From assembly GCF_963678165.1 (NCBI RefSeq), contig NZ_OY782755.1:434001-498000 (forward strand): DNA of 64,000 nt, in the 5' to 3' direction. A program made the translations under genes and the position numbers. This DNA comes from an uncultured Acetobacteroides sp. (lineage in GTDB: Bacteria > Bacteroidota > Bacteroidia > Bacteroidales > ZOR0009). Under the pieces are notes generated by a model that saw only the letters and a program-made list of their open reading frames with translations, was not told the origin of the DNA and did no database searches. This document shows, piece after piece, positions 1-64,000 of the stretch; position 1 is the stretch's first letter; each line of letters opens with the position of its first letter.

Positions 1-1015
1 TATCCAGTAGCGCATTGATGTAGTAGCCGTCTGCTTGGTTGGCTGCGCTGGTGCATAGCTTGCCAGCTGCCGCGTACTTCTTTAGCGCAATGGATGAGGG
101 ATTGGTCTGCTGCAGCTTTCTAACGGTTGCCCGGTTTATTTCGGCCATAAGCGTGCCGCAAACCATGCCGTGGGCGATGCTGAAGTGGCTGCCCAGCGGT
201 TGTGCAAACCCGTGGCCAAGTCCAAGTCCTGCATTGGCAAGGGTGATGCCCGATAGCATTGCCGCATACGATAGCGCTGTTCTTGCCTTTAGGTCGTCGC
301 CGTGGCTAACGGCTGTTTCTATAGCTCCGATGAGGTGCGTCATCCCCTCGTAGGCCAGCATGTCGGTTAGAGGCGATGCTGCAGTGGAGAGGTACGACTC
401 GAGCAGCTGCGCAAAGGCATCCATGCCCGAGGCTGCCGTGGTTTGGGGCGGGCAGCCAAGCGTGAGCGTCGGGTCGACAATGGCAATGTCGGGGGTAAAG
501 TTCTCGTGGCGTAGCGACTTCTTGTATCCGTCGTGCCCAGGTTTGGTGAGTACTGCATTCTTGGTTACCTCGCTGCCTGTTCCAGCGGTGGTAGGCATGG
601 CGATAAAGGGTACCTTTTGCCCGCTGTGCGCTTTTGTTCCAACATCCTCTAGATAGTGTTCAACTTTATCGGCCGAGGGCAGCATGGCCGATACTGCCTT
701 GCCTGCATCGATAACGCTACCGCCACCAATGGCGATTACCACCTCGGGAGTATGGGAGGCAAATAGCCCTACCGCTTGGTTCACCATCTCGGGCGATGGC
801 TCGCCAGTAACGCTATACTCTAGAATAATTACCCCTCTGCCGTGGAGCATGTCGAGCGTGGCTTGGTAGCTGGGCGTTTGCTTAAACGACTTGCTGCCGG
901 TAATCAAAACGATATGGCTGCAACCATCGAGTAGCGGTGTGCTCTTTAGCTGGTACAGGCTGTTGGCGCCAAAGATAATCTTTGGAAGAGCGCTGAGGGG
1001 AAACGAAGGAATCAT
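1..1015 (-). CDS. Iron-type alcohol dehydrogenase family protein (partial, C-terminus outside window)
   Basis: NAD(P)-dependent oxidoreductase of the group III (iron-containing) alcohol dehydrogenase fold; cytosolic. The frame begins MIPSFPLSALPKIIFGANSL and stays open to the window edge, so at least 338 residues are present and the C-terminus is missing. Visible motifs are the nucleotide-binding AIGGGSVIDAGKAV, then MPTTAGTGSEVTKNAV, ASGMDAFAQLLESY, and GHGFAQPLGSHFSIAHGMVCG. In classic members the metal is held by D-x3-H, H and H. Here the Asp of GMDAF and the last His are kept, but the D-x3-H His is Gln and the AHPLG His is Gln. This suggests a subfamily with altered or no metal, so the substrate cannot be named. 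It lies downstream of the GH2 gene but is separated from it by a strong terminator. Confidence 0.85.
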   Translation of the reverse strand, partial: MIPSFPLSALPKIIFGANSLYQLKSTPLLDGCSHIVLITGSKSFKQTPSYQATLDMLHGRGVIILEYSVTGEPSPEMVNQAVGLFASHTPEVVIAIGGGSVIDAGKAVSAMLPSADKVEHYLEDVGTKAHSGQKVPFIAMPTTAGTGSEVTKNAVLTKPGHDGYKKSLRHENFTPDIAIVDPTLTLGCPPQTTAASGMDAFAQLLESYLSTAASPLTDMLAYEGMTHLIGAIETAVSHGDDLKARTALSYAAMLSGITLANAGLGLGHGFAQPLGSHFSIAHGMVCGTLMAEINRATVRKLQQTNPSSIALKKYAAAGKLCTSAANQADGYYINALLD

Positions 1016-1045
1016 ATATGCCTGAATGAAACGGATGGCAAGGTA

Positions 1046-1080
1046 ACAAAAAAGGCCGTCTAGTGCTACCTAGACGGCCT
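1046..1080 (-). terminator. Rho-independent terminator after the GH2 gene
   Basis: An 11-base-pair perfect stem (1053-1063 with 1070-1080) with a 6-base loop is followed on the minus strand by a run of T (complement of the A run 1047-1053). It lies 22 bases past the GH2 stop codon and just ahead of the alcohol dehydrogenase start. Confidence 0.9.
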
Positions 1081-1101
1081 CTTCCACAAACTCAGAACAA
1101 C

Positions 1102-3516
1102 TTACTTAACTAACGCTATCTCCACCTCTGCCGACTGAAGCAGGGGCGAAGAAACCTTAATCTTTACTTTACCTTCGGATAGTGCTTGGATATATCCTAG
1201 TAGCTTACCGTTTAAGCATCGTTGCTTATTGTCGCGGTAGTTATCGTTAACATCGTTGGATCCGCTTTCGAGGCCTAGCAGTCGGGCAGGACCTTCAACT
1301 TGGCAGGTAACCTCGTTGTCGGCAAGTACCACTGGAAGCCCTTGCTTATCTACAACCTGAATGAATAGGTGTGCTAGGGCATACTCTCCCTTAAGGGTTG
1401 TCTTGTCGATGCTAACCTTTATGGCGTAAGGGGTGCCACTCGATTGAATCTTGGTTGTAGCCGAAGCCTTAGCATTGTTGTAGCCTACGGCCTCTAACGT
1501 ACCTGGTTGGTATGGTATATCCCAATAAACGATTCCTGTTTTATCGTCGAATGCTTTGCGGGCGCCAACAGTTTTGCCGTTGAGCTTAAGCTCTACCTCC
1601 TTGCAGTTGGTATAGGCCACCACGCGGATGGTTTCGCCCTTCTCGTAGTTCCAAACGGCAGGGGCATCAGTCGAAAGGTAGTTCGACTTGCCATCGGTCT
1701 TGTAGGTGCCAATGTAAACGGTTGGCGAGGTATACCAAAGCGACTTACGGAAGTATCCGCGAGGCTTGATGTTGCCCGACATGTCGATCATCCCTGAGTT
1801 GAAGCCGCGAGATGGCCAAGCGTTAGATTCGCCAAGGTAGTCGAAGCCGGTCCAGATGAACTGGCCAAAGATGAATTCGTTGTCGCGAACCGACTTCCAA
1901 GCCTCGAAGTCGTGGCGGGTTTCGCTACCAAAAATCACCCTGTCGGGATAGGTGGCATGATCCTGCTTGTAGCGGTATTCGGTGTAGTTGTAGCCTACAA
2001 TGTCGAGGGTACCGGGGTAGGTGGTTTCGTTAGACATAACGGCACCTGCCATTGCTCCAGTTGTAGGGCGCGATGTATCGTACTTCTTAACCTCGGTTAC
2101 CAGCTCCTTGGCGATATCGCCTATGCGCTCGGCACGGGGTAGGTCGGTTCTGTAGCCATGCTCTTGTGGCTGACCGATGCTCTCCTTGTTAAGGATGGGG
2201 TGCGAGTATGGGTCGTTGGGGTAGTCAACCTCGTTGCCAATGCTCCACATGATGATGGATGGGTGGTTGCGGTCGCGTTGAATCATATCGGCCAAATCGC
2301 GCTTACCCCATTCGTAGAAGAACTTGTATGAACCCTGATAGCCTGGGGTTCCCTCGTTCCATCCGGTTAGCCATTTCTTTTTTGGATATTCCCACTCGTC
2401 GAATGCCTCGTCCATTACAAGTAAACCTAGCTCATCGCAAAGATCGTACACGCAAGTAGCCTGTGGATTATGGCTTAGGCGGATGGCGTTACAGCCAATC
2501 TCCTTAAGCTGCTTTAGGCGGCGCTCCCATACCTCGCGGGGTACTGCTGCTCCAAGGCAACCGCCATCGTGGTGGAGGCAAACACCCTTAACCTTCATCC
2601 ACTCGCCATTTAGGGCAAAGCCCTTGTTGGGGTCGTAGGTTAGCGAGCGAATACCAACACGGGTTTGGGTGGCATCAATTATCTTATCATCCTTGTAAAT
2701 GGTCGTCTTCAATGTATAGAGGTTGGGTGACTTTAGGCTCCAAAGGGCAGGATTGGCAACTACAAGCTGCTGTTCCACGTCCTTATTTCCGTTTGCGCTA
2801 ACATCCGATGTGGTGTTTGCTATCTCTAGCTTCTTTCCATCGGGAGCAAAGAGTTCCTGAACAACCTTAACCGAGCAGTTTTGGGCTTCGGTATTGTTGA
2901 TGTTGGTATTTACCGTTACGGTTGCCTTGCCGTTTTGTACGTCGGCCTTGTAGTGTACGCCCCATTGGTTGATGTGTACGGGATTGGCGTATACAAGGTA
3001 AACGTCGCGGTAGATGCCCGATCCGGTGTACCAACGCGAGTCGGCATCCTCGGTGTGGTTAACCTTTACGGCAACCACGTTGCGTCCGCCAAAGTTAACG
3101 TAGGGGGTTAGGTCGTACATAAACGAGATGTAGCCGTTGGGGCGTTTCCCAAGCCACTTACCGTTGATGTAAACCTCGCTGTTGTTGTAAACACCCTCGA
3201 AGTAGATGTATACCTTGCTCCCTTTTTTATCGGCAGCAATATTTAAATCCTTACGGTACCATCCAATACCACCTGGTAGGTAGCCCGTGCAGCTGGCATA
3301 CTTGGGGCTTGCCGTCTGCTCTACGCTCCAGTCGTGGGGTAGGTCTACCGATCTCCACTTCGAATGGTCGAGGTACTCCACCTCCCCAAATCGAATATCT
3401 CCAAGGTTGAATTTCCAGCTGGCATTAATCAGCTCCTTACTGCCAAAACCTTGACCAAATGTGCTGGCTGCCATCAAAAAAAGAATGATGTACAGCGCAA
3501 ATGACTTCTTCTTCAT
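1102..3516 (-). CDS. Secreted glycoside hydrolase family 2 protein (beta-galactosidase type)
   Basis: Retaining exo-glycosidase of family GH2, probably acting on beta-galactosides or related (alpha-L-arabinopyranosyl) side chains in the periplasm. I place the start at 3516 (MKKKSFALYIILFLMAAS...), giving 804 residues with a signal peptide; the longer frame to 3570 would run into the promoter. Domains in order: jelly-roll sugar-binding domain (about 25-180), Ig-like domain (about 185-290), TIM barrel (about 295-590), then C-terminal beta domains of the DUF4982/Ig type. Acid/base is Glu429 in WSIGNEVDYP and nucleophile Glu532 in FGSETRHDF. It follows the GH127/GH146 operon but has its own promoter and terminators. 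True substrate is not certain; GH2 also holds beta-glucuronidases and mannosidases. Confidence 0.9.
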   Translation of the reverse strand: MKKKSFALYIILFLMAASTFGQGFGSKELINASWKFNLGDIRFGEVEYLDHSKWRSVDLPHDWSVEQTASPKYASCTGYLPGGIGWYRKDLNIAADKKGSKVYIYFEGVYNNSEVYINGKWLGKRPNGYISFMYDLTPYVNFGGRNVVAVKVNHTEDADSRWYTGSGIYRDVYLVYANPVHINQWGVHYKADVQNGKATVTVNTNINNTEAQNCSVKVVQELFAPDGKKLEIANTTSDVSANGNKDVEQQLVVANPALWSLKSPNLYTLKTTIYKDDKIIDATQTRVGIRSLTYDPNKGFALNGEWMKVKGVCLHHDGGCLGAAVPREVWERRLKQLKEIGCNAIRLSHNPQATCVYDLCDELGLLVMDEAFDEWEYPKKKWLTGWNEGTPGYQGSYKFFYEWGKRDLADMIQRDRNHPSIIMWSIGNEVDYPNDPYSHPILNKESIGQPQEHGYRTDLPRAERIGDIAKELVTEVKKYDTSRPTTGAMAGAVMSNETTYPGTLDIVGYNYTEYRYKQDHATYPDRVIFGSETRHDFEAWKSVRDNEFIFGQFIWTGFDYLGESNAWPSRGFNSGMIDMSGNIKPRGYFRKSLWYTSPTVYIGTYKTDGKSNYLSTDAPAVWNYEKGETIRVVAYTNCKEVELKLNGKTVGARKAFDDKTGIVYWDIPYQPGTLEAVGYNNAKASATTKIQSSGTPYAIKVSIDKTTLKGEYALAHLFIQVVDKQGLPVVLADNEVTCQVEGPARLLGLESGSNDVNDNYRDNKQRCLNGKLLGYIQALSEGKVKIKVSSPLLQSAEVEIALVK

Positions 3517-3567
3517 ATAATAACTCCACTTATAATTCTCGATGCTTTTGTCCTTATTATGGAAGTT

Positions 3568-3618
3568 CAAAAGTACATTTAGAGTTCACTTTGATGGGTG
3601 GAAAATCATTCAAAAGAG
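3568..3618 (-). promoter_or_regulatory. GH2 promoter with upstream element shared with the GH146 operon
   Basis: A Bacteroidetes -7 box TACTTTTG lies at 3575-3568 (minus strand), 52 bases before the GH2 start. Upstream, at 3596-3618 (plus-strand reading GGGTGGAAAATCAT then TCAAAAGAG), is a sequence nearly identical to one ahead of the GH146 gene (8637-8658). The pair looks like a binding site for one regulator, for instance a hybrid two-component sensor, but no such regulator gene is in the window. Confidence 0.55.
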
Positions 3619-3655
3619 TAGCAGAAAAAATGCTGGTAGCTAAAAAATGGAAGGG

Positions 3656-3701
3656 AAAAAGCAAAGGTCCGGTAGAAACTATAATACTACCAGACCTTTG
3701 C
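3656..3701 (-). terminator. Terminator after the GH127 gene
   Basis: Inverted repeat 3661-3675 with 3687-3701 (15 pairs, one G.T), followed on the minus strand by five T. It ends the GH146-GH127 operon and insulates the GH2 promoter. Confidence 0.88.
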
Positions 3702-3736
3702 TTCAAACAAAATAAACTTGATCAGCTACATCTTGC

Positions 3737-6133
3737 TTACTGTACTGACCATTCAATAATACCACCAGAAAATTCCTTCTGCATGGTAGCGCTCAGGCGT
3801 AGTGCTGTGGTGGTTACTTTGGCAAAATCAACCTTGTTGTAGGTATCCTTCTGGGTGCCGTAGCTTGTTGGTGCTGCTACATCCTTCCAGGTGTTGTCGC
3901 TGTCGAGGTACTGCAGCTTCCATGAGGCGGGAATACGGCAGCCGCCCCAAGGGCTATCGTCGAACCAGTATACCTTGCTTGACGATACCTCGTAGGGTTT
4001 GTCGAAAGTGTACTGCACCCACTGTGTGGTGTCTTTCATAGGCCACCAGTGGTAGTAGAGCACGTCGTGGTCGTTGGAGTTCTTAGGCTCGGCCTGATCG
4101 TTGAGGGCAACCAGCGTTTTGGTGATGTGCGATGCGCTGATGGTGCTTCTGTTGGCAATGGTTGGTGCTGCTAGCGGGCGCGATGCGCTGGCGCTGGTTG
4201 CCTGCCATACGGCCATTTCGCCAGCACCGCGGTTGGCCCAAGCGTAGTAGGGGATGGCCGTAAAGCTGGTACTCTTTTCCTCGAACGAGTTCTCGGTTGT
4301 ACGCTTTAAGCTCTTGGCTTTACCTGTAACCTCCATAATGCCGCTCAGCTTTTGGGTGTCGAACTTTGTGCTTAGCGGAGCGGTAGTGTCGAGCACAAGA
4401 TTTAGTACGTGACCATCCTGGGAATCGGGCCATTCGGCGCAGTACACAATAGGGCCACGCTGCAGGGCAACCTTGCCTTTGTCGGCGGCCACGCTATCGT
4501 TGGCGGCAATCTGGCGGACGGACATGGGGAGGTCGAGGCTAACCTGATCGCCCTTTTTCCAGCTGCGCGCGATAACTGCATAACCGTTCTGCATGGTATA
4601 CTTGGCTGCCTTGCCATTTACTTTAAGCACAAATGGGGTAGCATCTGTAGTGGTGTAGCGGTAGAGGCTACCAGGTGTTGGACGGTTTTGCGCCCATCCC
4701 GGTATACGGATGGCCATCTCGAAGGCTCCCGTACTGGACGGATTTACCGTAATGGCAACGCTGCCCTCCCAAGGGTAGTTGGTCTTTTGCAGCACGGTTA
4801 CCTTCTTGCTGTTGATGGAGAGGTTGGCCGTGCTGTTGATGAAGAGGTTTACGTAAAGTCGGCTGCCATTCTTGGCATACATATATCCAGGGATAGATGG
4901 AATAAAGCGGCAAATGTTGCTGGGGCAGCAGGCGCATCCAAACCACTCGCTACGCTGATGCTGGCCCAGTGACTCGAGGGGGTTGGGGTAGAAGAAGTGG
5001 TCGCCGCTGAGCGATATCCCCGATATCACGCCGTTGTAGAGCGTGCGTTCGAGCACGTCGTAGTACTTCGCCTCGCCGTGGAGAAGGAATAGGCGGTAGT
5101 TCCAGTACACGTTGCCAATGGCGGCGCAGGTTTCGTTGTAGGCCGACATGTTAGGCAGATCGTAGGCGGGGCCAAAGCCTTCGTTGCTGGATTTTGATCC
5201 AATGCCTCCGGTGATGTAGTACTTATGGCTGATAACGTCGTTCCATATTGCGTCGATGGCATGGAGGTAGGCCTTGTCGCCTGTAATGGCAGCAATATCG
5301 GCCATGCCCGAGTACATGTAGGTGGCGCGTACGGCATGTCCCACCGCCTCGGTTTGGTCAACCACCTTCTTGTTATCCTGGCTGTAGTCGCTTCCTTTGC
5401 CGCGACAGTCGAGGAAGAACTTAGCCAGATCGAGGTATTGCTTCTTGCCGGTAACACGGTACATCTTTACTAGTCCCATCTCCACAATCTGGTGGCCGGG
5501 AGCATCACTGCGCCTACCCGGACCAAAAACGCTGCAGAGCAGATCGGCATTCTTGGTGGCGATGTCGAGCAGCGAACGCTTGCCGGTGGCAAGGTAGTGG
5601 GCCGAGGCAGCCTCGTAGAGGTGCCCACAGTTGTACAGCTCGTGGCTTAGTTCCGACTCTTTCTCCCAGCGCTTCTTCCCCGACCATTCGTGTGGATGCT
5701 CTGGGTCGATGGTGCGCGTGGTGTAGAGGTAGCCGTCGGGTTCCTGCGCCTTGCCGATGTAGTAGATGAGCGTATCGACCTTTGCCTCTAGCGCCTTGTC
5801 GGGGGAGGTTTGCAGCGAGTAGCTGGCTCCCTCTATAATCTTGTAGATGTCGGTATCGTCGAACGGGAACTGGGTACAGAACTTGCCCTGCTTTAGCTTG
5901 CCGGCAAAGAGGAAGTTGTCCACACGCCCGGTCTTGTAGCACTGCTCTAGGGCAATGGGGATGGTAACATCGTGGTTCTGCTTGATGCGTGGCGCCCAGA
6001 AGCCATCGTTTACCCGAACGTCGGTAAACGGAATGGGCTGTATGGGGTAGTCGCCCTTGCCTTGCGCCATAAGGTCGGGTGCTGTTAGCATAAGGCCTAG
6101 TAGCGTACTCGAGAATATAAGCTTAGCTGACAT
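3737..6133 (-). CDS. Secreted GH127 beta-L-arabinofuranosidase
   Basis: Removes beta-L-arabinofuranose from plant glycans or glycopeptides in the periplasm. 798 residues with an N-terminal signal peptide ending near LMAQ. The (alpha/alpha)6 catalytic domain (about 30-550) shows the family's cysteine-glycosidase site: Glu318 (NEGFGP), Glu334 and Cys336 (YNETC), and Cys400/Cys402/Cys403 (GCACCPSN). By analogy to the Bifidobacterium enzyme HypBA1, the Cys402-Cys403 pair with Glu334 and Cys336 corresponds to the zinc-thiolate site with the nucleophilic Cys. A C-terminal galactose-binding-like domain (about 660-798) is an addition to the basic family length. It starts 40 bases after the GH146 gene ends, so the two form an operon directed at L-arabinofuranosides. 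Confidence 0.9.
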   Translation of the reverse strand: MSAKLIFSSTLLGLMLTAPDLMAQGKGDYPIQPIPFTDVRVNDGFWAPRIKQNHDVTIPIALEQCYKTGRVDNFLFAGKLKQGKFCTQFPFDDTDIYKIIEGASYSLQTSPDKALEAKVDTLIYYIGKAQEPDGYLYTTRTIDPEHPHEWSGKKRWEKESELSHELYNCGHLYEAASAHYLATGKRSLLDIATKNADLLCSVFGPGRRSDAPGHQIVEMGLVKMYRVTGKKQYLDLAKFFLDCRGKGSDYSQDNKKVVDQTEAVGHAVRATYMYSGMADIAAITGDKAYLHAIDAIWNDVISHKYYITGGIGSKSSNEGFGPAYDLPNMSAYNETCAAIGNVYWNYRLFLLHGEAKYYDVLERTLYNGVISGISLSGDHFFYPNPLESLGQHQRSEWFGCACCPSNICRFIPSIPGYMYAKNGSRLYVNLFINSTANLSINSKKVTVLQKTNYPWEGSVAITVNPSSTGAFEMAIRIPGWAQNRPTPGSLYRYTTTDATPFVLKVNGKAAKYTMQNGYAVIARSWKKGDQVSLDLPMSVRQIAANDSVAADKGKVALQRGPIVYCAEWPDSQDGHVLNLVLDTTAPLSTKFDTQKLSGIMEVTGKAKSLKRTTENSFEEKSTSFTAIPYYAWANRGAGEMAVWQATSASASRPLAAPTIANRSTISASHITKTLVALNDQAEPKNSNDHDVLYYHWWPMKDTTQWVQYTFDKPYEVSSSKVYWFDDSPWGGCRIPASWKLQYLDSDNTWKDVAAPTSYGTQKDTYNKVDFAKVTTTALRLSATMQKEFSGGIIEWSVQ

Positions 6134-6172
6134 TGGTTATTCTTTTAAATTATTGCATCTGACTTTTTTCCT

Positions 6173-8491
6173 CTACTTCAAAATTCGTAGCCCGTAAATA
6201 CCGTTCATCCATCCGGTGCTGTTGGCCTTAAAGAGCACGGTAACCTTATCGGCAACGCCGGTGTACTCGTGGGGAATGGGGATGATGACATCGAAAAACT
6301 CGTTAGGCTTCTTCTCGTAGTCGATATTTTCTAGCTTCCTTCCGTTGATGTAGATGTCGAAGTTGCGCTTGCCATCGTTGCCCCACAGGGTAAGGAAGAG
6401 GTTAACGGCTCTGGTAGGATCAACCTTTACCTCGAAGTTCATCGAGCCACCATCGTGGGTGTTGCGGTACTTGCGGCCGTTAAAGACATCGGTTTCGGAG
6501 AGGTATCCCTCGAAGTTATGGTCGTGCTCCGACTGGGGTTCGCCCAAGCCAACATAGTCGATGGTGCGGCTTTCGAGCTCCGCCTGACGCTGCTTGGCGG
6601 CGGCATACTCCTGCTTCTTAGTTTGCCAGTCGGCATCCGAGAAGATATCCCAGTAAACCGTTCCCTGCTGGTCGTACACCTTGTAGAAGGGGATCAGCTG
6701 AACATCGTTTGGCTGACCTACACCAGCGGTTTTAAAGGTGAGCGGGCTGCCGTTAACAGGCTTTACCCATTGGTTGATGTCTTTCCCTTCGGCAATCAGC
6801 ACAGGAACACCGAAGGCTGGATCAATAGGTTTCTTCCCCAGCTCGCCGCAGAGCACCACTGGTCCGTAGAGTATGGCCACCTTCTTGGAGTTGTCGGGCA
6901 TTGGCTCGGTGTGTAGGCTCATGTTGAACCCAACCTCCAGCTTATCGCCGTTGCTCCACTTGCGGTTAATAGTAGCGTAGGTGCCTGGGGCTGCCTTAAC
7001 GGAAAGGGGCTTCCCGTTAAGCTTTATTGAGATGCCGCCCTTCGACCACTCTGGGCAACGGATGTACAGCGGCATGCTTACCGCCTTTTGTGCTGCGAAG
7101 GTTAGCGTGGTTGAGGGTTGCTCGGGGTAGTTGGTGGTTTGGGTTATCCTCAACCCCCTTTCAGCCCAGCTCAGCTCCGATGCTATAAACAGGTTAACGT
7201 ACAGTCCCCCATCCGCAGCTTTGTAGTAGATGGCCTCTCCGTACTTGGCGTGGTTCTCGAAGCCCGTGCCCACGCAGCACCAGAAGGAGTTGAACTTTTC
7301 GCTAAATGCCTTCTTGCCTCCAGGACGAAGGGTTACGTAGTAGCACACGTTGCCATCTTCGGGGTTTTGCGAGGCGAGGATATGGTTGTAGAGGCCGCGC
7401 TCGTAGTAGTCGGCCAACCTAACGCTTGGCTCTAGGCAGAAGAGGTGGCGGGTGAGCTTAAGCATGTTGTAGGTGTTGCAGGTCTCGGTGGAGTAGTCGC
7501 TGAGCCTGCTCGATAGCTTGCCGGCTGGGCCAAACGCTTCGCCGTCGCTGTTGCCCCCGATGGCGTAGGTGTGGTTCTTGAGCACCGTCTGCCAGAAGAA
7601 CTCGGGAATCTGCTTTTCGCGATCGCTCCCGGTTAGCTCGTAGCCGCGTATCTCACCAATAACCTTTGGTATTTGCGTGTTGGCGTGTAGCCCCTCGAGC
7701 TTATCCTGCTGCGCGGCCAGCGGGTCGAGCACCGAATGGTGGTAGAACTTTTCGGCCAGCTGCTTGTAGCGCTCGTCGCTGGTTATGGCGTAGAGGTTGT
7801 ACATCGCCTCGTTCATGCCGCCAAACTCGGTGCGGAGCATCTCCTGCATCTTGGCATCGCTCAGCGGCTGTAGCTTGTTGTAGGCCCAAGAGCCCATCTT
7901 CTTTACCACCTCCAGCGCCTGCTGGTTATTGCCGTAGAGGTACATGTCGATGAGCCCGGCGTACATCTTGTGCAGCGTGTACCAGGGGGCCCATACGGGG
8001 TTGCGGTCTATTACGCGATCGATAAACTTCTCGGGGAAGGCGCTAAGGTAGCCATCGCGGTTGAGCGCCTGCTGGCATTCGGCGAGCCCGGCCACCAGCT
8101 GGTTGCCCTTGTTGAGGTAGGCGGTATCGCCCGTCGAGGCGTACATCATCGAAAGGGCTGAGAGGACGTGCCCCAGCGAGTGGCCGCGGAGCTCGCAGTC
8201 CAGCTCCTCCCATCCGCCGTAGGCCTTGGCCGAGGTCTTTATACCAGCATTAACCCGGTAGTTGTGCAGGAGCCGGCTATTGTCGAGGCTCTTGAGCCAC
8301 TCCTGGTCGAGCAGCATCGCCTTGCGGAAGGGGCCATCGAGCAGCCGGACTTCCGATAGCGGGAAGGCGGAGGCCTTTACGGGCACCACGACTTTAACCT
8401 TCATCCTATCGTCGAACTGGCCGGGGTACTGCCCAAGTGCTGAGGCGGCCAGGCACAGCAGTAGGATTGTTAGGTTGAGTGCTTTTTTCAT
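6173..8491 (-). CDS. Secreted GH146-type beta-L-arabinofuranosidase
   Basis: DUF1680-superfamily enzyme of 772 residues, closest by motif to GH146 (Bacteroides arabinan/pectin loci). The signal peptide is MKKALNLTILLLCLAASALG. Catalytic-site matches are Glu318 (GEAFGP), Glu336 and Cys338 (STETCNTYN), and Cys405-Cys406 (FWCCVGTGFENH), the same zinc-cysteine plan as GH127. The C-terminal part (about 560-772) holds beta-sandwich domains of the DUF4986 kind and one that looks carbohydrate-binding. It is the first gene of an operon with the GH127 gene. Two cysteine-type arabinofuranosidases of different family in one operon suggests attack on differently linked beta-L-arabinofuranose. The exact linkage cannot be read from sequence. 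Confidence 0.88.
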   Translation of the reverse strand: MKKALNLTILLLCLAASALGQYPGQFDDRMKVKVVVPVKASAFPLSEVRLLDGPFRKAMLLDQEWLKSLDNSRLLHNYRVNAGIKTSAKAYGGWEELDCELRGHSLGHVLSALSMMYASTGDTAYLNKGNQLVAGLAECQQALNRDGYLSAFPEKFIDRVIDRNPVWAPWYTLHKMYAGLIDMYLYGNNQQALEVVKKMGSWAYNKLQPLSDAKMQEMLRTEFGGMNEAMYNLYAITSDERYKQLAEKFYHHSVLDPLAAQQDKLEGLHANTQIPKVIGEIRGYELTGSDREKQIPEFFWQTVLKNHTYAIGGNSDGEAFGPAGKLSSRLSDYSTETCNTYNMLKLTRHLFCLEPSVRLADYYERGLYNHILASQNPEDGNVCYYVTLRPGGKKAFSEKFNSFWCCVGTGFENHAKYGEAIYYKAADGGLYVNLFIASELSWAERGLRITQTTNYPEQPSTTLTFAAQKAVSMPLYIRCPEWSKGGISIKLNGKPLSVKAAPGTYATINRKWSNGDKLEVGFNMSLHTEPMPDNSKKVAILYGPVVLCGELGKKPIDPAFGVPVLIAEGKDINQWVKPVNGSPLTFKTAGVGQPNDVQLIPFYKVYDQQGTVYWDIFSDADWQTKKQEYAAAKQRQAELESRTIDYVGLGEPQSEHDHNFEGYLSETDVFNGRKYRNTHDGGSMNFEVKVDPTRAVNLFLTLWGNDGKRNFDIYINGRKLENIDYEKKPNEFFDVIIPIPHEYTGVADKVTVLFKANSTGWMNGIYGLRILK

Positions 8492-8617
8492 CAGAATAAG
8501 TTTTAGGAGCGCCAGCGGGTGCGGGCCCTGCTGGCTACAAAATATCTTTACTTGCCGTAAGCGGAGGGCACTGCTGCTGGCCCGCCATCGGCTAATGCTT
8601 ACGCTTTCAAATGTAGC

Positions 8618-8658
8618 TATGGTTTATATACGGTGGGGGTGAAAAATGTTCAAAAGAG
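8618..8658 (-). promoter_or_regulatory. Promoter and shared operator-like element of the GH146-GH127 operon
   Basis: The -7 box TACATTTG is at 8625-8618 on the minus strand, about 127 bases ahead of the GH146 start. At 8637-8658 (plus reading GGGTGAAAAATGT then TCAAAAGAG) lies the second copy of the element found ahead of the GH2 gene. Element-to-box spacing is 11 bases here and 20 bases at GH2, a difference of about one helical turn. Confidence 0.55.
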
Positions 8659-8660
8659 GG

Positions 8661-8708
8661 GGATAAAAAGGTAGGGGACGAGCCGCAACATCGTGCGGTT
8701 CGTCCCCT
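8661..8708 (-). terminator. Stem-loop with T tract
   Basis: A 15-base-pair stem (8673-8687 with 8694-8708, one mismatch) with a 6-base loop is followed on the minus strand by CCTTTTT. It would end transcripts coming from the HAD gene through the structured repeat. Confidence 0.7.
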
Positions 8709-8734
8709 GCTTATGAAATTCTTTCGGAGCTAGT

Positions 8735-9014
8735 GCTAAGCGTAGCGTCTTCGCTCATAGCCGTCAGGCTAAGGTTTAATCCATAATGTTCGACTCCTTC
8801 GGAGTCGTGGTTTCAGGATGATTCCCCTATCTACAAACCTTTAATGCCTATGGCATTATACTTCCGTTCGAAAAATCCCAGAGGGATTTAAGGTTTGTAG
8901 GTCGAAGCTTGGCAGCCATACCGACCCGATACGGGTCGGACTAGAACATACAATACGGCTAGCAGAATCCTTTTTCTTGGCCTAACGGCTATGGGCGTCT
9001 TCGCTACGCTTAGC
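8735..9014. repeat. 280-base structured element with terminal inverted repeats
   Basis: The ends are inverted copies of each other: GCTAAGCGTAGCG (8735-8747) matches CGCTACGCTTAGC (9002-9014), and CATAGCCGTCAGG (8756-8768) matches CCTAACGGCTATG (8981-8993) with one difference. Inside are hairpins at 8791-8807, 8842-8858, 8873-8889 and 8921-8939. The 8842 and 8873 hairpins are enclosed by a 10-base stem, CTACAAACCT (8831-8840) with AGGTTTGTAG (8891-8900), giving a cloverleaf-like fold. There is no open reading frame. It sits 8 bases past the HAD stop. It may be a miniature mobile element or a REP-like family; no second copy is in the window. Confidence 0.75.
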
Positions 9015-9022
9015 GCGGGTAG

Positions 9023-9826
9023 CTAGTTCAGCAGAAACCTTTCCACTACCTCGGCCACGCCGTCGTTCATGTTCGAGGCCACGATGTAGTCGGCCCTGTC
9101 GCGCAGCTCGGGGGCCACGTTGTCCACCCACACGCCCAGGCCGGCGTACTCGATCATGCTAAGGTCGTTGCCGGCGTTGCCCACGGCGATAATCTGGCGC
9201 TGGTCGATTTCCAGCCGCTGGGCGAGCACCCCGATGCTGGCCGCCTTGTCGATGCCCTGCGGCATCACCTCCAGGAAGAAGGGCTTCGAGGTGGCCACGC
9301 TCAGGTCCTGGCGCTCCTGCTTCAGGACCTGCTCAACCGTTTTCAGCCGGTCGGGCTCGTCGAGCAGGATGCACTTCACGGCAGCGCCCGTCACCTCGGC
9401 CTTAAACGAGGGCACCTGGAGCAGCGGTAGCCCGGTGAGCTTGCTCTCGAATTCGATGTACTCCGACCGGTTTTCGGTGATGATCCCCTTGGGGGAGTAG
9501 GTGATGATGTGCACGCGGTGCTTCAGGCTGAAGTCGTGGAGGCTGTGCACCTCCTCGCGGGTGAGCGCCCGCTCGAAGATGGGCTGGCGGGTTGCCATGT
9601 CGGTGATCACCGCCCCGTTGAACGAGATGATGTACGACCCAAAGCGTTCCAGCTCCAGCTCCTGGGCAAAGGGGAGCATGGCCGGGGTGGGGCGGCCCGA
9701 GGCCAGCACCACCTTTACCCCGCGCTCCTGCGCCTGCATCAGCAGCGCGCGGTTGCGCTCCGAGATCTGGTGGTCGTCGGTAAGCAGCGTATCGTCCAGG
9801 TCGAGGACGAGCATTTTGTATTCCAT
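9023..9826 (-). CDS. Cof-type HAD-superfamily sugar-phosphate phosphatase
   Basis: Cytosolic magnesium-dependent phosphohydrolase of HAD class IIB (Cof/YidA-like), 267 residues, usual length. Motif I is LDLDDTLL (Asp nucleophile near residue 10), motif II is ASGRPTP (Ser/Thr position near 43), and motif IV appears as GNAGNDLSMIEYAG. In many Cof proteins motif IV reads GDxxND; here the first Asp is Asn, a change I recall in other members as well. The cap domain between motifs II and III (about 85-190) determines the substrate and gives no clue here. Expression is probably from the region 9827-9940 and runs into the structured repeat. Confidence 0.88.
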   Translation of the reverse strand: MEYKMLVLDLDDTLLTDDHQISERNRALLMQAQERGVKVVLASGRPTPAMLPFAQELELERFGSYIISFNGAVITDMATRQPIFERALTREEVHSLHDFSLKHRVHIITYSPKGIITENRSEYIEFESKLTGLPLLQVPSFKAEVTGAAVKCILLDEPDRLKTVEQVLKQERQDLSVATSKPFFLEVMPQGIDKAASIGVLAQRLEIDQRQIIAVGNAGNDLSMIEYAGLGVWVDNVAPELRDRADYIVASNMNDGVAEVVERFLLN

Positions 9827-9943
9827 GGTTGATGTTGCTCTAATGTGATTCTAAACTTAAAGTACACTATTAGTACTCTTTCGGCAGAAATATCTTCAGC
9901 CTTAATGAGTGTACTCACAGAAATTTGGTAAACGTTTATCCTC

Positions 9944-9975
9944 AAAAAAAATCCCCGATGGAAACCATCGAGGAT
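9944..9975 (-). terminator. Terminator after tRNA-Leu
   Basis: Stem 9951-9961 with 9965-9975 (11 pairs, one mismatch), loop AAA, then eight T on the minus strand. It lies 6 bases beyond the tRNA 3' end. Confidence 0.88.
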
Positions 9976-9981
9976 CTTGCT

Positions 9982-10066
9982 TGGTACCCAGAGCCGGGAT
10001 CGAACCGGCACGGATTGCTCCACTGGTGTTTGAGACCAGCGCGTCTACCGATTCCGCCATCTGGGC
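9982..10066 (-). tRNA. tRNA-Leu (anticodon CAA)
   Basis: An 85-base class II tRNA. The anticodon stem is CTGGT/ACCAG with loop CTCAAAC, giving anticodon CAA (reads UUG). There is a long variable arm (TGG...TCC), a T arm GCCGG-TTCGATC-CCGGC, a D arm with GGTAGAC, and an acceptor with a G1.U72 pair as in many bacterial leucine tRNAs. The 3' CCA is encoded. It is followed by its own terminator and preceded by a good promoter. Confidence 0.97.
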
Positions 10067-10089
10067 GTGCGCCTTGTACTCAAGCGGTG

Positions 10090-10120
10090 CAAAGATAGAA
10101 ATATTTTATGTGCTAGCAAG
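10090..10120 (-). promoter_or_regulatory. Promoter of tRNA-Leu
   Basis: On the minus strand CTTG (10120-10117), a 19-base spacer, and TATCTTTG (10097-10090) match the Bacteroidetes primary sigma consensus TTTG-N19-22-TAnnTTTG with one mismatch. The box ends 23 bases before the mature tRNA 5' end. Confidence 0.65.
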
Positions 10121-10149
10121 TCCCGTCCAATCAAAAATTGGCGATTCTG

Positions 10150-12081
10150 CTACTTTCGGACGGCTTCTGCTGCTGTGGGTAGCTCCATTGTAGCCCTTAG
10201 GGCTGTCTGGAAGAGCGATTCGGGATCGATGCCGCAGTCCTTGTGAAGCTGCTGCACGGTGCCGTGCTCGATGAACCTATCGGGAGCGCCCAAGCGGGTT
10301 ATGCGGTTGGTGTAGCCGTTGTCGGCCATAAACTCGAGCACCGCGCTGCCGAATCCTCCCTGTAGAACCCCATCCTCTACGGTGATGATATACCTATACT
10401 GCTTAAGGATGGAGTGGAGCAGCTCCTCGTCGAGGGGCTTGGCAAAGCGCATGTCGTATAGGCCAACTGCAATGCCCTGCTTGGCTAGGCGGGTAACCGC
10501 CGTTTGGGCGAAGTTGCCAGGATGGCCTAGCGTTACGAAGGCTACGTCGTTGCCCTCGCATACGGTCCGTCCCTTGCCTATCTCTATTTCGGTGAAGGGC
10601 TGCCTCCAGCTATGCGTTACGCCCCTACCACGAGGGTAGCGGATGGAGAATGGCCCCTTGCCACCCAACTGTGCGGTGTACATCATGTTGCGCAGCTCCA
10701 CCTCGTTCATGGGGGCGGCAACAACCATATTGGGAATGATGCGGAAGAAGCCGATGTCAAACATGCCGTGGTGCGTTGGGCCATCTTCGCCCACAATGCC
10801 GCCACGGTCGAGGCAGAATACCACGTCGAGGTTCTGCAGGGCTACGTCGTGGATCACGTTGTCGTAGGCGCGCTGCATAAACGAGGAGTAGATGTTGCAG
10901 AAGGGGATATACCCTGCTGCGGCCAGTCCCGCCGAGAAGGTTACGGCGTGCTGCTCGGCAATGCCTACATCGAAGGCGCGCGATGGCATCTTCTCCATCA
11001 TGATGTTCAGCGAGCAGCCGCTTGGCATAGCGGGGGTAATGCCTAGTATCTTTGGGTTCTGCTTGGCCAGCTCCACAATGGTCTCGCCAAACACATCCTG
11101 GTATCGTGGTGGAATGGCCTGGTCAACCGGCATGGTTTCGCGAAGGCCCGTTTCCTTGTCGAATACGCCGGGAGCGTGCCATATGGTTTGGTCTTCCTCG
11201 GCGGGCTTGTACCCCTTGCCCTTTTTGGTGAGCACATGGAGCAGCTTAGGCCCTGGAATATCCTTTAGGTCGTTAAGAATCTGGGTGAGGCGTACCACAT
11301 CGTGCCCGTCAACCGGACCAAAGTAGCGGAAGTTGAGCGACTGGAAGAGGTTGCTCTGCTGTAGCACTGCCGTCTTTACGCCCGACTCAATCTTCTTTAC
11401 GTAGCGGCGGGCAACAGGTCCCAGCTTTTCGAGATGGGCAAGGATGTTCCAAACATCCTTACGCATTTTGTTGTACGATTTGGAGGTGGTGATGTCGAGC
11501 AGGTACTCCTTAAGCGCCCCAACGTTGGCGTCGATGGCCATGTTGTTATCGTTGAGGATTACCAGGATATCCGACTTCTCGATGCCCGCATTGTTGAGCC
11601 CTTCGAAGGCTAATCCACCCGTCATCGATCCATCGCCAATGATGGCCACAACATGCCGATTCTCCTTGTTCATCCTAGCGGCAACGGCTAGGCCAAGTGC
11701 CGCCGATATGGAGGTGGAGGAGTGCCCAACGCCGAAGGCATCGTACTCGCTCTCGTCCATCTTAGGGAAGCCGCTAAGGCCTTTGTACTTTCGGTTGGTG
11801 TGGAAGTTCTTTCTTCTACCGGTGAGTATCTTGTGGGGGTAGGCTTGGTGGCCTACGTCCCAAACTAGCTTATCGTAGGGGGTGTTGAATACGTAGTGTA
11901 GCGCAACGGTGAGCTCCACCACGCCCAATCCGGCGCCAAAGTGCCCGGGGTTGGTGGATACCTGATCGATGATAAAGTCGCGCAGCTCGTCGCAAACCTG
12001 CTCGAGCTGGGTCTCATCCAATTGCTTTAAATCGGAAGGGAACTCTATACGATCTAGTAGCTTTTTTGTCTCTTCAGTCAT
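10150..12081 (-). CDS. dxs: 1-deoxy-D-xylulose-5-phosphate synthase
   Basis: First enzyme of the MEP isoprenoid pathway: condenses pyruvate with glyceraldehyde 3-phosphate using thiamine diphosphate; cytosolic. The start at 12081 (MTEETKKLLDRIEFP) gives 643 residues, the normal length. The longer frame to 12126 overlaps a -7 box TAACTTTG at 12112-12105. Motifs seen: ThDP-binding GDGSMTGGLAFEGLNNAG, the KKGKGYKPAE loop, and DRGGIVGEDGPTHHG in the pyrimidine-binding domain. A second MEP-pathway gene, ispE, is in the window at 44464-45270, not linked to it. The stop lies 30 bases beyond the tRNA promoter, so dxs transcripts may read toward tRNA-Leu. Confidence 0.96.
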   Translation of the reverse strand: MTEETKKLLDRIEFPSDLKQLDETQLEQVCDELRDFIIDQVSTNPGHFGAGLGVVELTVALHYVFNTPYDKLVWDVGHQAYPHKILTGRRKNFHTNRKYKGLSGFPKMDESEYDAFGVGHSSTSISAALGLAVAARMNKENRHVVAIIGDGSMTGGLAFEGLNNAGIEKSDILVILNDNNMAIDANVGALKEYLLDITTSKSYNKMRKDVWNILAHLEKLGPVARRYVKKIESGVKTAVLQQSNLFQSLNFRYFGPVDGHDVVRLTQILNDLKDIPGPKLLHVLTKKGKGYKPAEEDQTIWHAPGVFDKETGLRETMPVDQAIPPRYQDVFGETIVELAKQNPKILGITPAMPSGCSLNIMMEKMPSRAFDVGIAEQHAVTFSAGLAAAGYIPFCNIYSSFMQRAYDNVIHDVALQNLDVVFCLDRGGIVGEDGPTHHGMFDIGFFRIIPNMVVAAPMNEVELRNMMYTAQLGGKGPFSIRYPRGRGVTHSWRQPFTEIEIGKGRTVCEGNDVAFVTLGHPGNFAQTAVTRLAKQGIAVGLYDMRFAKPLDEELLHSILKQYRYIITVEDGVLQGGFGSAVLEFMADNGYTNRITRLGAPDRFIEHGTVQQLHKDCGIDPESLFQTALRATMELPTAAEAVRK

Positions 12082-12236
12082 CTGACGTTGTAGATAGAAC
12101 GGGGCAAAGTTAATATTACGAAACATAAAAAGGCGAGATTTTCAACTATTAGGTTTGAAGTTTGAATGTTTTGCCTATTTTTAACGATCTTAACTAAGTG
12201 CTTGTAATTAAGCTTTTATACAAAAACAATTAAACT

Positions 12237-13268
12237 ATGAGTAGTGCTCTTAAAACACTATCGCTGGCTGCATTGATGGGATTCTCGCTGTTCTCGTGCG
12301 TCCCTGCTAAGCAGTATAACCTTCTTAAGGACAATAATACCAAATGCGAGGAGGAGCGTGCCCGCCTGAACAAGACGAACGACTCGCTGAAGATCTGCGT
12401 GCGCGAGCTAGCCTCGGCAGGCTCGGTGCTCGAGCGCGAGAAGGCGGCGCTAATCTCCGACAGCACCAAGCGGCAGCTTGCCTTTGTTGCCCTCTCCGAA
12501 GATTACTCGAAGCTGCAGGATAGGTACAACGACCTAAACCTCGCCCACGAGGCATTGCTGAAGGGCGCACAGTCGGAATCGAAGAAGCTCCTTGCCGAGA
12601 TACAGAAGGCGCAGTCGCTGCTGATGCAGCGCGAGGACTCGCTGCGCGCCCTCGAGGGGCAGCTCAACACCCGTAGCAGCAAGCTAACCTCGGCTCAAAC
12701 CCAGATGGACTCGCTGCTGCGCAACCTGAACGAAAAGAATACGGCTCTTGTTGAGCTGCAAACCATGCTCGCCAAGAAGGACTCGATCAGCAACGCCCTT
12801 CGCCAGAAGGTGAAGAATGCGCTCACCGGGTTCGAGGGAAAGGGGCTTTCCATCACCCAAAAGAACGGCATGGTGTACGTGTCGATGGAGGATAAGCTGC
12901 TGTTTAAGTCGGGTAGCTTCGAGATTGATACCCGAGGTGCCGATGCCATTCGGGAGCTGGCCAACGTGCTGGGCCAAAACAAGGACATCAACATCATGGT
13001 GGAGGGCCACACCGACGACGTGCCCTACCAGGGCCGCGGCGAGCTGAAGGATAACTGGGACCTGAGCGTGAAGCGCGCCACCACGGTGGTTCGCCTGCTT
13101 ACCGAGAATAAGGAGATCGCCCCAACGCGCATCACCGGCGCCGGCCGCAGCCAGTATCTGCCTATTGATGCTGCTGGTACCCCACAGGCCCGCCAGAAGA
13201 ACAGGCGCACCGAGATCATCCTAACGCCCAACCTCGACGAGTTGATGCAGATCATCGAAAAGAACTAG
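12237..13268 (+). CDS. OmpA-family lipoprotein with coiled coil
   Basis: Peptidoglycan-anchoring outer-membrane lipoprotein of 343 residues. A lipobox, FSLFSC, puts the lipidated Cys at residue 21. Residues about 35-190 are a long charged coiled coil (heptad-rich stretches of K/E/L/Q). Residues about 215-335 are an OmpA/MotB domain with the peptidoglycan-binding signature VEGHTDDVPY...NWDLSVKRATTVVRLL...ITGAGRSQYLP...NRRTEI. The family tethers the outer membrane to the cell wall. It is transcribed alone, divergent from dxs, and has a clear terminator after it. No motor or secretion genes adjoin it, so a structural role is inferred. Confidence 0.92.
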   Translation: MSSALKTLSLAALMGFSLFSCVPAKQYNLLKDNNTKCEEERARLNKTNDSLKICVRELASAGSVLEREKAALISDSTKRQLAFVALSEDYSKLQDRYNDLNLAHEALLKGAQSESKKLLAEIQKAQSLLMQREDSLRALEGQLNTRSSKLTSAQTQMDSLLRNLNEKNTALVELQTMLAKKDSISNALRQKVKNALTGFEGKGLSITQKNGMVYVSMEDKLLFKSGSFEIDTRGADAIRELANVLGQNKDINIMVEGHTDDVPYQGRGELKDNWDLSVKRATTVVRLLTENKEIAPTRITGAGRSQYLPIDAAGTPQARQKNRRTEIILTPNLDELMQIIEKN

Positions 13269-13289
13269 AAAATTTCGTAGGCTATAGCA

Positions 13290-13319
13290 AGGCGCGGCAA
13301 ACATGTCGCGCCTTTTTTT
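13290..13319 (+). terminator. Terminator after the OmpA lipoprotein gene
   Basis: AGGCGCG (13290-13296) pairs with CGCGCCT (13307-13313), followed by seven T. Confidence 0.9.
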
Positions 13320-13387
13320 GTTAGCCGTGGAAACATCAATTGCCTATTTTTGGAGGCTATCTTTACTACCAAATTGAATACAGGAAT

Positions 13388-14638
13388 ATGAGTTGGATTA
13401 ACCCTAAGAACCACCACCCGCAGTTTAGCGCGCTCGAAATACTGAAGTATGTAGGCCCCGGCCTGCTGGTAACGGTCGGCTTTATCGACCCCGGCAACTG
13501 GGCATCGAACCTGGCCGCTGGCGCCACCTACGGCTACGCGCTGCTGTGGATGATTACCCTATCTACCATCCTGCTTATCGTGCTGCAGCATAACGTGGCG
13601 CACCTGGGCATTGCCACCGGGCTGTGCCTGTCGGAGGCGACCAACAAGTACTTTAGGCCCGTTACGGCGAAGCTCTTCCTGAGCTCGGCCATGCTGGCCT
13701 CCATCTCCACCTCGCTGGCCGAGATTTTGGGCGGCGCCATCGCCCTGAACATGCTCTTTGCGGTGCCCATTGGGGTTGGCGCGGTGCTGGTGATGGCCTT
13801 TGTGCTGGTGATGCTGCTCACCAACAGCTATAGGGTGATCGAGCGTTGGATTATCGCCTTTGTCTCCATCATTGGGCTGTCGTTCATCTACGAGCTCTCG
13901 CTGGTTAACGTCGACTGGGGCACTGCCGCTAGGGCGTGGGTTACCCCATCGTTCCCGCAGGGGTCGATGGTGGTAATCATGAGCGTGCTCGGGGCCGTGG
14001 TGATGCCGCACAACCTCTTCCTTCACTCCGAGATCATCCAGAGCCGCCAGTGGAACCTCTCGGACGAGAAGGTGATCGAGCGGCAGCTCAAGTACGAGTT
14101 CTTCGATACGCTCCTCTCCATGGTGGTGGGCTGGGCCATCAACAGCGCCATGATCCTGCTTGCCGCCGCCACCTTCTTCGCGGTAGGGTCGCAGGTAACC
14201 GAGCTGCAGCAGGCCAAGAACCTGCTCATCCCGCTCCTGGGCGATAACGCCAGCAACGTGTTTGCCCTAGCGCTGCTCTTTGCCGGGGTGGCCTCCACCA
14301 TCACCTCGGGGATGGCGGCCGGCTCCATCTTCGCCGGCATGTTCAACGAGCCCTACGACATCAAGGACTCGCACTCGCGCACCGGGGTGATTGTCTCGCT
14401 GGTGGCGGCAACCATCCTCATCTTCATCATCGGCGATCCGTTTCGGGGGCTCATCCTCTCGCAGATGTTTCTGAGCATGCAGCTGCCCTTCACCATCTTC
14501 TTCCAGGCGCGGCTCACCTCGTCGGAAAAGGTGATGGGCAAGCACCGCAACACCCCCTCCACCCGCATCATCATCTACCTGCTGGGGGCCATTGTTACGG
14601 CGCTTAACGTGGCGCTGCTGGTTAGCTTCTTCGTATAG
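13388..14638 (+). CDS. Nramp-family divalent metal transporter
   Basis: Proton-coupled importer for manganese or iron in the inner membrane. The start at 13388 (MSWINPKNHHPQ, with AGGAAT just upstream) gives 416 residues; the longer frame from 13340 adds an unlikely leader. The two helix-break motifs that bind metal are present: GFIDPGNWASNLAAG in helix 1 (Asp and Asn of DPGN) and VVMPHNLFLHS in helix 6 (a Met-Pro-His-Asn rather than Ala-Met-Pro-His context). About eleven hydrophobic segments are visible. No Fur- or MntR-type box was recognised upstream. It is likely monocistronic, followed by a 41-base repeat array. Confidence 0.92.
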   Translation: MSWINPKNHHPQFSALEILKYVGPGLLVTVGFIDPGNWASNLAAGATYGYALLWMITLSTILLIVLQHNVAHLGIATGLCLSEATNKYFRPVTAKLFLSSAMLASISTSLAEILGGAIALNMLFAVPIGVGAVLVMAFVLVMLLTNSYRVIERWIIAFVSIIGLSFIYELSLVNVDWGTAARAWVTPSFPQGSMVVIMSVLGAVVMPHNLFLHSEIIQSRQWNLSDEKVIERQLKYEFFDTLLSMVVGWAINSAMILLAAATFFAVGSQVTELQQAKNLLIPLLGDNASNVFALALLFAGVASTITSGMAAGSIFAGMFNEPYDIKDSHSRTGVIVSLVAATILIFIIGDPFRGLILSQMFLSMQLPFTIFFQARLTSSEKVMGKHRNTPSTRIIIYLLGAIVTALNVALLVSFFV

Positions 14639-14784
14639 CCATCGTCGGCTGGCGGATGACCTTTCATGCCAGGCTAGGTTCTTCCTATGCCTGTCGGGGT
14701 CTATTTTCCCCGAAGGAATGCTCTTTCCTGCTGTTTTTGGGCCTCCTCCTTGCGCGTATTTGCCCTTTAAAATCATTTCTGATG

Positions 14785-15090
14785 GATTTCACGGCCTGAA
14801 AGTGGCCCTGAAAAAGATTTTCATCGGCTTTCAAGGTGTAAAGTTTATGGAAAATGAAAATTCACCGACTTTACACATGTAAAGTGATCCGAAAGACAAA
14901 AATTACAGACATGACACGTGTAAAGTCAGCGAAAAATGAATTTCGAATGACATGACACATGTAAAGTCGTCCAAAAGACGAAAATTATAGACTTTACACC
15001 TGTAAAGTCTGTGAAAGCTGAGGTGTCATTGACTTTACACCTTGTAAATTCAGTAAAAAGATCTGGCTCCGCAATTTTCACGGCGAGATA
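14785..15090. repeat. 41-base tandem array with palindromic core
   Basis: Units begin at 14785, 14826, 14867, 14908, 14949, 14990 and 15031, exactly 41 bases apart; a degenerate unit may begin near 15072. The core is close to the 20-base palindrome GACTTTACACNTGTAAAGTC, followed by about 21 more variable, AT-rich bases that are themselves related between units. The two outermost units are the most decayed. The array fills much of the 647-base gap 14639-15285 between two plus-strand genes. I see no convincing gene in the rest of this gap. Confidence 0.9.
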
Positions 15091-15285
15091 TCCCTTTTCT
15101 TACGGGCCTTGGGGGGATTCTCTGCTGCACCTAGGAGCCATCGCTTCCGGCAAGAGCCGCTCCACCAAAGAAGCGGCGCCCACGAACTTTTTGAAGCCGT
15201 AGAAGTTTAGAAGATATAGCCCCAGCAGATCAGCGAAGGCGCTGAAGCTGGAGGGACGAGCGACAACCAACCAATCGAAGTCGTA

Positions 15286-15672
15286 ATGAAGAGCCGTAAC
15301 ACTACCTTTTCGCTTCGCAAAAGGGCGCATAGTTTTAGGTACGCCTTTCGGGGGATTGTGGGGTTCATCAGCCTGGAGCATAACGCCTGGATTCATGTGG
15401 CGATGGCCGCCTTGGCGCTTGCGCTGGGGGCTGCGCTCCACATCAGCCAGCAGGAGTGGGCTACGGTGGTTATCCTCATTGCGCTGGTGCTGGCCGCCGA
15501 GGCCTTCAACTCGGCCATCGAGGCGCTGGCCGATCACGCCACCGACACCATTCACCCGCTGATCGGCAAGGCGAAGGACTATGCGGCAGGAGGGGTGCTG
15601 CTGCTGGCCGTGGGGGCGCTTATCGTCGGGTGCATCATCTTTATCCCTAAAATATCGGAGCTATTCTCCTAA
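15286..15672 (+). CDS. dgkA: Diacylglycerol kinase / undecaprenol kinase family
   Basis: Small inner-membrane kinase of 128 residues that phosphorylates undecaprenol (or diacylglycerol), recycling the lipid carrier of cell-wall synthesis. Three membrane segments are seen at about 38-60, 62-80 and 102-122. The family signature EAFNSAIEALAD near residues 72-83 matches the E-x2-NTAIE-x3-D pattern, and an amphipathic N-terminus RKRAHSFRYAFRG precedes it. Only 11 bases separate it from the next gene, so they form an operon. In Gram-negative Bacteroidetes the substrate (lipid A-derived diacylglycerol or undecaprenol) is undecided. Confidence 0.92.
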   Translation: MKSRNTTFSLRKRAHSFRYAFRGIVGFISLEHNAWIHVAMAALALALGAALHISQQEWATVVILIALVLAAEAFNSAIEALADHATDTIHPLIGKAKDYAAGGVLLLAVGALIVGCIIFIPKISELFS

Positions 15673-15683
15673 CACAGGAAATC

Positions 15684-16025
15684 ATGGAAGAAGAATCGGA
15701 CCAGAACTTAGAGCAGAATTTAGACCAGAACCCGGAGCAAGAGCAGGGGCAGAACTCGGAGCCAACCAAGATCGTACGGTTTGCCCGCTTCCTTTTTGTT
15801 TGGATATGCATTGGAATTCCCCTGGGGCTGTACACCCTCACCGTTGGCCCCATGGAGTGGCTAAACCGCTACGCGCACAAAACCGCCATGCCTGCCGAAG
15901 ATGTGGCCTACTACGGGCGGCTTATTGTGCTGGGGTTTGTGGTTGTCTCGTTCCTGGTTGCCTTCCTCATCTGCCGCGTAATCCTGAAGTGCGGGCGCCG
16001 AAGGAATCGGAGAAATAGCTGCTAG
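15684..16025 (+). CDS. Small two-span membrane protein, unknown function
   Basis: 113 residues. The first 30 residues are acidic and rich in Gln, Glu and Asn (short QNLEQNLDQNPEQ-type repeats). Two hydrophobic segments follow at about 36-55 and 79-100, and the tail is basic (CGRRRNRRNSC). I do not recognise a family. It is 11 bases after dgkA and probably co-transcribed, so an envelope role is possible, but nothing in the sequence shows it. Confidence 0.75.
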   Translation: MEEESDQNLEQNLDQNPEQEQGQNSEPTKIVRFARFLFVWICIGIPLGLYTLTVGPMEWLNRYAHKTAMPAEDVAYYGRLIVLGFVVVSFLVAFLICRVILKCGRRRNRRNSC

Positions 16026-16143
16026 GCCTCCTGCTTTGCAGGACGCTGCATTTATCCCTAAATTCCCTAATGGGGATATAGCGGCAGTGGGAGGGGGTCG
16101 GTATGCGCGCGATATTCCTTTGCCGAACGCTGGCACTGCGCAT

Positions 16144-16170
16144 AAAAAAACGCCCCTGCTGAGGGGCGTT
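16144..16170 (-). terminator. Terminator of the lipid A operon
   Basis: AACGCCCC (16149-16156) pairs with GGGGCGTT (16163-16170); on the minus strand it is followed by seven T. It lies 24 bases past the lpxA stop codon. Confidence 0.92.
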
Positions 16171-16193
16171 TCCTTTATATGCTTTTACGACGG

Positions 16194-17000
16194 CTAGATG
16201 TCTAGATCTTCGCTTTTGGCCTTGCCAGCGTAGCCCTTGATGATGCCTCGCTTGGAGTCCTTCACGAAGCTCACGATGTAGTCGCGGAACTCGCTCTGTG
16301 GCACCTCCGCCTCGATGGCCTCCACCGCTTTCGACACGATGTAGCCGCTCTGGTACAGCAGGCGGAAGATATCCTGAATCTGGTGGATCTCCTCGGGGTT
16401 AAACTGGCGGCGGCGCAGCCCAACGGAGTTGATGCCCACGTACGATAGCGGATCGTGGCCAGCCTTTACAAACGGCGGAACATCCTTGCGCACGAGCGAT
16501 CCGCCGGAGATCATCACGTGGCCCCCGATGCGGACAAACTGGTGTACCAGCGAGTGGGCGCTAAGGATGGCAAAATCGTCGATCTCCACCTCGCCAGCCA
16601 GCTGAACTCCGTTGCCTAGGATGATGCTATTGCCCATAATGACGTCGTGCGCCACGTGCGCGTAGGCCATGATAAGGCAGCTGCTTCCCACCACCGTCTT
16701 TCCCTTTGCTGCGGTGCCCCGGTTAACGGTAACGCACTCGCGGATGGTGGTGTTGTCGCCAATTTCAGCCGTTGTTATTTCGCCTCTGAACTTGAGATCT
16801 TGGGGAATCGCCGATATTACGGCGCCAGGAAAAATCCTGCAGTTTTTCCCAATGCGAGCGCCATCCATTACGGTAACGTTCGGGCCAATCCACGTTCCAT
16901 CTCCAATCACCACGTCCTTGCCTATCCAGGCAAACGCGTCGATGGTTACGTCGGCTCCGATCTTCGCATCGGGATGAATGTAAGCCATTGGTTGACTCAT
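16194..17000 (-). CDS. lpxA: UDP-N-acetylglucosamine acyltransferase
   Basis: First step of lipid A synthesis: transfers a 3-hydroxyacyl chain from acyl carrier protein to the 3-OH of UDP-GlcNAc; cytosolic trimer. 268 residues, usual length. The left-handed beta helix is visible as hexapeptide repeats (IGADVTIDAFAWIGKDVVIGD...) over about residues 8-190, with the catalytic His in MAYAHVAHDVIMGN and a helical C-terminus. The substitution determining chain length cannot be read with confidence. It is the last gene of the HD - lpxD - lpxC/fabZ - lpxA operon, 15 bases after its upstream neighbour. Confidence 0.96.
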   Translation of the reverse strand: MSQPMAYIHPDAKIGADVTIDAFAWIGKDVVIGDGTWIGPNVTVMDGARIGKNCRIFPGAVISAIPQDLKFRGEITTAEIGDNTTIRECVTVNRGTAAKGKTVVGSSCLIMAYAHVAHDVIMGNSIILGNGVQLAGEVEIDDFAILSAHSLVHQFVRIGGHVMISGGSLVRKDVPPFVKAGHDPLSYVGINSVGLRRRQFNPEEIHQIQDIFRLLYQSGYIVSKAVEAIEAEVPQSEFRDYIVSFVKDSKRGIIKGYAGKAKSEDLDI

Positions 17001-17015
17001 CTTCTGTTCGTTTTG

Positions 17016-18410
17016 TTATTTTGATTTTACAACTTGAGCGGATAGTTCGCCCTCGGCAACAATGGTGTCTCCAACAAACGCCTGCGCCCACATTACGGCA
17101 ATGCCCCTACGGATGGGCTCCATTAGCTCCATCTTTATGATGATGGTATCGCCCGGAACCACCTTCTTCTTGAACTTCACCTTGTCCACCTTTAGGAAGT
17201 AGGTCGAGTAGTTCTCGGGGTCGGGCACTAGGCCTAGCACCAAAATACCGCCCACCTGCGCCATAGCCTCTATGATGAGTACACCTGGCATAACAGGCTC
17301 GTCGGGGAAGTGCCCCACGAAGAAGGGCTCGTTCATGGTTACATTCTTGATGCCCACCACAACCTCCTTGTCTAGGTGGATGATCTTATCCACCAAAAGG
17401 AAGGGCGGACGGTGCGGAAGCTTCTTCCGAATGCCATTGATGTCCATGACTGGCTCCGCGCAGGGGTTGTAGTGCGGTACCGGAACCTTCATGAACTGGC
17501 GCTTCATGATCTTGCGGAGCACCTTGGCAAATTCGGTGTTGGCGTGGTGCCCTGGGCGCTTGGCAATAAACTTACCCTTTATGCGGTGTCCAACCAGCGC
17601 AAGGTCGCCAATCATGTCGAGCAGCTTGTGGCGGGCGCACTCGTTGGGGAAGCGCAGGTCGAGGTTGTTCAGGATTCCGTCGGGACGGCGATGGACGCTT
17701 GGCTTGCTGAATAGCGTTGCAATTCGGTCCAACTCCTCCTGAGGAACCTCTTTATCGAGGATTACGATGGCATTCTCTAAGTCGCCACCCTTAATCAGGT
17801 TATTTTTGAAGAGGAACTCCAGCTCGTGGAAGAAAACGAAGGTACGGCAGGGGGCAATCTCCTCCTTGAATATCTCCATGGTCTCCATGTTGGCGTACTG
17901 GTTGCCCAGCACCTTCGAGTTGTAGTCGATCATCACGTTCAGGCTGAAGTGGTCGTCGGGGTAAGCTACAATTTCGATGTTGTGCTTCTCGTCTCTCCAA
18001 ACCGTCTTTTCTTTTATTTCGAAGTAGTGGCGCTCTACGTTTTGTACTTGAGTCCCTACCGATTCAATTGCCTGAAGGAAGTACTTGGCGCTACCATCCA
18101 TGATGGGCGTTTCGGGAGCGTTGAGCTGCACAAGCGCATTGTCGATGTCGCAACCCACAATGGCAGCCATAACGTGCTCGATAGTGGAAACCCGTACGCC
18201 ATTCTTCTCGATCGTGGTGCCGCGGGAGGTGTCGGTAACGTAGTCGGCAATGGCCTCAATAACTGGCTTGCCGTCTAGGTCTACCCGTTGAAACTTAATC
18301 CCATGGTTGGCATCGGCAGGAAGGATGGTTAGGGTTACCTGAAGACCCGAGTGCAGGCCTTGCCCGATAAGCGTAACGGCTTCCTTTATCGTTCTTTGCA
18401 TTTCAGACAT
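17016..18410 (-). CDS. lpxC/fabZ: Fused UDP-3-O-acyl-N-acetylglucosamine deacetylase / 3-hydroxyacyl-ACP dehydratase
   Basis: Bifunctional protein of 464 residues, the fusion typical of Bacteroidetes. Residues about 1-305 are LpxC, the zinc deacetylase committing UDP-GlcNAc to lipid A. Zinc ligands are in IEHVMAAI (His) and HKLLDMIGDLALVGHRIKG (His and Asp). Residues about 320-464 are FabZ, the hot-dog dehydratase of fatty-acid elongation, with LPHRPPFLLVDK and the catalytic GHFPDEPVMPGVLIIEAMAQ. Fusion links the branch point between lipid A and fatty-acid synthesis. It is flanked by lpxD and lpxA on the same strand. Confidence 0.97.
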   Translation of the reverse strand: MSEMQRTIKEAVTLIGQGLHSGLQVTLTILPADANHGIKFQRVDLDGKPVIEAIADYVTDTSRGTTIEKNGVRVSTIEHVMAAIVGCDIDNALVQLNAPETPIMDGSAKYFLQAIESVGTQVQNVERHYFEIKEKTVWRDEKHNIEIVAYPDDHFSLNVMIDYNSKVLGNQYANMETMEIFKEEIAPCRTFVFFHELEFLFKNNLIKGGDLENAIVILDKEVPQEELDRIATLFSKPSVHRRPDGILNNLDLRFPNECARHKLLDMIGDLALVGHRIKGKFIAKRPGHHANTEFAKVLRKIMKRQFMKVPVPHYNPCAEPVMDINGIRKKLPHRPPFLLVDKIIHLDKEVVVGIKNVTMNEPFFVGHFPDEPVMPGVLIIEAMAQVGGILVLGLVPDPENYSTYFLKVDKVKFKKKVVPGDTIIIKMELMEPIRRGIAVMWAQAFVGDTIVAEGELSAQVVKSK

Positions 18411-18492
18411 TCTCTTGCTCCTAAAAAATGTGAGTTATCCTCGTTTACGCGCGCATCCCCACAAAGTTTACCTTTGAGGGGATGCGTTGATC

Positions 18493-19533
18493 TTATTTAT
18501 TGGCTTTTAAAGCCGCAATTTCTTTTTTCAGTTCGCTTACCTGCTTCGCTAAGTCGGGTAGATTTTTAAATACTATCGAGCTTTTGTGGTAGCTGCGAAT
18601 GTCAATGGCTGGCGATCCCATTAGTACTTGATCCTCCCCTTTTAGCGAGTTGTTTATCCCGGTTTGGGCGGCAAGCTTAACGCCATTGGCAATGGTGATG
18701 TGGCCCGAAATGCCGACTTGTCCGCCAAACATGCAGTTGGCTCCAACCTTTGTCGATCCTGCAATCCCCGATTGTGCTGCCATAACCGTATTCTCGCCCA
18801 CCTCTACGTTATGCGCAACTTGGATGAGGTTGTCGAGCTTAACTCCCTTGCGGATGATGGTTGAGCCCATGGTAGCGCGGTCGATGCAGGCATTGGCGCC
18901 AATCTCCACGTAGTCCTCAAGAATTACGTTTCCAATCTGAGGAATCTTCTTGTACTCGTTTGCCGCCGAAGGTGCAAATCCAAATCCATCAGCACCAATT
19001 ACCGAGCTGGCATGGATGGTAACGTTGTTGCCTAGCACGCACTCGTGGTAGATCTTTACGCCAGAGTAGATGGTGGCGTTATCGCCTATCGTGGCATTGT
19101 CGCCGATGTATACGTGAGGGTAAATTTTCGCGTTCTTTCCGATGGTTACGTTTTCGCCAATGTAGGCAAATGGGCCAACATATGCATCTTCGCAAATCTT
19201 AGCGCTAGGCTCTATGCAGGCTTGGGTGCTGACGCCTACCTTCTGCATCTTGGCATTCTGGTATAGCTCCAACAGCGAGGCAAATGCGGCGTAGGCATCT
19301 GGCACGCGGATTAGGGTACACGAAACAGGCTGCTCTAGTTGAAGATCTTTGTTGACAAGAACTATAGTTGCGTTGGTTGTATACAGGTAATGGTTGTATT
19401 TGGGGTTAGCCAAAAAGGCTAAAGTACCTGGCGTTGCTTCCTCAATCTTTGCGACGGTAGTTACCGTCGCATCTGCGTCGCCCTCAATCTCGCCATTCAA
19501 AAATGCTGCAATTATTTGAGCTTTAAACTCCAT
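18493..19533 (-). CDS. lpxD: UDP-3-O-acylglucosamine N-acyltransferase
   Basis: Third enzyme of lipid A synthesis, adding the amide-linked hydroxyacyl chain; cytosolic. 346 residues. The N-terminal uridine-binding domain (about 1-100) is followed by left-handed beta-helix hexapeptide repeats (about 108-310) such as [21 protein letters not shown], with the catalytic His in [16 protein letters not shown]-terminal helix ([22 protein letters not shown]) closes the trimer. A possible internal -7 box TAGTTTTG (19564-19557) lies between it and the upstream HD gene. Downstream is lpxC/fabZ. Confidence 0.95.
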
Positions 19534-19568
19534 GAGACGCTATTTAGAAATTTGCACAAAACTAAGAA

Positions 19569-20822
19569 TTAAAATTTAAACTCATAATTTGTTTTCGGGT
19601 AGCACAGGAAATATTTAATTGTCTCACCTCCAAATGCTGCGCTGTTTAAGACATCAGAGGCAACCTCTATACCTTCGAGGTTGCCGTTTTTATCGAGTAT
19701 TTTTATCGACTGGCTTTTTGGGCTATAGGCCTTGTTGCTTATCTCGTGGGTAAGAACAAAGTATTCGGATACCATCTTGCTGTCAGCGTTACCTAGCAGC
19801 TCCATTAGTACCTCTCTTTTTTGGGCGACTATATCGTCGGAAAAGGGAACCTTGTTGAGCTCGATCTTAAGCAGGTTGCGGCTGTTAAGCATGGCACAAA
19901 GATTCTTAAGGATAAAGTCGTCCGAGTGCTCCCATTCCTTAAGGCAAACCGATATGTCGGAGTCGTCGAGTTGTACGAAGTAGGCGATAAGCTCCTCCGC
20001 ATTGCCGAGGTTTACCCTACTGGTATTCTTCGGATCGAGAAAGAAGCGGAGCGTGGGCGTGATGTACAGCGGCTTGTTTTCCGCTATGCACTCCTTGGCG
20101 CGCTTAAATATCTGGATGAGCAGCTGCTCGGCGGCAATCACCGTTTTGTGGAGGTACACCTGCCAGTACATCAGGCGGCGGGCAATAAGGAACTTCTCGA
20201 TGGAGTAGATGCCTTTTCCTTCCACCACCAGCTCGTCGTTTACCACCTCTAGCATCTTGATGATGCGGTCGAGTCCAATTGCCCCCTCTACTACGCCGGT
20301 AAAGAAGCTGTCGCGGCGCAGGTAGTCGAGCCTATCCACATCCAGCTGGCTCGATATTAGCTGGTGCAGGAAGTGCTTTGGGTATTCGTCCTTAAATATC
20401 TGGATTGATAGCAATAGCCTACCGTCGAATTCATGGTTTAGCTGGTTCATCATCAGGAGCGATAAATCCTCGTGGCTTACGCCCTCGGCGATGCTGAACT
20501 CCAGCGCGTGCGAGAACGGTCCGTGCCCAATATCGTGTAGCAGGATGGCGCACATGGTAGCCTCCTCCTCTTCGGTGGTTATCTCGTGCCCCTTGCTGCG
20601 GAGCGAGTCGATGGCCTCCTTCATCAGGTGCATGGCGCCCAGCGCATGCTGGAAGCGGGTGTGCATGGCACCAGGGTAAACCAGGTAGGTTAGCCCCAGC
20701 TGCTTTACCCCACGTAGCCGCTGGAAGTAGCGATGCTCAACGAGCTCGGCTGCTAGGTTGTTGGGGATATCAATAAACCCGTGAACGGGATCGTTTATGA
20801 TTTTCTTTACGCTCTTGCTCAT
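19569..20822 (-). CDS. HD-domain phosphohydrolase (dNTPase/SAMHD1-like)
   Basis: Metal-dependent nucleotide phosphohydrolase family protein. I choose the start at 20822 (MSKSVKKIINDPVHGFIDIP), giving 417 residues, as related proteins begin with this INDPVHG block; the frame from 20978 adds 52 residues. The HD site is complete: HTRFQHALGAM (His), LLHDIGHGPFSH (His-Asp) and a later Asp in QLDVDRLDYLRRD. This gene is commonly the first of the Bacteroidetes lpx operon, though it is not a lipid A enzyme. Whether it makes deoxynucleosides or acts on another nucleotide is not known here. Confidence 0.88.
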   Translation of the reverse strand: MSKSVKKIINDPVHGFIDIPNNLAAELVEHRYFQRLRGVKQLGLTYLVYPGAMHTRFQHALGAMHLMKEAIDSLRSKGHEITTEEEEATMCAILLHDIGHGPFSHALEFSIAEGVSHEDLSLLMMNQLNHEFDGRLLLSIQIFKDEYPKHFLHQLISSQLDVDRLDYLRRDSFFTGVVEGAIGLDRIIKMLEVVNDELVVEGKGIYSIEKFLIARRLMYWQVYLHKTVIAAEQLLIQIFKRAKECIAENKPLYITPTLRFFLDPKNTSRVNLGNAEELIAYFVQLDDSDISVCLKEWEHSDDFILKNLCAMLNSRNLLKIELNKVPFSDDIVAQKREVLMELLGNADSKMVSEYFVLTHEISNKAYSPKSQSIKILDKNGNLEGIEVASDVLNSAAFGGETIKYFLCYPKTNYEFKF

Positions 20823-21014
20823 AGCCTGTAATGCTGTGATGGATAGTCGGCAAAGAACGGAAAGATATAGCAGAAAAGGGAGCATTCGCTTCAAAATCTT
20901 CACGAAAGGGCTCTGTGGAGGGTTGTATTCCGACGAGTGTGAGTTAAAAAATGTTACTGCAATAACATTGTAAAGCATTTAAAAACAGTATATAGTATCG
21001 AATGGTGAGGGTTG

Positions 21015-21049
21015 TTTGTTTAAATAGCGTTCAATTTTTGTTACTTTTA
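21015..21049 (+). promoter_or_regulatory. Possible pgk promoter
   Basis: TTTG at 21015-21018, a 23-base spacer, and TACTTTTA at 21042-21049 (last base differs from the TAnnTTTG consensus). It leaves a leader of about 47 bases before the start codon. Confidence 0.4.
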
Positions 21050-21103
21050 CATTTCGATATTCAAGACAGTTCTTAGTGTCAATCATACTAATATCATTTC
21101 ATA

Positions 21104-22366
21104 ATGCAAACATTAGACAGCTACAATTTCGGAGGCAAAAAGGCCATCATCCGTGTTGACTTTAATGTGCCTTTGGATATGGATACCTTTGCGGTAACCG
21201 ACGATACCCGTATTCGTGGTGCCCTTCCTACCATCAACAAAATTCTTGCCGATGGCGGATCTGTTATTCTAATGTCTCACCTTGGTCGTCCAAAGGGGGT
21301 TGATGAGAAAGCTTCGCTAAAGCACATTATTCCTGTTCTGGAAAAGAACCTTGGCAAGAGCGTTAAGTTTGCCGACGACTGCGTTGGCGCTTCAGCCGTT
21401 GAAATGGCTGCTAGCCTAAAGCCAGGCGAAGTGCTACTTCTCGAAAACCTTCGCTTCTACGCCGAGGAAGAGGGTAAGCCACGTTTGCCTAAGGAAGCAA
21501 CCGAAGAGGAAAAGGCTGCTGCTAAGAAGGTGGTAAAGGAAAGCCAAAAGGAGTTCGTTAAGAAGCTGGCTTCTCTTGCTGATGTTTACGTTAACGATGC
21601 TTTCGGTACCGCACACCGTGCTCACGGTTCTACCGCACTTATCGCCGATCTATTCTCGACCGAGAACAAGATGTTCGGGTACCTCATCAACAGCGAGCTT
21701 AAGGCTATGGATACCATTCTTAAGTCGTCAGCAAAGCCATTCACCGCTATCATGGGTGGTGCAAAGGTTTCTGACAAGCTGCTTATCATCGAGAACCTTT
21801 TGGAGCGCGTTCAAAACCTTATCATTGGTGGTGGTATGGCCTACACCTTTATTAAGGCTCAAGGCGGACAAATCGGAACCTCTATTTGCGAGGAAGATAA
21901 GCTAGAACTTGCTCTCGATCTTCTTGCTAAGGCTAAGGCAAAAGGCGTTACCGTTTACCTTCCTGTTGATGGTGTTGCTGCCGATAGGTTCGCTCCAGAT
22001 GCTGATACCGTTAACTGCAAGATCGATGAAGTTCCTGCCGACAGAATGTCGCTTGACATCGGGCCAGAAACCGCTAAGATCTTCACCGAAGTAATCGCCA
22101 ACTCTAAGACCGTACTTTGGAATGGTCCTATGGGCGTATTCGAGTTCGATAAGTTTGCTGTAGGAACTACCGCTGTTGCTAAGGCTGTTGCTGCTGCAAC
22201 TGCTAACGGTGCCTTCACCCTAATTGGCGGTGGCGACTCTGTTGCTGCCATCAACAAGAACAAGCTGGCCGATAAGGTAAGCTACGTTTCCACCGGTGGT
22301 GGTGCTATGCTAGAGTATATGGAGGGTAAGGCACTTCCAGGTATCGCAGCTATCCGTGGCGAGTAA
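21104..22366 (+). CDS. pgk: Phosphoglycerate kinase
   Basis: Glycolytic enzyme making ATP from 1,3-bisphosphoglycerate; cytosolic. 420 residues, slightly longer than the usual 390-400 because of an insert rich in Glu, Lys and Ala near residues 125-150. Motifs: RVDFNVPLD near residue 18, [55 protein letters not shown] and the nucleotide loop [13 protein letters not shown]. Codon choice differs from its GC-rich neighbours (many GCT, CTT and GTT codons), as expected for a highly expressed gene. It is transcribed alone with its own terminator. Confidence 0.97.
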
Positions 22367-22395
22367 GACATCGTATAAACCGATATAAAAAGAAA

Positions 22396-22423
22396 AAAGG
22401 TCGACATCACGTCGGCCTTTTTT
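22396..22423 (+). terminator. Terminator after pgk
   Basis: AAAGGTCGAC (22396-22405) pairs with GTCGGCCTTT (22411-22420, one G.T), followed by T residues to 22423. Confidence 0.9.
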
Positions 22424-22727
22424 CACAAACCACTCAAAAAACCATTAACGTTTTAACATTAATACTTACTAAAATAACTATTAATTGGCCTGTGCTGCAA
22501 CTTGCACATACGTAATACGCTTACCCCCCCTCAAAAGTTCTCTTTCTTAGTTCGATTTAAGCAATAACATTAGTCGTTAAAGCTGCTAAGCTTACCCTCA
22601 GAAGGTTACAGCATATCTTAAGCTAACAACGCCGTTGTATGCCTCAATGTTTTTTTGACTTGGACATGCCCCTTCGAGTCGGGTTGCCTGCTCGCATCGT
22701 TGTTGGATTTCTTTTTCTCAAAATTGA

Positions 22728-22856
22728 AGGGATGAATCTTGTACCCTACGCGACGAGCAGCTTGAAGATTTTGTGCTTGGCCAGCTGATGGACGAGAAGA
22801 AAACGGGCGAAAAGGTGAGCCGGGAGGAGGTCTTGGAAAAGCTTAAGCGGCCATGA
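22728..22856 (+). pseudogene. Remnant of a type II antitoxin gene (C-terminal part)
   Basis: An open frame with no start codon, entered after a TGA at 22725, encodes a fragment ending GQLMDEKKTGEKVSREEVLEKLKRP and stops at 22854-22856. It overlaps the start of the RelE-like toxin frame by the ATGA arrangement usual in toxin-antitoxin operons. The N-terminal DNA-binding half is absent or scrambled beyond recognition. Assignment rests on position and composition, not on a family signature. Confidence 0.6.
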
Positions 22857-23122
22857 ACGTCGAATTCGACAAATCCGTCTTCAAAAGCCTCGATAAGATA
22901 AAGGACGCTTCAGTAGCCCATCGCCTTATCGCCGTAATTGAACAGGTATAAAAGGGGAACTCCATAGAAAGCGTAAAAAGCGTAAAAAAGATGGTGGGCT
23001 ATCGGAAGTACTACCAAATTCGAATTGGTGACTACCGAGTAGGGGTAGAGCTTATAGACGATCACACCGTTTTATTCATTCTCATCTGCCATCGAAAAGA
23101 TATCTACAAGCGTTTTCCATAG
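22853..23122 (+). pseudogene. RelE/StbE-type toxin with in-frame stop
   Basis: The 90-codon frame starts MNVEFDKSVFKSLDKI and ends VELIDDHTVLFILICHRKDIYKRFP, a clear RelE/ParE-superfamily plan: N-terminal FDKSVFKSLDKI helix, middle YRKYYQIRIGDYRVGVEL strand, C-terminal HRKDIYKRF. Codon 33 (22949-22951) is TAA, so the protein is cut after IEQV. The change could be one base from CAA or GAA. The intact family cleaves mRNA at the ribosome; this copy should be inactive unless read through. The rest of the gap 22430-22725 shows nothing I can name. Confidence 0.82.
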
Positions 23123-23224
23123 ATACTTCAATTGGAGAGCAGTGGAAGTAGCCGTACCCTGGCTACTTTGGTGGGGGAAGCTTACCGGCGTTGCTACAAT
23201 ATCTTTGTACAGCAACGCACGATG

Positions 23225-23707
23225 CTATTCTTCCACGCTGTTCACATACCCGTAATCCACCTTTAGGTTCTTCTTGTTGGCGGCGGCGGCAACGGCCAGC
23301 TGGTCGCAGCGCTCGTTGCCGGGGATGCTGGCGTGCCCCTTCACCCAGATGAACTTGACGGCATGCTTGCGGTACTCGCGCAGGAACTCCATCCACAGGT
23401 CGGGGTTCTTCTTGTTCTTGAAGCGCGCCTTCTCCCAGCCGAACACCCAGCCCTTCTCCACGGCATCCACTACATATTTGGAGTCGGAGTAGATGGTGAC
23501 GTTGCACTTGTCGAACTTGAGGGCCTGGAGGCCGCGGATAACGGCCATCAGCTCCATGCGGTTGTTGGTGGTGCGCTCGAAGCCTTCGGATAGCTCCTTG
23601 ACGTGCGGCCCCCAGATGAGCAGGGTGCCGTAGCCGCCGGGGCCCGGGTTGCCGCTGGCAGCGCCATCGGTGTAAAGGGTGATGTTGTAGGGGGTGCTGT
23701 TTTCCAT
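23225..23707 (-). CDS. rnhA: Ribonuclease HI
   Basis: Cuts the RNA strand of RNA-DNA hybrids (R-loops, primers); cytosolic. 160 residues, normal length. The four catalytic acids are visible: Asp in YTDGAASGNPGPGG, Glu in NNRMELMAVI, Asp in TIYSDSKYVVDAV, and Asp in GNERCDQLAV; the conserved His lies in VKGHASIPGN. The basic loop KARFKNKKNPDLW is the substrate-handle region. It is monocistronic, with a promoter whose -7 box lies only four bases upstream of the start codon (see the promoter entry). Confidence 0.96.
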   Translation of the reverse strand: MENSTPYNITLYTDGAASGNPGPGGYGTLLIWGPHVKELSEGFERTTNNRMELMAVIRGLQALKFDKCNVTIYSDSKYVVDAVEKGWVFGWEKARFKNKKNPDLWMEFLREYRKHAVKFIWVKGHASIPGNERCDQLAVAAAANKKNLKVDYGYVNSVEE

Positions 23708-23711
23708 AGCG

Positions 23712-23741
23712 CAAATCTACAAAAAGTTGGAGAGAACGAAA
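23712..23741 (-). promoter_or_regulatory. rnhA promoter very close to the start codon
   Basis: On the minus strand TTTC (23741-23738), an 18-base spacer, and TAGATTTG (23719-23712) match the Bacteroidetes consensus with one mismatch in the upstream box. The start codon begins at 23707, so transcription should start at or within it, predicting a leaderless mRNA. Confidence 0.5.
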
Positions 23742-23869
23742 CGAGAGGGCTCCTCGCCGCTCTAAATGTGAAATACGGGTGCCGTCCCGCGGGTAGCCCA
23801 ACCTCAGCCGCAGCCAACCATGCCTGCTGACATTTTGTCGCACGCCCACCGACCGAAAAAATCGAAAAT

Positions 23870-23913
23870 CCGAACGGAGTCCGAACGCAGTCCGAACACA
23901 CCCCGAACGCACA
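23870..23913. repeat. Four units of an 11-base tandem repeat
   Basis: CCGAAC begins at 23870, 23881, 23892 and 23903, each 11 bases apart, with variable five-base tails. It lies in the 537-base gap 23708-24244 between divergent rnhA and the GH51 gene. The rest of this gap holds the rnhA promoter and, at 24166-24173, a TACCTTTG that could be the GH51 -7 box; I see no gene in it. Confidence 0.7.
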
Positions 23914-24244
23914 TCGCTGACAAATTGGCATCATCCCCCTTTTTCTATGAGGGAAAGGCGGCCCATGGCCCAAGCGTACCGCCTCGTCCCAGCGCCTGCC
24001 ACGGGAGCGGAGGTTGTGCCCGAGCAAGCCGAGCGGCGCCGTGCGCCGCCATCAGCCACCGCACCGGTAGAGTGAGCCATCTGGCGATGCGCGGCATGCG
24101 CCCATAATTAACCTTCGTTGGCAGATTGTGGCGCTATTCGCTGGCGTCGCGCCGAGCTCAATTCATACCTTTGCTGCTCCACCGGAAAGCCTTTAGGGGA
24201 TTTCCGCTAATGCTTGGATCTACTAATCCTAATCATAAAATCGA

Positions 24245-25774
24245 ATGAAGAGAGGCATCATTTTAGCATTATTCGCCTTGTGCTTGTCGGGTTACGGGCA
24301 GGCGCAGGTTGCCGTTCGCATTGCCGATACGGCCAGCAAGCAGGTTATCAGCAAGAATCTATACGGGCAGTTTGCCGAGCACCTAGGCAGCTGCATCTAC
24401 GGTGGCCTTTGGGTGGGGAAGGATTCGCCAATCCCCAACACCAACGGGTATCGCACCGATGTGCTGGAGGCGCTGAAGAAGCTTAAGGTGCCCGTTATGC
24501 GCTGGCCCGGCGGCTGCTTTGCCGACGAGTACCACTGGATGGATGGCATTGGCGACCCCAACAAAAGGCCAAAGATGGTAAACAACTGGTGGGGTGGAGC
24601 CGTAGAGAACAACAGCTTTGGCACCCACGAGTTCCTAAACCTTTGCGAGATGCTGGGCTGCGAGCCCTACATCAGCGGTAACGTGGGGAGCGGCACGGTA
24701 GAGGAGCTCAACAAGTGGGTTGAGTACATGACCTCGGCGGGTGATAGCCCAATGGCCAACCTTCGCCGCCAGAATGGCCGCGAAAAACCCTGGAAGGTTA
24801 AGTTCCTAGGGGTAGGAAACGAGAGCTGGGGATGCGGCGGCAACATGCGCCCCGAGTACTACGCCGACCTGTACCGCAGGTACGCCACCTACTGCCGCGA
24901 CTACGACGGCAACCGTCTTTATAAGATTGCCAGCGGTGCCAGCGACTACGACTACAACTGGACCGAGGTGCTGATGAAGCAAATCGGCGATCGGATGAAT
25001 GGCATCTCGCTCCACTACTACACGGTAACGGGATGGAGCGGCAGCAAGGGCTCGGCTACCACCTTTACGCCGAACGACTACTACTGGACAGTTAACAAGT
25101 GCTCGGAGATTGAGGGGGTAATCCAGAAGCATCTGGCCATAATGGACAAGTACGATGCCCAAAAGAAGGTAGGCCTTTTGGTTGACGAGTGGGGCACCTG
25201 GTGGGATACCGAGCCTAACGGCACCCCACTGTACCAGCAGAACACCATGCGCGATGCCATGGTTGCTGCGCTAACGCTCAACATCTTTAATAGGTATAGC
25301 GATAGGGTTAAGATGGCCAACATCGCCCAGGTGGTAAACGTGCTTCAGTCCATGATCCTCACCAAGGATAGCAAGATGGTGCTAACCCCAACCTACCACG
25401 TGTTCGAGATGTACAACGTGCACCAGGATGCGCGCTACATTCCGCTAACGGTTGAGGTGGGCAAGGTGAAGACGGCCTCGGGTGCCGAGATCCCTGCCGT
25501 AAGCGCATCGGCCTCGAAGGATGCTGCGGGTAACATCAACATCACCATGGCGAATATCGACCTGGACAAGAGCCAGGAGGTTACCATTGCGCTTCCATTC
25601 GCTGCCAAATCGGCTAGCGGCCGCATCCTCACCTCGAAGAATATTACCGACTACAACTCGTACGACAATGCCGAGGTGGTAAAGCCAACCCCTTTCCAGA
25701 AAATTAAGCTGGGCAAGGGGACGGTTACCTTTACGCTTCCTGCCAAGAGCATCGTTGCCGTTACGCTTCGATAA
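24245..25774 (+). CDS. Secreted GH51 alpha-L-arabinofuranosidase
   Basis: Retaining exo-enzyme that removes alpha-L-arabinofuranose from arabinan, arabinoxylan or arabinogalactan. 509 residues with signal peptide [21 protein letters not shown], so periplasmic or surface. The clan A TIM barrel covers about 40-350, with acid/base Glu193 ([11 protein letters not shown]) and nucleophile Glu315 ([10 protein letters not shown]). The strand motif [20 protein letters not shown] is typical. A C-terminal beta domain (about 360-509) completes the usual length. It is unlinked to the GH127/GH146 operon but acts on the opposite anomer of the same sugar, so the organism can take both alpha- and beta-arabinofuranosides. 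Confidence 0.93.
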
Positions 25775-25781
25775 GCAGAGG

Positions 25782-26004
25782 AACTTTGGGCTGTTTGGCA
25801 GCCCTTCCCGTTAAGTCTAGGGATTCCTAAAACAGTGTTTCTGAGAAGAAAGCATTAATAGTAAGCACTCAAGCATAATTGAAACTCATTATCCCCTCTT
25901 GGGAGGGGGCAGGGGGTGGGTTGTGCATTTGACAAGATATTTAGTTTGGGGCTGTTTGGCAGCTCCTTGTAGGCAAGGCCTCCCCAATTTTGGAGAGGCC
26001 TTGC
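25782..26004. other. Intergenic region with repeated stem-loops between GH51 and nadC
   Basis: A sequence containing GGGCTGTTTGGCAGC occurs at about 25788 and, slightly changed, at about 25950; the first copy can form GGGCTG-TTTGG-CAGCCC and may act as the GH51 terminator. Between them is a C-rich/G-rich stretch (25891-25920, CCCCTCTTGGGAGGGGG then a run ending GGGTGGG) of a kind I have seen scattered in Bacteroidetes genomes. A 15-pair stem follows at 25973-25987 with 25990-26004. No gene is seen in 25775-26170. Confidence 0.5.
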
Positions 26005-26170
26005 TGTTTTGGGGGAACGCGGGGACGTTAAATTTGCTGACGGAATGCCGCAAACCCGTTGGGCATTTCGGGTAATTCGCTGGATAAGTATTAATTTTAC
26101 GTCGCTGCGGCGAATGGCTACCTTTACGCGCCGCGCACAACGGCGAATACTAACAACAAGAATAAACGAT

Positions 26171-27019
26171 ATGGTGGATACTTCAGTATTTATCGACAAG
26201 CTCATCGAGCTGGCAATCATGGAAGATATTGGCGATGGCGATCACTCCTCGCTCTCGTGCATCCCCGCTACGGAGCAGGGAAAGGTGAAGCTGCTGGTGA
26301 AGCAGGAGGGGATCATTGCCGGCATCGAGATCGCCAAGATCATCTTTAAACGGCTGGATGGGAACATGCAGATCGAGCAGCTCATCGAGGATGGTACGCG
26401 CGTTAAGCCAGGCGACATCGCCTTCTACGTGGAGGGTAGCGTGATATCGCTGCTGCAGGCCGAGCGCTTGGTGCTTAACGTGATGCAGCGCATGAGCGGC
26501 ATCGCCACCCAAACCAGCGTGTACGCCGAAAAGCTGAAGGGGCTGAAGACAAAGGTGCTCGACACCCGTAAGACGACCCCCGGCATGCGCGTGCTGGAGA
26601 AGATGGCCGTGAAGATTGGCGGCGGCGAGAACCATCGCATGGGCCTTTACGACATGGTGATGCTTAAGGATAACCACATCGACTTCGCTGGAGGCATCAC
26701 CCAGGCTATCCGCAAAACCCAGACCTACTTGAAGGAGACGGGGCGCGACCTACAGATTGAGGTGGAAACCCGTTCGCTCGACGAGATCCGCGAGGCGATG
26801 GCCGTTGGCGGCATCCACCGCATCATGCTCGACAACTTCGACCTTGCGAAGACTCGCGAGGCCGTTCTGCTGATCGACGGAAAGTACGAAACTGAGTCGT
26901 CGGGGGGCATCACCCTCGAAACCCTGCGCGACTATGCCGAGTGTGGAGTGGACTTCATCTCGGTGGGCGCGCTTACCCACCAGATAAAGAGCTTGGACAT
27001 GAGCCTAAAGGCGGTGTAG
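26171..27019 (+). CDS. nadC: Nicotinate-nucleotide pyrophosphorylase (quinolinate phosphoribosyltransferase)
   Basis: Makes nicotinate mononucleotide from quinolinate and PRPP in de novo NAD synthesis; cytosolic. The start at 26171 (MVDTSVFIDKLIELAIMEDIGDGDHSS) gives 282 residues, the normal size; the frame from 26009 adds 54 residues without family character. Motifs: EDIGDGDHSS, LNVMQRMSGIAT, the substrate loop DTRKTTPGMRVLEKMAVKIGGGENHRMGLYDMVMLKDNHI, and ESSGGITLETLRDYAECGVDFISVGALTH. nadA and nadB are not adjacent. It is likely transcribed alone. Confidence 0.96.
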   Translation: MVDTSVFIDKLIELAIMEDIGDGDHSSLSCIPATEQGKVKLLVKQEGIIAGIEIAKIIFKRLDGNMQIEQLIEDGTRVKPGDIAFYVEGSVISLLQAERLVLNVMQRMSGIATQTSVYAEKLKGLKTKVLDTRKTTPGMRVLEKMAVKIGGGENHRMGLYDMVMLKDNHIDFAGGITQAIRKTQTYLKETGRDLQIEVETRSLDEIREAMAVGGIHRIMLDNFDLAKTREAVLLIDGKYETESSGGITLETLRDYAECGVDFISVGALTHQIKSLDMSLKAV

Positions 27020-27096
27020 CTGATTTGCTACAAAAAAAATAGTTAAGGCAGCCTCTTCAGCTGCCTTGATTATTTATAGCGTTTGAGAAATATTCA

Positions 27097-27399
27097 TTAT
27101 TCTCCATTTATGATAGATAAGATTCTATTGGTGTTAGCTCTAGTTATTGCTATGCTATTATTTTCTTTGATAATTTTACCAATAGAATCCATTTTGCTTA
27201 AAATGGTTAATTTGTTTTTAAGGGAAGGCTTTACTATGATATTGTTTGATTCTAGCACTTGTATTATAGGAGTTGACTTCTTGTTCAGATTTGCGTCAGA
27301 AACAATAGTAATAACACCATTTGATTGTGAAACGGAATTCGAATGTCCTAGCACCACAACGTCTTCGAAACCGAATTTAGTTTTCTTCAAGTTTTTCAT
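27097..27399 (-). CDS. Small protein of an AT-rich two-gene island, unknown function
   Basis: 100 residues, beginning MKNLKKTKFGFEDVVVLGHS, rich in Asn, Ser, Ile and Lys, without membrane segment, signal peptide or cysteine. I do not recognise it. Its first 23 bases overlap the end of the upstream gene on the same strand, so translation is probably coupled. Base composition is clearly lower in GC than nadC and pdxH on either side, which suggests acquisition by transfer. Confidence 0.65.
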   Translation of the reverse strand: MKNLKKTKFGFEDVVVLGHSNSVSQSNGVITIVSDANLNKKSTPIIQVLESNNIIVKPSLKNKLTILSKMDSIGKIIKENNSIAITRANTNRILSIINGE

Positions 27400-28336
27400 C
27401 TTGTGCTGACTTTATGAACTTTAATGCTATTGCACTGCAAATTACATCAAAAACAAGAGAATCTACAAATGCTTTCATCCTTTTTTTTGCATTTTCACCT
27501 TTAACATCTAAACAGATACTATAAAAAGGCTTGTTATCTACGGTTTTTAACAAACAGAAAGATACGTAATCTTCGTATTTCCCTTTATGTATGCTATTAT
27601 TTGATGTCTTATAATGATTCTTCATGTTTTCTGAATATATCACAGGTTTGTTTAAGTTTAACGATAAGGATATTAAGTTCTTTTTTCTTAAATCAATGTC
27701 CCCAGGATGAATGTCTTCTCGAGTTGAAAAAATAGCAACCATTTTATTTTGTGAAGAATCCAATCTCCTTAGTGTAAATCTTGCATCACATTCACTCAGG
27801 AATTTTTGAACAAATCCAAATAGAACATAGCCGATATACCCATCGATATCTGCATCATCAATAGTTTCATATATTTCATTTATGAATTCAATAATATCTT
27901 CTCTTAAATTTTGATGTATTTTTATTAGAGATTCTTCGTTCTTATCAGTGTTAACATTTGCTTCTTTGAAAGTAGCTTCAAGGTCAGATTGGAAGGAATA
28001 ATATCCCTTGTATAGAAAATCAAAAAATGTAAAAAGGCGATCACTTTTATTTCTTTCTATTTTTCTCATTAATGGATTATATACAAATAAGAAAATGACT
28101 ATAAAAGATGAAAGTAAAGTTACTAATAAAGTTGGATAAAAAAAATTGAACCATAAAATTTGAATAGAATTATTGCCAGAGTCATTTCCTATTGTTGCTG
28201 TGTAAATTGCAGGTATAGATGTAGTTATTAATACAACTAATTGCCTAATGAAAGTGCCTTTTCGTTTGGCACTGAAAAATAAATCAAATGAAAAAAATAC
28301 GCCAAAAACAACACCTAAACATATAATAGTAAACAT
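27377..28336 (-). CDS. Membrane protein with C-terminal GAF-like domain, unknown function
   Basis: 319 residues. Three hydrophobic segments lie at about 1-22, 31-50 and 60-88, followed by a basic stretch (NPLMRKIERNKSDR) and a soluble region. Residues about 170-310 have the strand pattern of a GAF-type sensor domain: CDARFTLRRLDSSQNKMVAIFSTRED, LNKPVIYSENMKNHY, YVSFCLLKTVDNKPFYSICLDV, and a final helix. No kinase, cyclase or nuclease motif is present. It is the first gene of the AT-rich pair; in 27541-27600 I count 18 G+C in 60, against 43 in 60 within pdxH (28861-28920). Function unknown; membrane sensor or defence element are guesses. Confidence 0.75.
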   Translation of the reverse strand: MFTIICLGVVFGVFFSFDLFFSAKRKGTFIRQLVVLITTSIPAIYTATIGNDSGNNSIQILWFNFFYPTLLVTLLSSFIVIFLFVYNPLMRKIERNKSDRLFTFFDFLYKGYYSFQSDLEATFKEANVNTDKNEESLIKIHQNLREDIIEFINEIYETIDDADIDGYIGYVLFGFVQKFLSECDARFTLRRLDSSQNKMVAIFSTREDIHPGDIDLRKKNLISLSLNLNKPVIYSENMKNHYKTSNNSIHKGKYEDYVSFCLLKTVDNKPFYSICLDVKGENAKKRMKAFVDSLVFDVICSAIALKFIKSAQDEKLEEN

Positions 28337-28549
28337 TTCAAAACTATTTTGGTGATTTTATTATACATACAACTGCTACAGTAGAAAAGCGATGTATTTG
28401 AAAAAAGCAAGTATTTTTTATTAGAGTGTAATGTTAATAATATTTTAAGAAAAATACAATAAATATAAAAAATACTTTCGTCTTTTGGTTCGCTTGCTAA
28501 ACAAACCGTTCCATCTAATGTTATCCGTGAATTCCCAAAGCATGTAGAA

Positions 28550-29191
28550 ATGAAAACCAATATCGCCAGCCTCCGAAAGGAGTATTCGCTAAGTACCCTA
28601 GATCAGTCGAATGTTTTACCCAGTCCTATACAGCAGTTCGAGATTTGGCTGCAGGAGGCTATCAAGGCCGAACTCCCCGAGCCCAACGCCATGACGCTGG
28701 CCACCTCCACCTTCGAGGGGAAGCCCTCGGCGCGGATGGTGCTGCTGAAGGCCGTTGGCGAGCAGGGATTCTCCTTCTTTACCAGCTACGAGAGCCGAAA
28801 GGCACGGCAAATCCTGCAAAATCCCTACGGGGCGCTGGTATTCTACTGGGCCAAGCTGGAGCGGCAGGTGCGCATCGAGGGGCGGATTGTGCGGGCAGCC
28901 GATGCGGAGTCCGACGCGTACTTCCAATCCCGCCCCGTGGGCAGTAAGCTGGGCGCTTGGGCCTCGCCCCAGAGCCAGGTGGTGCCCAGCCGCAAGTACC
29001 TGGAGGAGCTGGTGGCCGACTTCAGGGAGGAGTTTGCCGAAAAGGCTATCGTGCGGCCCCCCAACTGGGGCGGCTACAGGCTGGAGCCCGTGCTGGTGGA
29101 GTTTTGGCAGGGGCGAAGGAGTCGGCTGCACGACCGGATTCAGTACCGCCTCGAAAATGGGGCTTGGGTTATCGAGCGGCTCGCCCCATGA
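28550..29191 (+). CDS. pdxH: Pyridoxamine 5'-phosphate oxidase
   Basis: FMN enzyme that oxidises pyridoxine or pyridoxamine 5'-phosphate to pyridoxal 5'-phosphate; cytosolic dimer. 213 residues, full length. Motifs: EPNAMTLATSTFEGKPSARMVLLKA (FMN contacts), FFTSYESRKARQILQNP, ALVFYWAKLERQVRIEGRI, FQSRPVGSKLGAWASPQSQ, and the C-terminal signature VEFWQGRRSRLHDRIQYRLENGAWVIERLAP. The gene is markedly GC-rich next to the AT-rich island upstream. It is followed by the 21-base repeat array. Confidence 0.97.
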   Translation: MKTNIASLRKEYSLSTLDQSNVLPSPIQQFEIWLQEAIKAELPEPNAMTLATSTFEGKPSARMVLLKAVGEQGFSFFTSYESRKARQILQNPYGALVFYWAKLERQVRIEGRIVRAADAESDAYFQSRPVGSKLGAWASPQSQVVPSRKYLEELVADFREEFAEKAIVRPPNWGGYRLEPVLVEFWQGRRSRLHDRIQYRLENGAWVIERLAP

Positions 29192-29240
29192 TGGCGGCGG
29201 AGCGGTCTGTCGGAGTATCGCTGGGGTTTCGGAACCCGAG

Positions 29241-29563
29241 GTTTAGGTCAAACAGCGCTCCGTTTAGGTTCGCCGACGAAGTCTTTCGCCATTTTACCGC
29301 ATCGTTTAGGTTCCGAGGCCCGCCGTTTAGGTCCCGAAATGGTTTGTTTAGGTTTGGGACTGTTCCGTTTGGGTTCCGAACCTAAAAGCATCGTCGATTG
29401 ACCTAAACGGACCGTCGATGAACCTAAACGGATCGTCGTTTGACCTAAACGGACCGTCGATGAACCTAAACGGATCGTCGTTTGACCTAAACGAACCGTC
29501 GATGAACCTAAACGCCGGGGTTCCGAACGTATTCGTTTAGGTCCTGAACGTATTCGTTTAGGT
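29241..29563. repeat. 21-base tandem array with orientation blocks
   Basis: The octamer GTTTAGGT starts at 29241, 29262, 29304, 29325, 29346 and (as GTTTGGGT) 29367. Its reverse complement ACCTAAAC (first copy altered) starts at 29380, 29401, 29422, 29443, 29464, 29485 and 29506. The forward octamer returns at 29535 and 29556. Spacing inside each block is exactly 21 bases, with one unit missing at 29283. The array lies between pdxH and the convergent glutamine synthetase gene. Frames through it stay open because 21 is a multiple of three; I do not call them genes. Confidence 0.92.
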
Positions 29564-29635
29564 TCCGGACCTAATAGGAGGGCTGTACAGGGGGGGAGGC
29601 GGGGCAAAGGATCCCTCGCGGTCTCCCCATAAAGC

Positions 29636-29666
29636 AAAAAAAAAGCGGCCCTCCCGGGGCGCTTTT
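29636..29666. terminator. Bidirectional terminator between pdxH and glutamine synthetase
   Basis: AAAAGCG (29641-29647) pairs with CGCTTTT (29660-29666) around a GC-rich centre, with an A run on the left and T-rich sequence on the right, so it can serve both strands. Confidence 0.7.
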
Positions 29667-29771
29667 CTATTTTACACCTTATATCTTAACTTTTGAGTCT
29701 TTTTATTCAAGAATTCAAAGTGTCATTTTCATAGGTTAAGTTTTACTCGGTGTAATGAAGAGAGCAACTAA

Positions 29772-31277
29772 TTACATCACATGCAAATACTTATCGACTA
29801 AAGCAGCAATTTGTTCATCTTTCCCGTATAGCAGCTCGCTAAGTTTTTGGTCGTTGTACGACTTTAATATTTTGATTTTGTTGTCTATCAATCCGGTGGT
29901 AAAGATCCCGTACTTCTCGAACACCTCGCGTTTGGCCCGCAGCCTATCGGCCGATTCCCAGCACGAGATGGGCAGCTGTTCGAGGCCTTCGAGGATATGC
30001 TTGTTCTCATCCTTAAAGATGTTGCAGTCTACGTACAGCGCGGCGGCTCTTTCGAGCGCGTTGGGCATTTGGAGGCCGTGAAGCGCACCTACAACCAGCC
30101 CAGTCATTAGCAGGTAGATGTCGGCCGATCCATCGGGTACCCTGAACTCTACGGTTTGCTTGCTGTCGCGCTCTAGGTTGAGGGTGCATCCCTTGGGGTT
30201 GGCATCCTGAATCATCTGCGCTGCGCCAATTCCGCCAAGCGGAACGCGAACCAGCACCGAGCGGTTTCTATCGCCCCAGCATACGTTGGTGGGGGCCTCC
30301 TGGTGAGGAACCAAGCGTAGGTATGAGGTTGGAATGGTGTTGCCAAAGGCGGTAAGCGCATCGGCGATATCTAGGATACCGGCAATCATCTTTTTAGCGG
30401 TGTCGCTAAGGCTGCCCTCGCTAACCATCTGGTTTTTGGCATCCTTGTCGAGCATCATGTGGACGTGCAGCCCGCTTCCAGCCTTGCCCACGGTAATCTT
30501 TGGGGCGAAGCTGATGGTGACGCCGTACTTGTAGCCCAGCATGCGGATGATCCACTTGGCCACGATCAGCTGCTCGGCGGCATCCTCGACGGCTGTGGGG
30601 AGGAACTCAATCTCCTGCTGCTCGTAGTAGATGCCATCTTTAACGAAGCATCCTACCTCGGAGTGCCCGTACTTAACCTGTCCGCCAGCTTGGGCGATCA
30701 GCTTCAGCGCTTCAACGCGGAGCATCTCCCACTTGGCGTATGGGGTAGATGAGTGGTATCCCTTTTGGTCGATGCCCTGGAAGAACTGCTCATCCTCCGA
30801 TATCACGTAGTACTCCAGCTCGCCCATGGCCTTAAAGCTGTAGCCCGTCTCCTGCTTGAAGACGTTTACCGCCTTGTGGAGCATGTACTCGGGCGAGCTC
30901 TCCAGCGGCTTGCCGTTGCTGTTGTAGAACGAGCAGATGATGTTGAGCGATGGAACCTCAGCAAACGGGTCAACAAACGCGGTGCGGTACTTGGGCATGA
31001 CGTATAGGTCGCTCGATCCGGCCTCGATGAACGAGAAGAGGCTCGAACCATCTACACGCTCACCTTGGGTGAGGATAGTTTCCAAGTACTCCTTGTTGTT
31101 GATGATGAAGTTCAGCGTCTTCAGCTTGCCATCCTCGGCAACGTAGCGGAAGTTCACCATCTCAATACCGCGCTCCTCAATAAAGCTGATGATGTCGTCG
31201 CAGGTAAACTCCGACGCAGGCTTTTGAAGATGTTTTACGAGCTCGTTTTGCGAGAGCTCTATATGTTTAGGGTTCAT
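29772..31277 (-). CDS. glnA: Glutamine synthetase
   Basis: ATP-dependent synthesis of glutamine from glutamate and ammonia; cytosolic. 501 residues, a GS-I-type protein somewhat longer than the E. coli enzyme. The N-terminal beta-grasp domain (about 15-115) precedes the catalytic domain. Metal and substrate motifs: GELEYYV, YEQQEIEFLP (in place of the usual ANEVAPGQ-E region), ITVGKAGSGLHVHMML, and the ATP site NRSVLVRVPLGG with VEFRVPDGSADIYLLMTGLV. No adenylylation Tyr loop was recognised. A good promoter lies upstream. It is transcribed alone, convergent with pdxH. Confidence 0.92.
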   Translation of the reverse strand: MNPKHIELSQNELVKHLQKPASEFTCDDIISFIEERGIEMVNFRYVAEDGKLKTLNFIINNKEYLETILTQGERVDGSSLFSFIEAGSSDLYVMPKYRTAFVDPFAEVPSLNIICSFYNSNGKPLESSPEYMLHKAVNVFKQETGYSFKAMGELEYYVISEDEQFFQGIDQKGYHSSTPYAKWEMLRVEALKLIAQAGGQVKYGHSEVGCFVKDGIYYEQQEIEFLPTAVEDAAEQLIVAKWIIRMLGYKYGVTISFAPKITVGKAGSGLHVHMMLDKDAKNQMVSEGSLSDTAKKMIAGILDIADALTAFGNTIPTSYLRLVPHQEAPTNVCWGDRNRSVLVRVPLGGIGAAQMIQDANPKGCTLNLERDSKQTVEFRVPDGSADIYLLMTGLVVGALHGLQMPNALERAAALYVDCNIFKDENKHILEGLEQLPISCWESADRLRAKREVFEKYGIFTTGLIDNKIKILKSYNDQKLSELLYGKDEQIAALVDKYLHVM

Positions 31278-31316
31278 AGTCCGTCAAGCTAAAAATGTTG
31301 TCCTTTTTGATGGCGT

Positions 31317-31346
31317 CAAAAGTAATGAATTATTACAAAAAACAAA
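31317..31346 (-). promoter_or_regulatory. Glutamine synthetase promoter
   Basis: Minus-strand TTTG (31346-31343), an 18-base spacer, and TACTTTTG (31324-31317), a full match to both Bacteroidetes boxes at slightly short spacing. Leader of about 33 bases. The 300-base gap 31278-31577 holds this and the era promoter, with AT-rich sequence between. Confidence 0.7.
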
Positions 31347-31526
31347 TTGAGGACGAAAAATTATCATCAAAAAAATAAAATACGAAGAAAATGATTAGTC
31401 AAATGAGGGAGTTGGGTGAAATATGGTTTTGTTAAATTCGAAAGGGCAGAAGCTAATACGTACGTTATCGGCGCCTTAGCGGTTGGCCGATTTATGAAAC
31501 CTTTGAGGTGCGCCCAGCACGTGAGC

Positions 31527-31557
31527 TTTACTAAACCAATTGTTTATTGTACTTTTG
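31527..31557 (+). promoter_or_regulatory. era-der promoter
   Basis: TTTA (31527-31530), a 19-base spacer, and TACTTTTG (31550-31557), 20 bases before the era start codon. One mismatch in the upstream box. Confidence 0.6.
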
Positions 31558-31577
31558 TTCCCTAAAATCGTGCAACA

Positions 31578-32462
31578 ATGGCTCATAAATCAGGCTTTGT
31601 AAATATATTAGGCAACCCAAATGTGGGGAAAAGTACGCTGATGAACGGCTTGGTAGGCGAGCGCCTATCCATCATCACCGCCAAGGCGCAGACTACCCGC
31701 CATAGGATTATGGGGCTGGTGAATACCGACGACTACCAGATCGTGTACTCCGACACCCCCGGTATCCTAAAGCCGAGCTACAAGCTGCAGGAGTCGATGA
31801 TGAGCTTTGTGAATACCGCCATCACCGATGCCGACGTGTTCCTCTACGTTACCGACGTGGTGGAGACGCCCGATAAGAACATCGAGTACATCGATAGGCT
31901 GAAGAAGTCCTCGACGCCCATCATCCTTATCATTAACAAGGTTGACCTTACCACCCAGGAGAAGCTGGAGGTGCTGGTGGAGCAGTGGAAGGAGCGCCTG
32001 CCCGATGCGCTGATTATCCCCGCTTCGGCCAAACTGAACTTCAACATCGAGGCCATCATGAGCAACATCGTGCGCCTGCTGCCCGAGGCGCCACCCTACT
32101 TCCCCAAGGATCAGCTTACCGATAAGCCCATGCGCTTTTTCGCCGCCGAGATCATCCGCGAGAAGATATTCCTGAACTACGAGAAGGAGGTGCCCTACTG
32201 CACCGAGGTGGTGATTGAGGCCTACACCGAGGAGCCTACCATTGTTAGGGTGTCGGCGGTGATCTACGTGGCGCGCCAAACCCAGAAGGGGATCATTATC
32301 GGCAAGCAGGGGAGCATGCTCAAGAAGGTGGGCACCCAGGCCCGCAAGGAGCTGGAGGCGTTTCTGGGTACGAAGGTCTTCCTGGAGATGTTCGTGAAGG
32401 TGAGCGACAAGTGGCGCGACAACGAGCGCGACCTCAAGAATTTTGGATACATACAGGACTAA
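31578..32462 (+). CDS. era: GTPase Era
   Basis: Essential GTPase that checks 16S rRNA 3' end maturation during 30S assembly; membrane-associated cytosol. 294 residues. G1 is GNPNVGKST, G3 is DTPG (SDTPGILKPSYKLQ), G4 is NKVD, and the C-terminal KH domain (about 200-290) contains the RNA-binding loop IIIGKQGSMLKKVGTQARKELE. Switch I TTRHRIMG is present. It is 33 bases upstream of der; the two ribosome-assembly GTPases form an operon with one promoter. Confidence 0.97.
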   Translation: MAHKSGFVNILGNPNVGKSTLMNGLVGERLSIITAKAQTTRHRIMGLVNTDDYQIVYSDTPGILKPSYKLQESMMSFVNTAITDADVFLYVTDVVETPDKNIEYIDRLKKSSTPIILIINKVDLTTQEKLEVLVEQWKERLPDALIIPASAKLNFNIEAIMSNIVRLLPEAPPYFPKDQLTDKPMRFFAAEIIREKIFLNYEKEVPYCTEVVIEAYTEEPTIVRVSAVIYVARQTQKGIIIGKQGSMLKKVGTQARKELEAFLGTKVFLEMFVKVSDKWRDNERDLKNFGYIQD

Positions 32463-32495
32463 AATAGCTGCCCGGGCAGCATATCAACAAGTAAA

Positions 32496-33803
32496 ATGGC
32501 AAACATTGTAGCAATAGTAGGGCGCCCGAATGTGGGGAAATCGACCCTCTTTAATCGTTTGGTAGGAATGCGTAAGGCCATTGTCGACGAGACTGCAGGC
32601 GTTACCCGCGATAGACACTACGGGAAGTGCGACTGGAACGGCCGCGATTTCTCGGTGATCGATACCGGCGGTTACACCATCAACTCGGAGGATACCTTCG
32701 AGCTGGAAATCGTTAAGCAGGTGGATCTGGCCATCGACGAGGCCGACATCATCCTGTTTGTGGTAGACGTAATGGGGGGCATCACCGACTACGATGAGGC
32801 TATTGCCCAGATGCTCCGCAAGTCGAAGAAGAAGATTTTTTTGGTTACCAACAAGGTGGACAACAACGATAGGATCTACTACTCGGCCGAGTTCTACGGC
32901 CTAGGGCTGGGCGATCCGTACAACATCTCGGCGGCAAGCGGCTTTGGCACGGGCGATCTGCTCGATGCCGTGGTGAACAGCCTGCCCAAGGAAGATAACC
33001 TGGAGGAGGAGCTCGACATCCCCAAGGTGGCCATCGTGGGAAGGCCTAACGTGGGCAAGTCGTCGCTGACCAACGCGCTGCTGGGCGAGGAGCGCAACAT
33101 CGTTACCCCAATTTCGGGTACCACCCGCGACTCCATCTACGCGCGGTACAACAAGTTTGGGCAGGACTTCTTCCTGATCGATACCGCCGGCGTCCGCAAG
33201 AAGGGCAAGGTGCACGAGGATATCGAGTTCTACTCGGTGATGCGCTCGATCCGTACCATCGAGGAGGCGGACGTGTGCGTGCTGATGCTCGACGCCTCGC
33301 AGGGCATCGAGGCGCAGGACCTGAACCTCTACAACCTGATTGTGCGCAACAAGAAGGGCGTTGTGGTGGTGGTGAACAAGTGGGACTTGGTGACCAAGGA
33401 GAACAACACCATGAAGGACTACACCGACAACCTGAAGGAGCGCATTGCGCCCTTTACCGATGTGCCCATCATCTTTACCTCGGTGATCAACAAGCAGCGC
33501 GTGTTCGACGTCATTCAGTCGGTGTCGGTGGTGTACGAGAACCGCAAGCGCCGTATCCCAACGGCTCGCCTGAACGAGTTCTTCCTGCCCGTCATCGAGA
33601 ATACGCCGCCGCCTGCCAACAAGGGCAAGTACATCAAGATAAAGTTCGTAACCCAGCTGCCCACGCAAACGCCTTCGTTCGCGTTCTTCGCCAACCTTCC
33701 GCAGTACGTGAAGGAGCCCTACAAGCGCTTCCTCGAAAACAAGCTGCGCGAGAACTACGACTTTACGGGGGTACCCGTACAGATCTACATCCGCGAAAAG
33801 TAG
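32496..33803 (+). CDS. der: Ribosome assembly GTPase Der (EngA)
   Basis: Two-GTPase-domain factor needed for 50S subunit assembly. 435 residues. Domain 1 (about 1-165) has G1 [10 protein letters not shown]3 DTGG and G4 TNKVD; domain 2 (about 175-345) has [13 protein letters not shown] and NKWD; residues about 350-435 are the KH-like domain. The linker is short. It follows era by 33 bases, shares its promoter, and ends in a strong terminator, after which the 21-base array begins. Confidence 0.97.
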
Positions 33804-33820
33804 GCGTACTACATATCGAA

Positions 33821-33848
33821 AACTTCCGGGCAGCGCTCGGAAGTTTTT
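33821..33848 (+). terminator. Terminator after der
   Basis: AACTTCCG (33821-33828) pairs with CGGAAGTT (33838-33845), followed by a T run to 33848. Confidence 0.9.
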
Positions 33849-33854
33849 GCTTCT

Positions 33855-34013
33855 ACCCCTGCCGATGCTGAGGCAAACATCATCAATCTTGTAACGAACA
33901 TCACCGATGTTGAAGTGAACATCATCGATGTTGAGGCGAACAACGGCAATGTTGGAACGAACATCATCGATGTTGAGGCGAACGCCATCAATGTTGAAAC
34001 GAACAATCAACCC
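33855..34013. repeat. 21-base tandem array centred on ATCGAT-like dyads
   Basis: Units start at 33876, 33897, 33918, 33939, 33960, 33981 and 34002, exactly 21 bases apart, with a decayed unit at 33855 and a truncated last unit. The commonest form is AACATCATCGATGTTGAGGC plus one base, which contains AACATC and its complement GATGTT three bases apart. The array lies between der and the convergent GH20 gene, after the der terminator and before the GH20 terminator. Seven-residue repeats appear in frames across it; I do not call them genes. Confidence 0.93.
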
Positions 34014-34022
34014 TATAAAACA

Positions 34023-34052
34023 GAAGGGGCGAAGCAGATGCTTCGCCCCTTC
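34023..34052 (-). terminator. Stem-loop after the GH20 gene
   Basis: GAAGGGGCGAAG (34023-34034) pairs perfectly with CTTCGCCCCTTC (34041-34052), loop of six; on the minus strand it is followed by TGTTTTA. It could also work weakly on the plus strand. Confidence 0.75.
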
Positions 34053-34079
34053 GTTGTAGGTAGGCGTATGGCGGGTGGG

Positions 34080-36320
34080 CTAGTACACAACAACCTCGTC
34101 GGCAAACATGAACCCGGCTACCTTGGGCGCAAACAGGCGGATGTAGCGGGCGTTTAGCTTCCCGCAATCGAAGGTAAAGGATTTGAACCTTAGCGCGGGG
34201 TCGGAGGTGGGCGTGGTGTTCACCTCCTTCGTTACCGAGGTGAAGGTCTTGCCATCGTCGGAGACGAGCAGCTCGACGTACGAGGGGAAGAAGACGCCCG
34301 GGCCGGGCTGCTGCATGAAGCGGATGGCCACGCTGGAGATGGGCTGTACGCCCTCCATGTCGACGGTGACGTCGAGGTCCTTCAGGTAGCCCAGCCACTG
34401 CTTGTCGCGGTAGGTGATGGTGCCCGCGATGCCGTTGGTGAGCGTCTGCTCCTTTTGGGCGGGGTAGGCGCTGCTCCAGGGGGTGTTGAAGGTTACCTTT
34501 TTGCCGATGGCCAGGTGGTAGTTGGCGGTGTCGCAGGCGGCCTGGCCCTGCAGCTGCCCGTTCTTGAAGATGACGGCCTTTACAACCGTTCGCCCGGAGG
34601 TGTAGAACGGCCTCTCGTAGAGCTGCGAGGTGGCGGTTGGCGCGCTTCCATCGGTGGTGTAGCGGATCTCGGGCTGGTACTGCTCGCTGGTAAAGGTTAT
34701 CTGATCCTGCCTCCTTTCGTAGTCGGGGAGGGCGGTAATGGTTACGGCGTTCGAGGGGCGGTAGTAGTTAACGTTGCAGCGCTGCAGCAGGCGGTAGTGG
34801 AGCTGCAGGCGGCGCTGGAAGTCGTCGAAGCTTTTCTTCTCCTTGGCGCTCCAGGCAACCTCGGACAGCGCAATGGCACGGGGGAAGGCCATGTACTCCA
34901 CCTGGTAGGTGGTGGGCATGAACTCGGTCCACAGGTTGCCCTGGATGCCCAGCACGTGCTTGCCCTGCTGGGCCGATAGCGCCGCAGGGATGGGCTCGAT
35001 GGCGTACACGCGCTGTAGGGGCAGGTATCCGCCGATGGCCTCGGGCTGGGTGGCGGGGTTGCTCTGGTAGTAGTCGAAGTAGGTGTCGCTGGGGGCCATC
35101 ACCACGTCGTGGTTCTGCTCGATGGCCTTGATGCCGTAGCTCTCGCCTCGCCAGTTCATCACCGTAGCATCGGCAGGAAGTCCTCCGTCAACAATCTCGT
35201 CCCAGCCGATGAGCTTGCGCCCATGCTCCTTTAGGAACTGCTCCATGTGCTTGATGAGGTAGGCCTGCAGCTCGTGCTCGTTGGCCAGGCCCTTCTCCTT
35301 CATCAGCGCCTGGCACTTGGGGCACCCCTTCCAGGCCTTGGCCTCGGCCTCGTCGCCCCCCACGTGGATGTAGGTGGAGGGGAAGATGCCGATGACCTCC
35401 TTCATTACATCCTCCATCAGGGAGAAGGTTTGCGGGTTGCCGATGCAGAGCTCGCCGTTCTGGTAGGGGAGGCCGGAGCAGGCGAGCTGGGGGTAAACGG
35501 CCAGCACCTCGTCGGAGTGGCCGGGCATCTCAATCTCGGGGATTACCGTGATGCCCCGCTGGGCGGCGTAGGCAACCACCTCGCGGGCCTCCTCCTGGGT
35601 GTAGTAGCCGCCGTAGGCGTTGGGGTCGCCCTCGCTGGCAAACTTTCGGCCCGAGCTCCACCACTCCTTACGGGTGAGGTGGGTGCGGAAGGCCGCCTTG
35701 GCCGTTAGCTCGGGGTGCGCCTTTATCTGGAGCCTCCATCCGGCGTTGTCGGTAAGGTGCCAGTGGAAGGTGTTGAACTTGTAGATGGCCATCAGGTCGA
35801 TGTACTTCTTGATGAAGTCGACCGGGAAGAAGTTGCGCGACACGTCGAGGTGCATGCCGCGGTAGCCGAGGCGGGGCAGATCCCTGATCTCGGCGCAGGC
35901 GATGGCCTTGGCGTCGGGCTGCAGGAGCTGCAGCTGCAGTAGGGTGAAGGTGGCGTTGGTTGCCCCCTGGGCGGTGGCAGCGGTGATGCTGATCTTGCTT
36001 GGGGTGATCGAAAGGCGGTACCCCTCGTTGCCGAGGCTGTCCTTCTTGTCGGCTTCTAAGAAAACGATAGCGGCTTTTCTGCTGCTTCGGGTGATGGCGT
36101 TGTTCAGCCTCAGCTTTTCGGCCAGCAGGTTGGCCGCCTCCTTAAATGGCGATGGCGCATGCAGCTTTACGCTGGGGGTGATGGCGAAGGTGCCCGGCTT
36201 ATCGGTGCACGATAGTGGCTTCGGGATTAGGTCTGATGCCAGTGCTGCGGCTGTGGCCTGCGCGCTGGCGGCTGTGGCAAGGAGCATTAGCCCCCACAGC
36301 AGTAGGTGGTGTTTCATCAT
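34080..36320 (-). CDS. Secreted GH20 beta-N-acetylhexosaminidase
   Basis: Releases terminal N-acetylglucosamine or N-acetylgalactosamine from glycans by substrate-assisted catalysis. The start at 36320 (MMKHHLLLWGLMLLATAASAQ) gives 746 residues; the frame to 36365 starts inside a TACATTTG -7 box (36370-36363). Domains: signal peptide, GH20b alpha/beta domain (about 25-140), TIM barrel (about 150-490) with catalytic Asp323-Glu324 in HVGGDEAEAKAW, a chitobiase-type Fn3 domain (about 530-600), and a C-terminal galactose-binding-like domain (about 610-746). Transcribed alone. Likely used on host or biomass glycans; the natural substrate is not shown. Confidence 0.92.
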   Translation of the reverse strand: MMKHHLLLWGLMLLATAASAQATAAALASDLIPKPLSCTDKPGTFAITPSVKLHAPSPFKEAANLLAEKLRLNNAITRSSRKAAIVFLEADKKDSLGNEGYRLSITPSKISITAATAQGATNATFTLLQLQLLQPDAKAIACAEIRDLPRLGYRGMHLDVSRNFFPVDFIKKYIDLMAIYKFNTFHWHLTDNAGWRLQIKAHPELTAKAAFRTHLTRKEWWSSGRKFASEGDPNAYGGYYTQEEAREVVAYAAQRGITVIPEIEMPGHSDEVLAVYPQLACSGLPYQNGELCIGNPQTFSLMEDVMKEVIGIFPSTYIHVGGDEAEAKAWKGCPKCQALMKEKGLANEHELQAYLIKHMEQFLKEHGRKLIGWDEIVDGGLPADATVMNWRGESYGIKAIEQNHDVVMAPSDTYFDYYQSNPATQPEAIGGYLPLQRVYAIEPIPAALSAQQGKHVLGIQGNLWTEFMPTTYQVEYMAFPRAIALSEVAWSAKEKKSFDDFQRRLQLHYRLLQRCNVNYYRPSNAVTITALPDYERRQDQITFTSEQYQPEIRYTTDGSAPTATSQLYERPFYTSGRTVVKAVIFKNGQLQGQAACDTANYHLAIGKKVTFNTPWSSAYPAQKEQTLTNGIAGTITYRDKQWLGYLKDLDVTVDMEGVQPISSVAIRFMQQPGPGVFFPSYVELLVSDDGKTFTSVTKEVNTTPTSDPALRFKSFTFDCGKLNARYIRLFAPKVAGFMFADEVVVY

Positions 36321-36579
36321 CGGGTTGCGGTTTGTGTTTAGAGGCTGCAAGGTGCAGCAGGGCAAATGTAGCTTTTTTGAGGGGCTTGGTTGATGCCGTG
36401 GCGCTAATTCTTTACGAGGTTATCTCGCAATCCCACCAACTCTATGCAAGTGGTTTCCCAACCCTTCCCCCAATCCCATTGCAGCCAATCTGCGACAAGA
36501 CATCGATTACCACCCAGAAATGTTTGCTACCGCCGATGCTCTTTCTATATTTGTACTCCTTAACATTAACAGCTAACCT

Positions 36580-38181
36580 ATGGTTTCGAAAAGAAAATTC
36601 ACCATACCGAATAACTTCGTTATCGTCTTTTGGATTATTGCCATCTGCGCCCTGCTCACCTGGTTCCTGCCAGGGGGCGAGTACGTAAAGGCGGCCAATG
36701 GAACGGTTACCTTTAACCAAATCGACAACGTGCCGCAAACCTACCAGCTCTTTACCTCCTTCTTTAAGGGGTTCGAGAAGGGTGCGGGTATCATCATATT
36801 TATTCTTGTTGTGGGCGGCGCCTTCTGGGTGGTTAACTCCAACGGCTCCATCGACGTGGGCATCTACTCCTTCCTCAACCGATCGAAAGGGTGGGAGCGC
36901 TTCTGGCTGGTACGCAAGCTGGGGGTGAACAACGTCATCATGGTAAGCATCATGATCGTCTTTAGCCTCTTTGGGGCGGTGTTCGGCATGAGCGAGGAGA
37001 CCATCGCCTTTGCCGTGGTGATTATCCCGCTGGCCATATCGATGGGGTACGACTCGCTGGTGGGCCTAGGGCTGGTGTACGTGGCTGCCCACACCGGCTT
37101 TGCCGGGGCGATGCTCAACCCCTTTACCATCGGCATTGCACAGGAACTCTCGGGTATTCCGCTCTTCTCGGGCATTGAGTATAGGTTCATCTGCTGGATA
37201 ATCCTTAACGTTGCCCTTATCATCTTCGTGCTCCGCTACGCCCATCGGGTGAAGAAGAATCCGAAGATATCGCCCGTATACCAAGAGGATAAGTTTTGGC
37301 GTGACCGTTTCAGCGAGGAGAAGTCGCACGTGGAGCATACCACGCCCAAATCGGCCTGGTTGGCCTATGGGCTTAGCCTTGCCGCGTTGGTTGCCTTCTC
37401 GGTGGCGTACCCTACCACCTCTCTGGTAATCGGCAAGTCCACGCTGGCGCCGATGCCCATCATGCCGGTAACAATGGCACTCTACGCGCTGCTCTGCTGG
37501 AGAAGCCTGCGCAAGTCGGTTCACTACTTCATTCTGCAGCTGCTGGGCTTCACCATCCTCTACCTTATTGTTGGGGTGATGGGCTACGGCTGGGGTATCG
37601 ATAAGATTGCCGGGCTCTTCTTCGCGCTTGGGCTGTTGAGCGGCTTGGCCATCGGCTACAAGGCCAACGAAATTGTGAAGCACTTTATGGATGGCGCCAA
37701 GGACTTCATGTCGGCGGCCATCATCGTAGGGTTTGCCGGGGGGATTATCGTAATTCTTCAGGACGGCAAGGTGGTAGATACCATCCTGCACGGTCTCTCG
37801 TCGACGCTTGGTGCCTACGGAAAGATTGCCGCTACTGAAACCATCTACGGCATCATTACCCTTATCAACATGATTATCCCATCGGGTAGTGCCAAGGCTG
37901 CCCTCACCATTCCTATATTTGCTCCCTTCTCCGACATTATCGGTATCTCGCGCCAAACAACGGTGATGGCGTTTCAGCTGGGTGGCGGTTTTACCGAGAT
38001 GATTACCCCAATTTCTGGTGTCCTTATTGGCGTGCTAGGCGTTGCCAAGGTTCCTTACGCCAAGTGGATTAAATGGGTTATTCCCTATATCATCATCCTG
38101 ATCATTATCGGTGCCCTGCTGCTCGTTCCTACCGTTACGATGAACCTTAGCGGATTCGAAATGGTTCCTGCGGCACGGTAG
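36580..38181 (+). CDS. DcuC/YfcC-family carrier protein
   Basis: Inner-membrane transporter of 533 residues with about 12 hydrophobic segments. The N-terminus (FVIVFWIIAICALLTWFLPGGEY) and the block ETIAFAVVIIPLAISMGYDSL, followed by AGAMLNPFTIGIAQELSGIPLFSG, are typical of the YfcC branch of the C4-dicarboxylate anaerobic carrier superfamily. A second half repeats the plan (IVGFAGGIIVILQDGKVVD...IPSGSAKAALTIPIFAPFSDIIGISRQ). Members are predicted to move dicarboxylates, amino acids or short peptides; the substrate here is unknown. It stands alone, divergent from the GH20 gene. Confidence 0.85.
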   Translation: MVSKRKFTIPNNFVIVFWIIAICALLTWFLPGGEYVKAANGTVTFNQIDNVPQTYQLFTSFFKGFEKGAGIIIFILVVGGAFWVVNSNGSIDVGIYSFLNRSKGWERFWLVRKLGVNNVIMVSIMIVFSLFGAVFGMSEETIAFAVVIIPLAISMGYDSLVGLGLVYVAAHTGFAGAMLNPFTIGIAQELSGIPLFSGIEYRFICWIILNVALIIFVLRYAHRVKKNPKISPVYQEDKFWRDRFSEEKSHVEHTTPKSAWLAYGLSLAALVAFSVAYPTTSLVIGKSTLAPMPIMPVTMALYALLCWRSLRKSVHYFILQLLGFTILYLIVGVMGYGWGIDKIAGLFFALGLLSGLAIGYKANEIVKHFMDGAKDFMSAAIIVGFAGGIIVILQDGKVVDTILHGLSSTLGAYGKIAATETIYGIITLINMIIPSGSAKAALTIPIFAPFSDIIGISRQTTVMAFQLGGGFTEMITPISGVLIGVLGVAKVPYAKWIKWVIPYIIILIIIGALLLVPTVTMNLSGFEMVPAAR

Positions 38182-38334
38182 ATATACAATTATTAATCGC
38201 GTATCTACGACGGCATTTACAGTAATTATGCGCAGCTGACATTTTGTTGGTTGCGCTTTTTTTCTGATGGTTAAAAAATGTATATCTTTCCTCGCCTTTT
38301 TTACTTATTACAAACAGATTAAATCTAACTTGAA

Positions 38335-39000
38335 ATGGAAATTGGAGAAATTAGAAAGGCTATTGGGGAATGGTCCAAAGCCAGAACATCGTCAGATGAT
38401 GTTTTAACCTACCTAAAGCAGGGAACCTGTTTTAAGATCGAGAAGTCGAACTACAATCTTTGGAAGACGAAGTCTCCAAAAGAGCTGCATGTCTACCTCG
38501 GTGTTTTTAACGGTCAGTTGCAGTTTGTTCTTATCGACAGCGAATCGGATAAAGATCCAGCGGTCAACATCGGCTCTATTGTGGTGCAAGATTATTACCC
38601 AGGCCTAAACGTGCAGGATGCTGGCCTTATCGACCATGCAACCGATGGTAGTATAAAGGTGGTAGATGCGCTAAAGCGGGTGATGAAGTGGACCATGTTT
38701 ATGGAGTCGTGGGTTAAGGATTGCGTTAAGTCAGATGCTGGTGTCTTTCAGGCTTTCGTTATTCCGTTTAGCGACCTATCTTCGCAATTCGAGGCCGCTG
38801 GCAGCCACGAAACCCTTGTGGTATTTGGCCTAAATGGCAAAAATGCCGACCTAATGCTTTGGGGAATGCCCTCCAATGCTGGCGGTAGCGGGGTACGGGC
38901 AATGGCATCTGCCATTGACGATGGCGATGTTGGCTATCCTGTCGAGGATTTATCGACGCCTTGCCCTCCGTTTCATAACAGCGGTCTAGGCCTTTTGTAA
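38335..39000 (+). CDS. Unknown protein heading a signalling operon
   Basis: 221 residues, soluble, no signal peptide. N-terminal half has alternating strands and acidic loops (LHVYLGVFNGQLQFVLIDSESDKDPAVNIGSIVVQDYY); a helical stretch (VVDALKRVMKWTMFMESWVKDCVK) follows, then more strands and a Gly/Pro-rich tail (DLSTPCPPFHNSGLGLL). I do not recognise the family. The gene is 25 bases upstream of a multi-span membrane protein gene and then a histidine kinase and response regulator. It may be a ligand, substrate or target of that system; this is inference from position only. Confidence 0.75.
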   Translation: MEIGEIRKAIGEWSKARTSSDDVLTYLKQGTCFKIEKSNYNLWKTKSPKELHVYLGVFNGQLQFVLIDSESDKDPAVNIGSIVVQDYYPGLNVQDAGLIDHATDGSIKVVDALKRVMKWTMFMESWVKDCVKSDAGVFQAFVIPFSDLSSQFEAAGSHETLVVFGLNGKNADLMLWGMPSNAGGSGVRAMASAIDDGDVGYPVEDLSTPCPPFHNSGLGLL

Positions 39001-39025
39001 TGACATAACCATAAAGTAAAACAGC

Positions 39026-39694
39026 ATGGATCAGAATCAGTTTTTGACACTTATATCGTTGCTTGCACCTATAACCCTTGTGTTCGGAATAATAGTGGGC
39101 TTCTATAATTTCAAGCGTTTGGATGTGAGTATTCGGTTTTTGTTCTTCTACTTGGTGCTGTGTCTTGCTGTCGATTTGCTTTACCGATATTTTGGGTATT
39201 ACTCCCACCTCAAGTACAACCTGTTTATTATACCCATCTTTGCCTTTTTTGAGTTTGCTATATTCTCTGGGTTATACTACAAGCATATACTTAAAAGTAG
39301 GAGTAACACCTTTATTTTATTTGTTGCAGCAGCTCTTCTTTGCATATTTATAGAGTTGCTATTTGTTAATAGGCTGCTACACCAAAAGTCTTTTCAGTCG
39401 TACGGTAAGGTTATTGGCGATGCCGCTATTGTTTTCTACTGCCTCTTGTACTACTGGAAACTATTCAATGGCAGTATTCCAATCGTAACGGAGCATCGCT
39501 ACTTAAATGTTGCTGTACTTATCTACTTTTCTATAAACCTAATTCTATTTCTTCCCATAAATTTCCTAGTTAATGCGTCTATAAGCATTGTTTTTCTGTT
39601 TTGGGTGTTAAATTTGGTGTCTGTAATTCTCTTTTACCTTGTTTTAATCTACTTGATATGGCGGAATGGCAAGACCCGCGAATGTTTGCTGTAG
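39026..39694 (+). CDS. Multi-span membrane protein beside a histidine kinase
   Basis: 222 residues with about seven hydrophobic segments (roughly 6-28, 36-56, 65-86, 94-112, 127-145, 160-182, 190-215) and very short loops. No enzymatic motif. The last 37 bases overlap the start of the kinase gene. The kinase has only one membrane segment and no sensor domain, so this protein may be its separate membrane sensor. That is an inference; the family is not known to me. Confidence 0.8.
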   Translation: MDQNQFLTLISLLAPITLVFGIIVGFYNFKRLDVSIRFLFFYLVLCLAVDLLYRYFGYYSHLKYNLFIIPIFAFFEFAIFSGLYYKHILKSRSNTFILFVAAALLCIFIELLFVNRLLHQKSFQSYGKVIGDAAIVFYCLLYYWKLFNGSIPIVTEHRYLNVAVLIYFSINLILFLPINFLVNASISIVFLFWVLNLVSVILFYLVLIYLIWRNGKTRECLL

Positions 39695-40419
39695 GACTTT
39701 TTGTTGTGTTACTTTTTGTTGCTGTTTTAATCACCAGCATGGTTTTGCTTACCAGAAAGTACATTAAGCGAATTATTCATGAGCAGGATAAGTTTACACA
39801 AGCAAAGCTGGAACACCAGAAATCGTTGCTCTGGAATAGCGTATTGGTTCAGGAAAAGGAGCGCGACCGTATTGCATCCGATCTTCACGACGAGCTGATC
39901 TCGAAACTAACCGTATTAACCTACGCCCTGCAAACCAACAACGAGAAGGTTAAGCCCGTAGAGCTGCTGGGCGATTCCATTAAAATCGCTCGAAGAATTA
40001 CGCACGACCTTCGTCCACCTATGCTCGAAGAAACCACGATGGAGGAACTTGTGGAAGATTTTATCCTCCCTTTGAAGAATGCCTATGCCATCAACTGTTT
40101 TTTTAGCCATCAACAGCATCAGGCACTTAAAACGGATGTCAAGTTGCAGCTTTTCCGTGTTATTCAGGAAGTGGTTAACAACATACTGAAGCACGCTCAT
40201 GCCTCTCAAATAGACATTTTCTTGAGGGTGACAAATACGTTTGTTGCTCTTGTTATTCGCGATAATGGCGTCGGTTTCGACGTTGCGGAAAAGGCAAAGG
40301 GACTTGGGCTAAAGAACATCGAGTTTCGCGCGCAGCTGCTAAATGCGCGAAGCCGCTTTAAGTCGGAGCCTAACAATGGTACTACTTTTCAGCTGCTTTT
40401 GAACAATAGAGTTTGGTAG
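39658..40419 (+). CDS. NarL-type sensor histidine kinase with one membrane segment
   Basis: Autophosphorylating kinase of the HisKA_3 class. The start at 39658 (MAEWQDPRMFAVGLFVVLLF) gives 253 residues; the frame from 39601 would use TTG and lengthen the overlap. One membrane segment (about 10-32) leads into a short coiled linker and the phosphoacceptor His77 in RIASDLHDELISKL. The ATPase domain has N box NILKHAHAS, G1 DNGVGFD and G2 GLGLKNI. No periplasmic sensor is present. The partner regulator starts 2 bases after the stop codon. Confidence 0.92.
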   Translation: MAEWQDPRMFAVGLFVVLLFVAVLITSMVLLTRKYIKRIIHEQDKFTQAKLEHQKSLLWNSVLVQEKERDRIASDLHDELISKLTVLTYALQTNNEKVKPVELLGDSIKIARRITHDLRPPMLEETTMEELVEDFILPLKNAYAINCFFSHQQHQALKTDVKLQLFRVIQEVVNNILKHAHASQIDIFLRVTNTFVALVIRDNGVGFDVAEKAKGLGLKNIEFRAQLLNARSRFKSEPNNGTTFQLLLNNRVW

Positions 40420-40420
40420 A

Positions 40421-41116
40421 ATGGAAGAACAGGATTCATCAATAAGAATTGGAATAGTTGACGACGAAGCATTAATTGTTATGCTTTTGTCCGACTTCTT
40501 CGCGAAGCATGAGCGAATTTCCGTAGAGGTAACCGCTACAGGTGGGCAGCAAATCATTGATGCGTTTGGGGCTGCCCAAAGCATCCCCGAGATACTGCTG
40601 CTAGATCTCCAGATGGGCGAGATGAACGGAATTGATACAGCAACCGTTCTTAAGCAGAGCTATCCCGATTTAAAAATTATCGTTGTCTCTTCGCACTACA
40701 AGAAGTCGTTTATGGGCTACATGCTTAAGCTTGGGGTAAACGCTTTCCTTCCTAAAGGCATAGCGCCACTGCTGCTTGCCGAAGCAATAGAGGAGGTGCA
40801 CGCCAAGGGCTTCTACTTTATGGGCGAGCAGATCGAGGTAATGAGGAATCAAATAGCTGCTAACGTTCCTGCTCCAGCCCTCAAAACCGAGGAGGAACTT
40901 TCGGAGAGGGAGGTGGAGGTACTAAGGCTCCTCTGCATGCAGTATACCGCCCCACAGATAGCCGAAAAACTCTTCATTGCCAAGCGAACCGTAGATTTTC
41001 ATAAAACGAACCTACTGGAAAAAACCTCGTCAAAGAATATTGCAGGGTTGGTTATCTATGCCATTCAGAAAAGGCTTATAGATATCGACGATTGCTTCTT
41101 TACGCTTACGGAATAG
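40421..41116 (+). CDS. LuxR/NarL-type response regulator
   Basis: DNA-binding regulator of 231 residues paired with the preceding kinase. Receiver domain (about 8-125): acidic pocket VDDEA, phosphoacceptor Asp62 in LLLDLQMGEMNG, and Lys in FLPKG. Output domain (about 155-220) is a LuxR helix-turn-helix: LSEREVEVLRLLCMQYTAPQIAEKLFIAKRTVDFHKTNLLEKT. The stop and start codons with the kinase are almost contiguous, so the two are made together. Targets are unknown; the PixA-like gene 190 bases downstream is the nearest candidate. Confidence 0.94.
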   Translation: MEEQDSSIRIGIVDDEALIVMLLSDFFAKHERISVEVTATGGQQIIDAFGAAQSIPEILLLDLQMGEMNGIDTATVLKQSYPDLKIIVVSSHYKKSFMGYMLKLGVNAFLPKGIAPLLLAEAIEEVHAKGFYFMGEQIEVMRNQIAANVPAPALKTEEELSEREVEVLRLLCMQYTAPQIAEKLFIAKRTVDFHKTNLLEKTSSKNIAGLVIYAIQKRLIDIDDCFFTLTE

Positions 41117-41307
41117 CATCCTCTGTACCTGTATTCTCTTCATCGAAGCATCCTTCGTTTTTATCCTACCCCGTATTTGTACCAGTTTTGTCAAAACTAG
41201 TATTTCCTACAGTAGATTTAATCCCTATTCTGATCATATTTGCATCGAAGTTCTACCGCCAATAGCGCTTCAACGGTAAAGGAGATTGTTATTAGAAGTA
41301 GACCAAT

Positions 41308-41697
41308 ATGAGTGCAGTTGATGTTTTAATCGTGATTGACACTGATGGTGCAGCCTCTAGTGGAAATCTTAAGGATAATGTTTCGCTGGTTGAAACAGCA
41401 GAGGGGACAGCCTCGTGGAATAGGCGCTGCTGCGATCTGATAACCTGCTGCAAGGCTGGGCAGACGATTAAGTGGAAGGCAGTACCTAAATCGCCGGAGA
41501 GCGCTGTCGAGATCTTAGAGTTCAAGGGGCAGATGGTGCAGGGTGCTTGTAGGCCTATCCAGAAGAATGCTCTCTCGGGAATTTGGGAGGGGCAGGTGAG
41601 TTCATCCTCAAAGGGAAGGTACCAGTATACGGTGGAGCTTGTTTTTGATGGGATTCGGATGACCTTTGATCCGTTCCTTTTGGTAAATAGAGATTAG
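41308..41697 (+). CDS. PixA/AidA-family protein
   Basis: 129 residues. The opening VDVLIVIDTDGAASSGNLKDNVSLVET and the ending MTFDPFLLVNRD match the inclusion-body protein family (PixA of Xenorhabdus, AidA of Ralstonia and Burkholderia), which I know from those two patterns. In those organisms the proteins are abundant, regulated by cell density or phase variation, and of unclear biochemical role. Here it follows a kinase-regulator pair on the same strand. It has an unusual Cys-Cys pair twice (NRRCCDLITCCKAG). Cytosolic; no signal peptide. Confidence 0.8.
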   Translation: MSAVDVLIVIDTDGAASSGNLKDNVSLVETAEGTASWNRRCCDLITCCKAGQTIKWKAVPKSPESAVEILEFKGQMVQGACRPIQKNALSGIWEGQVSSSSKGRYQYTVELVFDGIRMTFDPFLLVNRD

Positions 41698-41855
41698 TCA
41701 GGATCGAGAATATCTTTATAACGAATAGTATCGAAAAATATATATAATTAGGGCAGTGTTTATAGAGAGGGGGTGTCTTCGGACATTCCCTTTTTTGTGG
41801 CCCATGCCCAAGAATATCTCCCATTGTGCTACTTTTATGCCAAATTGTTGCCGAT

Positions 41856-43184
41856 ATGAAGAAGCTGCTATCTGCCCTTATGCTTGTTTTGCCGATCTGT
41901 GGTTTTGCTGAACTTGACACCACGCTCACCCGCAAGGCCGAGATCGTGAAGAAGGGCTGGAACCTTGGCCCTATCCCCGTTATCGCCTTCGACTCCGACC
42001 TGGGGTTCGAGTACGGCGCGGTGCTCAACTTCTTCAACTTTGGCGACGGCAGCAGCTACCCCGACTACCGCCACTCGATCTACACCGAGGCTTCGCGTTA
42101 CACCAAGGGGTCGGGGCAGTACCGCATCATCTACGACAGCAAGTACGTGCTGCCAGGTATTCGGCTGATGGCCGACCTGCAGTACCTGCCCACGCTGGCG
42201 GCCGAGTTCTACGGCTTTAACGGCGCCGAGAGCCGCTACCATAAGTCGTGGACCGATCCCGATAGCAGGGACTACCGCTCGGAGCTCTTCTACAAGATGA
42301 ACAAGGACGTGCTGCGGGCAGGCGTCGACCTGCAGGGGCGCTTCGGCAGCCCGAAGCTGGGATGGTTGCTGGGCACCTCGTACCAGCGCTACGCGGTGGG
42401 GCCGCTCCGGAGCAGCAAGCTGAGCGCCGAGCCCAGCACCTACGGCGAGTGGGATGTGCTTTACGATAGGATGGTGCGCTGGGGCGTCATCAGCGAGGGC
42501 GAGAGCCGGGGGGGCGACCACCTCACCCTTAAGGGCGCCCTAATTTACGACACGCGCGACAACGAGCCCAACCCCATGCGCGGTATCTGGGCCGATGCGC
42601 TCGTCTACTACGTGTCGCCCAGCCTAGCGGGAGGCACCAGCGGCCACGCCAAGCTGGCGCTCACCCTGCGCAAGTACGTTACGCTTATCCCCAACGACCT
42701 CTCGTTTGCCTTTAGGGCGATGACCCAGAACGTGGTGGCCGGCCGATGCCCCTTCTACCTGCTGCCGCAGATTGTGACGGTATCGCCCCGCCGCTCGGCG
42801 TTCGAGGGGCTGGGGGGGGCCTACTCGTTGAGGGGAATCCTCCGAAACCGTATCATGGCCGATGGCTTTGCGCTGGCCAACGCCGAGCTGCGCTACAAGT
42901 TTTGGCGGATGCACTTGCTCCGCCAGAACCTCTACTGGGCCATCACCGCCTTTACCGATGCGGGGATGGTTACCCAGAAGACTTCGCTCGACCTCTCGGG
43001 CGTACCCCAGTCGGAGTACGACAGCTACTTCCGCAGCACCGCGCAGCGCCCGCACTTCACCTTCGGGATGGGCGGCAAGCTGGTGATGAACCAGAACTTC
43101 GTCATCTCGGGCGACCTGGGCAAGGCCGCCAGCAGCGACGATGGCTCGTGGGGCATGTACATCGGGGTGAATTTTTTGTTTTAG
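41856..43184 (+). CDS. Outer-membrane beta-barrel of the Omp85/surface antigen type
   Basis: The start at 41856 (MKKLLSALMLVLPICGFAEL) gives 442 residues with a signal peptide. The rest is a beta-barrel: alternating aromatic strands, IYDTRDNEPNPMRGIWADALVYY, FEGLGGAYSLRGILRNRIMADGFALANAELRYKFW, and a final strand ending in Phe (MYIGVNFLF), which is the BAM signal. The RG-F/Y-like GGAYSLRGI resembles the Omp85 core loop. POTRA domains are absent, so it is a barrel-only member, as in patatin-associated or Bacteroidetes-specific forms. Transported substrate unknown. It is followed by the 41-base array. Confidence 0.82.
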   Translation: MKKLLSALMLVLPICGFAELDTTLTRKAEIVKKGWNLGPIPVIAFDSDLGFEYGAVLNFFNFGDGSSYPDYRHSIYTEASRYTKGSGQYRIIYDSKYVLPGIRLMADLQYLPTLAAEFYGFNGAESRYHKSWTDPDSRDYRSELFYKMNKDVLRAGVDLQGRFGSPKLGWLLGTSYQRYAVGPLRSSKLSAEPSTYGEWDVLYDRMVRWGVISEGESRGGDHLTLKGALIYDTRDNEPNPMRGIWADALVYYVSPSLAGGTSGHAKLALTLRKYVTLIPNDLSFAFRAMTQNVVAGRCPFYLLPQIVTVSPRRSAFEGLGGAYSLRGILRNRIMADGFALANAELRYKFWRMHLLRQNLYWAITAFTDAGMVTQKTSLDLSGVPQSEYDSYFRSTAQRPHFTFGMGGKLVMNQNFVISGDLGKAASSDDGSWGMYIGVNFLF

Positions 43185-43240
43185 ATTCAAGACACAAGAC
43201 GCAAGGCGCAAGAAATCGGGTAAATGCTGCCTACTGAGCA

Positions 43241-43506
43241 GATAGGCCTGCGCAAAAATGTTTAAAGCTACCGGCTGAACCGATAGGCTTCCGCAAAAAT
43301 GTTTAGGGTTGCCGGCTGCGCCGATAGGCTTCCGCAAAAATGTTTAAGGCTGCCGGCTGCGCCGATAGGCTTGCGCAAAAATGTTTAGGGCTACCGGCTG
43401 CGCCGATAGGCTTGCGCAAAAATGTTTAAGGCTGCCTACTGAGTAAATAGGCTTCCACAGAAATGATTGGGGCTGCCTACTGGGTAGATGAACCTTCGCG
43501 GAAATG
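43241..43506. repeat. 41-base tandem array next to ttcA
   Basis: The block GATAGGC and its variants begins at 43241, 43282, 43323, 43364, 43405, 43446 and 43487, exactly 41 bases apart. Each unit also carries GCAAAAATGTTTA and GCTGCCGGCTGCGCC-like parts. The middle units are almost identical and the ends have diverged. The array lies between the barrel gene and the convergent ttcA and runs right up to the ttcA stop codon (43507). Its sequence has nothing in common with the 41-base array at 14785. Confidence 0.95.
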
Positions 43507-44310
43507 CTACTCTTTCCCTTGCCTTTCCATCAAATTTTCGCTATTCCTTTTCTTGAGCGGCTTGCCCGACTGGGGCAGGTACTCGGGGAAGATGTTCTCC
43601 ATGGAGCGGAAGAGGTTCCTGATGGCCGCCCGGTTCATCGACTTGATCTGGGAGAGCACGTTGCGGATTTCCTGGCGCTTGGTGTTGCTGTCGTGCGGGC
43701 AGGTGGCCAGCGACGCGGGGTAGTCGCGCAGCGCGGTGTAGGCCGTTACGTCCTCCTCGACCAGGCAGAGCATGGGGCGAATGAGGCGGATGCGCTCGTC
43801 GAGCATCGCCAGCGAGCAGGGCATGGCGCTGATGGTGCCGTGCCAGATCTGATTCATCAGCAGGGTTTGTACGGCGTCGTCCATGTGGTGCCCAAAGGCC
43901 AGCTTGTTGGCGGCAATCTCGCGGGTGAGGTTGAAGATCAGCTTGCGGCGCGTCCAGGCGCACACGAAGCACATGCCCTTCTTCTTCTCGTTATCCAGAT
44001 CGACTTCATCCTTTAAAAGATAAAAGGGGATGCTGAGTCTGGCGCAGAGCTCGGCCATGTAGCCGGTGTCTATGCGGTAGCCCACGTTATCGAGCGCCAC
44101 GTGGGCTGCGCTTACCTTGATGGAGAAGGGTAGGCGGCGGACGCACTCGGCCATGAGCTCCAGCAGCAGGTACGAGTCCTTGCCGCCCGAGAGGCCCACC
44201 AGGATGTGGTCGCCATCGGCCAGCAGTTCCGTCTGGTAGATGTACTGGATAACCTTTGCGCTCACCTTCTTAAGCGCCTTCTCCGTAAGGCGCTGCTCCG
44301 CTGCTTTCAT
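43507..44310 (-). CDS. ttcA: tRNA 2-thiocytidine synthetase TtcA family
   Basis: ATP-dependent enzyme that thiolates cytidine 32 of certain tRNAs using an iron-sulfur cluster. The start at 44310 (MKAAEQRLTEKALKKVSAK) gives 267 residues. The PP-loop is LVGLSGGKDSYLLLEL; the cluster cysteines are the pair in GMCFVCAWTRRK and one in LATCPHDSNTKR, as the family requires; GHHMDDAVQTLLMN is the second conserved block. The -7 box lies 6 bases upstream of the start codon. The 41-base array touches its stop codon. Confidence 0.9.
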   Translation of the reverse strand: MKAAEQRLTEKALKKVSAKVIQYIYQTELLADGDHILVGLSGGKDSYLLLELMAECVRRLPFSIKVSAAHVALDNVGYRIDTGYMAELCARLSIPFYLLKDEVDLDNEKKKGMCFVCAWTRRKLIFNLTREIAANKLAFGHHMDDAVQTLLMNQIWHGTISAMPCSLAMLDERIRLIRPMLCLVEEDVTAYTALRDYPASLATCPHDSNTKRQEIRNVLSQIKSMNRAAIRNLFRSMENIFPEYLPQSGKPLKKRNSENLMERQGKE

Positions 44311-44316
44311 GGGGCG

Positions 44317-44324
44317 CAAAGATA
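44317..44324 (-). promoter_or_regulatory. ttcA -7 box close to the start codon
   Basis: Minus-strand TATCTTTG matches the Bacteroidetes -7 box exactly and ends six bases before the chosen ATG. A leaderless or nearly leaderless mRNA is expected. No clear upstream box was found. Confidence 0.45.
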
Positions 44325-44386
44325 GATGCACGAGCATCATCCCAAAAGAAAAACAGGAAGGGAATCTTTATAATGAGCTAATGGGG

Positions 44387-44461
44387 AGACACAAGACTTA
44401 TAGACGCAAGATAATTCCGCACAACTTAGTCTTGATACTTGTGTCTTGATACTTGCGTCTA
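44387..44461. repeat. Inverted and direct repeats after ispE
   Basis: TAGACGCAAG (44401-44410) is inverted at 44452-44461, and CTTGATACTTGTGT (44431-44444) is repeated as CTTGATACTTGCGT (44445-44458). Related sequence (AGACACAAGACGCAAG-like) also occurs at 43190-43212 after the barrel gene. It may form a stem that ends ispE transcripts. Confidence 0.6.
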
Positions 44462-44463
44462 AA

Positions 44464-45270
44464 TTATAGCATCGCCGTAAACACGGTGCAATTCTTCACC
44501 ACTACCTCCACGTTGTCTTTAAAGATGCCGAATATGGTAGACCCGCTGCCAGACATGGCAGCATAGGTGGCACCGTTGTCATAGAGTTGCTGCTTGATGG
44601 CTGCCAGCTGCGGATGGTTACAGAACAGGTGCGGCTCAAAGTCGTTAAAAAGGACATCCTTCCAGCGCTCTACAGGTTGCTTGATGGCCTCGCTTAGCGC
44701 AATCTGGGGCTGCTTGGGGGTGATGCCCGAGAATGCCTCGGGGGTGCTGATGCCAAACGGCGGCTTTACCAGCACGATGGTATATCCTGATAAATCTACC
44801 TCGATGGGCGAGAGCACCTCGCCGCGGCCGCTGGCCATCATCGGGCGGTTGTATACGAAAAAGGCGCAGTCGCTGCCCAGCGTAGCGGCGTACTCGGCCA
44901 GCTTACCCTCTGGTATGCCAAGGCCGAAGAGCTGGTTGAGCATCGTCAGCATAAAGGCGGCATCGGCAGAGCCTCCGCCGAGTCCTGCACCGAACGGAAT
45001 AGCCTTGTGCAGGTAGATATTCAGCTTCGGAAGGTGGTATTCCTCGGCCAGCAGGCGGTAGGCGCGCATCACCAGATTCTTCTCGGAGGGAGCATCAACG
45101 GCTAGTCCGGTTGTAGTGAGCGTGGTTTCGCTGCCCGTGGCAGGAACGGCCTCGAGGGCATCCCTCCAGGGAACCGGATAAAAGATGGTCTCGAGATTGT
45201 GAAAGCCATCGGTGCGCTTCTCTACTACGTAAAGGCCAAGGTTGATCTTGGCATTGGGGAATACAACCAT
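44464..45270 (-). CDS. ispE: 4-diphosphocytidyl-2-C-methyl-D-erythritol kinase
   Basis: GHMP-family kinase of the MEP isoprenoid pathway; cytosolic. 268 residues. N-terminal FPNAKINLGLYVVEKRTDGFHNLETIFYPV contains the catalytic Lys region, the ATP loop is PFGAGLGGGSADAAFML, and the third motif is MSGSGSTIFGIF near the C-terminus. A TATCTTTG -7 box is at 45319-45312, about 41 bases upstream of the start. dxs, another gene of this pathway, is also in the window but far away. Confidence 0.96.
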   Translation of the reverse strand: MVVFPNAKINLGLYVVEKRTDGFHNLETIFYPVPWRDALEAVPATGSETTLTTTGLAVDAPSEKNLVMRAYRLLAEEYHLPKLNIYLHKAIPFGAGLGGGSADAAFMLTMLNQLFGLGIPEGKLAEYAATLGSDCAFFVYNRPMMASGRGEVLSPIEVDLSGYTIVLVKPPFGISTPEAFSGITPKQPQIALSEAIKQPVERWKDVLFNDFEPHLFCNHPQLAAIKQQLYDNGATYAAMSGSGSTIFGIFKDNVEVVVKNCTVFTAML

Positions 45271-45437
45271 TGTTCTAGAATTGCAGGTGAAACCTCTTCC
45301 TGTTCGTTTCGCAAAGATAGCATGTATGGGTGGCGTTTATGGTGGTTGACGCAAAAAGAATGGACTGGAGATTGAAGTTGGGGAGCATTTCGTGTTATAC
45401 AAAGTAGGTCGTAGGTTAATTCGTAAACATCACCGCT

Positions 45438-46064
45438 ATGGAGATCGCAATTGTAGGATTAGGAAATGTAGGAGGGGCACTAGCACGCGCCTTTGCCCGA
45501 GTTGGCTACAAGGTTTATGCAGGCGTTAGGGATGAGAAGGAGGCCGATCGGGCTGCAATGGAAAATTACCATAAGAACGTTTCGATACACCAGATGGAGG
45601 AGGTGGGGGCTATGGCCAGCACTATCTTCTTCTGCGTCGTTCCGCCAGCCATTTCCGAAGTTTGTAGGAGAGTCGGTAATCTTGAGGATAAGCTTATAGT
45701 AGACACGATGAACTGCCTCCACTCGCATCCCGAGGGGTATAGCGATACCTTCGAAGCGCTGTCCGCCTTCTACCCTCAATGCAGCGTGGTAAAGGCCTTC
45801 AACACCACGGGGTACGAGAATATCCTCCACCCAAGCTTTGGCAGCATGGCCATCGACACCTTTATGGCGGGAGATGATATCCATGCCAAGCACCTAGTGC
45901 ATCGGATGGCTACCGACCTAGGGTTTGCCGAATGCTACGACTTTGGTGGTGCCAACACGGTTCACCTGCTCGAGGAGCTAGCAAGGATATGGGTAAACCT
46001 GGCGTTGTTTCAGGGGCACGGCCGGAATATTGCCTTTAAGATATTGAAGCGAGAGCCCTACTAG
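45438..46064 (+). CDS. NADP-binding oxidoreductase of the F420-dependent reductase fold
   Basis: 208 residues. N-terminal Rossmann motif IAIVGLGNVGGALARAFARVGYKV followed by GVRDEKEA, the plan of coenzyme F420:NADP oxidoreductase-like proteins. KAFNTTGYENI is the conserved central block of these NpdG-like proteins (compare KAFNT-x8). F420 synthesis is not expected in Bacteroidales, so another substrate is likely. It is a single gene; nothing beside it suggests the pathway. Confidence 0.82.
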   Translation: MEIAIVGLGNVGGALARAFARVGYKVYAGVRDEKEADRAAMENYHKNVSIHQMEEVGAMASTIFFCVVPPAISEVCRRVGNLEDKLIVDTMNCLHSHPEGYSDTFEALSAFYPQCSVVKAFNTTGYENILHPSFGSMAIDTFMAGDDIHAKHLVHRMATDLGFAECYDFGGANTVHLLEELARIWVNLALFQGHGRNIAFKILKREPY

Positions 46065-46259
46065 CCGAGGCCCAATTTGATTGAACGGGGTGACGTCTTT
46101 TTTGTTAAAACTGCTCTCAATTGCAGTGCTTTGTAGCCTTACGTAGCTGTTTTGTGGTGAAGGTTTATATATTTGCAGGTGCACGAATTACATTCATTCC
46201 CTTACGTAAAGCGTGTCTTTGTATTGTCCGTATATGCAAACCTAACAGCCAAATTTGTT

Positions 46260-46619
46260 ATGATCAATTTTGTTGGCTTAGCAGCATTGTGTGCAATGCT
46301 ACTGGGCCCCGATGTACAAAAAAATTCCCCTCCATCCTATGTGGTAAAAGCAGGTGAGAGCTTCAAGGTGGAGCTCGTTGCCAATTCATCAACTGGGTAT
46401 GCTTGGCGTATTGCCAAAAAAGAAGGAACGTGCGATGTCGATTCCATTGGGCATAGCTACAAGGACGACTTTGTTGGCATACCTTCGTCTGGAGGTCGCG
46501 AGGTGTACGAGTTTAAGACCCACACAAAGGGTACTGCCAAAGTAATTCTATACTACGCGCGTCCTTGGGAGAGCGAAAATCCTGCACAGGTAAAGGAGAT
46601 TGTTGTAGAAGTTGAATAG
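46260..46619 (+). CDS. Chagasin-like cysteine peptidase inhibitor
   Basis: The start at 46260 (MINFVGLAALCAMLLGPDVQ) gives 119 residues with a short signal peptide; the frame from 46173 begins inside a TATATTTG box (46168-46175) and is rejected. The inhibitor fold has the three binding loops: NSSTGYAWRI (BC loop, NxTTGY), GIPSSGG (DE loop, GxGG-like) and ARPWESE (FG loop, RPWE). Family I42 blocks papain-type cysteine peptidases. No such peptidase gene is adjacent. It probably acts in the periplasm. Confidence 0.85.
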   Translation: MINFVGLAALCAMLLGPDVQKNSPPSYVVKAGESFKVELVANSSTGYAWRIAKKEGTCDVDSIGHSYKDDFVGIPSSGGREVYEFKTHTKGTAKVILYYARPWESENPAQVKEIVVEVE

Positions 46620-46645
46620 TATTTAATGCTATAGCTCCTACGAAG

Positions 46646-46676
46646 AAAGGGTGTCCAATTGTATTGGATACCCTTT
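46646..46676 (+). terminator. Terminator after the chagasin-like gene
   Basis: AAAGGGTGTCCAAT (46646-46659) pairs with ATTGGATACCCTTT (46663-46676) with one G.T pair. The T tract is short. Confidence 0.7.
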
Positions 46677-46751
46677 GTTGTTTGTGCCGATGCTCAGATT
46701 GAAGTGCTTTTATCTGTTTTTTTATTGCAATAAAAAAAAGTTGCTCGAAAG

Positions 46752-46788
46752 TTTGCTTTTATAATTCAAAGCTTCTACAATTGTAGAA
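46752..46788 (+). promoter_or_regulatory. blaI promoter overlapped by a BlaI-type operator
   Basis: TTTG (46752-46755), a 20-base spacer and TACAATTG (46776-46783, one mismatch) form a promoter 28 bases before blaI. The perfect 16-base palindrome TTCTACAATTGTAGAA (46773-46788) covers the -7 box and contains TACA/TGTA, the half-site pattern of BlaI/MecI/CopY regulators. Binding would block transcription of the blaI-M56 operon. Confidence 0.75.
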
Positions 46789-46810
46789 TAAAAACTACAA
46801 AGATAGAATC

Positions 46811-47179
46811 ATGAAGTTAACTAAAAGCGAAGAACAGCTGATGAACATTATCTGGGAGAAGGAGACTGCATTTATGAAGGATATTCTAGAGGCTGCTCCA
46901 GAACCTAAACCTGCTGCAACAACAGTTGCTACGCTGCTAAAGCGAATGGTCGATAAAGGTTTTGTCGGTTTTAATACCTACGGCAATTCGCGCGAGTACT
47001 ACCCGCTGGTTAAGAAATCGGATTACTTCTCGAAGCACATAAAAGGACTTATCAAAAGCTACTTTAATAACTCGGCTTCGCAGTTTGCCTCCTTCTTTAC
47101 CGCCGAAGCGAACCTTAGCAAGGACGAGCTCGAGGATCTAAAGAGAATTGTAGACGAACAGCTAAAGGATAAGAAGTAA
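46811..47179 (+). CDS. BlaI/MecI/CopY-family repressor
   Basis: Winged-helix DNA-binding repressor of 122 residues. The opening MKLTKSEEQLMNIIWEKETAFMKDIL and the recognition region ATTVATLLKRMVDKGFVGFNTYGNSREYYPLV are family hallmarks; the C-terminal helices (about 75-122) form the dimer and carry the site cleaved by the partner peptidase. It overlaps the M56 peptidase gene by one base (TAATG). A palindromic operator lies on its own promoter, so autoregulation is expected. The inducing signal need not be a beta-lactam. Confidence 0.94.
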   Translation: MKLTKSEEQLMNIIWEKETAFMKDILEAAPEPKPAATTVATLLKRMVDKGFVGFNTYGNSREYYPLVKKSDYFSKHIKGLIKSYFNNSASQFASFFTAEANLSKDELEDLKRIVDEQLKDKK

Positions 47180-48579
47180 TGATACCATTCCTCCTAAAAT
47201 CGACCTTGCTGATGGTGCTGCTGCTGGTCGTGTACCAGCTTTTCTTAGGGCGCGAAAAAATGCACCGCTTCAGCCGCTACTACCTTTTGGCAGCGCTGCT
47301 ATTCTCGCTGGTAGCTCCCTTTATCACCTTTGAAACGGAGCATATGGTGATTCCAACGCTACCTACAATCGCTGTCGATCGGGTGGTGGAGGCAACGGCA
47401 GATGCTGCGCCTACTGTACCTGTGGTAGTCGAACAGCCTAACGGTCTGAACTGGCAGATGCTGCTTTGGGGGGCTTACCTTACCGTATCGGCAGTATTCC
47501 TTGTTCGCTTTGTGCTGAATCTTACCAGCATTATTCGTCGGGTAAGGGTGGGCGATCGGAAGCCGCTTGCCGAGGCAACGCTGGTGCTGATGGATGAGCC
47601 TAGCTCACCCTTTAGCTTTCTGCGCTTCATCTTCGTATCTATAAAGGACTACCAGCAGGGTGCCATTGGTCCGGAGCTGCTCACGCACGAACTTACCCAC
47701 GTTAGGCAGCGCCACACGCTGGATGTACTGCTGATGGAGCTGCTGCAGGTGGTGCTTTGGTTTAATCCGCTGGTGTACCTCTACAAGCATGCTATCCGAA
47801 CCAACCACGAGTATCTAGCCGATGAGCACGTAGTAGAGCATCATCAAAATGTAAAACACTACCAGCACCTGTTGCTGGACACGATATTCCGGAACAATAC
47901 CCCAAACTTGGTAAGCAATATTGGCTTTTCACTTACTAAAAAACGATTGATTATGATGACTAAAAGAACATCTAAAGGAAAGATTTTGGCAGTTAAGCTG
48001 ACTGTCCTACCTATTGTAGCATTGGCCGTCTTTGCTTTCTGCGTTCGCTATGCCGAACCGGTAAGGGCTCAGATGCAGAATAAGAGTGTAAAAATGGAGA
48101 AGATTATAGTCGGTAAGAAGACTGTAGAAATTTCTAGTGATACGCTGGAGATGATAAAGCGATTGGTATATGAGCGTAGCAATGTCAAGTTCCGAGTTAA
48201 AGGTGGAGAGTGGCATAAGCCCGCATATGAGGAATTACCCGATTTTCAGAAGAGGATGTGCCTTGTTGGTTTAACAACCTTGAAGGTGAACGCTCCAACT
48301 GGAGCTCAACTGGCCGAGTGGAGTAATACCTCCAAATTTGGACTTTGGATAGATGGAAAGCACCAAAAGGATAATAGCATTCTGAAAAAGTATAAACCAG
48401 CTGACTTTAGCCATTACTGGGTATCTAGCCTATGCAAGAATGCGCAACATGGACTTAATAAAGGCAAGCAGTTTCAGCTCGGTTTAACTACGAATGCGGG
48501 CTACGAAAAGGATTGCCGCCAAAAGGAGCAAAAGTTTCAGGAGTTGCTGCAGCAAGTTAGAGCACAAAAAAGAAACTAG
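47179..48579 (+). CDS. M56 (BlaR1-type) membrane metallopeptidase, first copy
   Basis: Signal-transducing peptidase expected to cleave the BlaI-type repressor. 466 residues. Membrane segments at about 5-22, 36-50, 92-115 and 275-292. Zinc site H170-E171-x2-H174 in LLTHELTHVRQRHTLD, with MDEPSSPFSFLRFIF before it and NHEYLADEHVV (third ligand Glu) after it. The periplasmic C-terminus (about 295-466) is not a penicillin-binding domain; it has a block LWIDGKHQKDNSILKKYKPADF of unknown kind. Start overlaps blaI by one base. The next gene is a close duplicate. Confidence 0.92.
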   Translation: MIPFLLKSTLLMVLLLVVYQLFLGREKMHRFSRYYLLAALLFSLVAPFITFETEHMVIPTLPTIAVDRVVEATADAAPTVPVVVEQPNGLNWQMLLWGAYLTVSAVFLVRFVLNLTSIIRRVRVGDRKPLAEATLVLMDEPSSPFSFLRFIFVSIKDYQQGAIGPELLTHELTHVRQRHTLDVLLMELLQVVLWFNPLVYLYKHAIRTNHEYLADEHVVEHHQNVKHYQHLLLDTIFRNNTPNLVSNIGFSLTKKRLIMMTKRTSKGKILAVKLTVLPIVALAVFAFCVRYAEPVRAQMQNKSVKMEKIIVGKKTVEISSDTLEMIKRLVYERSNVKFRVKGGEWHKPAYEELPDFQKRMCLVGLTTLKVNAPTGAQLAEWSNTSKFGLWIDGKHQKDNSILKKYKPADFSHYWVSSLCKNAQHGLNKGKQFQLGLTTNAGYEKDCRQKEQKFQELLQQVRAQKRN

Positions 48580-48600
48580 TCAACTTTCTATAAACAAGAA

Positions 48601-49995
48601 ATGATGATCCCTTTTCTCCTAAAATCGACCTTGCTGATGGTACTGCTGCTGGGCGTGTACCTGCTTTTCTTAGGGCGCGAAAAGATGCACCGCTTCAGCC
48701 GCTACTACCTTTTGGCAGCGCTGCTATTCTCGCTGGTGGCTCCCTTTATCACCTTCGAAACGGAGCAGACGGTAATTCCAATGCTACCTACAATCGCTGT
48801 CGATCGGGTGGTGGAGGCAACGGTTGATCCTGCGCTTAATGTACCTGCTACGGTGCCTGTGGTGGTCGACCAGCCCACTGGTTTAGACTGGCAGATGCTG
48901 CTTTGGGGGGCTTATCTTACCGTATCGGCAGTATTCCTTGTTCGCTTTGTGCTGAATCTTACCAGCATTATTCGTAGGGCAAGGGTGGGCGATCGGAAGC
49001 CTTTTGCCGAGGCAACGCTGGTGCTGATGGATGAGCCTAGCTCTCCCTTTAGCTTTCTGCGCTACATCTTCGTATCCGCAAAGGACTACCAGCAGGGAGC
49101 CATTGGTCCCGAGCTGCTCACGCACGAGCTAACCCACGTTAGGCAGCGCCACACGCTTGATGTGCTGCTGGTGGAGCTGCTGCAGGTGGTGCTATGGTTT
49201 AACCCGCTGGTGTACCTCTACAAGCGGGCTATCCGAACCAACCACGAGTTTCTAGCCGACGAGCACGTAATCGAACATCATCAAAATGTAAAACACTACC
49301 AGCACTTGCTGCTGGACACGATATTCCGGAAGAATACCCCAAGCTTGGTAAGTAACATTGGTTTTTCACTTACAAAAAAACGACTTATTATGATGACTAA
49401 GAAAACATCAAAAAGGAAGCTGCTAGCGCTTAAGCTGGCAGTTGTGCCCCTGGTGGCATTGGCAGTATTTGTATTCTGTGTTCGCAACTCCGAACCTGTA
49501 TTGGCTCAGAATAAAAAGGTAACGGAGGTTAACTTGCCTAAGGATGCTACTCATGCGAACCAAAAGGATGGTTCAGCGATGAGGTTAAAAGTGAGTGATC
49601 TGAGGTACAAAAATGGGCGAATTATCGCAGTTAATGAATTGGATGGTAAAGAACACATTCTTGTATACAAAGATTTACCTCCATCATCTCAGCAGGGGTT
49701 TAGGAAACTGTTAACGCCTATGAAAAAGGTCGTGCCAACCGCGACCCAACTTACCAGGTGGTGCAACACTGCAAAGTACAATCTGTGGATAGATGGGAAG
49801 CAGCAAGCCGAAAACAGTATCCTGAAGAGGTATAAGCCCTCTGACTTCTGCATTGAGTGGAAGATGTGCTATTATCGTAACGCCGATATTGGGAAGTATA
49901 GGTACAAGCAGTTCGAGGTACATCTGATGACCAATGCCTTCTACGAAAAAGACTGTAGAGAGAAGGAGCATAACCTAAAAGAACTCCTAAAGTAA
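48601..49995 (+). CDS. M56 (BlaR1-type) membrane metallopeptidase, second copy
   Basis: 464 residues, a tandem duplicate of the gene 21 bases upstream. Residues 1-290 are nearly identical to the first copy, down to the DNA, including HELTHVRQRHTLD and NHEFLADEHVI; the start may be the second ATG (48604), matching copy one. The periplasmic parts differ strongly at about 300-400 but keep LWIDGKQQAENSILKRYKPSDF and the ending YEKDCREKEHN. So peptidase and membrane parts are conserved while the sensing part has changed. Both presumably act on the same BlaI-type repressor. Confidence 0.92.
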   Translation: MMIPFLLKSTLLMVLLLGVYLLFLGREKMHRFSRYYLLAALLFSLVAPFITFETEQTVIPMLPTIAVDRVVEATVDPALNVPATVPVVVDQPTGLDWQMLLWGAYLTVSAVFLVRFVLNLTSIIRRARVGDRKPFAEATLVLMDEPSSPFSFLRYIFVSAKDYQQGAIGPELLTHELTHVRQRHTLDVLLVELLQVVLWFNPLVYLYKRAIRTNHEFLADEHVIEHHQNVKHYQHLLLDTIFRKNTPSLVSNIGFSLTKKRLIMMTKKTSKRKLLALKLAVVPLVALAVFVFCVRNSEPVLAQNKKVTEVNLPKDATHANQKDGSAMRLKVSDLRYKNGRIIAVNELDGKEHILVYKDLPPSSQQGFRKLLTPMKKVVPTATQLTRWCNTAKYNLWIDGKQQAENSILKRYKPSDFCIEWKMCYYRNADIGKYRYKQFEVHLMTNAFYEKDCREKEHNLKELLK

Positions 49996-50010
49996 GCTAG
50001 TAACAATTCC

Positions 50011-50036
50011 AGGCGCATCATTCGATGCGCCTTTTT
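50011..50036 (+). terminator. Terminator of the blaI-M56-M56 operon
   Basis: AGGCGCATC (50011-50019) pairs with GATGCGCCT (50024-50032), loop ATTC, then five T. Confidence 0.93.
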
Positions 50037-50255
50037 CATCAGGTAACCTTAGCTAGGATTCTTTAGGTTGCTATAACAGCCATTTCGGTATCTCTTTCGT
50101 AGTATTGGTAGGTGAAAAGATGGATGCTATCTTTTCATGCCTATACGACTCTTGCCAGACTGTGGGGGAGTCGTTTGTCTGATAGTAGGGTGCTGTTGGC
50201 GTATGAGCGGGAAGGTATTTGATACTAATTACTAATCATAGAAAGGTTCAACAGC

Positions 50256-51542
50256 ATGCGCGTACTAATGTTTGGTTGGGAGTACCCACCCCATATTTCT
50301 GGAGGTTTGGGTACTGCCTGTCTCGGAATTACCCAGGGGCTGGCAGAGCGGAATGTCGATATCATCTTTGTAGTGCCCAAGGCCTACGGCGACGAGCCGT
50401 TGTCGCGGGGAATGCTCGTTGGGGCAGAGGGTACTCCCCACAGGCTGCAGCAGGTGCCCGCTACGCTAGAGCGCCTGCTCAACATCCGTATCCCATCTTC
50501 CATCCATGCCTATCCACAATCAACCTACCAGGGGCTAGATAAGCGCATGCAAAGCGTTCAGGAGGTTTCCGTGGCGAGAGCTTCGGGTGGGGGCTTTCGC
50601 TTCTCGGGCGGGTATGGGCCCAACCTTATGGCCGAGGTGGCCCACTACGCCAGCATTGGCGGGCGCATTGCCCGTAAGCACGATTTCGATGTGATCCACG
50701 CGCACGACTGGCCCACCATTCCTGCCGGCATCGTGGCCAAAAAGGCAACGGGCAAGCCGCTGGTGGTGCACTTCCATGCCACCGAGTACGACCGTAGCGG
50801 CTTCAACATCAACCGGCAGGTGTACGATATCGAGAAGATGGGCGTCGACGAGGCCGATCGGGTGATCTGCGTGAGCAACCTCACCAAGCAAACGCTTATC
50901 CGCCGCTACCAGGCCGACGAGCGCAAGATTGAGGTGGTGCATAACGGGGTGGAGCACTTCGAGAATGCCCTGAGCGGGGAGGCGAAGGCCCGGAGCACCT
51001 CCGAAAAGGTGGTATCCTTCCTGGGGCGCATCACCTACCAGAAGGGGCCCGCCTTCTTTGTGGAGGCCGCCAAGAAGGTGCTCGATTACCTTCCCAACGT
51101 CCGGTTTGTAATGGCTGGCGATGGCGACCTGCTTCCCGCCATGGTCGATCGGGTGGCCAAGCTTCGCATGGGCGATCGGTTTCACTTCACCGGATTCCTA
51201 AGGGGGAAGGAGGTGACCAAGCTCTTTGCCCAAACCGACGTTTTTGTGATGCCCTCGGTCTCCGAGCCCTTTGGCATTGTGCCGCTGGAGGCCATGCAGC
51301 AGCAGGTGCCGGTGCTCATATCGCGGCAGTCGGGCGTGTCGGAGGTGCTCCGCTACGCCCTTAAGGCCGACTACTGGGATACCGACTCCCTTGCCGATGC
51401 CATCTACGGGCTGGTAACCTACCCGGCCCTGCATTCGTTCCTGAGCGCCAACGGCCATGCCGAGTCGATGAGCCTGAGCTGGGCCGATGCCGCCAAGAAG
51501 ATTGAGCGCTGCTACCAGAAGGTGGTGGGGGAGGTGGCGTAG
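50256..51542 (+). CDS. GT4-type glycosyltransferase (glycogen-synthase-like)
   Basis: GT-B enzyme of 428 residues; cytosolic. N-terminal MRVLMFGWEYPPHISGGLGTAC is the nucleotide-sugar-binding opening seen in starch/glycogen synthase-like GT4/GT5 proteins. The middle has VIHAHDWPTIPAGIVAKK and VHFHATEYDRSG; the C-terminal domain has SFLGRITYQKGP and MPSVSEPFGIVPLEAMQQQVPVLISRQSGVSEVL with the conserved E-x7-E. In Bacteroidetes such genes often sit with glycogen debranching and GH57 genes; neither is adjacent here, so the polymer made is not certain. Confidence 0.88.
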   Translation: MRVLMFGWEYPPHISGGLGTACLGITQGLAERNVDIIFVVPKAYGDEPLSRGMLVGAEGTPHRLQQVPATLERLLNIRIPSSIHAYPQSTYQGLDKRMQSVQEVSVARASGGGFRFSGGYGPNLMAEVAHYASIGGRIARKHDFDVIHAHDWPTIPAGIVAKKATGKPLVVHFHATEYDRSGFNINRQVYDIEKMGVDEADRVICVSNLTKQTLIRRYQADERKIEVVHNGVEHFENALSGEAKARSTSEKVVSFLGRITYQKGPAFFVEAAKKVLDYLPNVRFVMAGDGDLLPAMVDRVAKLRMGDRFHFTGFLRGKEVTKLFAQTDVFVMPSVSEPFGIVPLEAMQQQVPVLISRQSGVSEVLRYALKADYWDTDSLADAIYGLVTYPALHSFLSANGHAESMSLSWADAAKKIERCYQKVVGEVA

Positions 51543-51704
51543 AAGATATTGTTATATCAAAGAACTAGGCCTAGCAACTTTTTGAGATCTGTTAGGCCTT
51601 TCTTTTATTATCCGGATGATTTCGTTTGCGGTACTTGCAATGTTGTAGAAACACTAAAGAGATTCTGCTATTGTTGCTGCAATATTTGGATAGGACTATC
51701 AACC

Positions 51705-51736
51705 AAAAAAGGCGGAGCCCGTAAGCCCCGCCTTTT
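51705..51736 (-). terminator. Terminator after fumarase
   Basis: A 12-pair stem (51707-51718 with 51725-51736, one mismatch) is followed on the minus strand by six T. It lies 20 bases past the fumarase stop. Confidence 0.9.
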
Positions 51737-51756
51737 CAATATCTAACGTCTATCGA

Positions 51757-53367
51757 CTAGTGTCTCATATGCTCGAAGAAGTCGTTGCCCTTGTCATCTA
51801 CAATGATGAAGGCAGGGAAGTTCTCCACGCGAATCTTACGAACGGCCTCCATGCCCAGCTCTGGGAAATCTACCACCTCTACGCTCTTGATGCTGTTCTT
51901 GGCAAGGATGGCAGCAGGACCGCCAATCGAGCCAAGGTAGAATCCGCCGTGCTTTTGGCAGGCATCGGTAACCTCCTTCGAGCGGTTACCCTTAGCCACC
52001 ATGATCATCGATCCACCAAGGCTTTGGAATAGGTCAACGTAGCTGTCCATACGTCCGGCAGTGGTTGGACCAAAGCTACCCGAAGCCATTCCGGCAGGAG
52101 TCTTAGCAGGACCAGCGTAGTACACAGGGTGATTCTTGAAGTACTCTGGCATTGGCTTTCCGGCATCAACCATCGCCTTAATTTGGGCGTGGGCAATATC
52201 GCGCGCAACGATAAGGGTTCCCTTAAGGTTGAGGCGGGTCTTGATGGGGTACTTCGATAGTTCGGCAAGCACCTCGTTCATTGGCCTATCTAGGTCGATT
52301 TCTACCGCTGGGGCAAGGTATGGAGCCTCGGTTGGTAGGAAGCGGCTTGGGTTGGTTTCGAGCTGCTCTAGGAAGATGCCATCCTCGGTAATCTTACCCT
52401 TAACGTTACGGTCGGCGCTGCAGCTAACCCCCATGCCCACTGGGCACGATGCGGCGTGGCGTGGAAGACGGATAACGCGAACGTCGTGTACGAAGTACTT
52501 TCCGCCGAACTGGGCACCGATTTCGGAATCCTGGCAAATCTTCTTCACCTTAGCTTCCCACTCTAGGTCGCGGAAGGCTTGTCCGCCCTCGTTGCCCGAT
52601 GTTGGAAGATGATCCAAGTAACCAGCCGAAGCCTTCTTAACGGTGGCAAGGTTCATCTCTGCCGATGTACCGCCAATAACGATGGCAAGGTGGTATGGTG
52701 GGCAGGCCGATGTGCCTAGGTCAAAAATCTTCTCCTTGATAAACTTGGTTAGCGATGCCTCGTTGAGCAGCGCCTTGGTTTGCTGGTAAAGGAAGGTCTT
52801 GTTACCCGATCCACCGCCCTTGGTGATGAACAGGAACTCGTACTTGTTGCCCTTTTCGGCGTATAGGTCTATTTGAGCAGGAAGGTTGGTTCCTGTATTC
52901 TTCTCCTCGGTCATGGTGAATGGAACCACCTGCGAGTAGCGGAGGTTGCGGTCGCGGTAGGTTTCGAAGATACCCTTCGATAGGTACTCGGCATCCTCGG
53001 CGTTAGTCCAAACACCCTCGCCCTTCTTACCGATAACGATGGCGGTACCGGTGTCCTGGCAGGTTGGCAGCTCACCCTCGGCAGCAACCACCTGGTTTAG
53101 CAGCATGGTGTAGGCCACAAAGCGGTCGTTGTCGGTCGCTTCTGGATCATCAAGAATAGCGCGAAGGCTAGCCAAGTGCGATGCGCGAAGGTAGAACGAT
53201 ACGTTGGCCATCGCCTCGCGGGCAAGCAGCTGAAGCCCTTCGGGGGCAACCTTAAGAATCTTACGGCCATCTACCTCGATGGTCGAAACGTAATCCTTGG
53301 TAAGTAAGCGGTACTCAGTGGTATCTTCCTTTATTGGAAAAGGTTTCTGATAGATAAATTCTGCCAT
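51757..53367 (-). CDS. Class I fumarate hydratase (iron-sulfur)
   Basis: Interconverts fumarate and malate with a 4Fe-4S cluster; part of the Bacteroidetes succinate/fumarate pathway; cytosolic. The start at 53367 ([23 protein letters not shown]) gives 536 residues and matches the family N-terminus; the frame to 53427 meets an exact -7 box TATCTTTG (53434-53427). Cluster cysteines are in [17 protein letters not shown] and [15 protein letters not shown]. The catalytic C-terminal half has [24 protein letters not shown]. It is oxygen-sensitive by family, fitting an anaerobe. Transcribed alone. Confidence 0.95.
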
Positions 53368-53461
53368 TGCTTCCTCATTTACACGTCCCGAGTAGGGGGC
53401 GTAGGTTTTTAATGTTTGTCGAATCACAAAGATAGTGGGAAAAGGATAAGATGTGCCGCTG

Positions 53462-53563
53462 TAAAATGTGCCTTATAACATTTTATAGGGAAGCAAGCGC
53501 TAGAGCCGCACGGCCGTGCGGCTCCAGAAGTGCCCTCAGGATTTATCCCAACGAATTGGGATA
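53462..53563. repeat. Cluster of three palindromes between fumarase and the M13 peptidase
   Basis: TAAAATGT/ACATTTTA (53462-53469 and 53478-53485), a perfect 22-base palindrome at 53503-53524 (GAGCCGCACGG and its complement), and TATCCCAA-CGAA-TTGGGATA (53544-53563). They lie between divergent genes and resemble, in style, the structures at 8661-9014; GAGCCGCA is common to both places. Function not known. Confidence 0.7.
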
Positions 53564-53722
53564 GCATGGAGATCTGGCACATCAGCTGTCCCGTTGTAAC
53601 ATTCCGCAAAATCCAGCGTCTGATATCATGATGCTTTGCGCCCATTTCCCGCAAGTTCGCGAGAGGATGTACGTCTAAGATGCATATCTTTAACATCACA
53701 AAACAAAAAACTGTACGCTACA

Positions 53723-55759
53723 ATGCAAATCAAATCATTCACAAAACCGCTAATCATTCTTGCCGCGATAGGCCTGATTGCCGTATCGTGCTCCAAGAAG
53801 AAGGGGGAGTCGAAAGACCTGCTGCTTTCGACGATGGACACCACCGTTAATCCTGGCGACGACTTCTTTAAGTACGCCAATGGACTTTGGATTAAGAACA
53901 ACCCCATACCTGCAGCCTACAGCCGCTGGGGTATTGGCAACGTCATCAACGATGAGATCTACGATCGCCTTCGCACCATCAACGAGAGTTCTCTGAAGGA
54001 GGGTGGAACAAAGGGCAGCAACACCCAAAAGATCGGCGACTTCTGGTACAGCGGTATGGATACCGTTTCCATCGAAAAGGAGAAGCTAAATCCGCTTAAG
54101 GCCGATTTGAACCGAATCGCACGTATGAAGAGCACTGCTGATGTTCTTGCTGAGGTGGCCTACCTGCATACGCTGGGCATGCAGCCGCTGTTTGCCATGT
54201 ATGCCGGTCAGGACCAAAAGAACTCGGATGTTATTGCCCTTTACCTAGAACAAGGTGGTATCGGTCTTCCCGATCGCGACTACTTCTTCAATACCGACAA
54301 GCATACTGCCGATGTTCGTAAGGATTACCAGAACGCCTACTTAGTAAACATGTGCAAACTTTCGGGCATTAACCCACAGCAAGCAACAGGGGTATACAAA
54401 CTCGAAGAAGGTTTGGCTAAGGCATCGCGCAAGCTCGAGGCGCTTCGCGATCCTTACAAGAACTACAACAAGATGTCGATTGCTCAACTGAATAAGCTAA
54501 CACCAGGTGTCGATTGGGCTAAGATGCTTCCAGCAATGAAGGTGAAGAAGGTTGATTCGGTGATTGTAGGTCAGCCAGAATTCCTAAAGCAGGTTGCTGC
54601 AAACCTCAAGTCAGCTTCAATCGATACTTGGAAGGCATACCTGACGCTTAACCTGCTCAACGAATATGCTGCATACATGCATAAGGATATCAACAAGGAG
54701 AACTTTAGGTTCTACGGCACCGTACTTTCGGGAGCAAAGGAGCAGCGCCCACGTTGGAAGCGCGTACTTAGCGCCGAAGAGGGGGCAATGGGCGAGATCC
54801 TTGGCCAACTATTCGTTAAGGAGTACTTCCCTGCACGTACTAAGAAACGCTACGAGGATATGGTGGAGAACGTGAAGACCGCCTTTGGCGAGCGTATCAA
54901 AAAACTCGACTGGATGAGCCAGTCCACCAAGGAGAAGGCGCTTGCTAAGCTTGCCAAGGTTTCCAAAAAGGTTGGCTACCCCGATAAGTGGAAAGATTTT
55001 TCGAGCCTAAGGGTTGATCGTGGCCCATTTGTGCTGAACATGAAGCGTGCTGGCGAATTCTGGTATGCCTACAACATCAACAAACTGGGCAAGCCTGTCG
55101 ATCGTACCGAATGGGATATGACCCCACAAACCTACAACGCCTACTACAACCCATCGAACAACGAAATTGTGCTTCCTGCCGCCATTTTCTCCATCCCCGG
55201 CTGGAACGATGACGATATCGACGATGCCATTGTGTACGGCTACGCTGCCGCATCTACCATTGGTCACGAGATGACCCACGGCTTCGACGATCAAGGCTGC
55301 CAGTACAACGAAAAGGGTAACCTTGTAAAGTGGTGGACTCCCGTTGATGAGAAGAACTTTGCCGATCGTACCAAGAAGATCGTGACTCAGTTCAACAACT
55401 TTGTTGTGCTCGATAGCGTTCACGTAAACGGCGAAGCTTCGCAGGGTGAAAACATTGCCGACCTAGGTGGAATCGTTATCGCTTGGGATGCATTTACCAA
55501 AACCAAGCAGTACAAGGAGGGTAAGAAGATCAATGGCCTTACTCCTGCTCAACGCTACTTTCTTGGCTATGCCTTAGGATGGCTTGGTCATCAGCGCGAC
55601 GAAGCGTTGGCCAACCAGATTATGACTGACGTTCATGCGCCTGCCAACCTCCGTGTAAACGGACCATTCTCCAATGTCGATGCATTTTACGATGCATTCA
55701 ACGTGAAGCCTGGTAATAAGATGTATGTTCCCGCAAAGGATAGAATTAAGATTTGGTAG
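53723..55759 (+). CDS. M13-family zinc metallopeptidase (lipoprotein)
   Basis: Neprilysin/PepO-type endopeptidase that cuts small peptides. The start at 53723 (MQIKSFTKPLIILAAIGLIAVSCSKKK) gives 678 residues with a lipobox ending in Cys23, so it is anchored to a membrane facing the periplasm. The N-terminal M13 domain (about 45-420) is followed by the catalytic part with VLPAAIF, STIGHEMTHGFDDQG (zinc His, Glu, His) and GENIADLGGIVIAWDAF (third ligand Glu). It ends in the family tail NVKPGNKMYVPAKDRIKIW. Monocistronic, with its own terminator. Confidence 0.95.
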   Translation: MQIKSFTKPLIILAAIGLIAVSCSKKKGESKDLLLSTMDTTVNPGDDFFKYANGLWIKNNPIPAAYSRWGIGNVINDEIYDRLRTINESSLKEGGTKGSNTQKIGDFWYSGMDTVSIEKEKLNPLKADLNRIARMKSTADVLAEVAYLHTLGMQPLFAMYAGQDQKNSDVIALYLEQGGIGLPDRDYFFNTDKHTADVRKDYQNAYLVNMCKLSGINPQQATGVYKLEEGLAKASRKLEALRDPYKNYNKMSIAQLNKLTPGVDWAKMLPAMKVKKVDSVIVGQPEFLKQVAANLKSASIDTWKAYLTLNLLNEYAAYMHKDINKENFRFYGTVLSGAKEQRPRWKRVLSAEEGAMGEILGQLFVKEYFPARTKKRYEDMVENVKTAFGERIKKLDWMSQSTKEKALAKLAKVSKKVGYPDKWKDFSSLRVDRGPFVLNMKRAGEFWYAYNINKLGKPVDRTEWDMTPQTYNAYYNPSNNEIVLPAAIFSIPGWNDDDIDDAIVYGYAAASTIGHEMTHGFDDQGCQYNEKGNLVKWWTPVDEKNFADRTKKIVTQFNNFVVLDSVHVNGEASQGENIADLGGIVIAWDAFTKTKQYKEGKKINGLTPAQRYFLGYALGWLGHQRDEALANQIMTDVHAPANLRVNGPFSNVDAFYDAFNVKPGNKMYVPAKDRIKIW

Positions 55760-55781
55760 CAGCTGCTATACTTTTTACAAA

Positions 55782-55816
55782 AACCTGCCTGCAGACCTCT
55801 GTAGACAGGTTTTTTG
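55782..55816 (+). terminator. Terminator after the M13 peptidase gene
   Basis: AACCTGCCTGCA (55782-55793) pairs with TGTAGACAGGTT (55800-55811) with one mismatch and one G.T, followed by a T run. Confidence 0.85.
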
Positions 55817-55861
55817 TTGCTCACCAGCAGAGCGCAATTAAAAATTGTTAAGCATTAGCCT

Positions 55862-55917
55862 TTTGAGGGATGGTGCTCGAAAAGTTATATCTTTGCTCAT
55901 TAATCTAAATTTAGATT
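55862..55917 (+). promoter_or_regulatory. Promoter of the dCMP deaminase - CtpA operon with palindrome at the start site
   Basis: TTTG (55862-55865), a 22-base spacer and TATCTTTG (55888-55895) match both Bacteroidetes boxes exactly. The perfect 16-base palindrome AATCTAAATTTAGATT (55902-55917) begins 7 bases after the -7 box, at the expected transcription start, and could be an operator. Leader of about 75 bases. Confidence 0.7.
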
Positions 55918-55977
55918 CGTTGAAGCCTAAACGACGAGTATTTAGTGACTTTTATTTCAGATAACTAAAAAATTGGT

Positions 55978-56424
55978 ATGGATACCTGCCAAGAGATAGC
56001 TGTTAGTGCCGAAAAACAGCTTCAGTTCGACCGGAGTTACCTTGAAATGGCCAGAATATGGGCAAATAATTCCTACTGCGTACGCCGTAAGGTTGGTGCT
56101 CTTCTGGTTAAGAATAGGATGATTATATCGGATGGATATAACGGTACTCCGGTAGGATTCGATAATGTATGTGAGGATATTGAAGGAAAAACGCTGCCGT
56201 ATGTGCTTCATGCTGAGGCCAACGCTATCTCGAAAGTTGCCAAGAGCAATAACTCCAGCGATGGAGCCACTCTTTACATTACCGCTTCGCCTTGCGTGGA
56301 GTGCTCAAAGCTCATCATCCAAGCTGGAATTGTTCGAGTAGTTTACATAGATTTATACCACAATACCGACGGCATCGACCTCCTAAAACGTGCCGGGATA
56401 AAGGTAGAACAGATCGCTATTTAA
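55978..56424 (+). CDS. Deoxycytidylate (dCMP) deaminase
   Basis: Zinc enzyme that turns dCMP into dUMP for thymidylate synthesis; cytosolic. 148 residues. Zinc ligands: His and the proton-shuttle Glu in VLHAEANAI, and the two Cys in SPCVECSKLII. The N-terminal ARIWANNSYCVRRKVGALLVKNRMIISDGYNGTPVGFDN is the family fold. It is the first gene of an operon with the processing peptidase 12 bases downstream, a pairing that I have no functional reason for. Confidence 0.95.
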   Translation: MDTCQEIAVSAEKQLQFDRSYLEMARIWANNSYCVRRKVGALLVKNRMIISDGYNGTPVGFDNVCEDIEGKTLPYVLHAEANAISKVAKSNNSSDGATLYITASPCVECSKLIIQAGIVRVVYIDLYHNTDGIDLLKRAGIKVEQIAI

Positions 56425-56436
56425 TTTTTTATTGAA

Positions 56437-58053
56437 ATGTCATACGACAACAAGAAGCGCGACATCCTGCTGCCCATCTTAATTGCTTCAGCTTTGATAG
56501 TAGGCGTCCTAATTGGCCTTCAGCTTCGCGAAAACGATATCAAACGCAGCCGCCTTTTCAGCTCAAAATCGGATAAACTCAATGCCATAATGAACTACAT
56601 TGAGGAGGAGTATGTCGATACCATATCGAGGGATTCGCTGGTGGAGAAGACTATTCCGCTTATGATGGCTAACCTCGATCCCCACTCGGTTTACATCCCT
56701 GCAAAGGAAATTGAGGCGGTGAACGAATCGCTTGATGGCGAGTTTAGCGGTATTGGGGTTGAGTTTAACATGCCCAGCGATACGGTTGTCGTTCTTAATA
56801 CGGTGCCAGGTGGCCCATCCGAAAAGGTGGGAATTAAGTCTGGCGATAGAATTGTGAGGATAAACGATACCACCATTGCAGGAGTTAAGTTTCCGCAGGG
56901 AAAAATTATGAAGCGCCTTCGCGGCAAAACCGGAACCAAGGTGAATGTAAGCGTTAAGCGTCGTGGTGTCGCTCAGCTCATCAAGTTTACCATTGTTCGA
57001 GATGTTATTCCGGTAAAGAGTGTTGATGTTGCCTACATGATTGAACCTAAGGTTGGCTACATCAAGGTGTCGAAGTTTGCCCGCGATACCTATAAGGAGT
57101 TTGATGAGGCCATCAATAAGCTCCACAACCAGGGAATGAAGAAGGTTATTGTTGACCTTCGTGGAAATACTGGAGGATACCTCGACCAGGCAGTTGAAAT
57201 CGTTAACGAGTTTCTTCCCGAAAATAAGCTTATCGTATATACCCAAGGAAAGGCTCGCCCACGTCAGAATCTTTACTCCGACGCACGCGGAGGTGCCAAA
57301 AGCGATGAACTTGTTATTCTTATCGATGAGGAGAGCGCATCTGCTAGCGAAATTATGGCTGGTGCCATTCAGGATAACGACCGAGGAACCATTGTCGGAC
57401 GACGCTCGTTTGGTAAGGGATTGGTGCAGGAGCAGGCTAGCTTAACCGATGGTTCGGCTATCCGTCTTACCGTTGCCCGCTACTATACGCCAACAGGTCG
57501 TTCCATTCAAAAACCCTACAAACTAGGCGATGGAGCCGACTACTACATGGATCTCAGCAACCGATATATTCATGGAGAGATGGCAAACTCCGATAGCATT
57601 AAGTTAAATACAAAGCTTCGCTATAAAACGCCTAAGGGTAAGATTGTGTATGGTGGCGGCGGTATTATGCCCGACATCTTTGTTCCATTAGATACCGTTG
57701 GGCTTGGAAAGTTCTATAAGAAAGTTTACGAGCAGAGCTTGATCTTTAAGTTTACTGCTGCCTTCTCCGATATTCATAGGCAAGAACTCAATAAGATTAC
57801 TAAGATCGGGCAACTTAAGCAGTACCTTACCGGACAAAACCTGATGGGGCAGTTTATCGCCTACTGTGCAAAGTCTGGGGTTTATCCCGAAGGTCGAGAT
57901 CTTAAGCATTCGTATAAGCTTATTGATGCGCAGCTGAAGGCCTTTGTTGGAAGAAATACTCCTCTAAACGATGAGGGCTTCTATCCATTTATTGAATCAA
58001 TTGACAACGTGTTGAATCGCGCCGTTAATGAATTCCATAAAAGAAGGAGATAG
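56437..58053 (+). CDS. C-terminal processing peptidase (S41, CtpA/Tsp type)
   Basis: Periplasmic serine peptidase of 538 residues that trims C-termini of envelope proteins. An N-terminal membrane anchor (ILLPILIASALIVGVLIGLQL, about 10-30) is followed by an N-terminal helical part, a PDZ domain (about 100-190; GIGVEFNMPSDTVVVLNTVPGGPSEKVGIKSGDRIVRIND) and the S41 core (about 195-380) with catalytic Ser in DEESASASEIMAGA and Lys in VGRRSFGKGLVQ. A C-terminal region (about 400-538) is extra to the E. coli short form. It is co-transcribed with the dCMP deaminase gene and ends in a strong terminator. Confidence 0.94.
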   Translation: MSYDNKKRDILLPILIASALIVGVLIGLQLRENDIKRSRLFSSKSDKLNAIMNYIEEEYVDTISRDSLVEKTIPLMMANLDPHSVYIPAKEIEAVNESLDGEFSGIGVEFNMPSDTVVVLNTVPGGPSEKVGIKSGDRIVRINDTTIAGVKFPQGKIMKRLRGKTGTKVNVSVKRRGVAQLIKFTIVRDVIPVKSVDVAYMIEPKVGYIKVSKFARDTYKEFDEAINKLHNQGMKKVIVDLRGNTGGYLDQAVEIVNEFLPENKLIVYTQGKARPRQNLYSDARGGAKSDELVILIDEESASASEIMAGAIQDNDRGTIVGRRSFGKGLVQEQASLTDGSAIRLTVARYYTPTGRSIQKPYKLGDGADYYMDLSNRYIHGEMANSDSIKLNTKLRYKTPKGKIVYGGGGIMPDIFVPLDTVGLGKFYKKVYEQSLIFKFTAAFSDIHRQELNKITKIGQLKQYLTGQNLMGQFIAYCAKSGVYPEGRDLKHSYKLIDAQLKAFVGRNTPLNDEGFYPFIESIDNVLNRAVNEFHKRRR

Positions 58054-58075
58054 TCAATCCAACATAAAAGAATAG

Positions 58076-58108
58076 AAAAGGGAGATTCGGGTTCGAATCT
58101 CCCTTTTT
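58076..58108 (+). terminator. Terminator after the processing peptidase gene
   Basis: A 14-pair perfect stem (58076-58089 with 58094-58107), loop GGTT, then T residues; also usable on the minus strand. Confidence 0.95.
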
Positions 58109-58219
58109 ATTTGCCGTTTGTATCGGTAAAGGATATTTCGGGCGTTTATGGATGGTTGTGTAAATAGGCTGCTTGAAAAAGGGGTAGCAATGCCATACTT
58201 TGGCGCAAAAATTTGATTC

Positions 58220-60064
58220 ATGAGACATATAAAAGCGATTGTACTGACTACAATACTTGCGCTAATGTTCCTAGGCGTTTCGGCACAGGTAGAGCGCATC
58301 GATCCTCCTTACTGGTGGGTGGGGATGAAGAACGGCAACCTGCAGCTGCTGGTTAGCGGTAAATCGCTTGCAAGCCTTGAACCACGGATTAATCAGGCAG
58401 GCATTACCCTCGAAAAGGTAAGCCGATTCGAGAATGCCAACTACCTAGCTCTCGATATTGCCATTGCGCCCGATATGAAGGCAACTACCTTCAACATCGA
58501 ATTTCTAAAGAATGGGAAGAAAACTTTTGTTAAGCCTTACACGCTTAAGGCGCGGGCTAACGATACTAAAACCCATCAGGGATTTAACTCGCAGGATGTT
58601 GTTTATCTGATTATGCCCGACCGCTTCTCGAATGGCGATCCATCCAACGACAACATTAAAGGAATGGAGCAGCTGGATCGTAAGGCGCTTTTTGGACGCC
58701 ATGGTGGCGACATTCAGGGGCTGATTAACCATATCGACTACTTCAAGAACTTGGGGGTAACATCTGTTTGGCTAAATCCTGTTCAGGAGAACGACCAGCC
58801 AGTGCAGTCGTATCACGGCTATGCCATCACCGACCTTTACCGTATTGATCGTCGCTTTGGTAGCAATGATCTCTACTTCGATTTTGTAAGGAAATCTCAC
58901 GACAAGGGGCTTAAGGTTATCATGGATATGGTGTTCAATCATATTGGCACTAACACCTACTTTGTGAAGGATCTCCCTTCTAAGGACTGGCTCAACTACC
59001 CCGATACCAAGGAGCGCTCCAACTTTCGTGGTGAGGTAATTAGCGATCCTCATGCATCTGTAGCCGACCGCGAGAAGATGTGCAACGGCTGGTTTGATGG
59101 CAGCATGGCCGACCTTAACCAGTGCAACCCTTTTGTTTACCGCTACCTTGTTCAAAGCTCCATTTGGTGGATTGAGGCTGCTGGATTGGATGGTATCCGC
59201 ATGGACACCTACCCCTATCCTGATAAGAATGCCATGGCTAGCTGGATTCCTGAGGTGATGAGCGAGTATCCCAACATTAATATCGTGGGCGAATGCTGGC
59301 TGCAAACCGTACCTGCTACTGCCTACTGGCAGAACGGAGGCTTCAATAGGGATGGCTACCAGTCTACCTTGCGCTCAATTACCGATTTCCCTCTTTACAA
59401 CAACCTTGCAGCTGCATTTAGGGAGAAGACTGGCTGGGGCGAAGGGCTTGCCCGCCTTTACACCGTTCTTACGCAGGATAACATGTACGCCAATCCGAAC
59501 GATCTACTCGTATTCCCCGATAACCACGACTTAACCCGCCTATACACCAGCCTTGGCGGTAACCTTGATTGGTGGAAGCAGGCCATAGCCTTTGTTCTTA
59601 CCACTCGTGGAATACCTCAAATCTACTACGGCACCGAGTATCTCGACCATAACAACGAGGGTGGCGAGCACGGCTATATTCGCAAGGATTTTCCTGGAGG
59701 TTGGGCTGGCGATACCGTTAACGTAGCCACGGGAAAGGGGCTTAGCGCTAAGCAAGCCGAGGCGATGAAGTACATGACCACCCTGCTAAACTGGCGCAAA
59801 ACCAGCGAGGCTGTAGGGAAGGGGAAGCTAACCCAGTTTATCCCCGATGGCGATACCTACACCTACTTTAAAACCTACAACGGTAAGGCGGTGATGGTTG
59901 TCCTTAACAACGGCGATGCCCGTAAGCTGGAGCTGAAGCGCTTCAACGAAATCCTTAAGGACTTCAAGGGAGGTAGGGATGTTGCCACTGGAGATGCCTA
60001 CTCGTTTGAAGGTGGAGCTATCGATCTGAAGGGGCATAACGCGCTTATCCTCGATCTGAAATAG
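58220..60064 (+). CDS. Secreted GH13 alpha-amylase family enzyme (neopullulanase/cyclomaltodextrinase-like)
   Basis: Splits alpha-glucans; periplasmic by its signal peptide (MRHIKAIVLTTILALMFLGVSAQ). 614 residues. The N-terminal maltogenic-type domain (about 24-115) precedes the TIM barrel (about 125-520). Regions: MDMVFNH (region I), DGIRMDTYPYP (nucleophile Asp), NIVGECWLQ (acid/base Glu) and VFPDNHDLTR (third acid). The motif MPDRFSNGDPSNDN is a calcium-binding start common in SusA-like enzymes. The C-terminal beta domain ends the protein. No susC/susD genes are beside it. Confidence 0.94.
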   Translation: MRHIKAIVLTTILALMFLGVSAQVERIDPPYWWVGMKNGNLQLLVSGKSLASLEPRINQAGITLEKVSRFENANYLALDIAIAPDMKATTFNIEFLKNGKKTFVKPYTLKARANDTKTHQGFNSQDVVYLIMPDRFSNGDPSNDNIKGMEQLDRKALFGRHGGDIQGLINHIDYFKNLGVTSVWLNPVQENDQPVQSYHGYAITDLYRIDRRFGSNDLYFDFVRKSHDKGLKVIMDMVFNHIGTNTYFVKDLPSKDWLNYPDTKERSNFRGEVISDPHASVADREKMCNGWFDGSMADLNQCNPFVYRYLVQSSIWWIEAAGLDGIRMDTYPYPDKNAMASWIPEVMSEYPNINIVGECWLQTVPATAYWQNGGFNRDGYQSTLRSITDFPLYNNLAAAFREKTGWGEGLARLYTVLTQDNMYANPNDLLVFPDNHDLTRLYTSLGGNLDWWKQAIAFVLTTRGIPQIYYGTEYLDHNNEGGEHGYIRKDFPGGWAGDTVNVATGKGLSAKQAEAMKYMTTLLNWRKTSEAVGKGKLTQFIPDGDTYTYFKTYNGKAVMVVLNNGDARKLELKRFNEILKDFKGGRDVATGDAYSFEGGAIDLKGHNALILDLK

Positions 60065-60096
60065 GCAAAACAAGCTGCTATTCTTATATTATATGT

Positions 60097-60128
60097 AGAG
60101 GGGGCATTCCTAAGCGGATGCTCCCTCT
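60097..60128. terminator. Stem-loop between the GH13 and GNAT genes
   Basis: AGAGGGGGCAT (60097-60107) pairs with ATGCTCCCTCT (60118-60128) with one mismatch. It lies between convergent genes; T tracts are weak. Confidence 0.6.
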
Positions 60129-60168
60129 TTGTTTAAGCATTGTTGTTGGTGCCCTATTGGATGGGCTT

Positions 60169-60630
60169 TTACTCTAGTATCAGCTTTTGCATGCCAACGC
60201 TGCTGGCGATGTTGGCGTACATGCCGTAGCTGGCAATTTGCTTGTACCCGAACTTGGCGTAGAGTTGCATGGCTTCGGGTTGCTTGGTGCTGGTTTGGAG
60301 TATCAGCTTGATAAAGTCGTGCTGCCCCGCCCATAGTTCAAGCTCCATAAGGATTATCGATGCAACCCCTTTACGGCGGTAGTCCTTGCGGACGTACATT
60401 CGTTTTATTTCGGCAGTGCTATCGTCGAAGGGCTTAAAGCAGCCAAAGCCGACGGGCGTATCGCCATCGTAGGCAACGATTACCGTGTCGATGTAGCTTT
60501 GCGGAGTGTCGTAGCGGTCGCAGCGTTGCTGGATGCTATCGTCGCGTTGGCTAAGCTCGGCTTCGAGTTCGGCTTCGAGCATCCGAAAGGTGGGGTCGTT
60601 GCTGTTGGTTCTAGTGTTTCTTAGGTTCAT
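60169..60630 (-). CDS. GNAT-family N-acetyltransferase
   Basis: Acetyl-CoA-dependent transferase of 153 residues; cytosolic. The acetyl-CoA pyrophosphate loop is in MYVRKDYRRKGVASIILMELE, preceded by the strand CFKPFDDSTAEIKR and followed by LILQTSTKQPEAMQLYAKFGYKQI, a standard motif A/B layout. The acceptor is unknown. It is flanked by stem-loops on both sides, so it is probably transcribed alone. Confidence 0.9.
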   Translation of the reverse strand: MNLRNTRTNSNDPTFRMLEAELEAELSQRDDSIQQRCDRYDTPQSYIDTVIVAYDGDTPVGFGCFKPFDDSTAEIKRMYVRKDYRRKGVASIILMELELWAGQHDFIKLILQTSTKQPEAMQLYAKFGYKQIASYGMYANIASSVGMQKLILE

Positions 60631-60695
60631 GTGCTGAAGTTGTTTTTCAAGCGTAATATACGTAAAAATGATATCGTGTGGTGTTATGTGAAAAT

Positions 60696-60724
60696 AAAAG
60701 AGGAGGGGATTCCCCTCCTCTTTT
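60696..60724. terminator. Terminator after the LytTR regulator gene (bidirectional)
   Basis: AAAAGAGGAGGGG (60696-60708) pairs with CCCCTCCTCTTTT (60712-60724), a 13-pair stem with A and T runs at the two ends. Confidence 0.9.
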
Positions 60725-60789
60725 TCTTGTTTTCGAAGACCTGCTTTTATGCAGATTCCGATATGGTTATTTTTACTCAGGACTTCAAC

Positions 60790-61548
60790 TTATATTCTAA
60801 AACAATCCTTAATGGCCTCTCCGTAGTTTCGGCCCGACACTATGCGGGAGTGTTTGGTGTCGTTTAGGATGAAGACGAATCGGGCACCGAGGTAGCGCTG
60901 CAGCTCGTGTACCATCTGGGTGTTGATGATGGTCGACTTGTGAATCCTTAGGAAATGCTCGGGAAGAGACTCCTCTAGCTCCTTTAGCGATTGGTCGATT
61001 ACGTGCTCCCTACCATCGCGGGTGAAGATGGAGACGTACTTATCACCCGACATGAAGTAGGAGACCTCGTTTACCGATACCAGCGTGATGCGCTCGCCGT
61101 GCCTTACGGGAATGGTGGCAATTCGTCGACGTTCCTGTTGTGGCTGCATCTGCCTAATTAAGGCCGATATGTCGGTAAGGGTAACCTTTTGCTCCATCCT
61201 CTCGAGTTTCTGGACCGTGAGGGCAATGCGCTCGGGGCTGACTGGCTTAAGCAGGTAGTCGATGCTCAGCGTGTTGAAGGCTTCCAGCGCATACCTGTCG
61301 TAGGCAGTGCAGAATACTACCATAGGCAGATGCTTTACCTGCTGCATAACTTCCAATCCGTTGAGGAGAGGCATCTGGATATCGAGAAAGATGAGGTCGG
61401 GGCGCTCGCGCTCGATTAGGTCTACGGCAGTAGCACCGTCGGCGGCTTCGCCAACGATGCTAATATGGTTGTGGTAGGGGCTCAGAAGCAGCCTTAGCCT
61501 TTCGCGAGCGAGTGGCTCGTCGTCGATAAGGAGTGTTTGTAGTGGCAT
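60790..61548 (-). CDS. LytTR-type response regulator
   Basis: DNA-binding regulator of 252 residues, partner of the kinase encoded 6 bases upstream. Receiver domain (about 4-120) with acidic pair DDEP, phosphoacceptor Asp57 in LIFLDIQMPLLNG and Lys in LLKPV. The LytTR output domain (about 145-245) shows GERITLVSVNEVSYFMSGDKYVSIFTRDGREHV and FLRIHKSTIINTQMV. Such pairs in Bacteroidetes commonly control envelope or exopolysaccharide genes; the targets here are not known. Confidence 0.95.
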   Translation of the reverse strand: MPLQTLLIDDEPLARERLRLLLSPYHNHISIVGEAADGATAVDLIERERPDLIFLDIQMPLLNGLEVMQQVKHLPMVVFCTAYDRYALEAFNTLSIDYLLKPVSPERIALTVQKLERMEQKVTLTDISALIRQMQPQQERRRIATIPVRHGERITLVSVNEVSYFMSGDKYVSIFTRDGREHVIDQSLKELEESLPEHFLRIHKSTIINTQMVHELQRYLGARFVFILNDTKHSRIVSGRNYGEAIKDCFRI

Positions 61549-61554
61549 TGGCGT

Positions 61555-63429
61555 TTATTTTTCCGTTGGAATGGTTATGGTTACTTTTTTGGTTGGCAGG
61601 TTGGTCCACGATAGCTCGGCATCGCTATCGTAGAGCAGCTGCAGCCGCTCGATGATGTTCTGTAAGCCGAAACCTGCTATTGGTGCATCGGGGAAGACTG
61701 GGCCGTTATCCTCTACGGTGATGGTAAGCCTACCTTCGTCTACCTTAGCAACGATGTGGATGAAACCTTCGCCTGATATCTTCGATATGCCATGCTTAAT
61801 GGCGTTCTCTACCAGTGGCTGAACGATAAGGCGGGGAATAGAGCAGGTGCTTGCCTGTTCATCCATCTCGATGGTGCTGCTGAGCCTATCGCCAAAGCGA
61901 ACCCTTTCCACCTCGAGGTACTTCTCTACCATGTTCAGTTCCTCGTGCAGCTCCACAAAGTCGCGCCTGTCGCGGCTCAGCGTGTAGCGGAAGAGGTCGG
62001 AGAGCAGCAGCGTCATCTTCTCGGCTCTATCGGCATCAACCCGTACAAGGTGCGAAAGCGAGTTTAGCGAGTTGTACAGGAAGTGCGGGTTAAGTTTGCT
62101 CTGAAGAGCCTGCAGCTCGGTTTGCGCCTTTACCATCTGGAGCCGGCTCAACTCCTCGTCCTTTTGACGGATTACCTCGCGCTGTTTAAACACCATCCGG
62201 CTTAGCAGGTAGTAGGCAACGGTAAAGATAGCTGAAGCAAGTATCGTGAATGCAACTCTAGGTTCCGACATGTGAAAATCGAAGGAGAAATAGGCAAAGG
62301 ATATCACCATAATGAAGACTATGGCTGACGAAACACTATCCTTTAACCATTGCGTTATTTGACTTTTTCGTAGTAATCGGTTGATACAGTAAAATAGAGC
62401 GATGTGAGCCAATGCTATTAACCACATAATAATAAAGGATGCAGAGAAAGCATTTTGGATAAAAGGTTCACTCGAACCATTAAGGTCTTGAGAAATGCTG
62501 TAGAGGAAGAATAGGGCAGAACCTATAAGCAGGTACGACAGCATGCCTCTGTAGCGATTCCGTTTGCAGACAATTCCTAGAAAAATAATGGACAGCAGCA
62601 GCTTTAGGAGTAGCGGGTATATTTTGTTGAATGCCTGAAACGCCTTGTGGTACTTTAGGCTGTAGTAGTTGTGACTTCCTGTGTACTTTATGATCCCGTT
62701 CTTTATTCGGCTATCGGCATCCTTGGCGTAGATGGTTTCGATGATAAACTTGTCGGGAGCCGTAAGGCCTGAGTTACTCTGCATATAGGTAGTTCGTAGA
62801 AGCTGCCCCTTCTTCCAAATACCTTTTCGTATCATGTCTAATATCCATTCGATTTGTTTATTGTTGTTCTCTTTTAGAAAATCATTTAATAACTGGGCTT
62901 CTGATGTGTAGTAGATATTTTTGCTACTCAGATTGGAGTTCGTGAAACAAACATCTACTGTACCCGGAAATTGTTTTGGAGAATGGATGAGAATCATCTT
63001 TATGATTTTGTTCAGGAATGCATCGTACCTATGCGCTTGCATGCGGGGGGAGAAAAGCTGGAGATCTTCTATCTTATAGCCTATTTCATCGCCAACGATG
63101 TGGGTTCTGAAGGTGTAGCTGTGGTATCTGGTAAGGATGATAACGAGATTTCCTCCTGTATCGACCCTGCTAATCGACACCGTTTGAATAAGTGGTTTAA
63201 GCTGCCGCACTATTGAGTCAACAATCATTCGGTCTTCCTTGGAAATCTCGCCCTGCAGCTCAATCTTGATGTCCTTCTGGTACCTAACGGGCTTCAGGTC
63301 GTGCGTTAGCTTGACGTTACGCAGCAGGTTCATCCAGTACTTGCGCTCCAGCGAATCGGGAATGCTGGCAGAGCGTGCAAACGAGCAGAGCATTAGCACG
63401 GCGAGAAACGGTAGTAGAATTTTTTTCAT
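61555..63429 (-). CDS. LytS-type histidine kinase with large N-terminal sensor
   Basis: 624 residues, unusually long for this class. A signal peptide (MKKILLPFLAVLMLCSFARSAS) leads into a periplasmic region of about 250 residues (domain not recognised), then about five to six membrane segments between about 265 and 410, a coiled linker (QREVIRQKDEELSRLQMVKAQTELQAL), and the His_kinase domain with phosphoacceptor His in KLNPHFLYNSLNSLSHLV and ATPase motifs VENAIKHGISK, VEDNG and GFGLQNIIERL. The regulator gene follows after 6 bases. Signal unknown. Confidence 0.93.
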   Translation of the reverse strand: MKKILLPFLAVLMLCSFARSASIPDSLERKYWMNLLRNVKLTHDLKPVRYQKDIKIELQGEISKEDRMIVDSIVRQLKPLIQTVSISRVDTGGNLVIILTRYHSYTFRTHIVGDEIGYKIEDLQLFSPRMQAHRYDAFLNKIIKMILIHSPKQFPGTVDVCFTNSNLSSKNIYYTSEAQLLNDFLKENNNKQIEWILDMIRKGIWKKGQLLRTTYMQSNSGLTAPDKFIIETIYAKDADSRIKNGIIKYTGSHNYYSLKYHKAFQAFNKIYPLLLKLLLSIIFLGIVCKRNRYRGMLSYLLIGSALFFLYSISQDLNGSSEPFIQNAFSASFIIMWLIALAHIALFYCINRLLRKSQITQWLKDSVSSAIVFIMVISFAYFSFDFHMSEPRVAFTILASAIFTVAYYLLSRMVFKQREVIRQKDEELSRLQMVKAQTELQALQSKLNPHFLYNSLNSLSHLVRVDADRAEKMTLLLSDLFRYTLSRDRRDFVELHEELNMVEKYLEVERVRFGDRLSSTIEMDEQASTCSIPRLIVQPLVENAIKHGISKISGEGFIHIVAKVDEGRLTITVEDNGPVFPDAPIAGFGLQNIIERLQLLYDSDAELSWTNLPTKKVTITIPTEK

Positions 63430-63703
63430 GGCGTTCGTTTTTAATTTATTCGTATGCTAATTAATACCCTTTGCTGCCGTTGCGCTAAACAATTCCGACA
63501 ACCTGCAAAAGTAGAAGAATAACCTGCACCACAAGGATGTTGTGCTGCTAATCACAAATCAAATTAAAAGCAGAGTAACGGTTGGCTATTTAGTAAAGTC
63601 TACTTGCTGAAAAAATATATAGTAAACATTACATATAGTTATCAATAGCTGACAATATATCAAAATATGTTTACATTTGCTGGAACTAATAACACGTACG
63701 ATT

Positions 63704-64000
63704 ATGATGACAAGCTACCTTTTCCCCCACAGCTACAAGCGTATTGGGTGGATACTGTTTGTACCAACCGCCGTATTCTTTATCCTTTGGCTGACCGGCG
63801 TGGTTGGGGATGTTGAATTTCCGCTGCCAAAGGTTTTCCGCTTCTACGGTTTTGCGGGGTCTACAACTGCGTTGCAGACCACCATTTTGCCGGTAGTGCT
63901 AATTGCGGCGCTGCTCTTCATTGGCTTCTCCAGGGAGGAGGACGAGGACGAGTATGTGGCCCGGATCAGGATGGAGTCGCTGATTTGGTCGCTCTACGTG
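63704..64000 (+). CDS. Membrane protein, N-terminal part (cut by window end)
   Basis: The frame starts MMTSYLFPHSYKRIGWILFVP and is open to the window edge (99 codons). Two hydrophobic segments (about 13-33 and 63-80) are followed by an acidic stretch (SREEDEDEYVARIRMES) and another hydrophobic start. I recall similar multi-span proteins in other Bacteroidetes, also beside regulators, but not a function. It is divergent from the LytS gene. A TACATTTG -7 box is at 63672-63679; the gap 63430-63703 is AT-rich and shows no other gene. Confidence 0.7.
   Translation, partial: MMTSYLFPHSYKRIGWILFVPTAVFFILWLTGVVGDVEFPLPKVFRFYGFAGSTTALQTTILPVVLIAALLFIGFSREEDEDEYVARIRMESLIWSLYV

What the first reader, a model, noticed from the sequence alone, without database searches (positions are those of the whole stretch)
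14785..43506. Unrelated intergenic arrays share helical-turn periods (41, 21, 21, 41 and 11 bases)
Four large arrays (14785-15090, 29241-29563, 33855-34013, 43241-43506) and a small one (23870-23913) have different sequences, but each repeats at a fixed distance near a whole number of DNA turns: 11 is about one, 21 about two, 41 about four. I checked unit starts base by base and spacing is exact even where sequence has decayed. Selection for phase rather than sequence would fit binding by a nucleoid or topology protein, or curved or slippage-prone DNA. Three of the four large arrays lie between convergent genes, where positive supercoils meet. The alternative is simple replication slippage with chance periods.
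Basis: partly seen in the sequence, partly recalled or inferred. Interest (0 to 1): 0.72.

Follow-up and report, generated by a model that had tools for sequence, protein, structure and literature searches.

The report
Bacterial repeats locked to two-turn spacing
The spaces between genes in this bacterium and its sister species hold many short repeat arrays whose letters differ from place to place but whose repeat length is nearly always 21-22 or 41-43 bases (two or four turns of the DNA helix), and the spacing appears to be protected while the letters drift.

Summary
Confirmed, and genome-wide. In 1.144 Mb sampled from the window's Bacteroidales genome, 65 of 73 non-coding arrays (score at least 100) have base period 21, 22, 41, 42 or 43; in two sister species 7 of 9 and 30 of 35 (one of them 40) do. 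None of these 117 lies at 24-39 or 45-61; two weaker ones are at 32 and 35. The ruler is two helical turns, not any whole number. Most units are unrelated. Small gaps per mismatch are 2.5- to 17-fold rarer in arrays than in orthologous spacers; simulated neutral arrays lose the period or keep indels. Arrays come and go between species. Convergent spacers hold arrays more often (odds ratio 2.8) but carry only a third of them. About half of the units are dyad-symmetric, without compensatory changes. I read them as DNA platforms for a protein that docks every two turns and reads phase more than sequence. Spacing constraint is well supported; the protein is inferred. Closest known: 23- and 41-nt minisatellites of Porphyromonas gingivalis.

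The parts
14836..15050 (.). Array 1: 41-base period (82 as higher order); GTAAAGT and ACTTTAC/ACATGAC alternate at +11/+30
29241..29576 (.). Array 2: 21-base lattice (42 as higher order) of GTTTAGGT/ACCTAAAC with orientation flips; family at three loci in the genome
29184..29630 (.). Stretch carrying array 2 that is absent in both sister species; CCCCAT stands at both edges (29184-29189, 29625-29630; read by eye), a possible target duplication; the terminator that follows is conserved in all three species
33863..34006 (.). Array 3: 21-base period, unit near AACATCATCGATGTTGAAGCG; a related but diverged 21/42-base array follows der in sister G002; a second locus of the family in this genome
43226..43506 (.). 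Array 4: 41-base period; the G002 site holds two copies of a different 42-base unit that shares a short part of its sequence (by eye); family at two further loci
23869..23911 (.). Small 11-base array (about four copies), the only period-11 row in the window's list
51563..51720 (.). About one and a half units of another family (the 42-base family of L126:8106-8309), at a site where G002 has a full 42-base array of unrelated sequence; read by eye, no autocorrelation signal

Best explanation
These are DNA-level platforms built on a two-turn module of about 21 bp (22 in some arrays), often doubled to 42. Shown: the period is nearly the same in the sampled parts of three species although most unit sequences are unrelated; indels inside arrays are depleted; a degenerate array keeps exact 21-base register; conserved columns recur at i and i+21 and, in dyad-symmetric arrays, every 10.5 bp, which would lie on one face of the helix. 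Inferred: selection keeps the spacing because a protein, probably a dimer that assembles side by side, docks on one face every two turns and reads phase and local shape more than sequence. Arrays arise and spread as low-copy elements and turn over by whole-unit duplication. They are most frequent in gene-end spacers, where such a row could act as a nucleoid anchor or a barrier for supercoils.
For: Period classes: 65 of 73, 7 of 9 and 30 of 35 non-coding arrays at 20-22 or 40-44; none of the 117 at 24-39 or 45-61. Unit-to-unit lags in 69 G000 arrays: 42 56%, 41 19%, 21 8.5%, 43 5%, 63 4%, 22 2.6%. With detected arrays masked (score 50), intergenic DNA of G000 still peaks at lags 42, 21, 63, 105 and 84 (1.75-2.9 times the median) while 31, 32, 52 and 53 lie between 0.86 and 1.15; lags 42 and 21 are also the top two in both sisters. 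Small gaps per mismatch: 0.240 in 50 orthologous array-free spacers against 0.096, 0.061 and 0.014 in G000, G002 and G001. 30 of 64 arrays of period 42 have no gap, where simulated neutral decay at the measured indel rate gives 1 of 57, 0 of 49 and 0 of 36 detected arrays. Concerted neutral drift from a 42-base ancestor leaves 13 of 54, 10 of 57 and 11 of 59 detected arrays at 41-43. A G002 site missed by the array filter has peaks at 21, 42, 63, 84, 105 and 126 (z 4.1-7.9); of the neighbouring lags 20, 22, 41, 43, 62 and 64 none exceeds z 1.9. Column variability repeats at 21 (0 of 500 permutations reach it, 30 arrays) and at p/4 in 21 dyad arrays (z 5.1). Not coding: mod-3 test p 0.23, and 41-, 43- and 22-base arrays exist.
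Against: No protein was identified. HU-type copies are ordinary (3, 2 and 3). 48 of 90 units have no significant dyad, and the 10.5-bp conservation signal is absent in 17 non-dyad arrays (z 0.1); a weaker p/6 rhythm (z 2.3) is seen in the whole set. Predicted curvature beyond composition is slight (mean rank 0.591 +- 0.030) and A/T steps show no 10.5-bp excess (0.456). The 41-, 43- and 44-base arrays have more gaps (0.132, 0.136 and 0.109 per mismatch; a single 40-base one 0.40) than 42-base ones (0.062). Simulated concerted arrays were more homogeneous (mean identity 0.86-0.93) than most real ones. The genus was sampled, not read whole; the indel yardstick comes from one species pair; G001 contributes only two gaps. 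G031, in another family, has mixed periods and no comb in masked DNA.
Confidence: 0.45

Rival explanations
1. A ruler at birth: an enzyme or recombination process duplicates DNA in steps of two helical turns (for example a synaptic or wrapped complex of fixed geometry), and the arrays have no function afterwards.
For: Sharp period classes in unrelated sequences; array present or absent at orthologous sites; the four families checked have only 2-3 loci.
Against: After birth, arrays should gather indels at the background rate; real ones do so much less. The degenerate array in G002 keeps register at lags up to 126.
Confidence: 0.22
2. Neutral minisatellites inside MITE-like elements, as in Porphyromonas gingivalis BrickBuilt and MITEPgRS: the period is inherited from a few mobile ancestors, sequences drift together by concerted evolution, and the convergent excess only reflects spacers that tolerate insertion.
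For: The array-2 family has a shared right tail at three loci; its site is empty in two sister species, with a possible target duplication; 23- and 41-nt repeats reported in P. gingivalis.
Against: Simulated concerted drift scatters the period even at one eighth of the measured indel rate (22 of 59, 14 of 59 and 21 of 60 at 41-43). No BrickBuilt-type terminal repeat within 400 bp of an array (0 of 12 and 0 of 8). No Y1 transposase match in the G001 draft, which has arrays.
Confidence: 0.2
3. Arrays of RNA hairpins or cruciforms in gene-end spacers (terminators, RNA stabilisers); palindromes are what is selected.
For: 42 of 90 units dyad-symmetric at p<0.05 and 21 at p<0.01; between arrays of one family the stems differ while the loop stays (array 3, L117, L153, L155; by eye).
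Against: Within 20 dyad arrays compensatory double changes are 8 against 7.5 expected, with 155 one-sided changes. Half of the units have no dyad. Arrays also lie in divergent spacers (19 of 201). An intrinsic terminator stands between stop codon and array on 40 of 104 sides in G000 and G002, so those may lie outside transcripts. Hairpins do not need a 21-base step.
Confidence: 0.1
4. Coding repeats (7- or 14-residue units).
For: 21 and 42 are multiples of three; indels are rare.
Against: No mod-3 pattern of variation in 30 arrays (p 0.23); periods 41, 43 and 22 occur; the arrays counted lie outside called genes.
Confidence: 0.02

Closest known systems
BrickBuilt and MITEPgRS/MITE464 of Porphyromonas gingivalis (PMC4596501; abstract, sections 5 and 8, and part 1 of 2 of section 7 read)
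   Same: Same order; intergenic tandem repeats without spacers, of 23 and 41 nt; the paper also cites unlocated 41-, 23- and 22-nt repeats in strain W83; predicted stem loops; leader and tail segments.
   Different: There two families of about 10-20 copies with IS5-type ends. Here most sampled arrays are unrelated to each other, the four families checked have 2-3 loci, no such ends were found near arrays, and the shared feature is the period. In the parts I read the paper does not link the periods to helical turns.
REP/BIME elements of enterobacteria and others (PMC3733652 abstract; PMC6379681 passages)
   Same: Palindromic intergenic repeats, reported mostly between unidirectional and convergent genes; BIME-2 binds gyrase.
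   Different: No GTAG or CGTC tag enrichment here, no high-copy family among the four checked, no Y1 transposase match in G001 although it has arrays; contiguous rows with a fixed two-turn step.
Iterons and partition-site repeats of plasmids (recalled, from no call)
   Same: Rows of about 20-22-bp repeats bound side by side.
   Different: Here many chromosomal arrays with unrelated sequences; no replication or partition gene was looked for beside them.

Membership tests
BrickBuilt/MITEPgRS | contiguous tandem repeat of 23 or 41 nt, intergenic | tested here: met
   41-base arrays present, outside called genes; no base period of 23 in the three genomes' counts
BrickBuilt/MITEPgRS | IS5-type terminal inverted repeat GAGACC-TTGCA | tested here: not met
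   0 of 12 (G000) and 0 of 8 (G002) near-matches lie within 400 bp of an array
BrickBuilt/MITEPgRS | one family of about 10-20 copies per genome | tested here: not met
   families of arrays 1-4 at 2, 3, 2 and 3 loci in the genome; other families not counted genome-wide
BrickBuilt/MITEPgRS | shared leader and tail around the repeats | tested here: inconclusive
   array 2 shares a right tail at three loci; not tested for other families
REP/BIME | GTAG or CGTC tag | tested here: not met
   25 of 102 units against 27.6 in shuffles; 15 of 102 against 25.1
REP/BIME | palindromic unit | tested here: inconclusive
   42 of 90 units at p<0.05; 26 of 64 in an earlier count
REP/BIME | associated REP tyrosine transposase (Y1) | tested here: not met
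   matches in G000 and G002, none in G001, which has arrays
Gyrase strong sites | about 10.75-bp periodic G+C beside the cleavage site | tested here: inconclusive
   A/T-step power at the helical period ranks 0.456 against unit shuffles, no support; 10.75 bp itself not tested, gyrase binding not testable
CRISPR | repeats separated by unique spacers | tested here: not met
   the whole period repeats, no unique spacers
Iteron arrays | adjacent replication initiator that binds them | not tested
   no binding data; no initiator search made

The most novel reading that the evidence does not exclude
Bacteroidales carry a sequence-blind DNA scaffold: by extrapolation some 130-240 platforms per genome in this genus, each a row of any sequence repeated in exact two-turn register, read by a protein that recognises helical phase rather than bases, with relatives using the same or a neighbouring step (22 in Bacteroidaceae and Prevotellaceae loci, 41-42 among others in G031, 23 and 41 reported in Porphyromonas).
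Probability: 0.3. Interest if true: 0.9.

Novelty: new variant of a known kind. Interest (0 to 1): 0.72.

Why it matters
Repeat length is normally treated as an accident of slippage. Here dozens of unrelated arrays obey one physical ruler and tolerate indels far less than substitutions, so natural selection appears to act on helical phase itself. That makes a direct test possible: which protein, if any, needs two-turn spacing, and does it organise the chromosome at gene ends. It would also suggest why the Porphyromonas minisatellites have periods of 22-23 and 41.

Tried and rejected
Coding repeats: rejected. RAYT/Y1 transposition as a requirement: rejected because G001 has arrays and no Y1 match. 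BrickBuilt ends: none near arrays. RNA hairpins by covariation: no excess. Expansion of HU-type proteins: none. A/T phasing at 10.5 bp: none. Rfam: only a tRNA in the window. The first mod-3 chi-square (p 1.5e-5) was inflated by repeated columns; the permutation test is the valid one.

Runs that gave nothing usable: wrong file names; alignment could slide back to identity; replaced by the banded version; slippage simulations that lost the arrays; replaced.

Limits: the control of 80 Bacteroidales loci is all from the neighbourhood of one gene, der. The gene calls are my own simple caller, so orientation counts are approximate. 9, 1 and 6 arrays inside called genes were left out of the period counts. 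At score 80 to 99 a few further arrays appear, two of them at 32 and 35 and one at 15.
Full report
THE OBSERVATION. The five arrays are real. The window is G000:C1:434001-498000 of a 4.30-Mb Bacteroidales genome in one contig; two species of the same genus are held as G001 and G002. In array 2 the core GTTTAGGT/ACCTAAAC steps by 21 (once 42) within each run, and the lattice is continuous across an inverted run: the GTTTAGGT copies at 29241 and 29535 are 14 x 21 apart. I do not count the last point as independent proof, because inversion between units could itself keep the register.

GENOME-WIDE PERIODS. I sampled 1.144 Mb of G000, 0.244 Mb of G001 and 0.660 Mb of G002, ran Tandem Repeats Finder (score at least 100), dropped arrays lying mostly in called genes (9, 1 and 6), and took the base period from the autocorrelation. 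Counts at 20-22 or 40-44: 65 of 73, 7 of 9 and 30 of 35. Nothing lies at 24-39 or 45-61. The other 15 have periods of 82-256, except one of 14 and one of 8. At score 80-99 a few more arrays appear, among them periods 32, 35 and 15. Outside the window the density in G000 is 56.5 per Mb, in G002 45.5 and in G001 28.7, so about 240, 180 and 130 per genome by extrapolation. Unit-to-unit lags give the same picture. After masking every array found at score 50, the remaining intergenic DNA of all three genomes still peaks at 42 and 21, and in G000 also at 63, 105 and 84; lags 31-32 and 52-53 are flat in G000. The 80-locus control has no peak at 42 (1.24), though 21 and 22 are somewhat raised (1.77, 1.67). 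So the ruler is a two-turn module, usually doubled.

UNRELATED SEQUENCES. Of 64 units compared in both orientations, 40 have no relative in the sample at score 15, which 18 of 2016 real pairs and 1 of 2016 shuffled pairs reach. The four large window arrays belong to families with 2, 3, 2 and 3 loci in the genome. The array-2 family shares not only the repeats but a right tail, so it spread as an element.

TURNOVER BETWEEN SPECIES. At 83 orthologous spacers, 5 have arrays in both G000 and G002, 4 only in G000, 2 only in G002 and 72 in neither. One of the five is a 255-base repeat and one of the two has period 8, so four and one are of the two-turn class. In the four shared ones the step is kept (42 with 21, 42 with 42, 22 with 22 by program; the fourth is 22 and 106 by program, 22 in both by eye) while the units have diverged. 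The array-2 site is empty in G002 and G001, which join the stop codon directly to the conserved terminator. The array-4 site in G002 holds two copies of a 42-base unit that shares only part of its sequence with ours. One of the four G002 sites without a detected array has peaks at 21, 42, 63, 84, 105 and 126 and none at the neighbouring lags tested: register survives where sequence has gone.

IS SPACING PROTECTED? In 50 orthologous array-free spacers there are 0.240 small gaps per mismatch. Between adjacent units the figure is 0.096 in 65 G000 arrays, 0.061 in 30 G002 arrays and 0.014 (2 gaps) in 7 G001 arrays; 0.069 in 17 control arrays. Since finding an array favours gap-free ones, I simulated newborn 42-base arrays decaying to about the same identity and passed them through the same filter. 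At the measured indel rate 1 of 57, 0 of 49 and 0 of 36 detected arrays show no gap; at a quarter of it 10, 12 and 6 of 60; without indels 57, 57 and 33 of 60. Real 42-base arrays: 30 of 64, so the effective rate is reduced but not nil. I also simulated concerted evolution from one 42-base ancestor: even at one eighth of the measured indel rate only 22 of 59, 14 of 59 and 21 of 60 stay at 41-43. Neither common ancestry with drift nor chance periods explains the data. The 41- and 43-base arrays are less clean than the 42-base ones (0.132 and 0.136 gaps per mismatch against 0.062).

ANATOMY. 42 of 90 units are dyad-symmetric at p<0.05 and 21 at p<0.01. Variable and conserved columns are correlated at distance 21 (0 of 500 permutations, 30 arrays). 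In 38 zero-gap arrays conservation has a 10.5-bp rhythm (z 4.4), coming from dyad arrays (z 5.1 in 21; z 0.1 in 17 others); a weaker rhythm at p/6 (z 2.3) also appears. The first is what half-sites on one face would give, though stem-loop geometry could give it too. Compensatory changes within 20 dyad arrays are at the chance level (8 against 7.5) with 155 one-sided changes, which speaks against hairpins as the selected feature. Variation has no codon rhythm (p 0.23). Predicted curvature is higher than in other spacers (G000 median 0.568 against 0.343), mostly as a consequence of the phase; beyond dinucleotide content it is slight.

PLACE. Convergent spacers of at least 50 bp hold a two-turn array in 31 of 177 cases against 62 of 877 others (odds ratio 2.8, p 4e-5). 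G001 alone had none in 19 convergent spacers. Most arrays are therefore elsewhere, and the excess may only mean that such spacers tolerate insertions. A terminator-like hairpin lies between stop codon and array on 40 of 104 sides in G000 and G002.

BEYOND THE GENUS. In the 80 control loci 17 of 32 arrays have periods of 21-23 or 43, 12 of them 22, mostly in records titled Bacteroidaceae, Bacteroides or Prevotellaceae, with mostly different units. In G031, from another family, 480 kb gave 16 arrays: four at 42, one each at 41, 21, 63, 23, 24, 25, 46 and 102, and two each at 14 and 8; its masked DNA shows no comb. 74.6 kb of G035, 80 kb of G008 and 25 kb of G024 had none at score 80, 80 kb of G010 one of 105, and 40 kb of G009 one coding array of 15. 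So the habit is patchy in the order and less strict outside the genus.

WHAT IT IS. I take spacing constraint as well supported in this genus. The best reader of such a lattice is a protein that docks on one face every two turns and tolerates many sequences; this is inference. A two-turn ruler at birth, or mobile minisatellites, may be how arrays arise, but they do not explain the missing indels.

IN PRINT. PMC4596501 (abstract, sections 5 and 8, part 1 of 2 of section 7) describes the 23-nt BrickBuilt and the 41-nt MITEPgRS repeats in P. gingivalis and cites further 41-, 23- and 22-nt repeats. PMC6379681 (passages) reports gyrase sites with 10.75-bp G+C rhythm and cleavage in BIME-2. PMC3733652 (abstract) defines tagged REPs. 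My searches listed no paper whose title or shown abstract ties unrelated bacterial arrays to a common two-turn period; most listed papers were not opened, and subscription papers are mostly not held.

Noticed in passing
L142:11065-11548 (G000:C1:1151065-1151548) and L209:17851-18361 (G002:C1:357851-358361): A direct repeat of 255-256 bases stands beside a Y1-transposase match in both species, which looks like a transposase with its own conserved flanking repeat.
   Followed up: partly
L148:6070-7835 (G000:C1:2946070-2947835): A 1.77-kb array of period 87 (about eight turns), the longest in the listing.
   Followed up: no
control loci such as L034, L056, L066, L069: Loci near der in Bacteroidaceae and Prevotellaceae records carry short 22-base arrays, several palindromic; a TCACACTAG-type unit recurs in L066, L069 and L085.
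   Followed up: partly
29636-29675: The intrinsic terminator between the pdxH-like and glutamine-synthetase genes is conserved in all three species although some 430 bases were gained beside it in the window.
   Followed up: no
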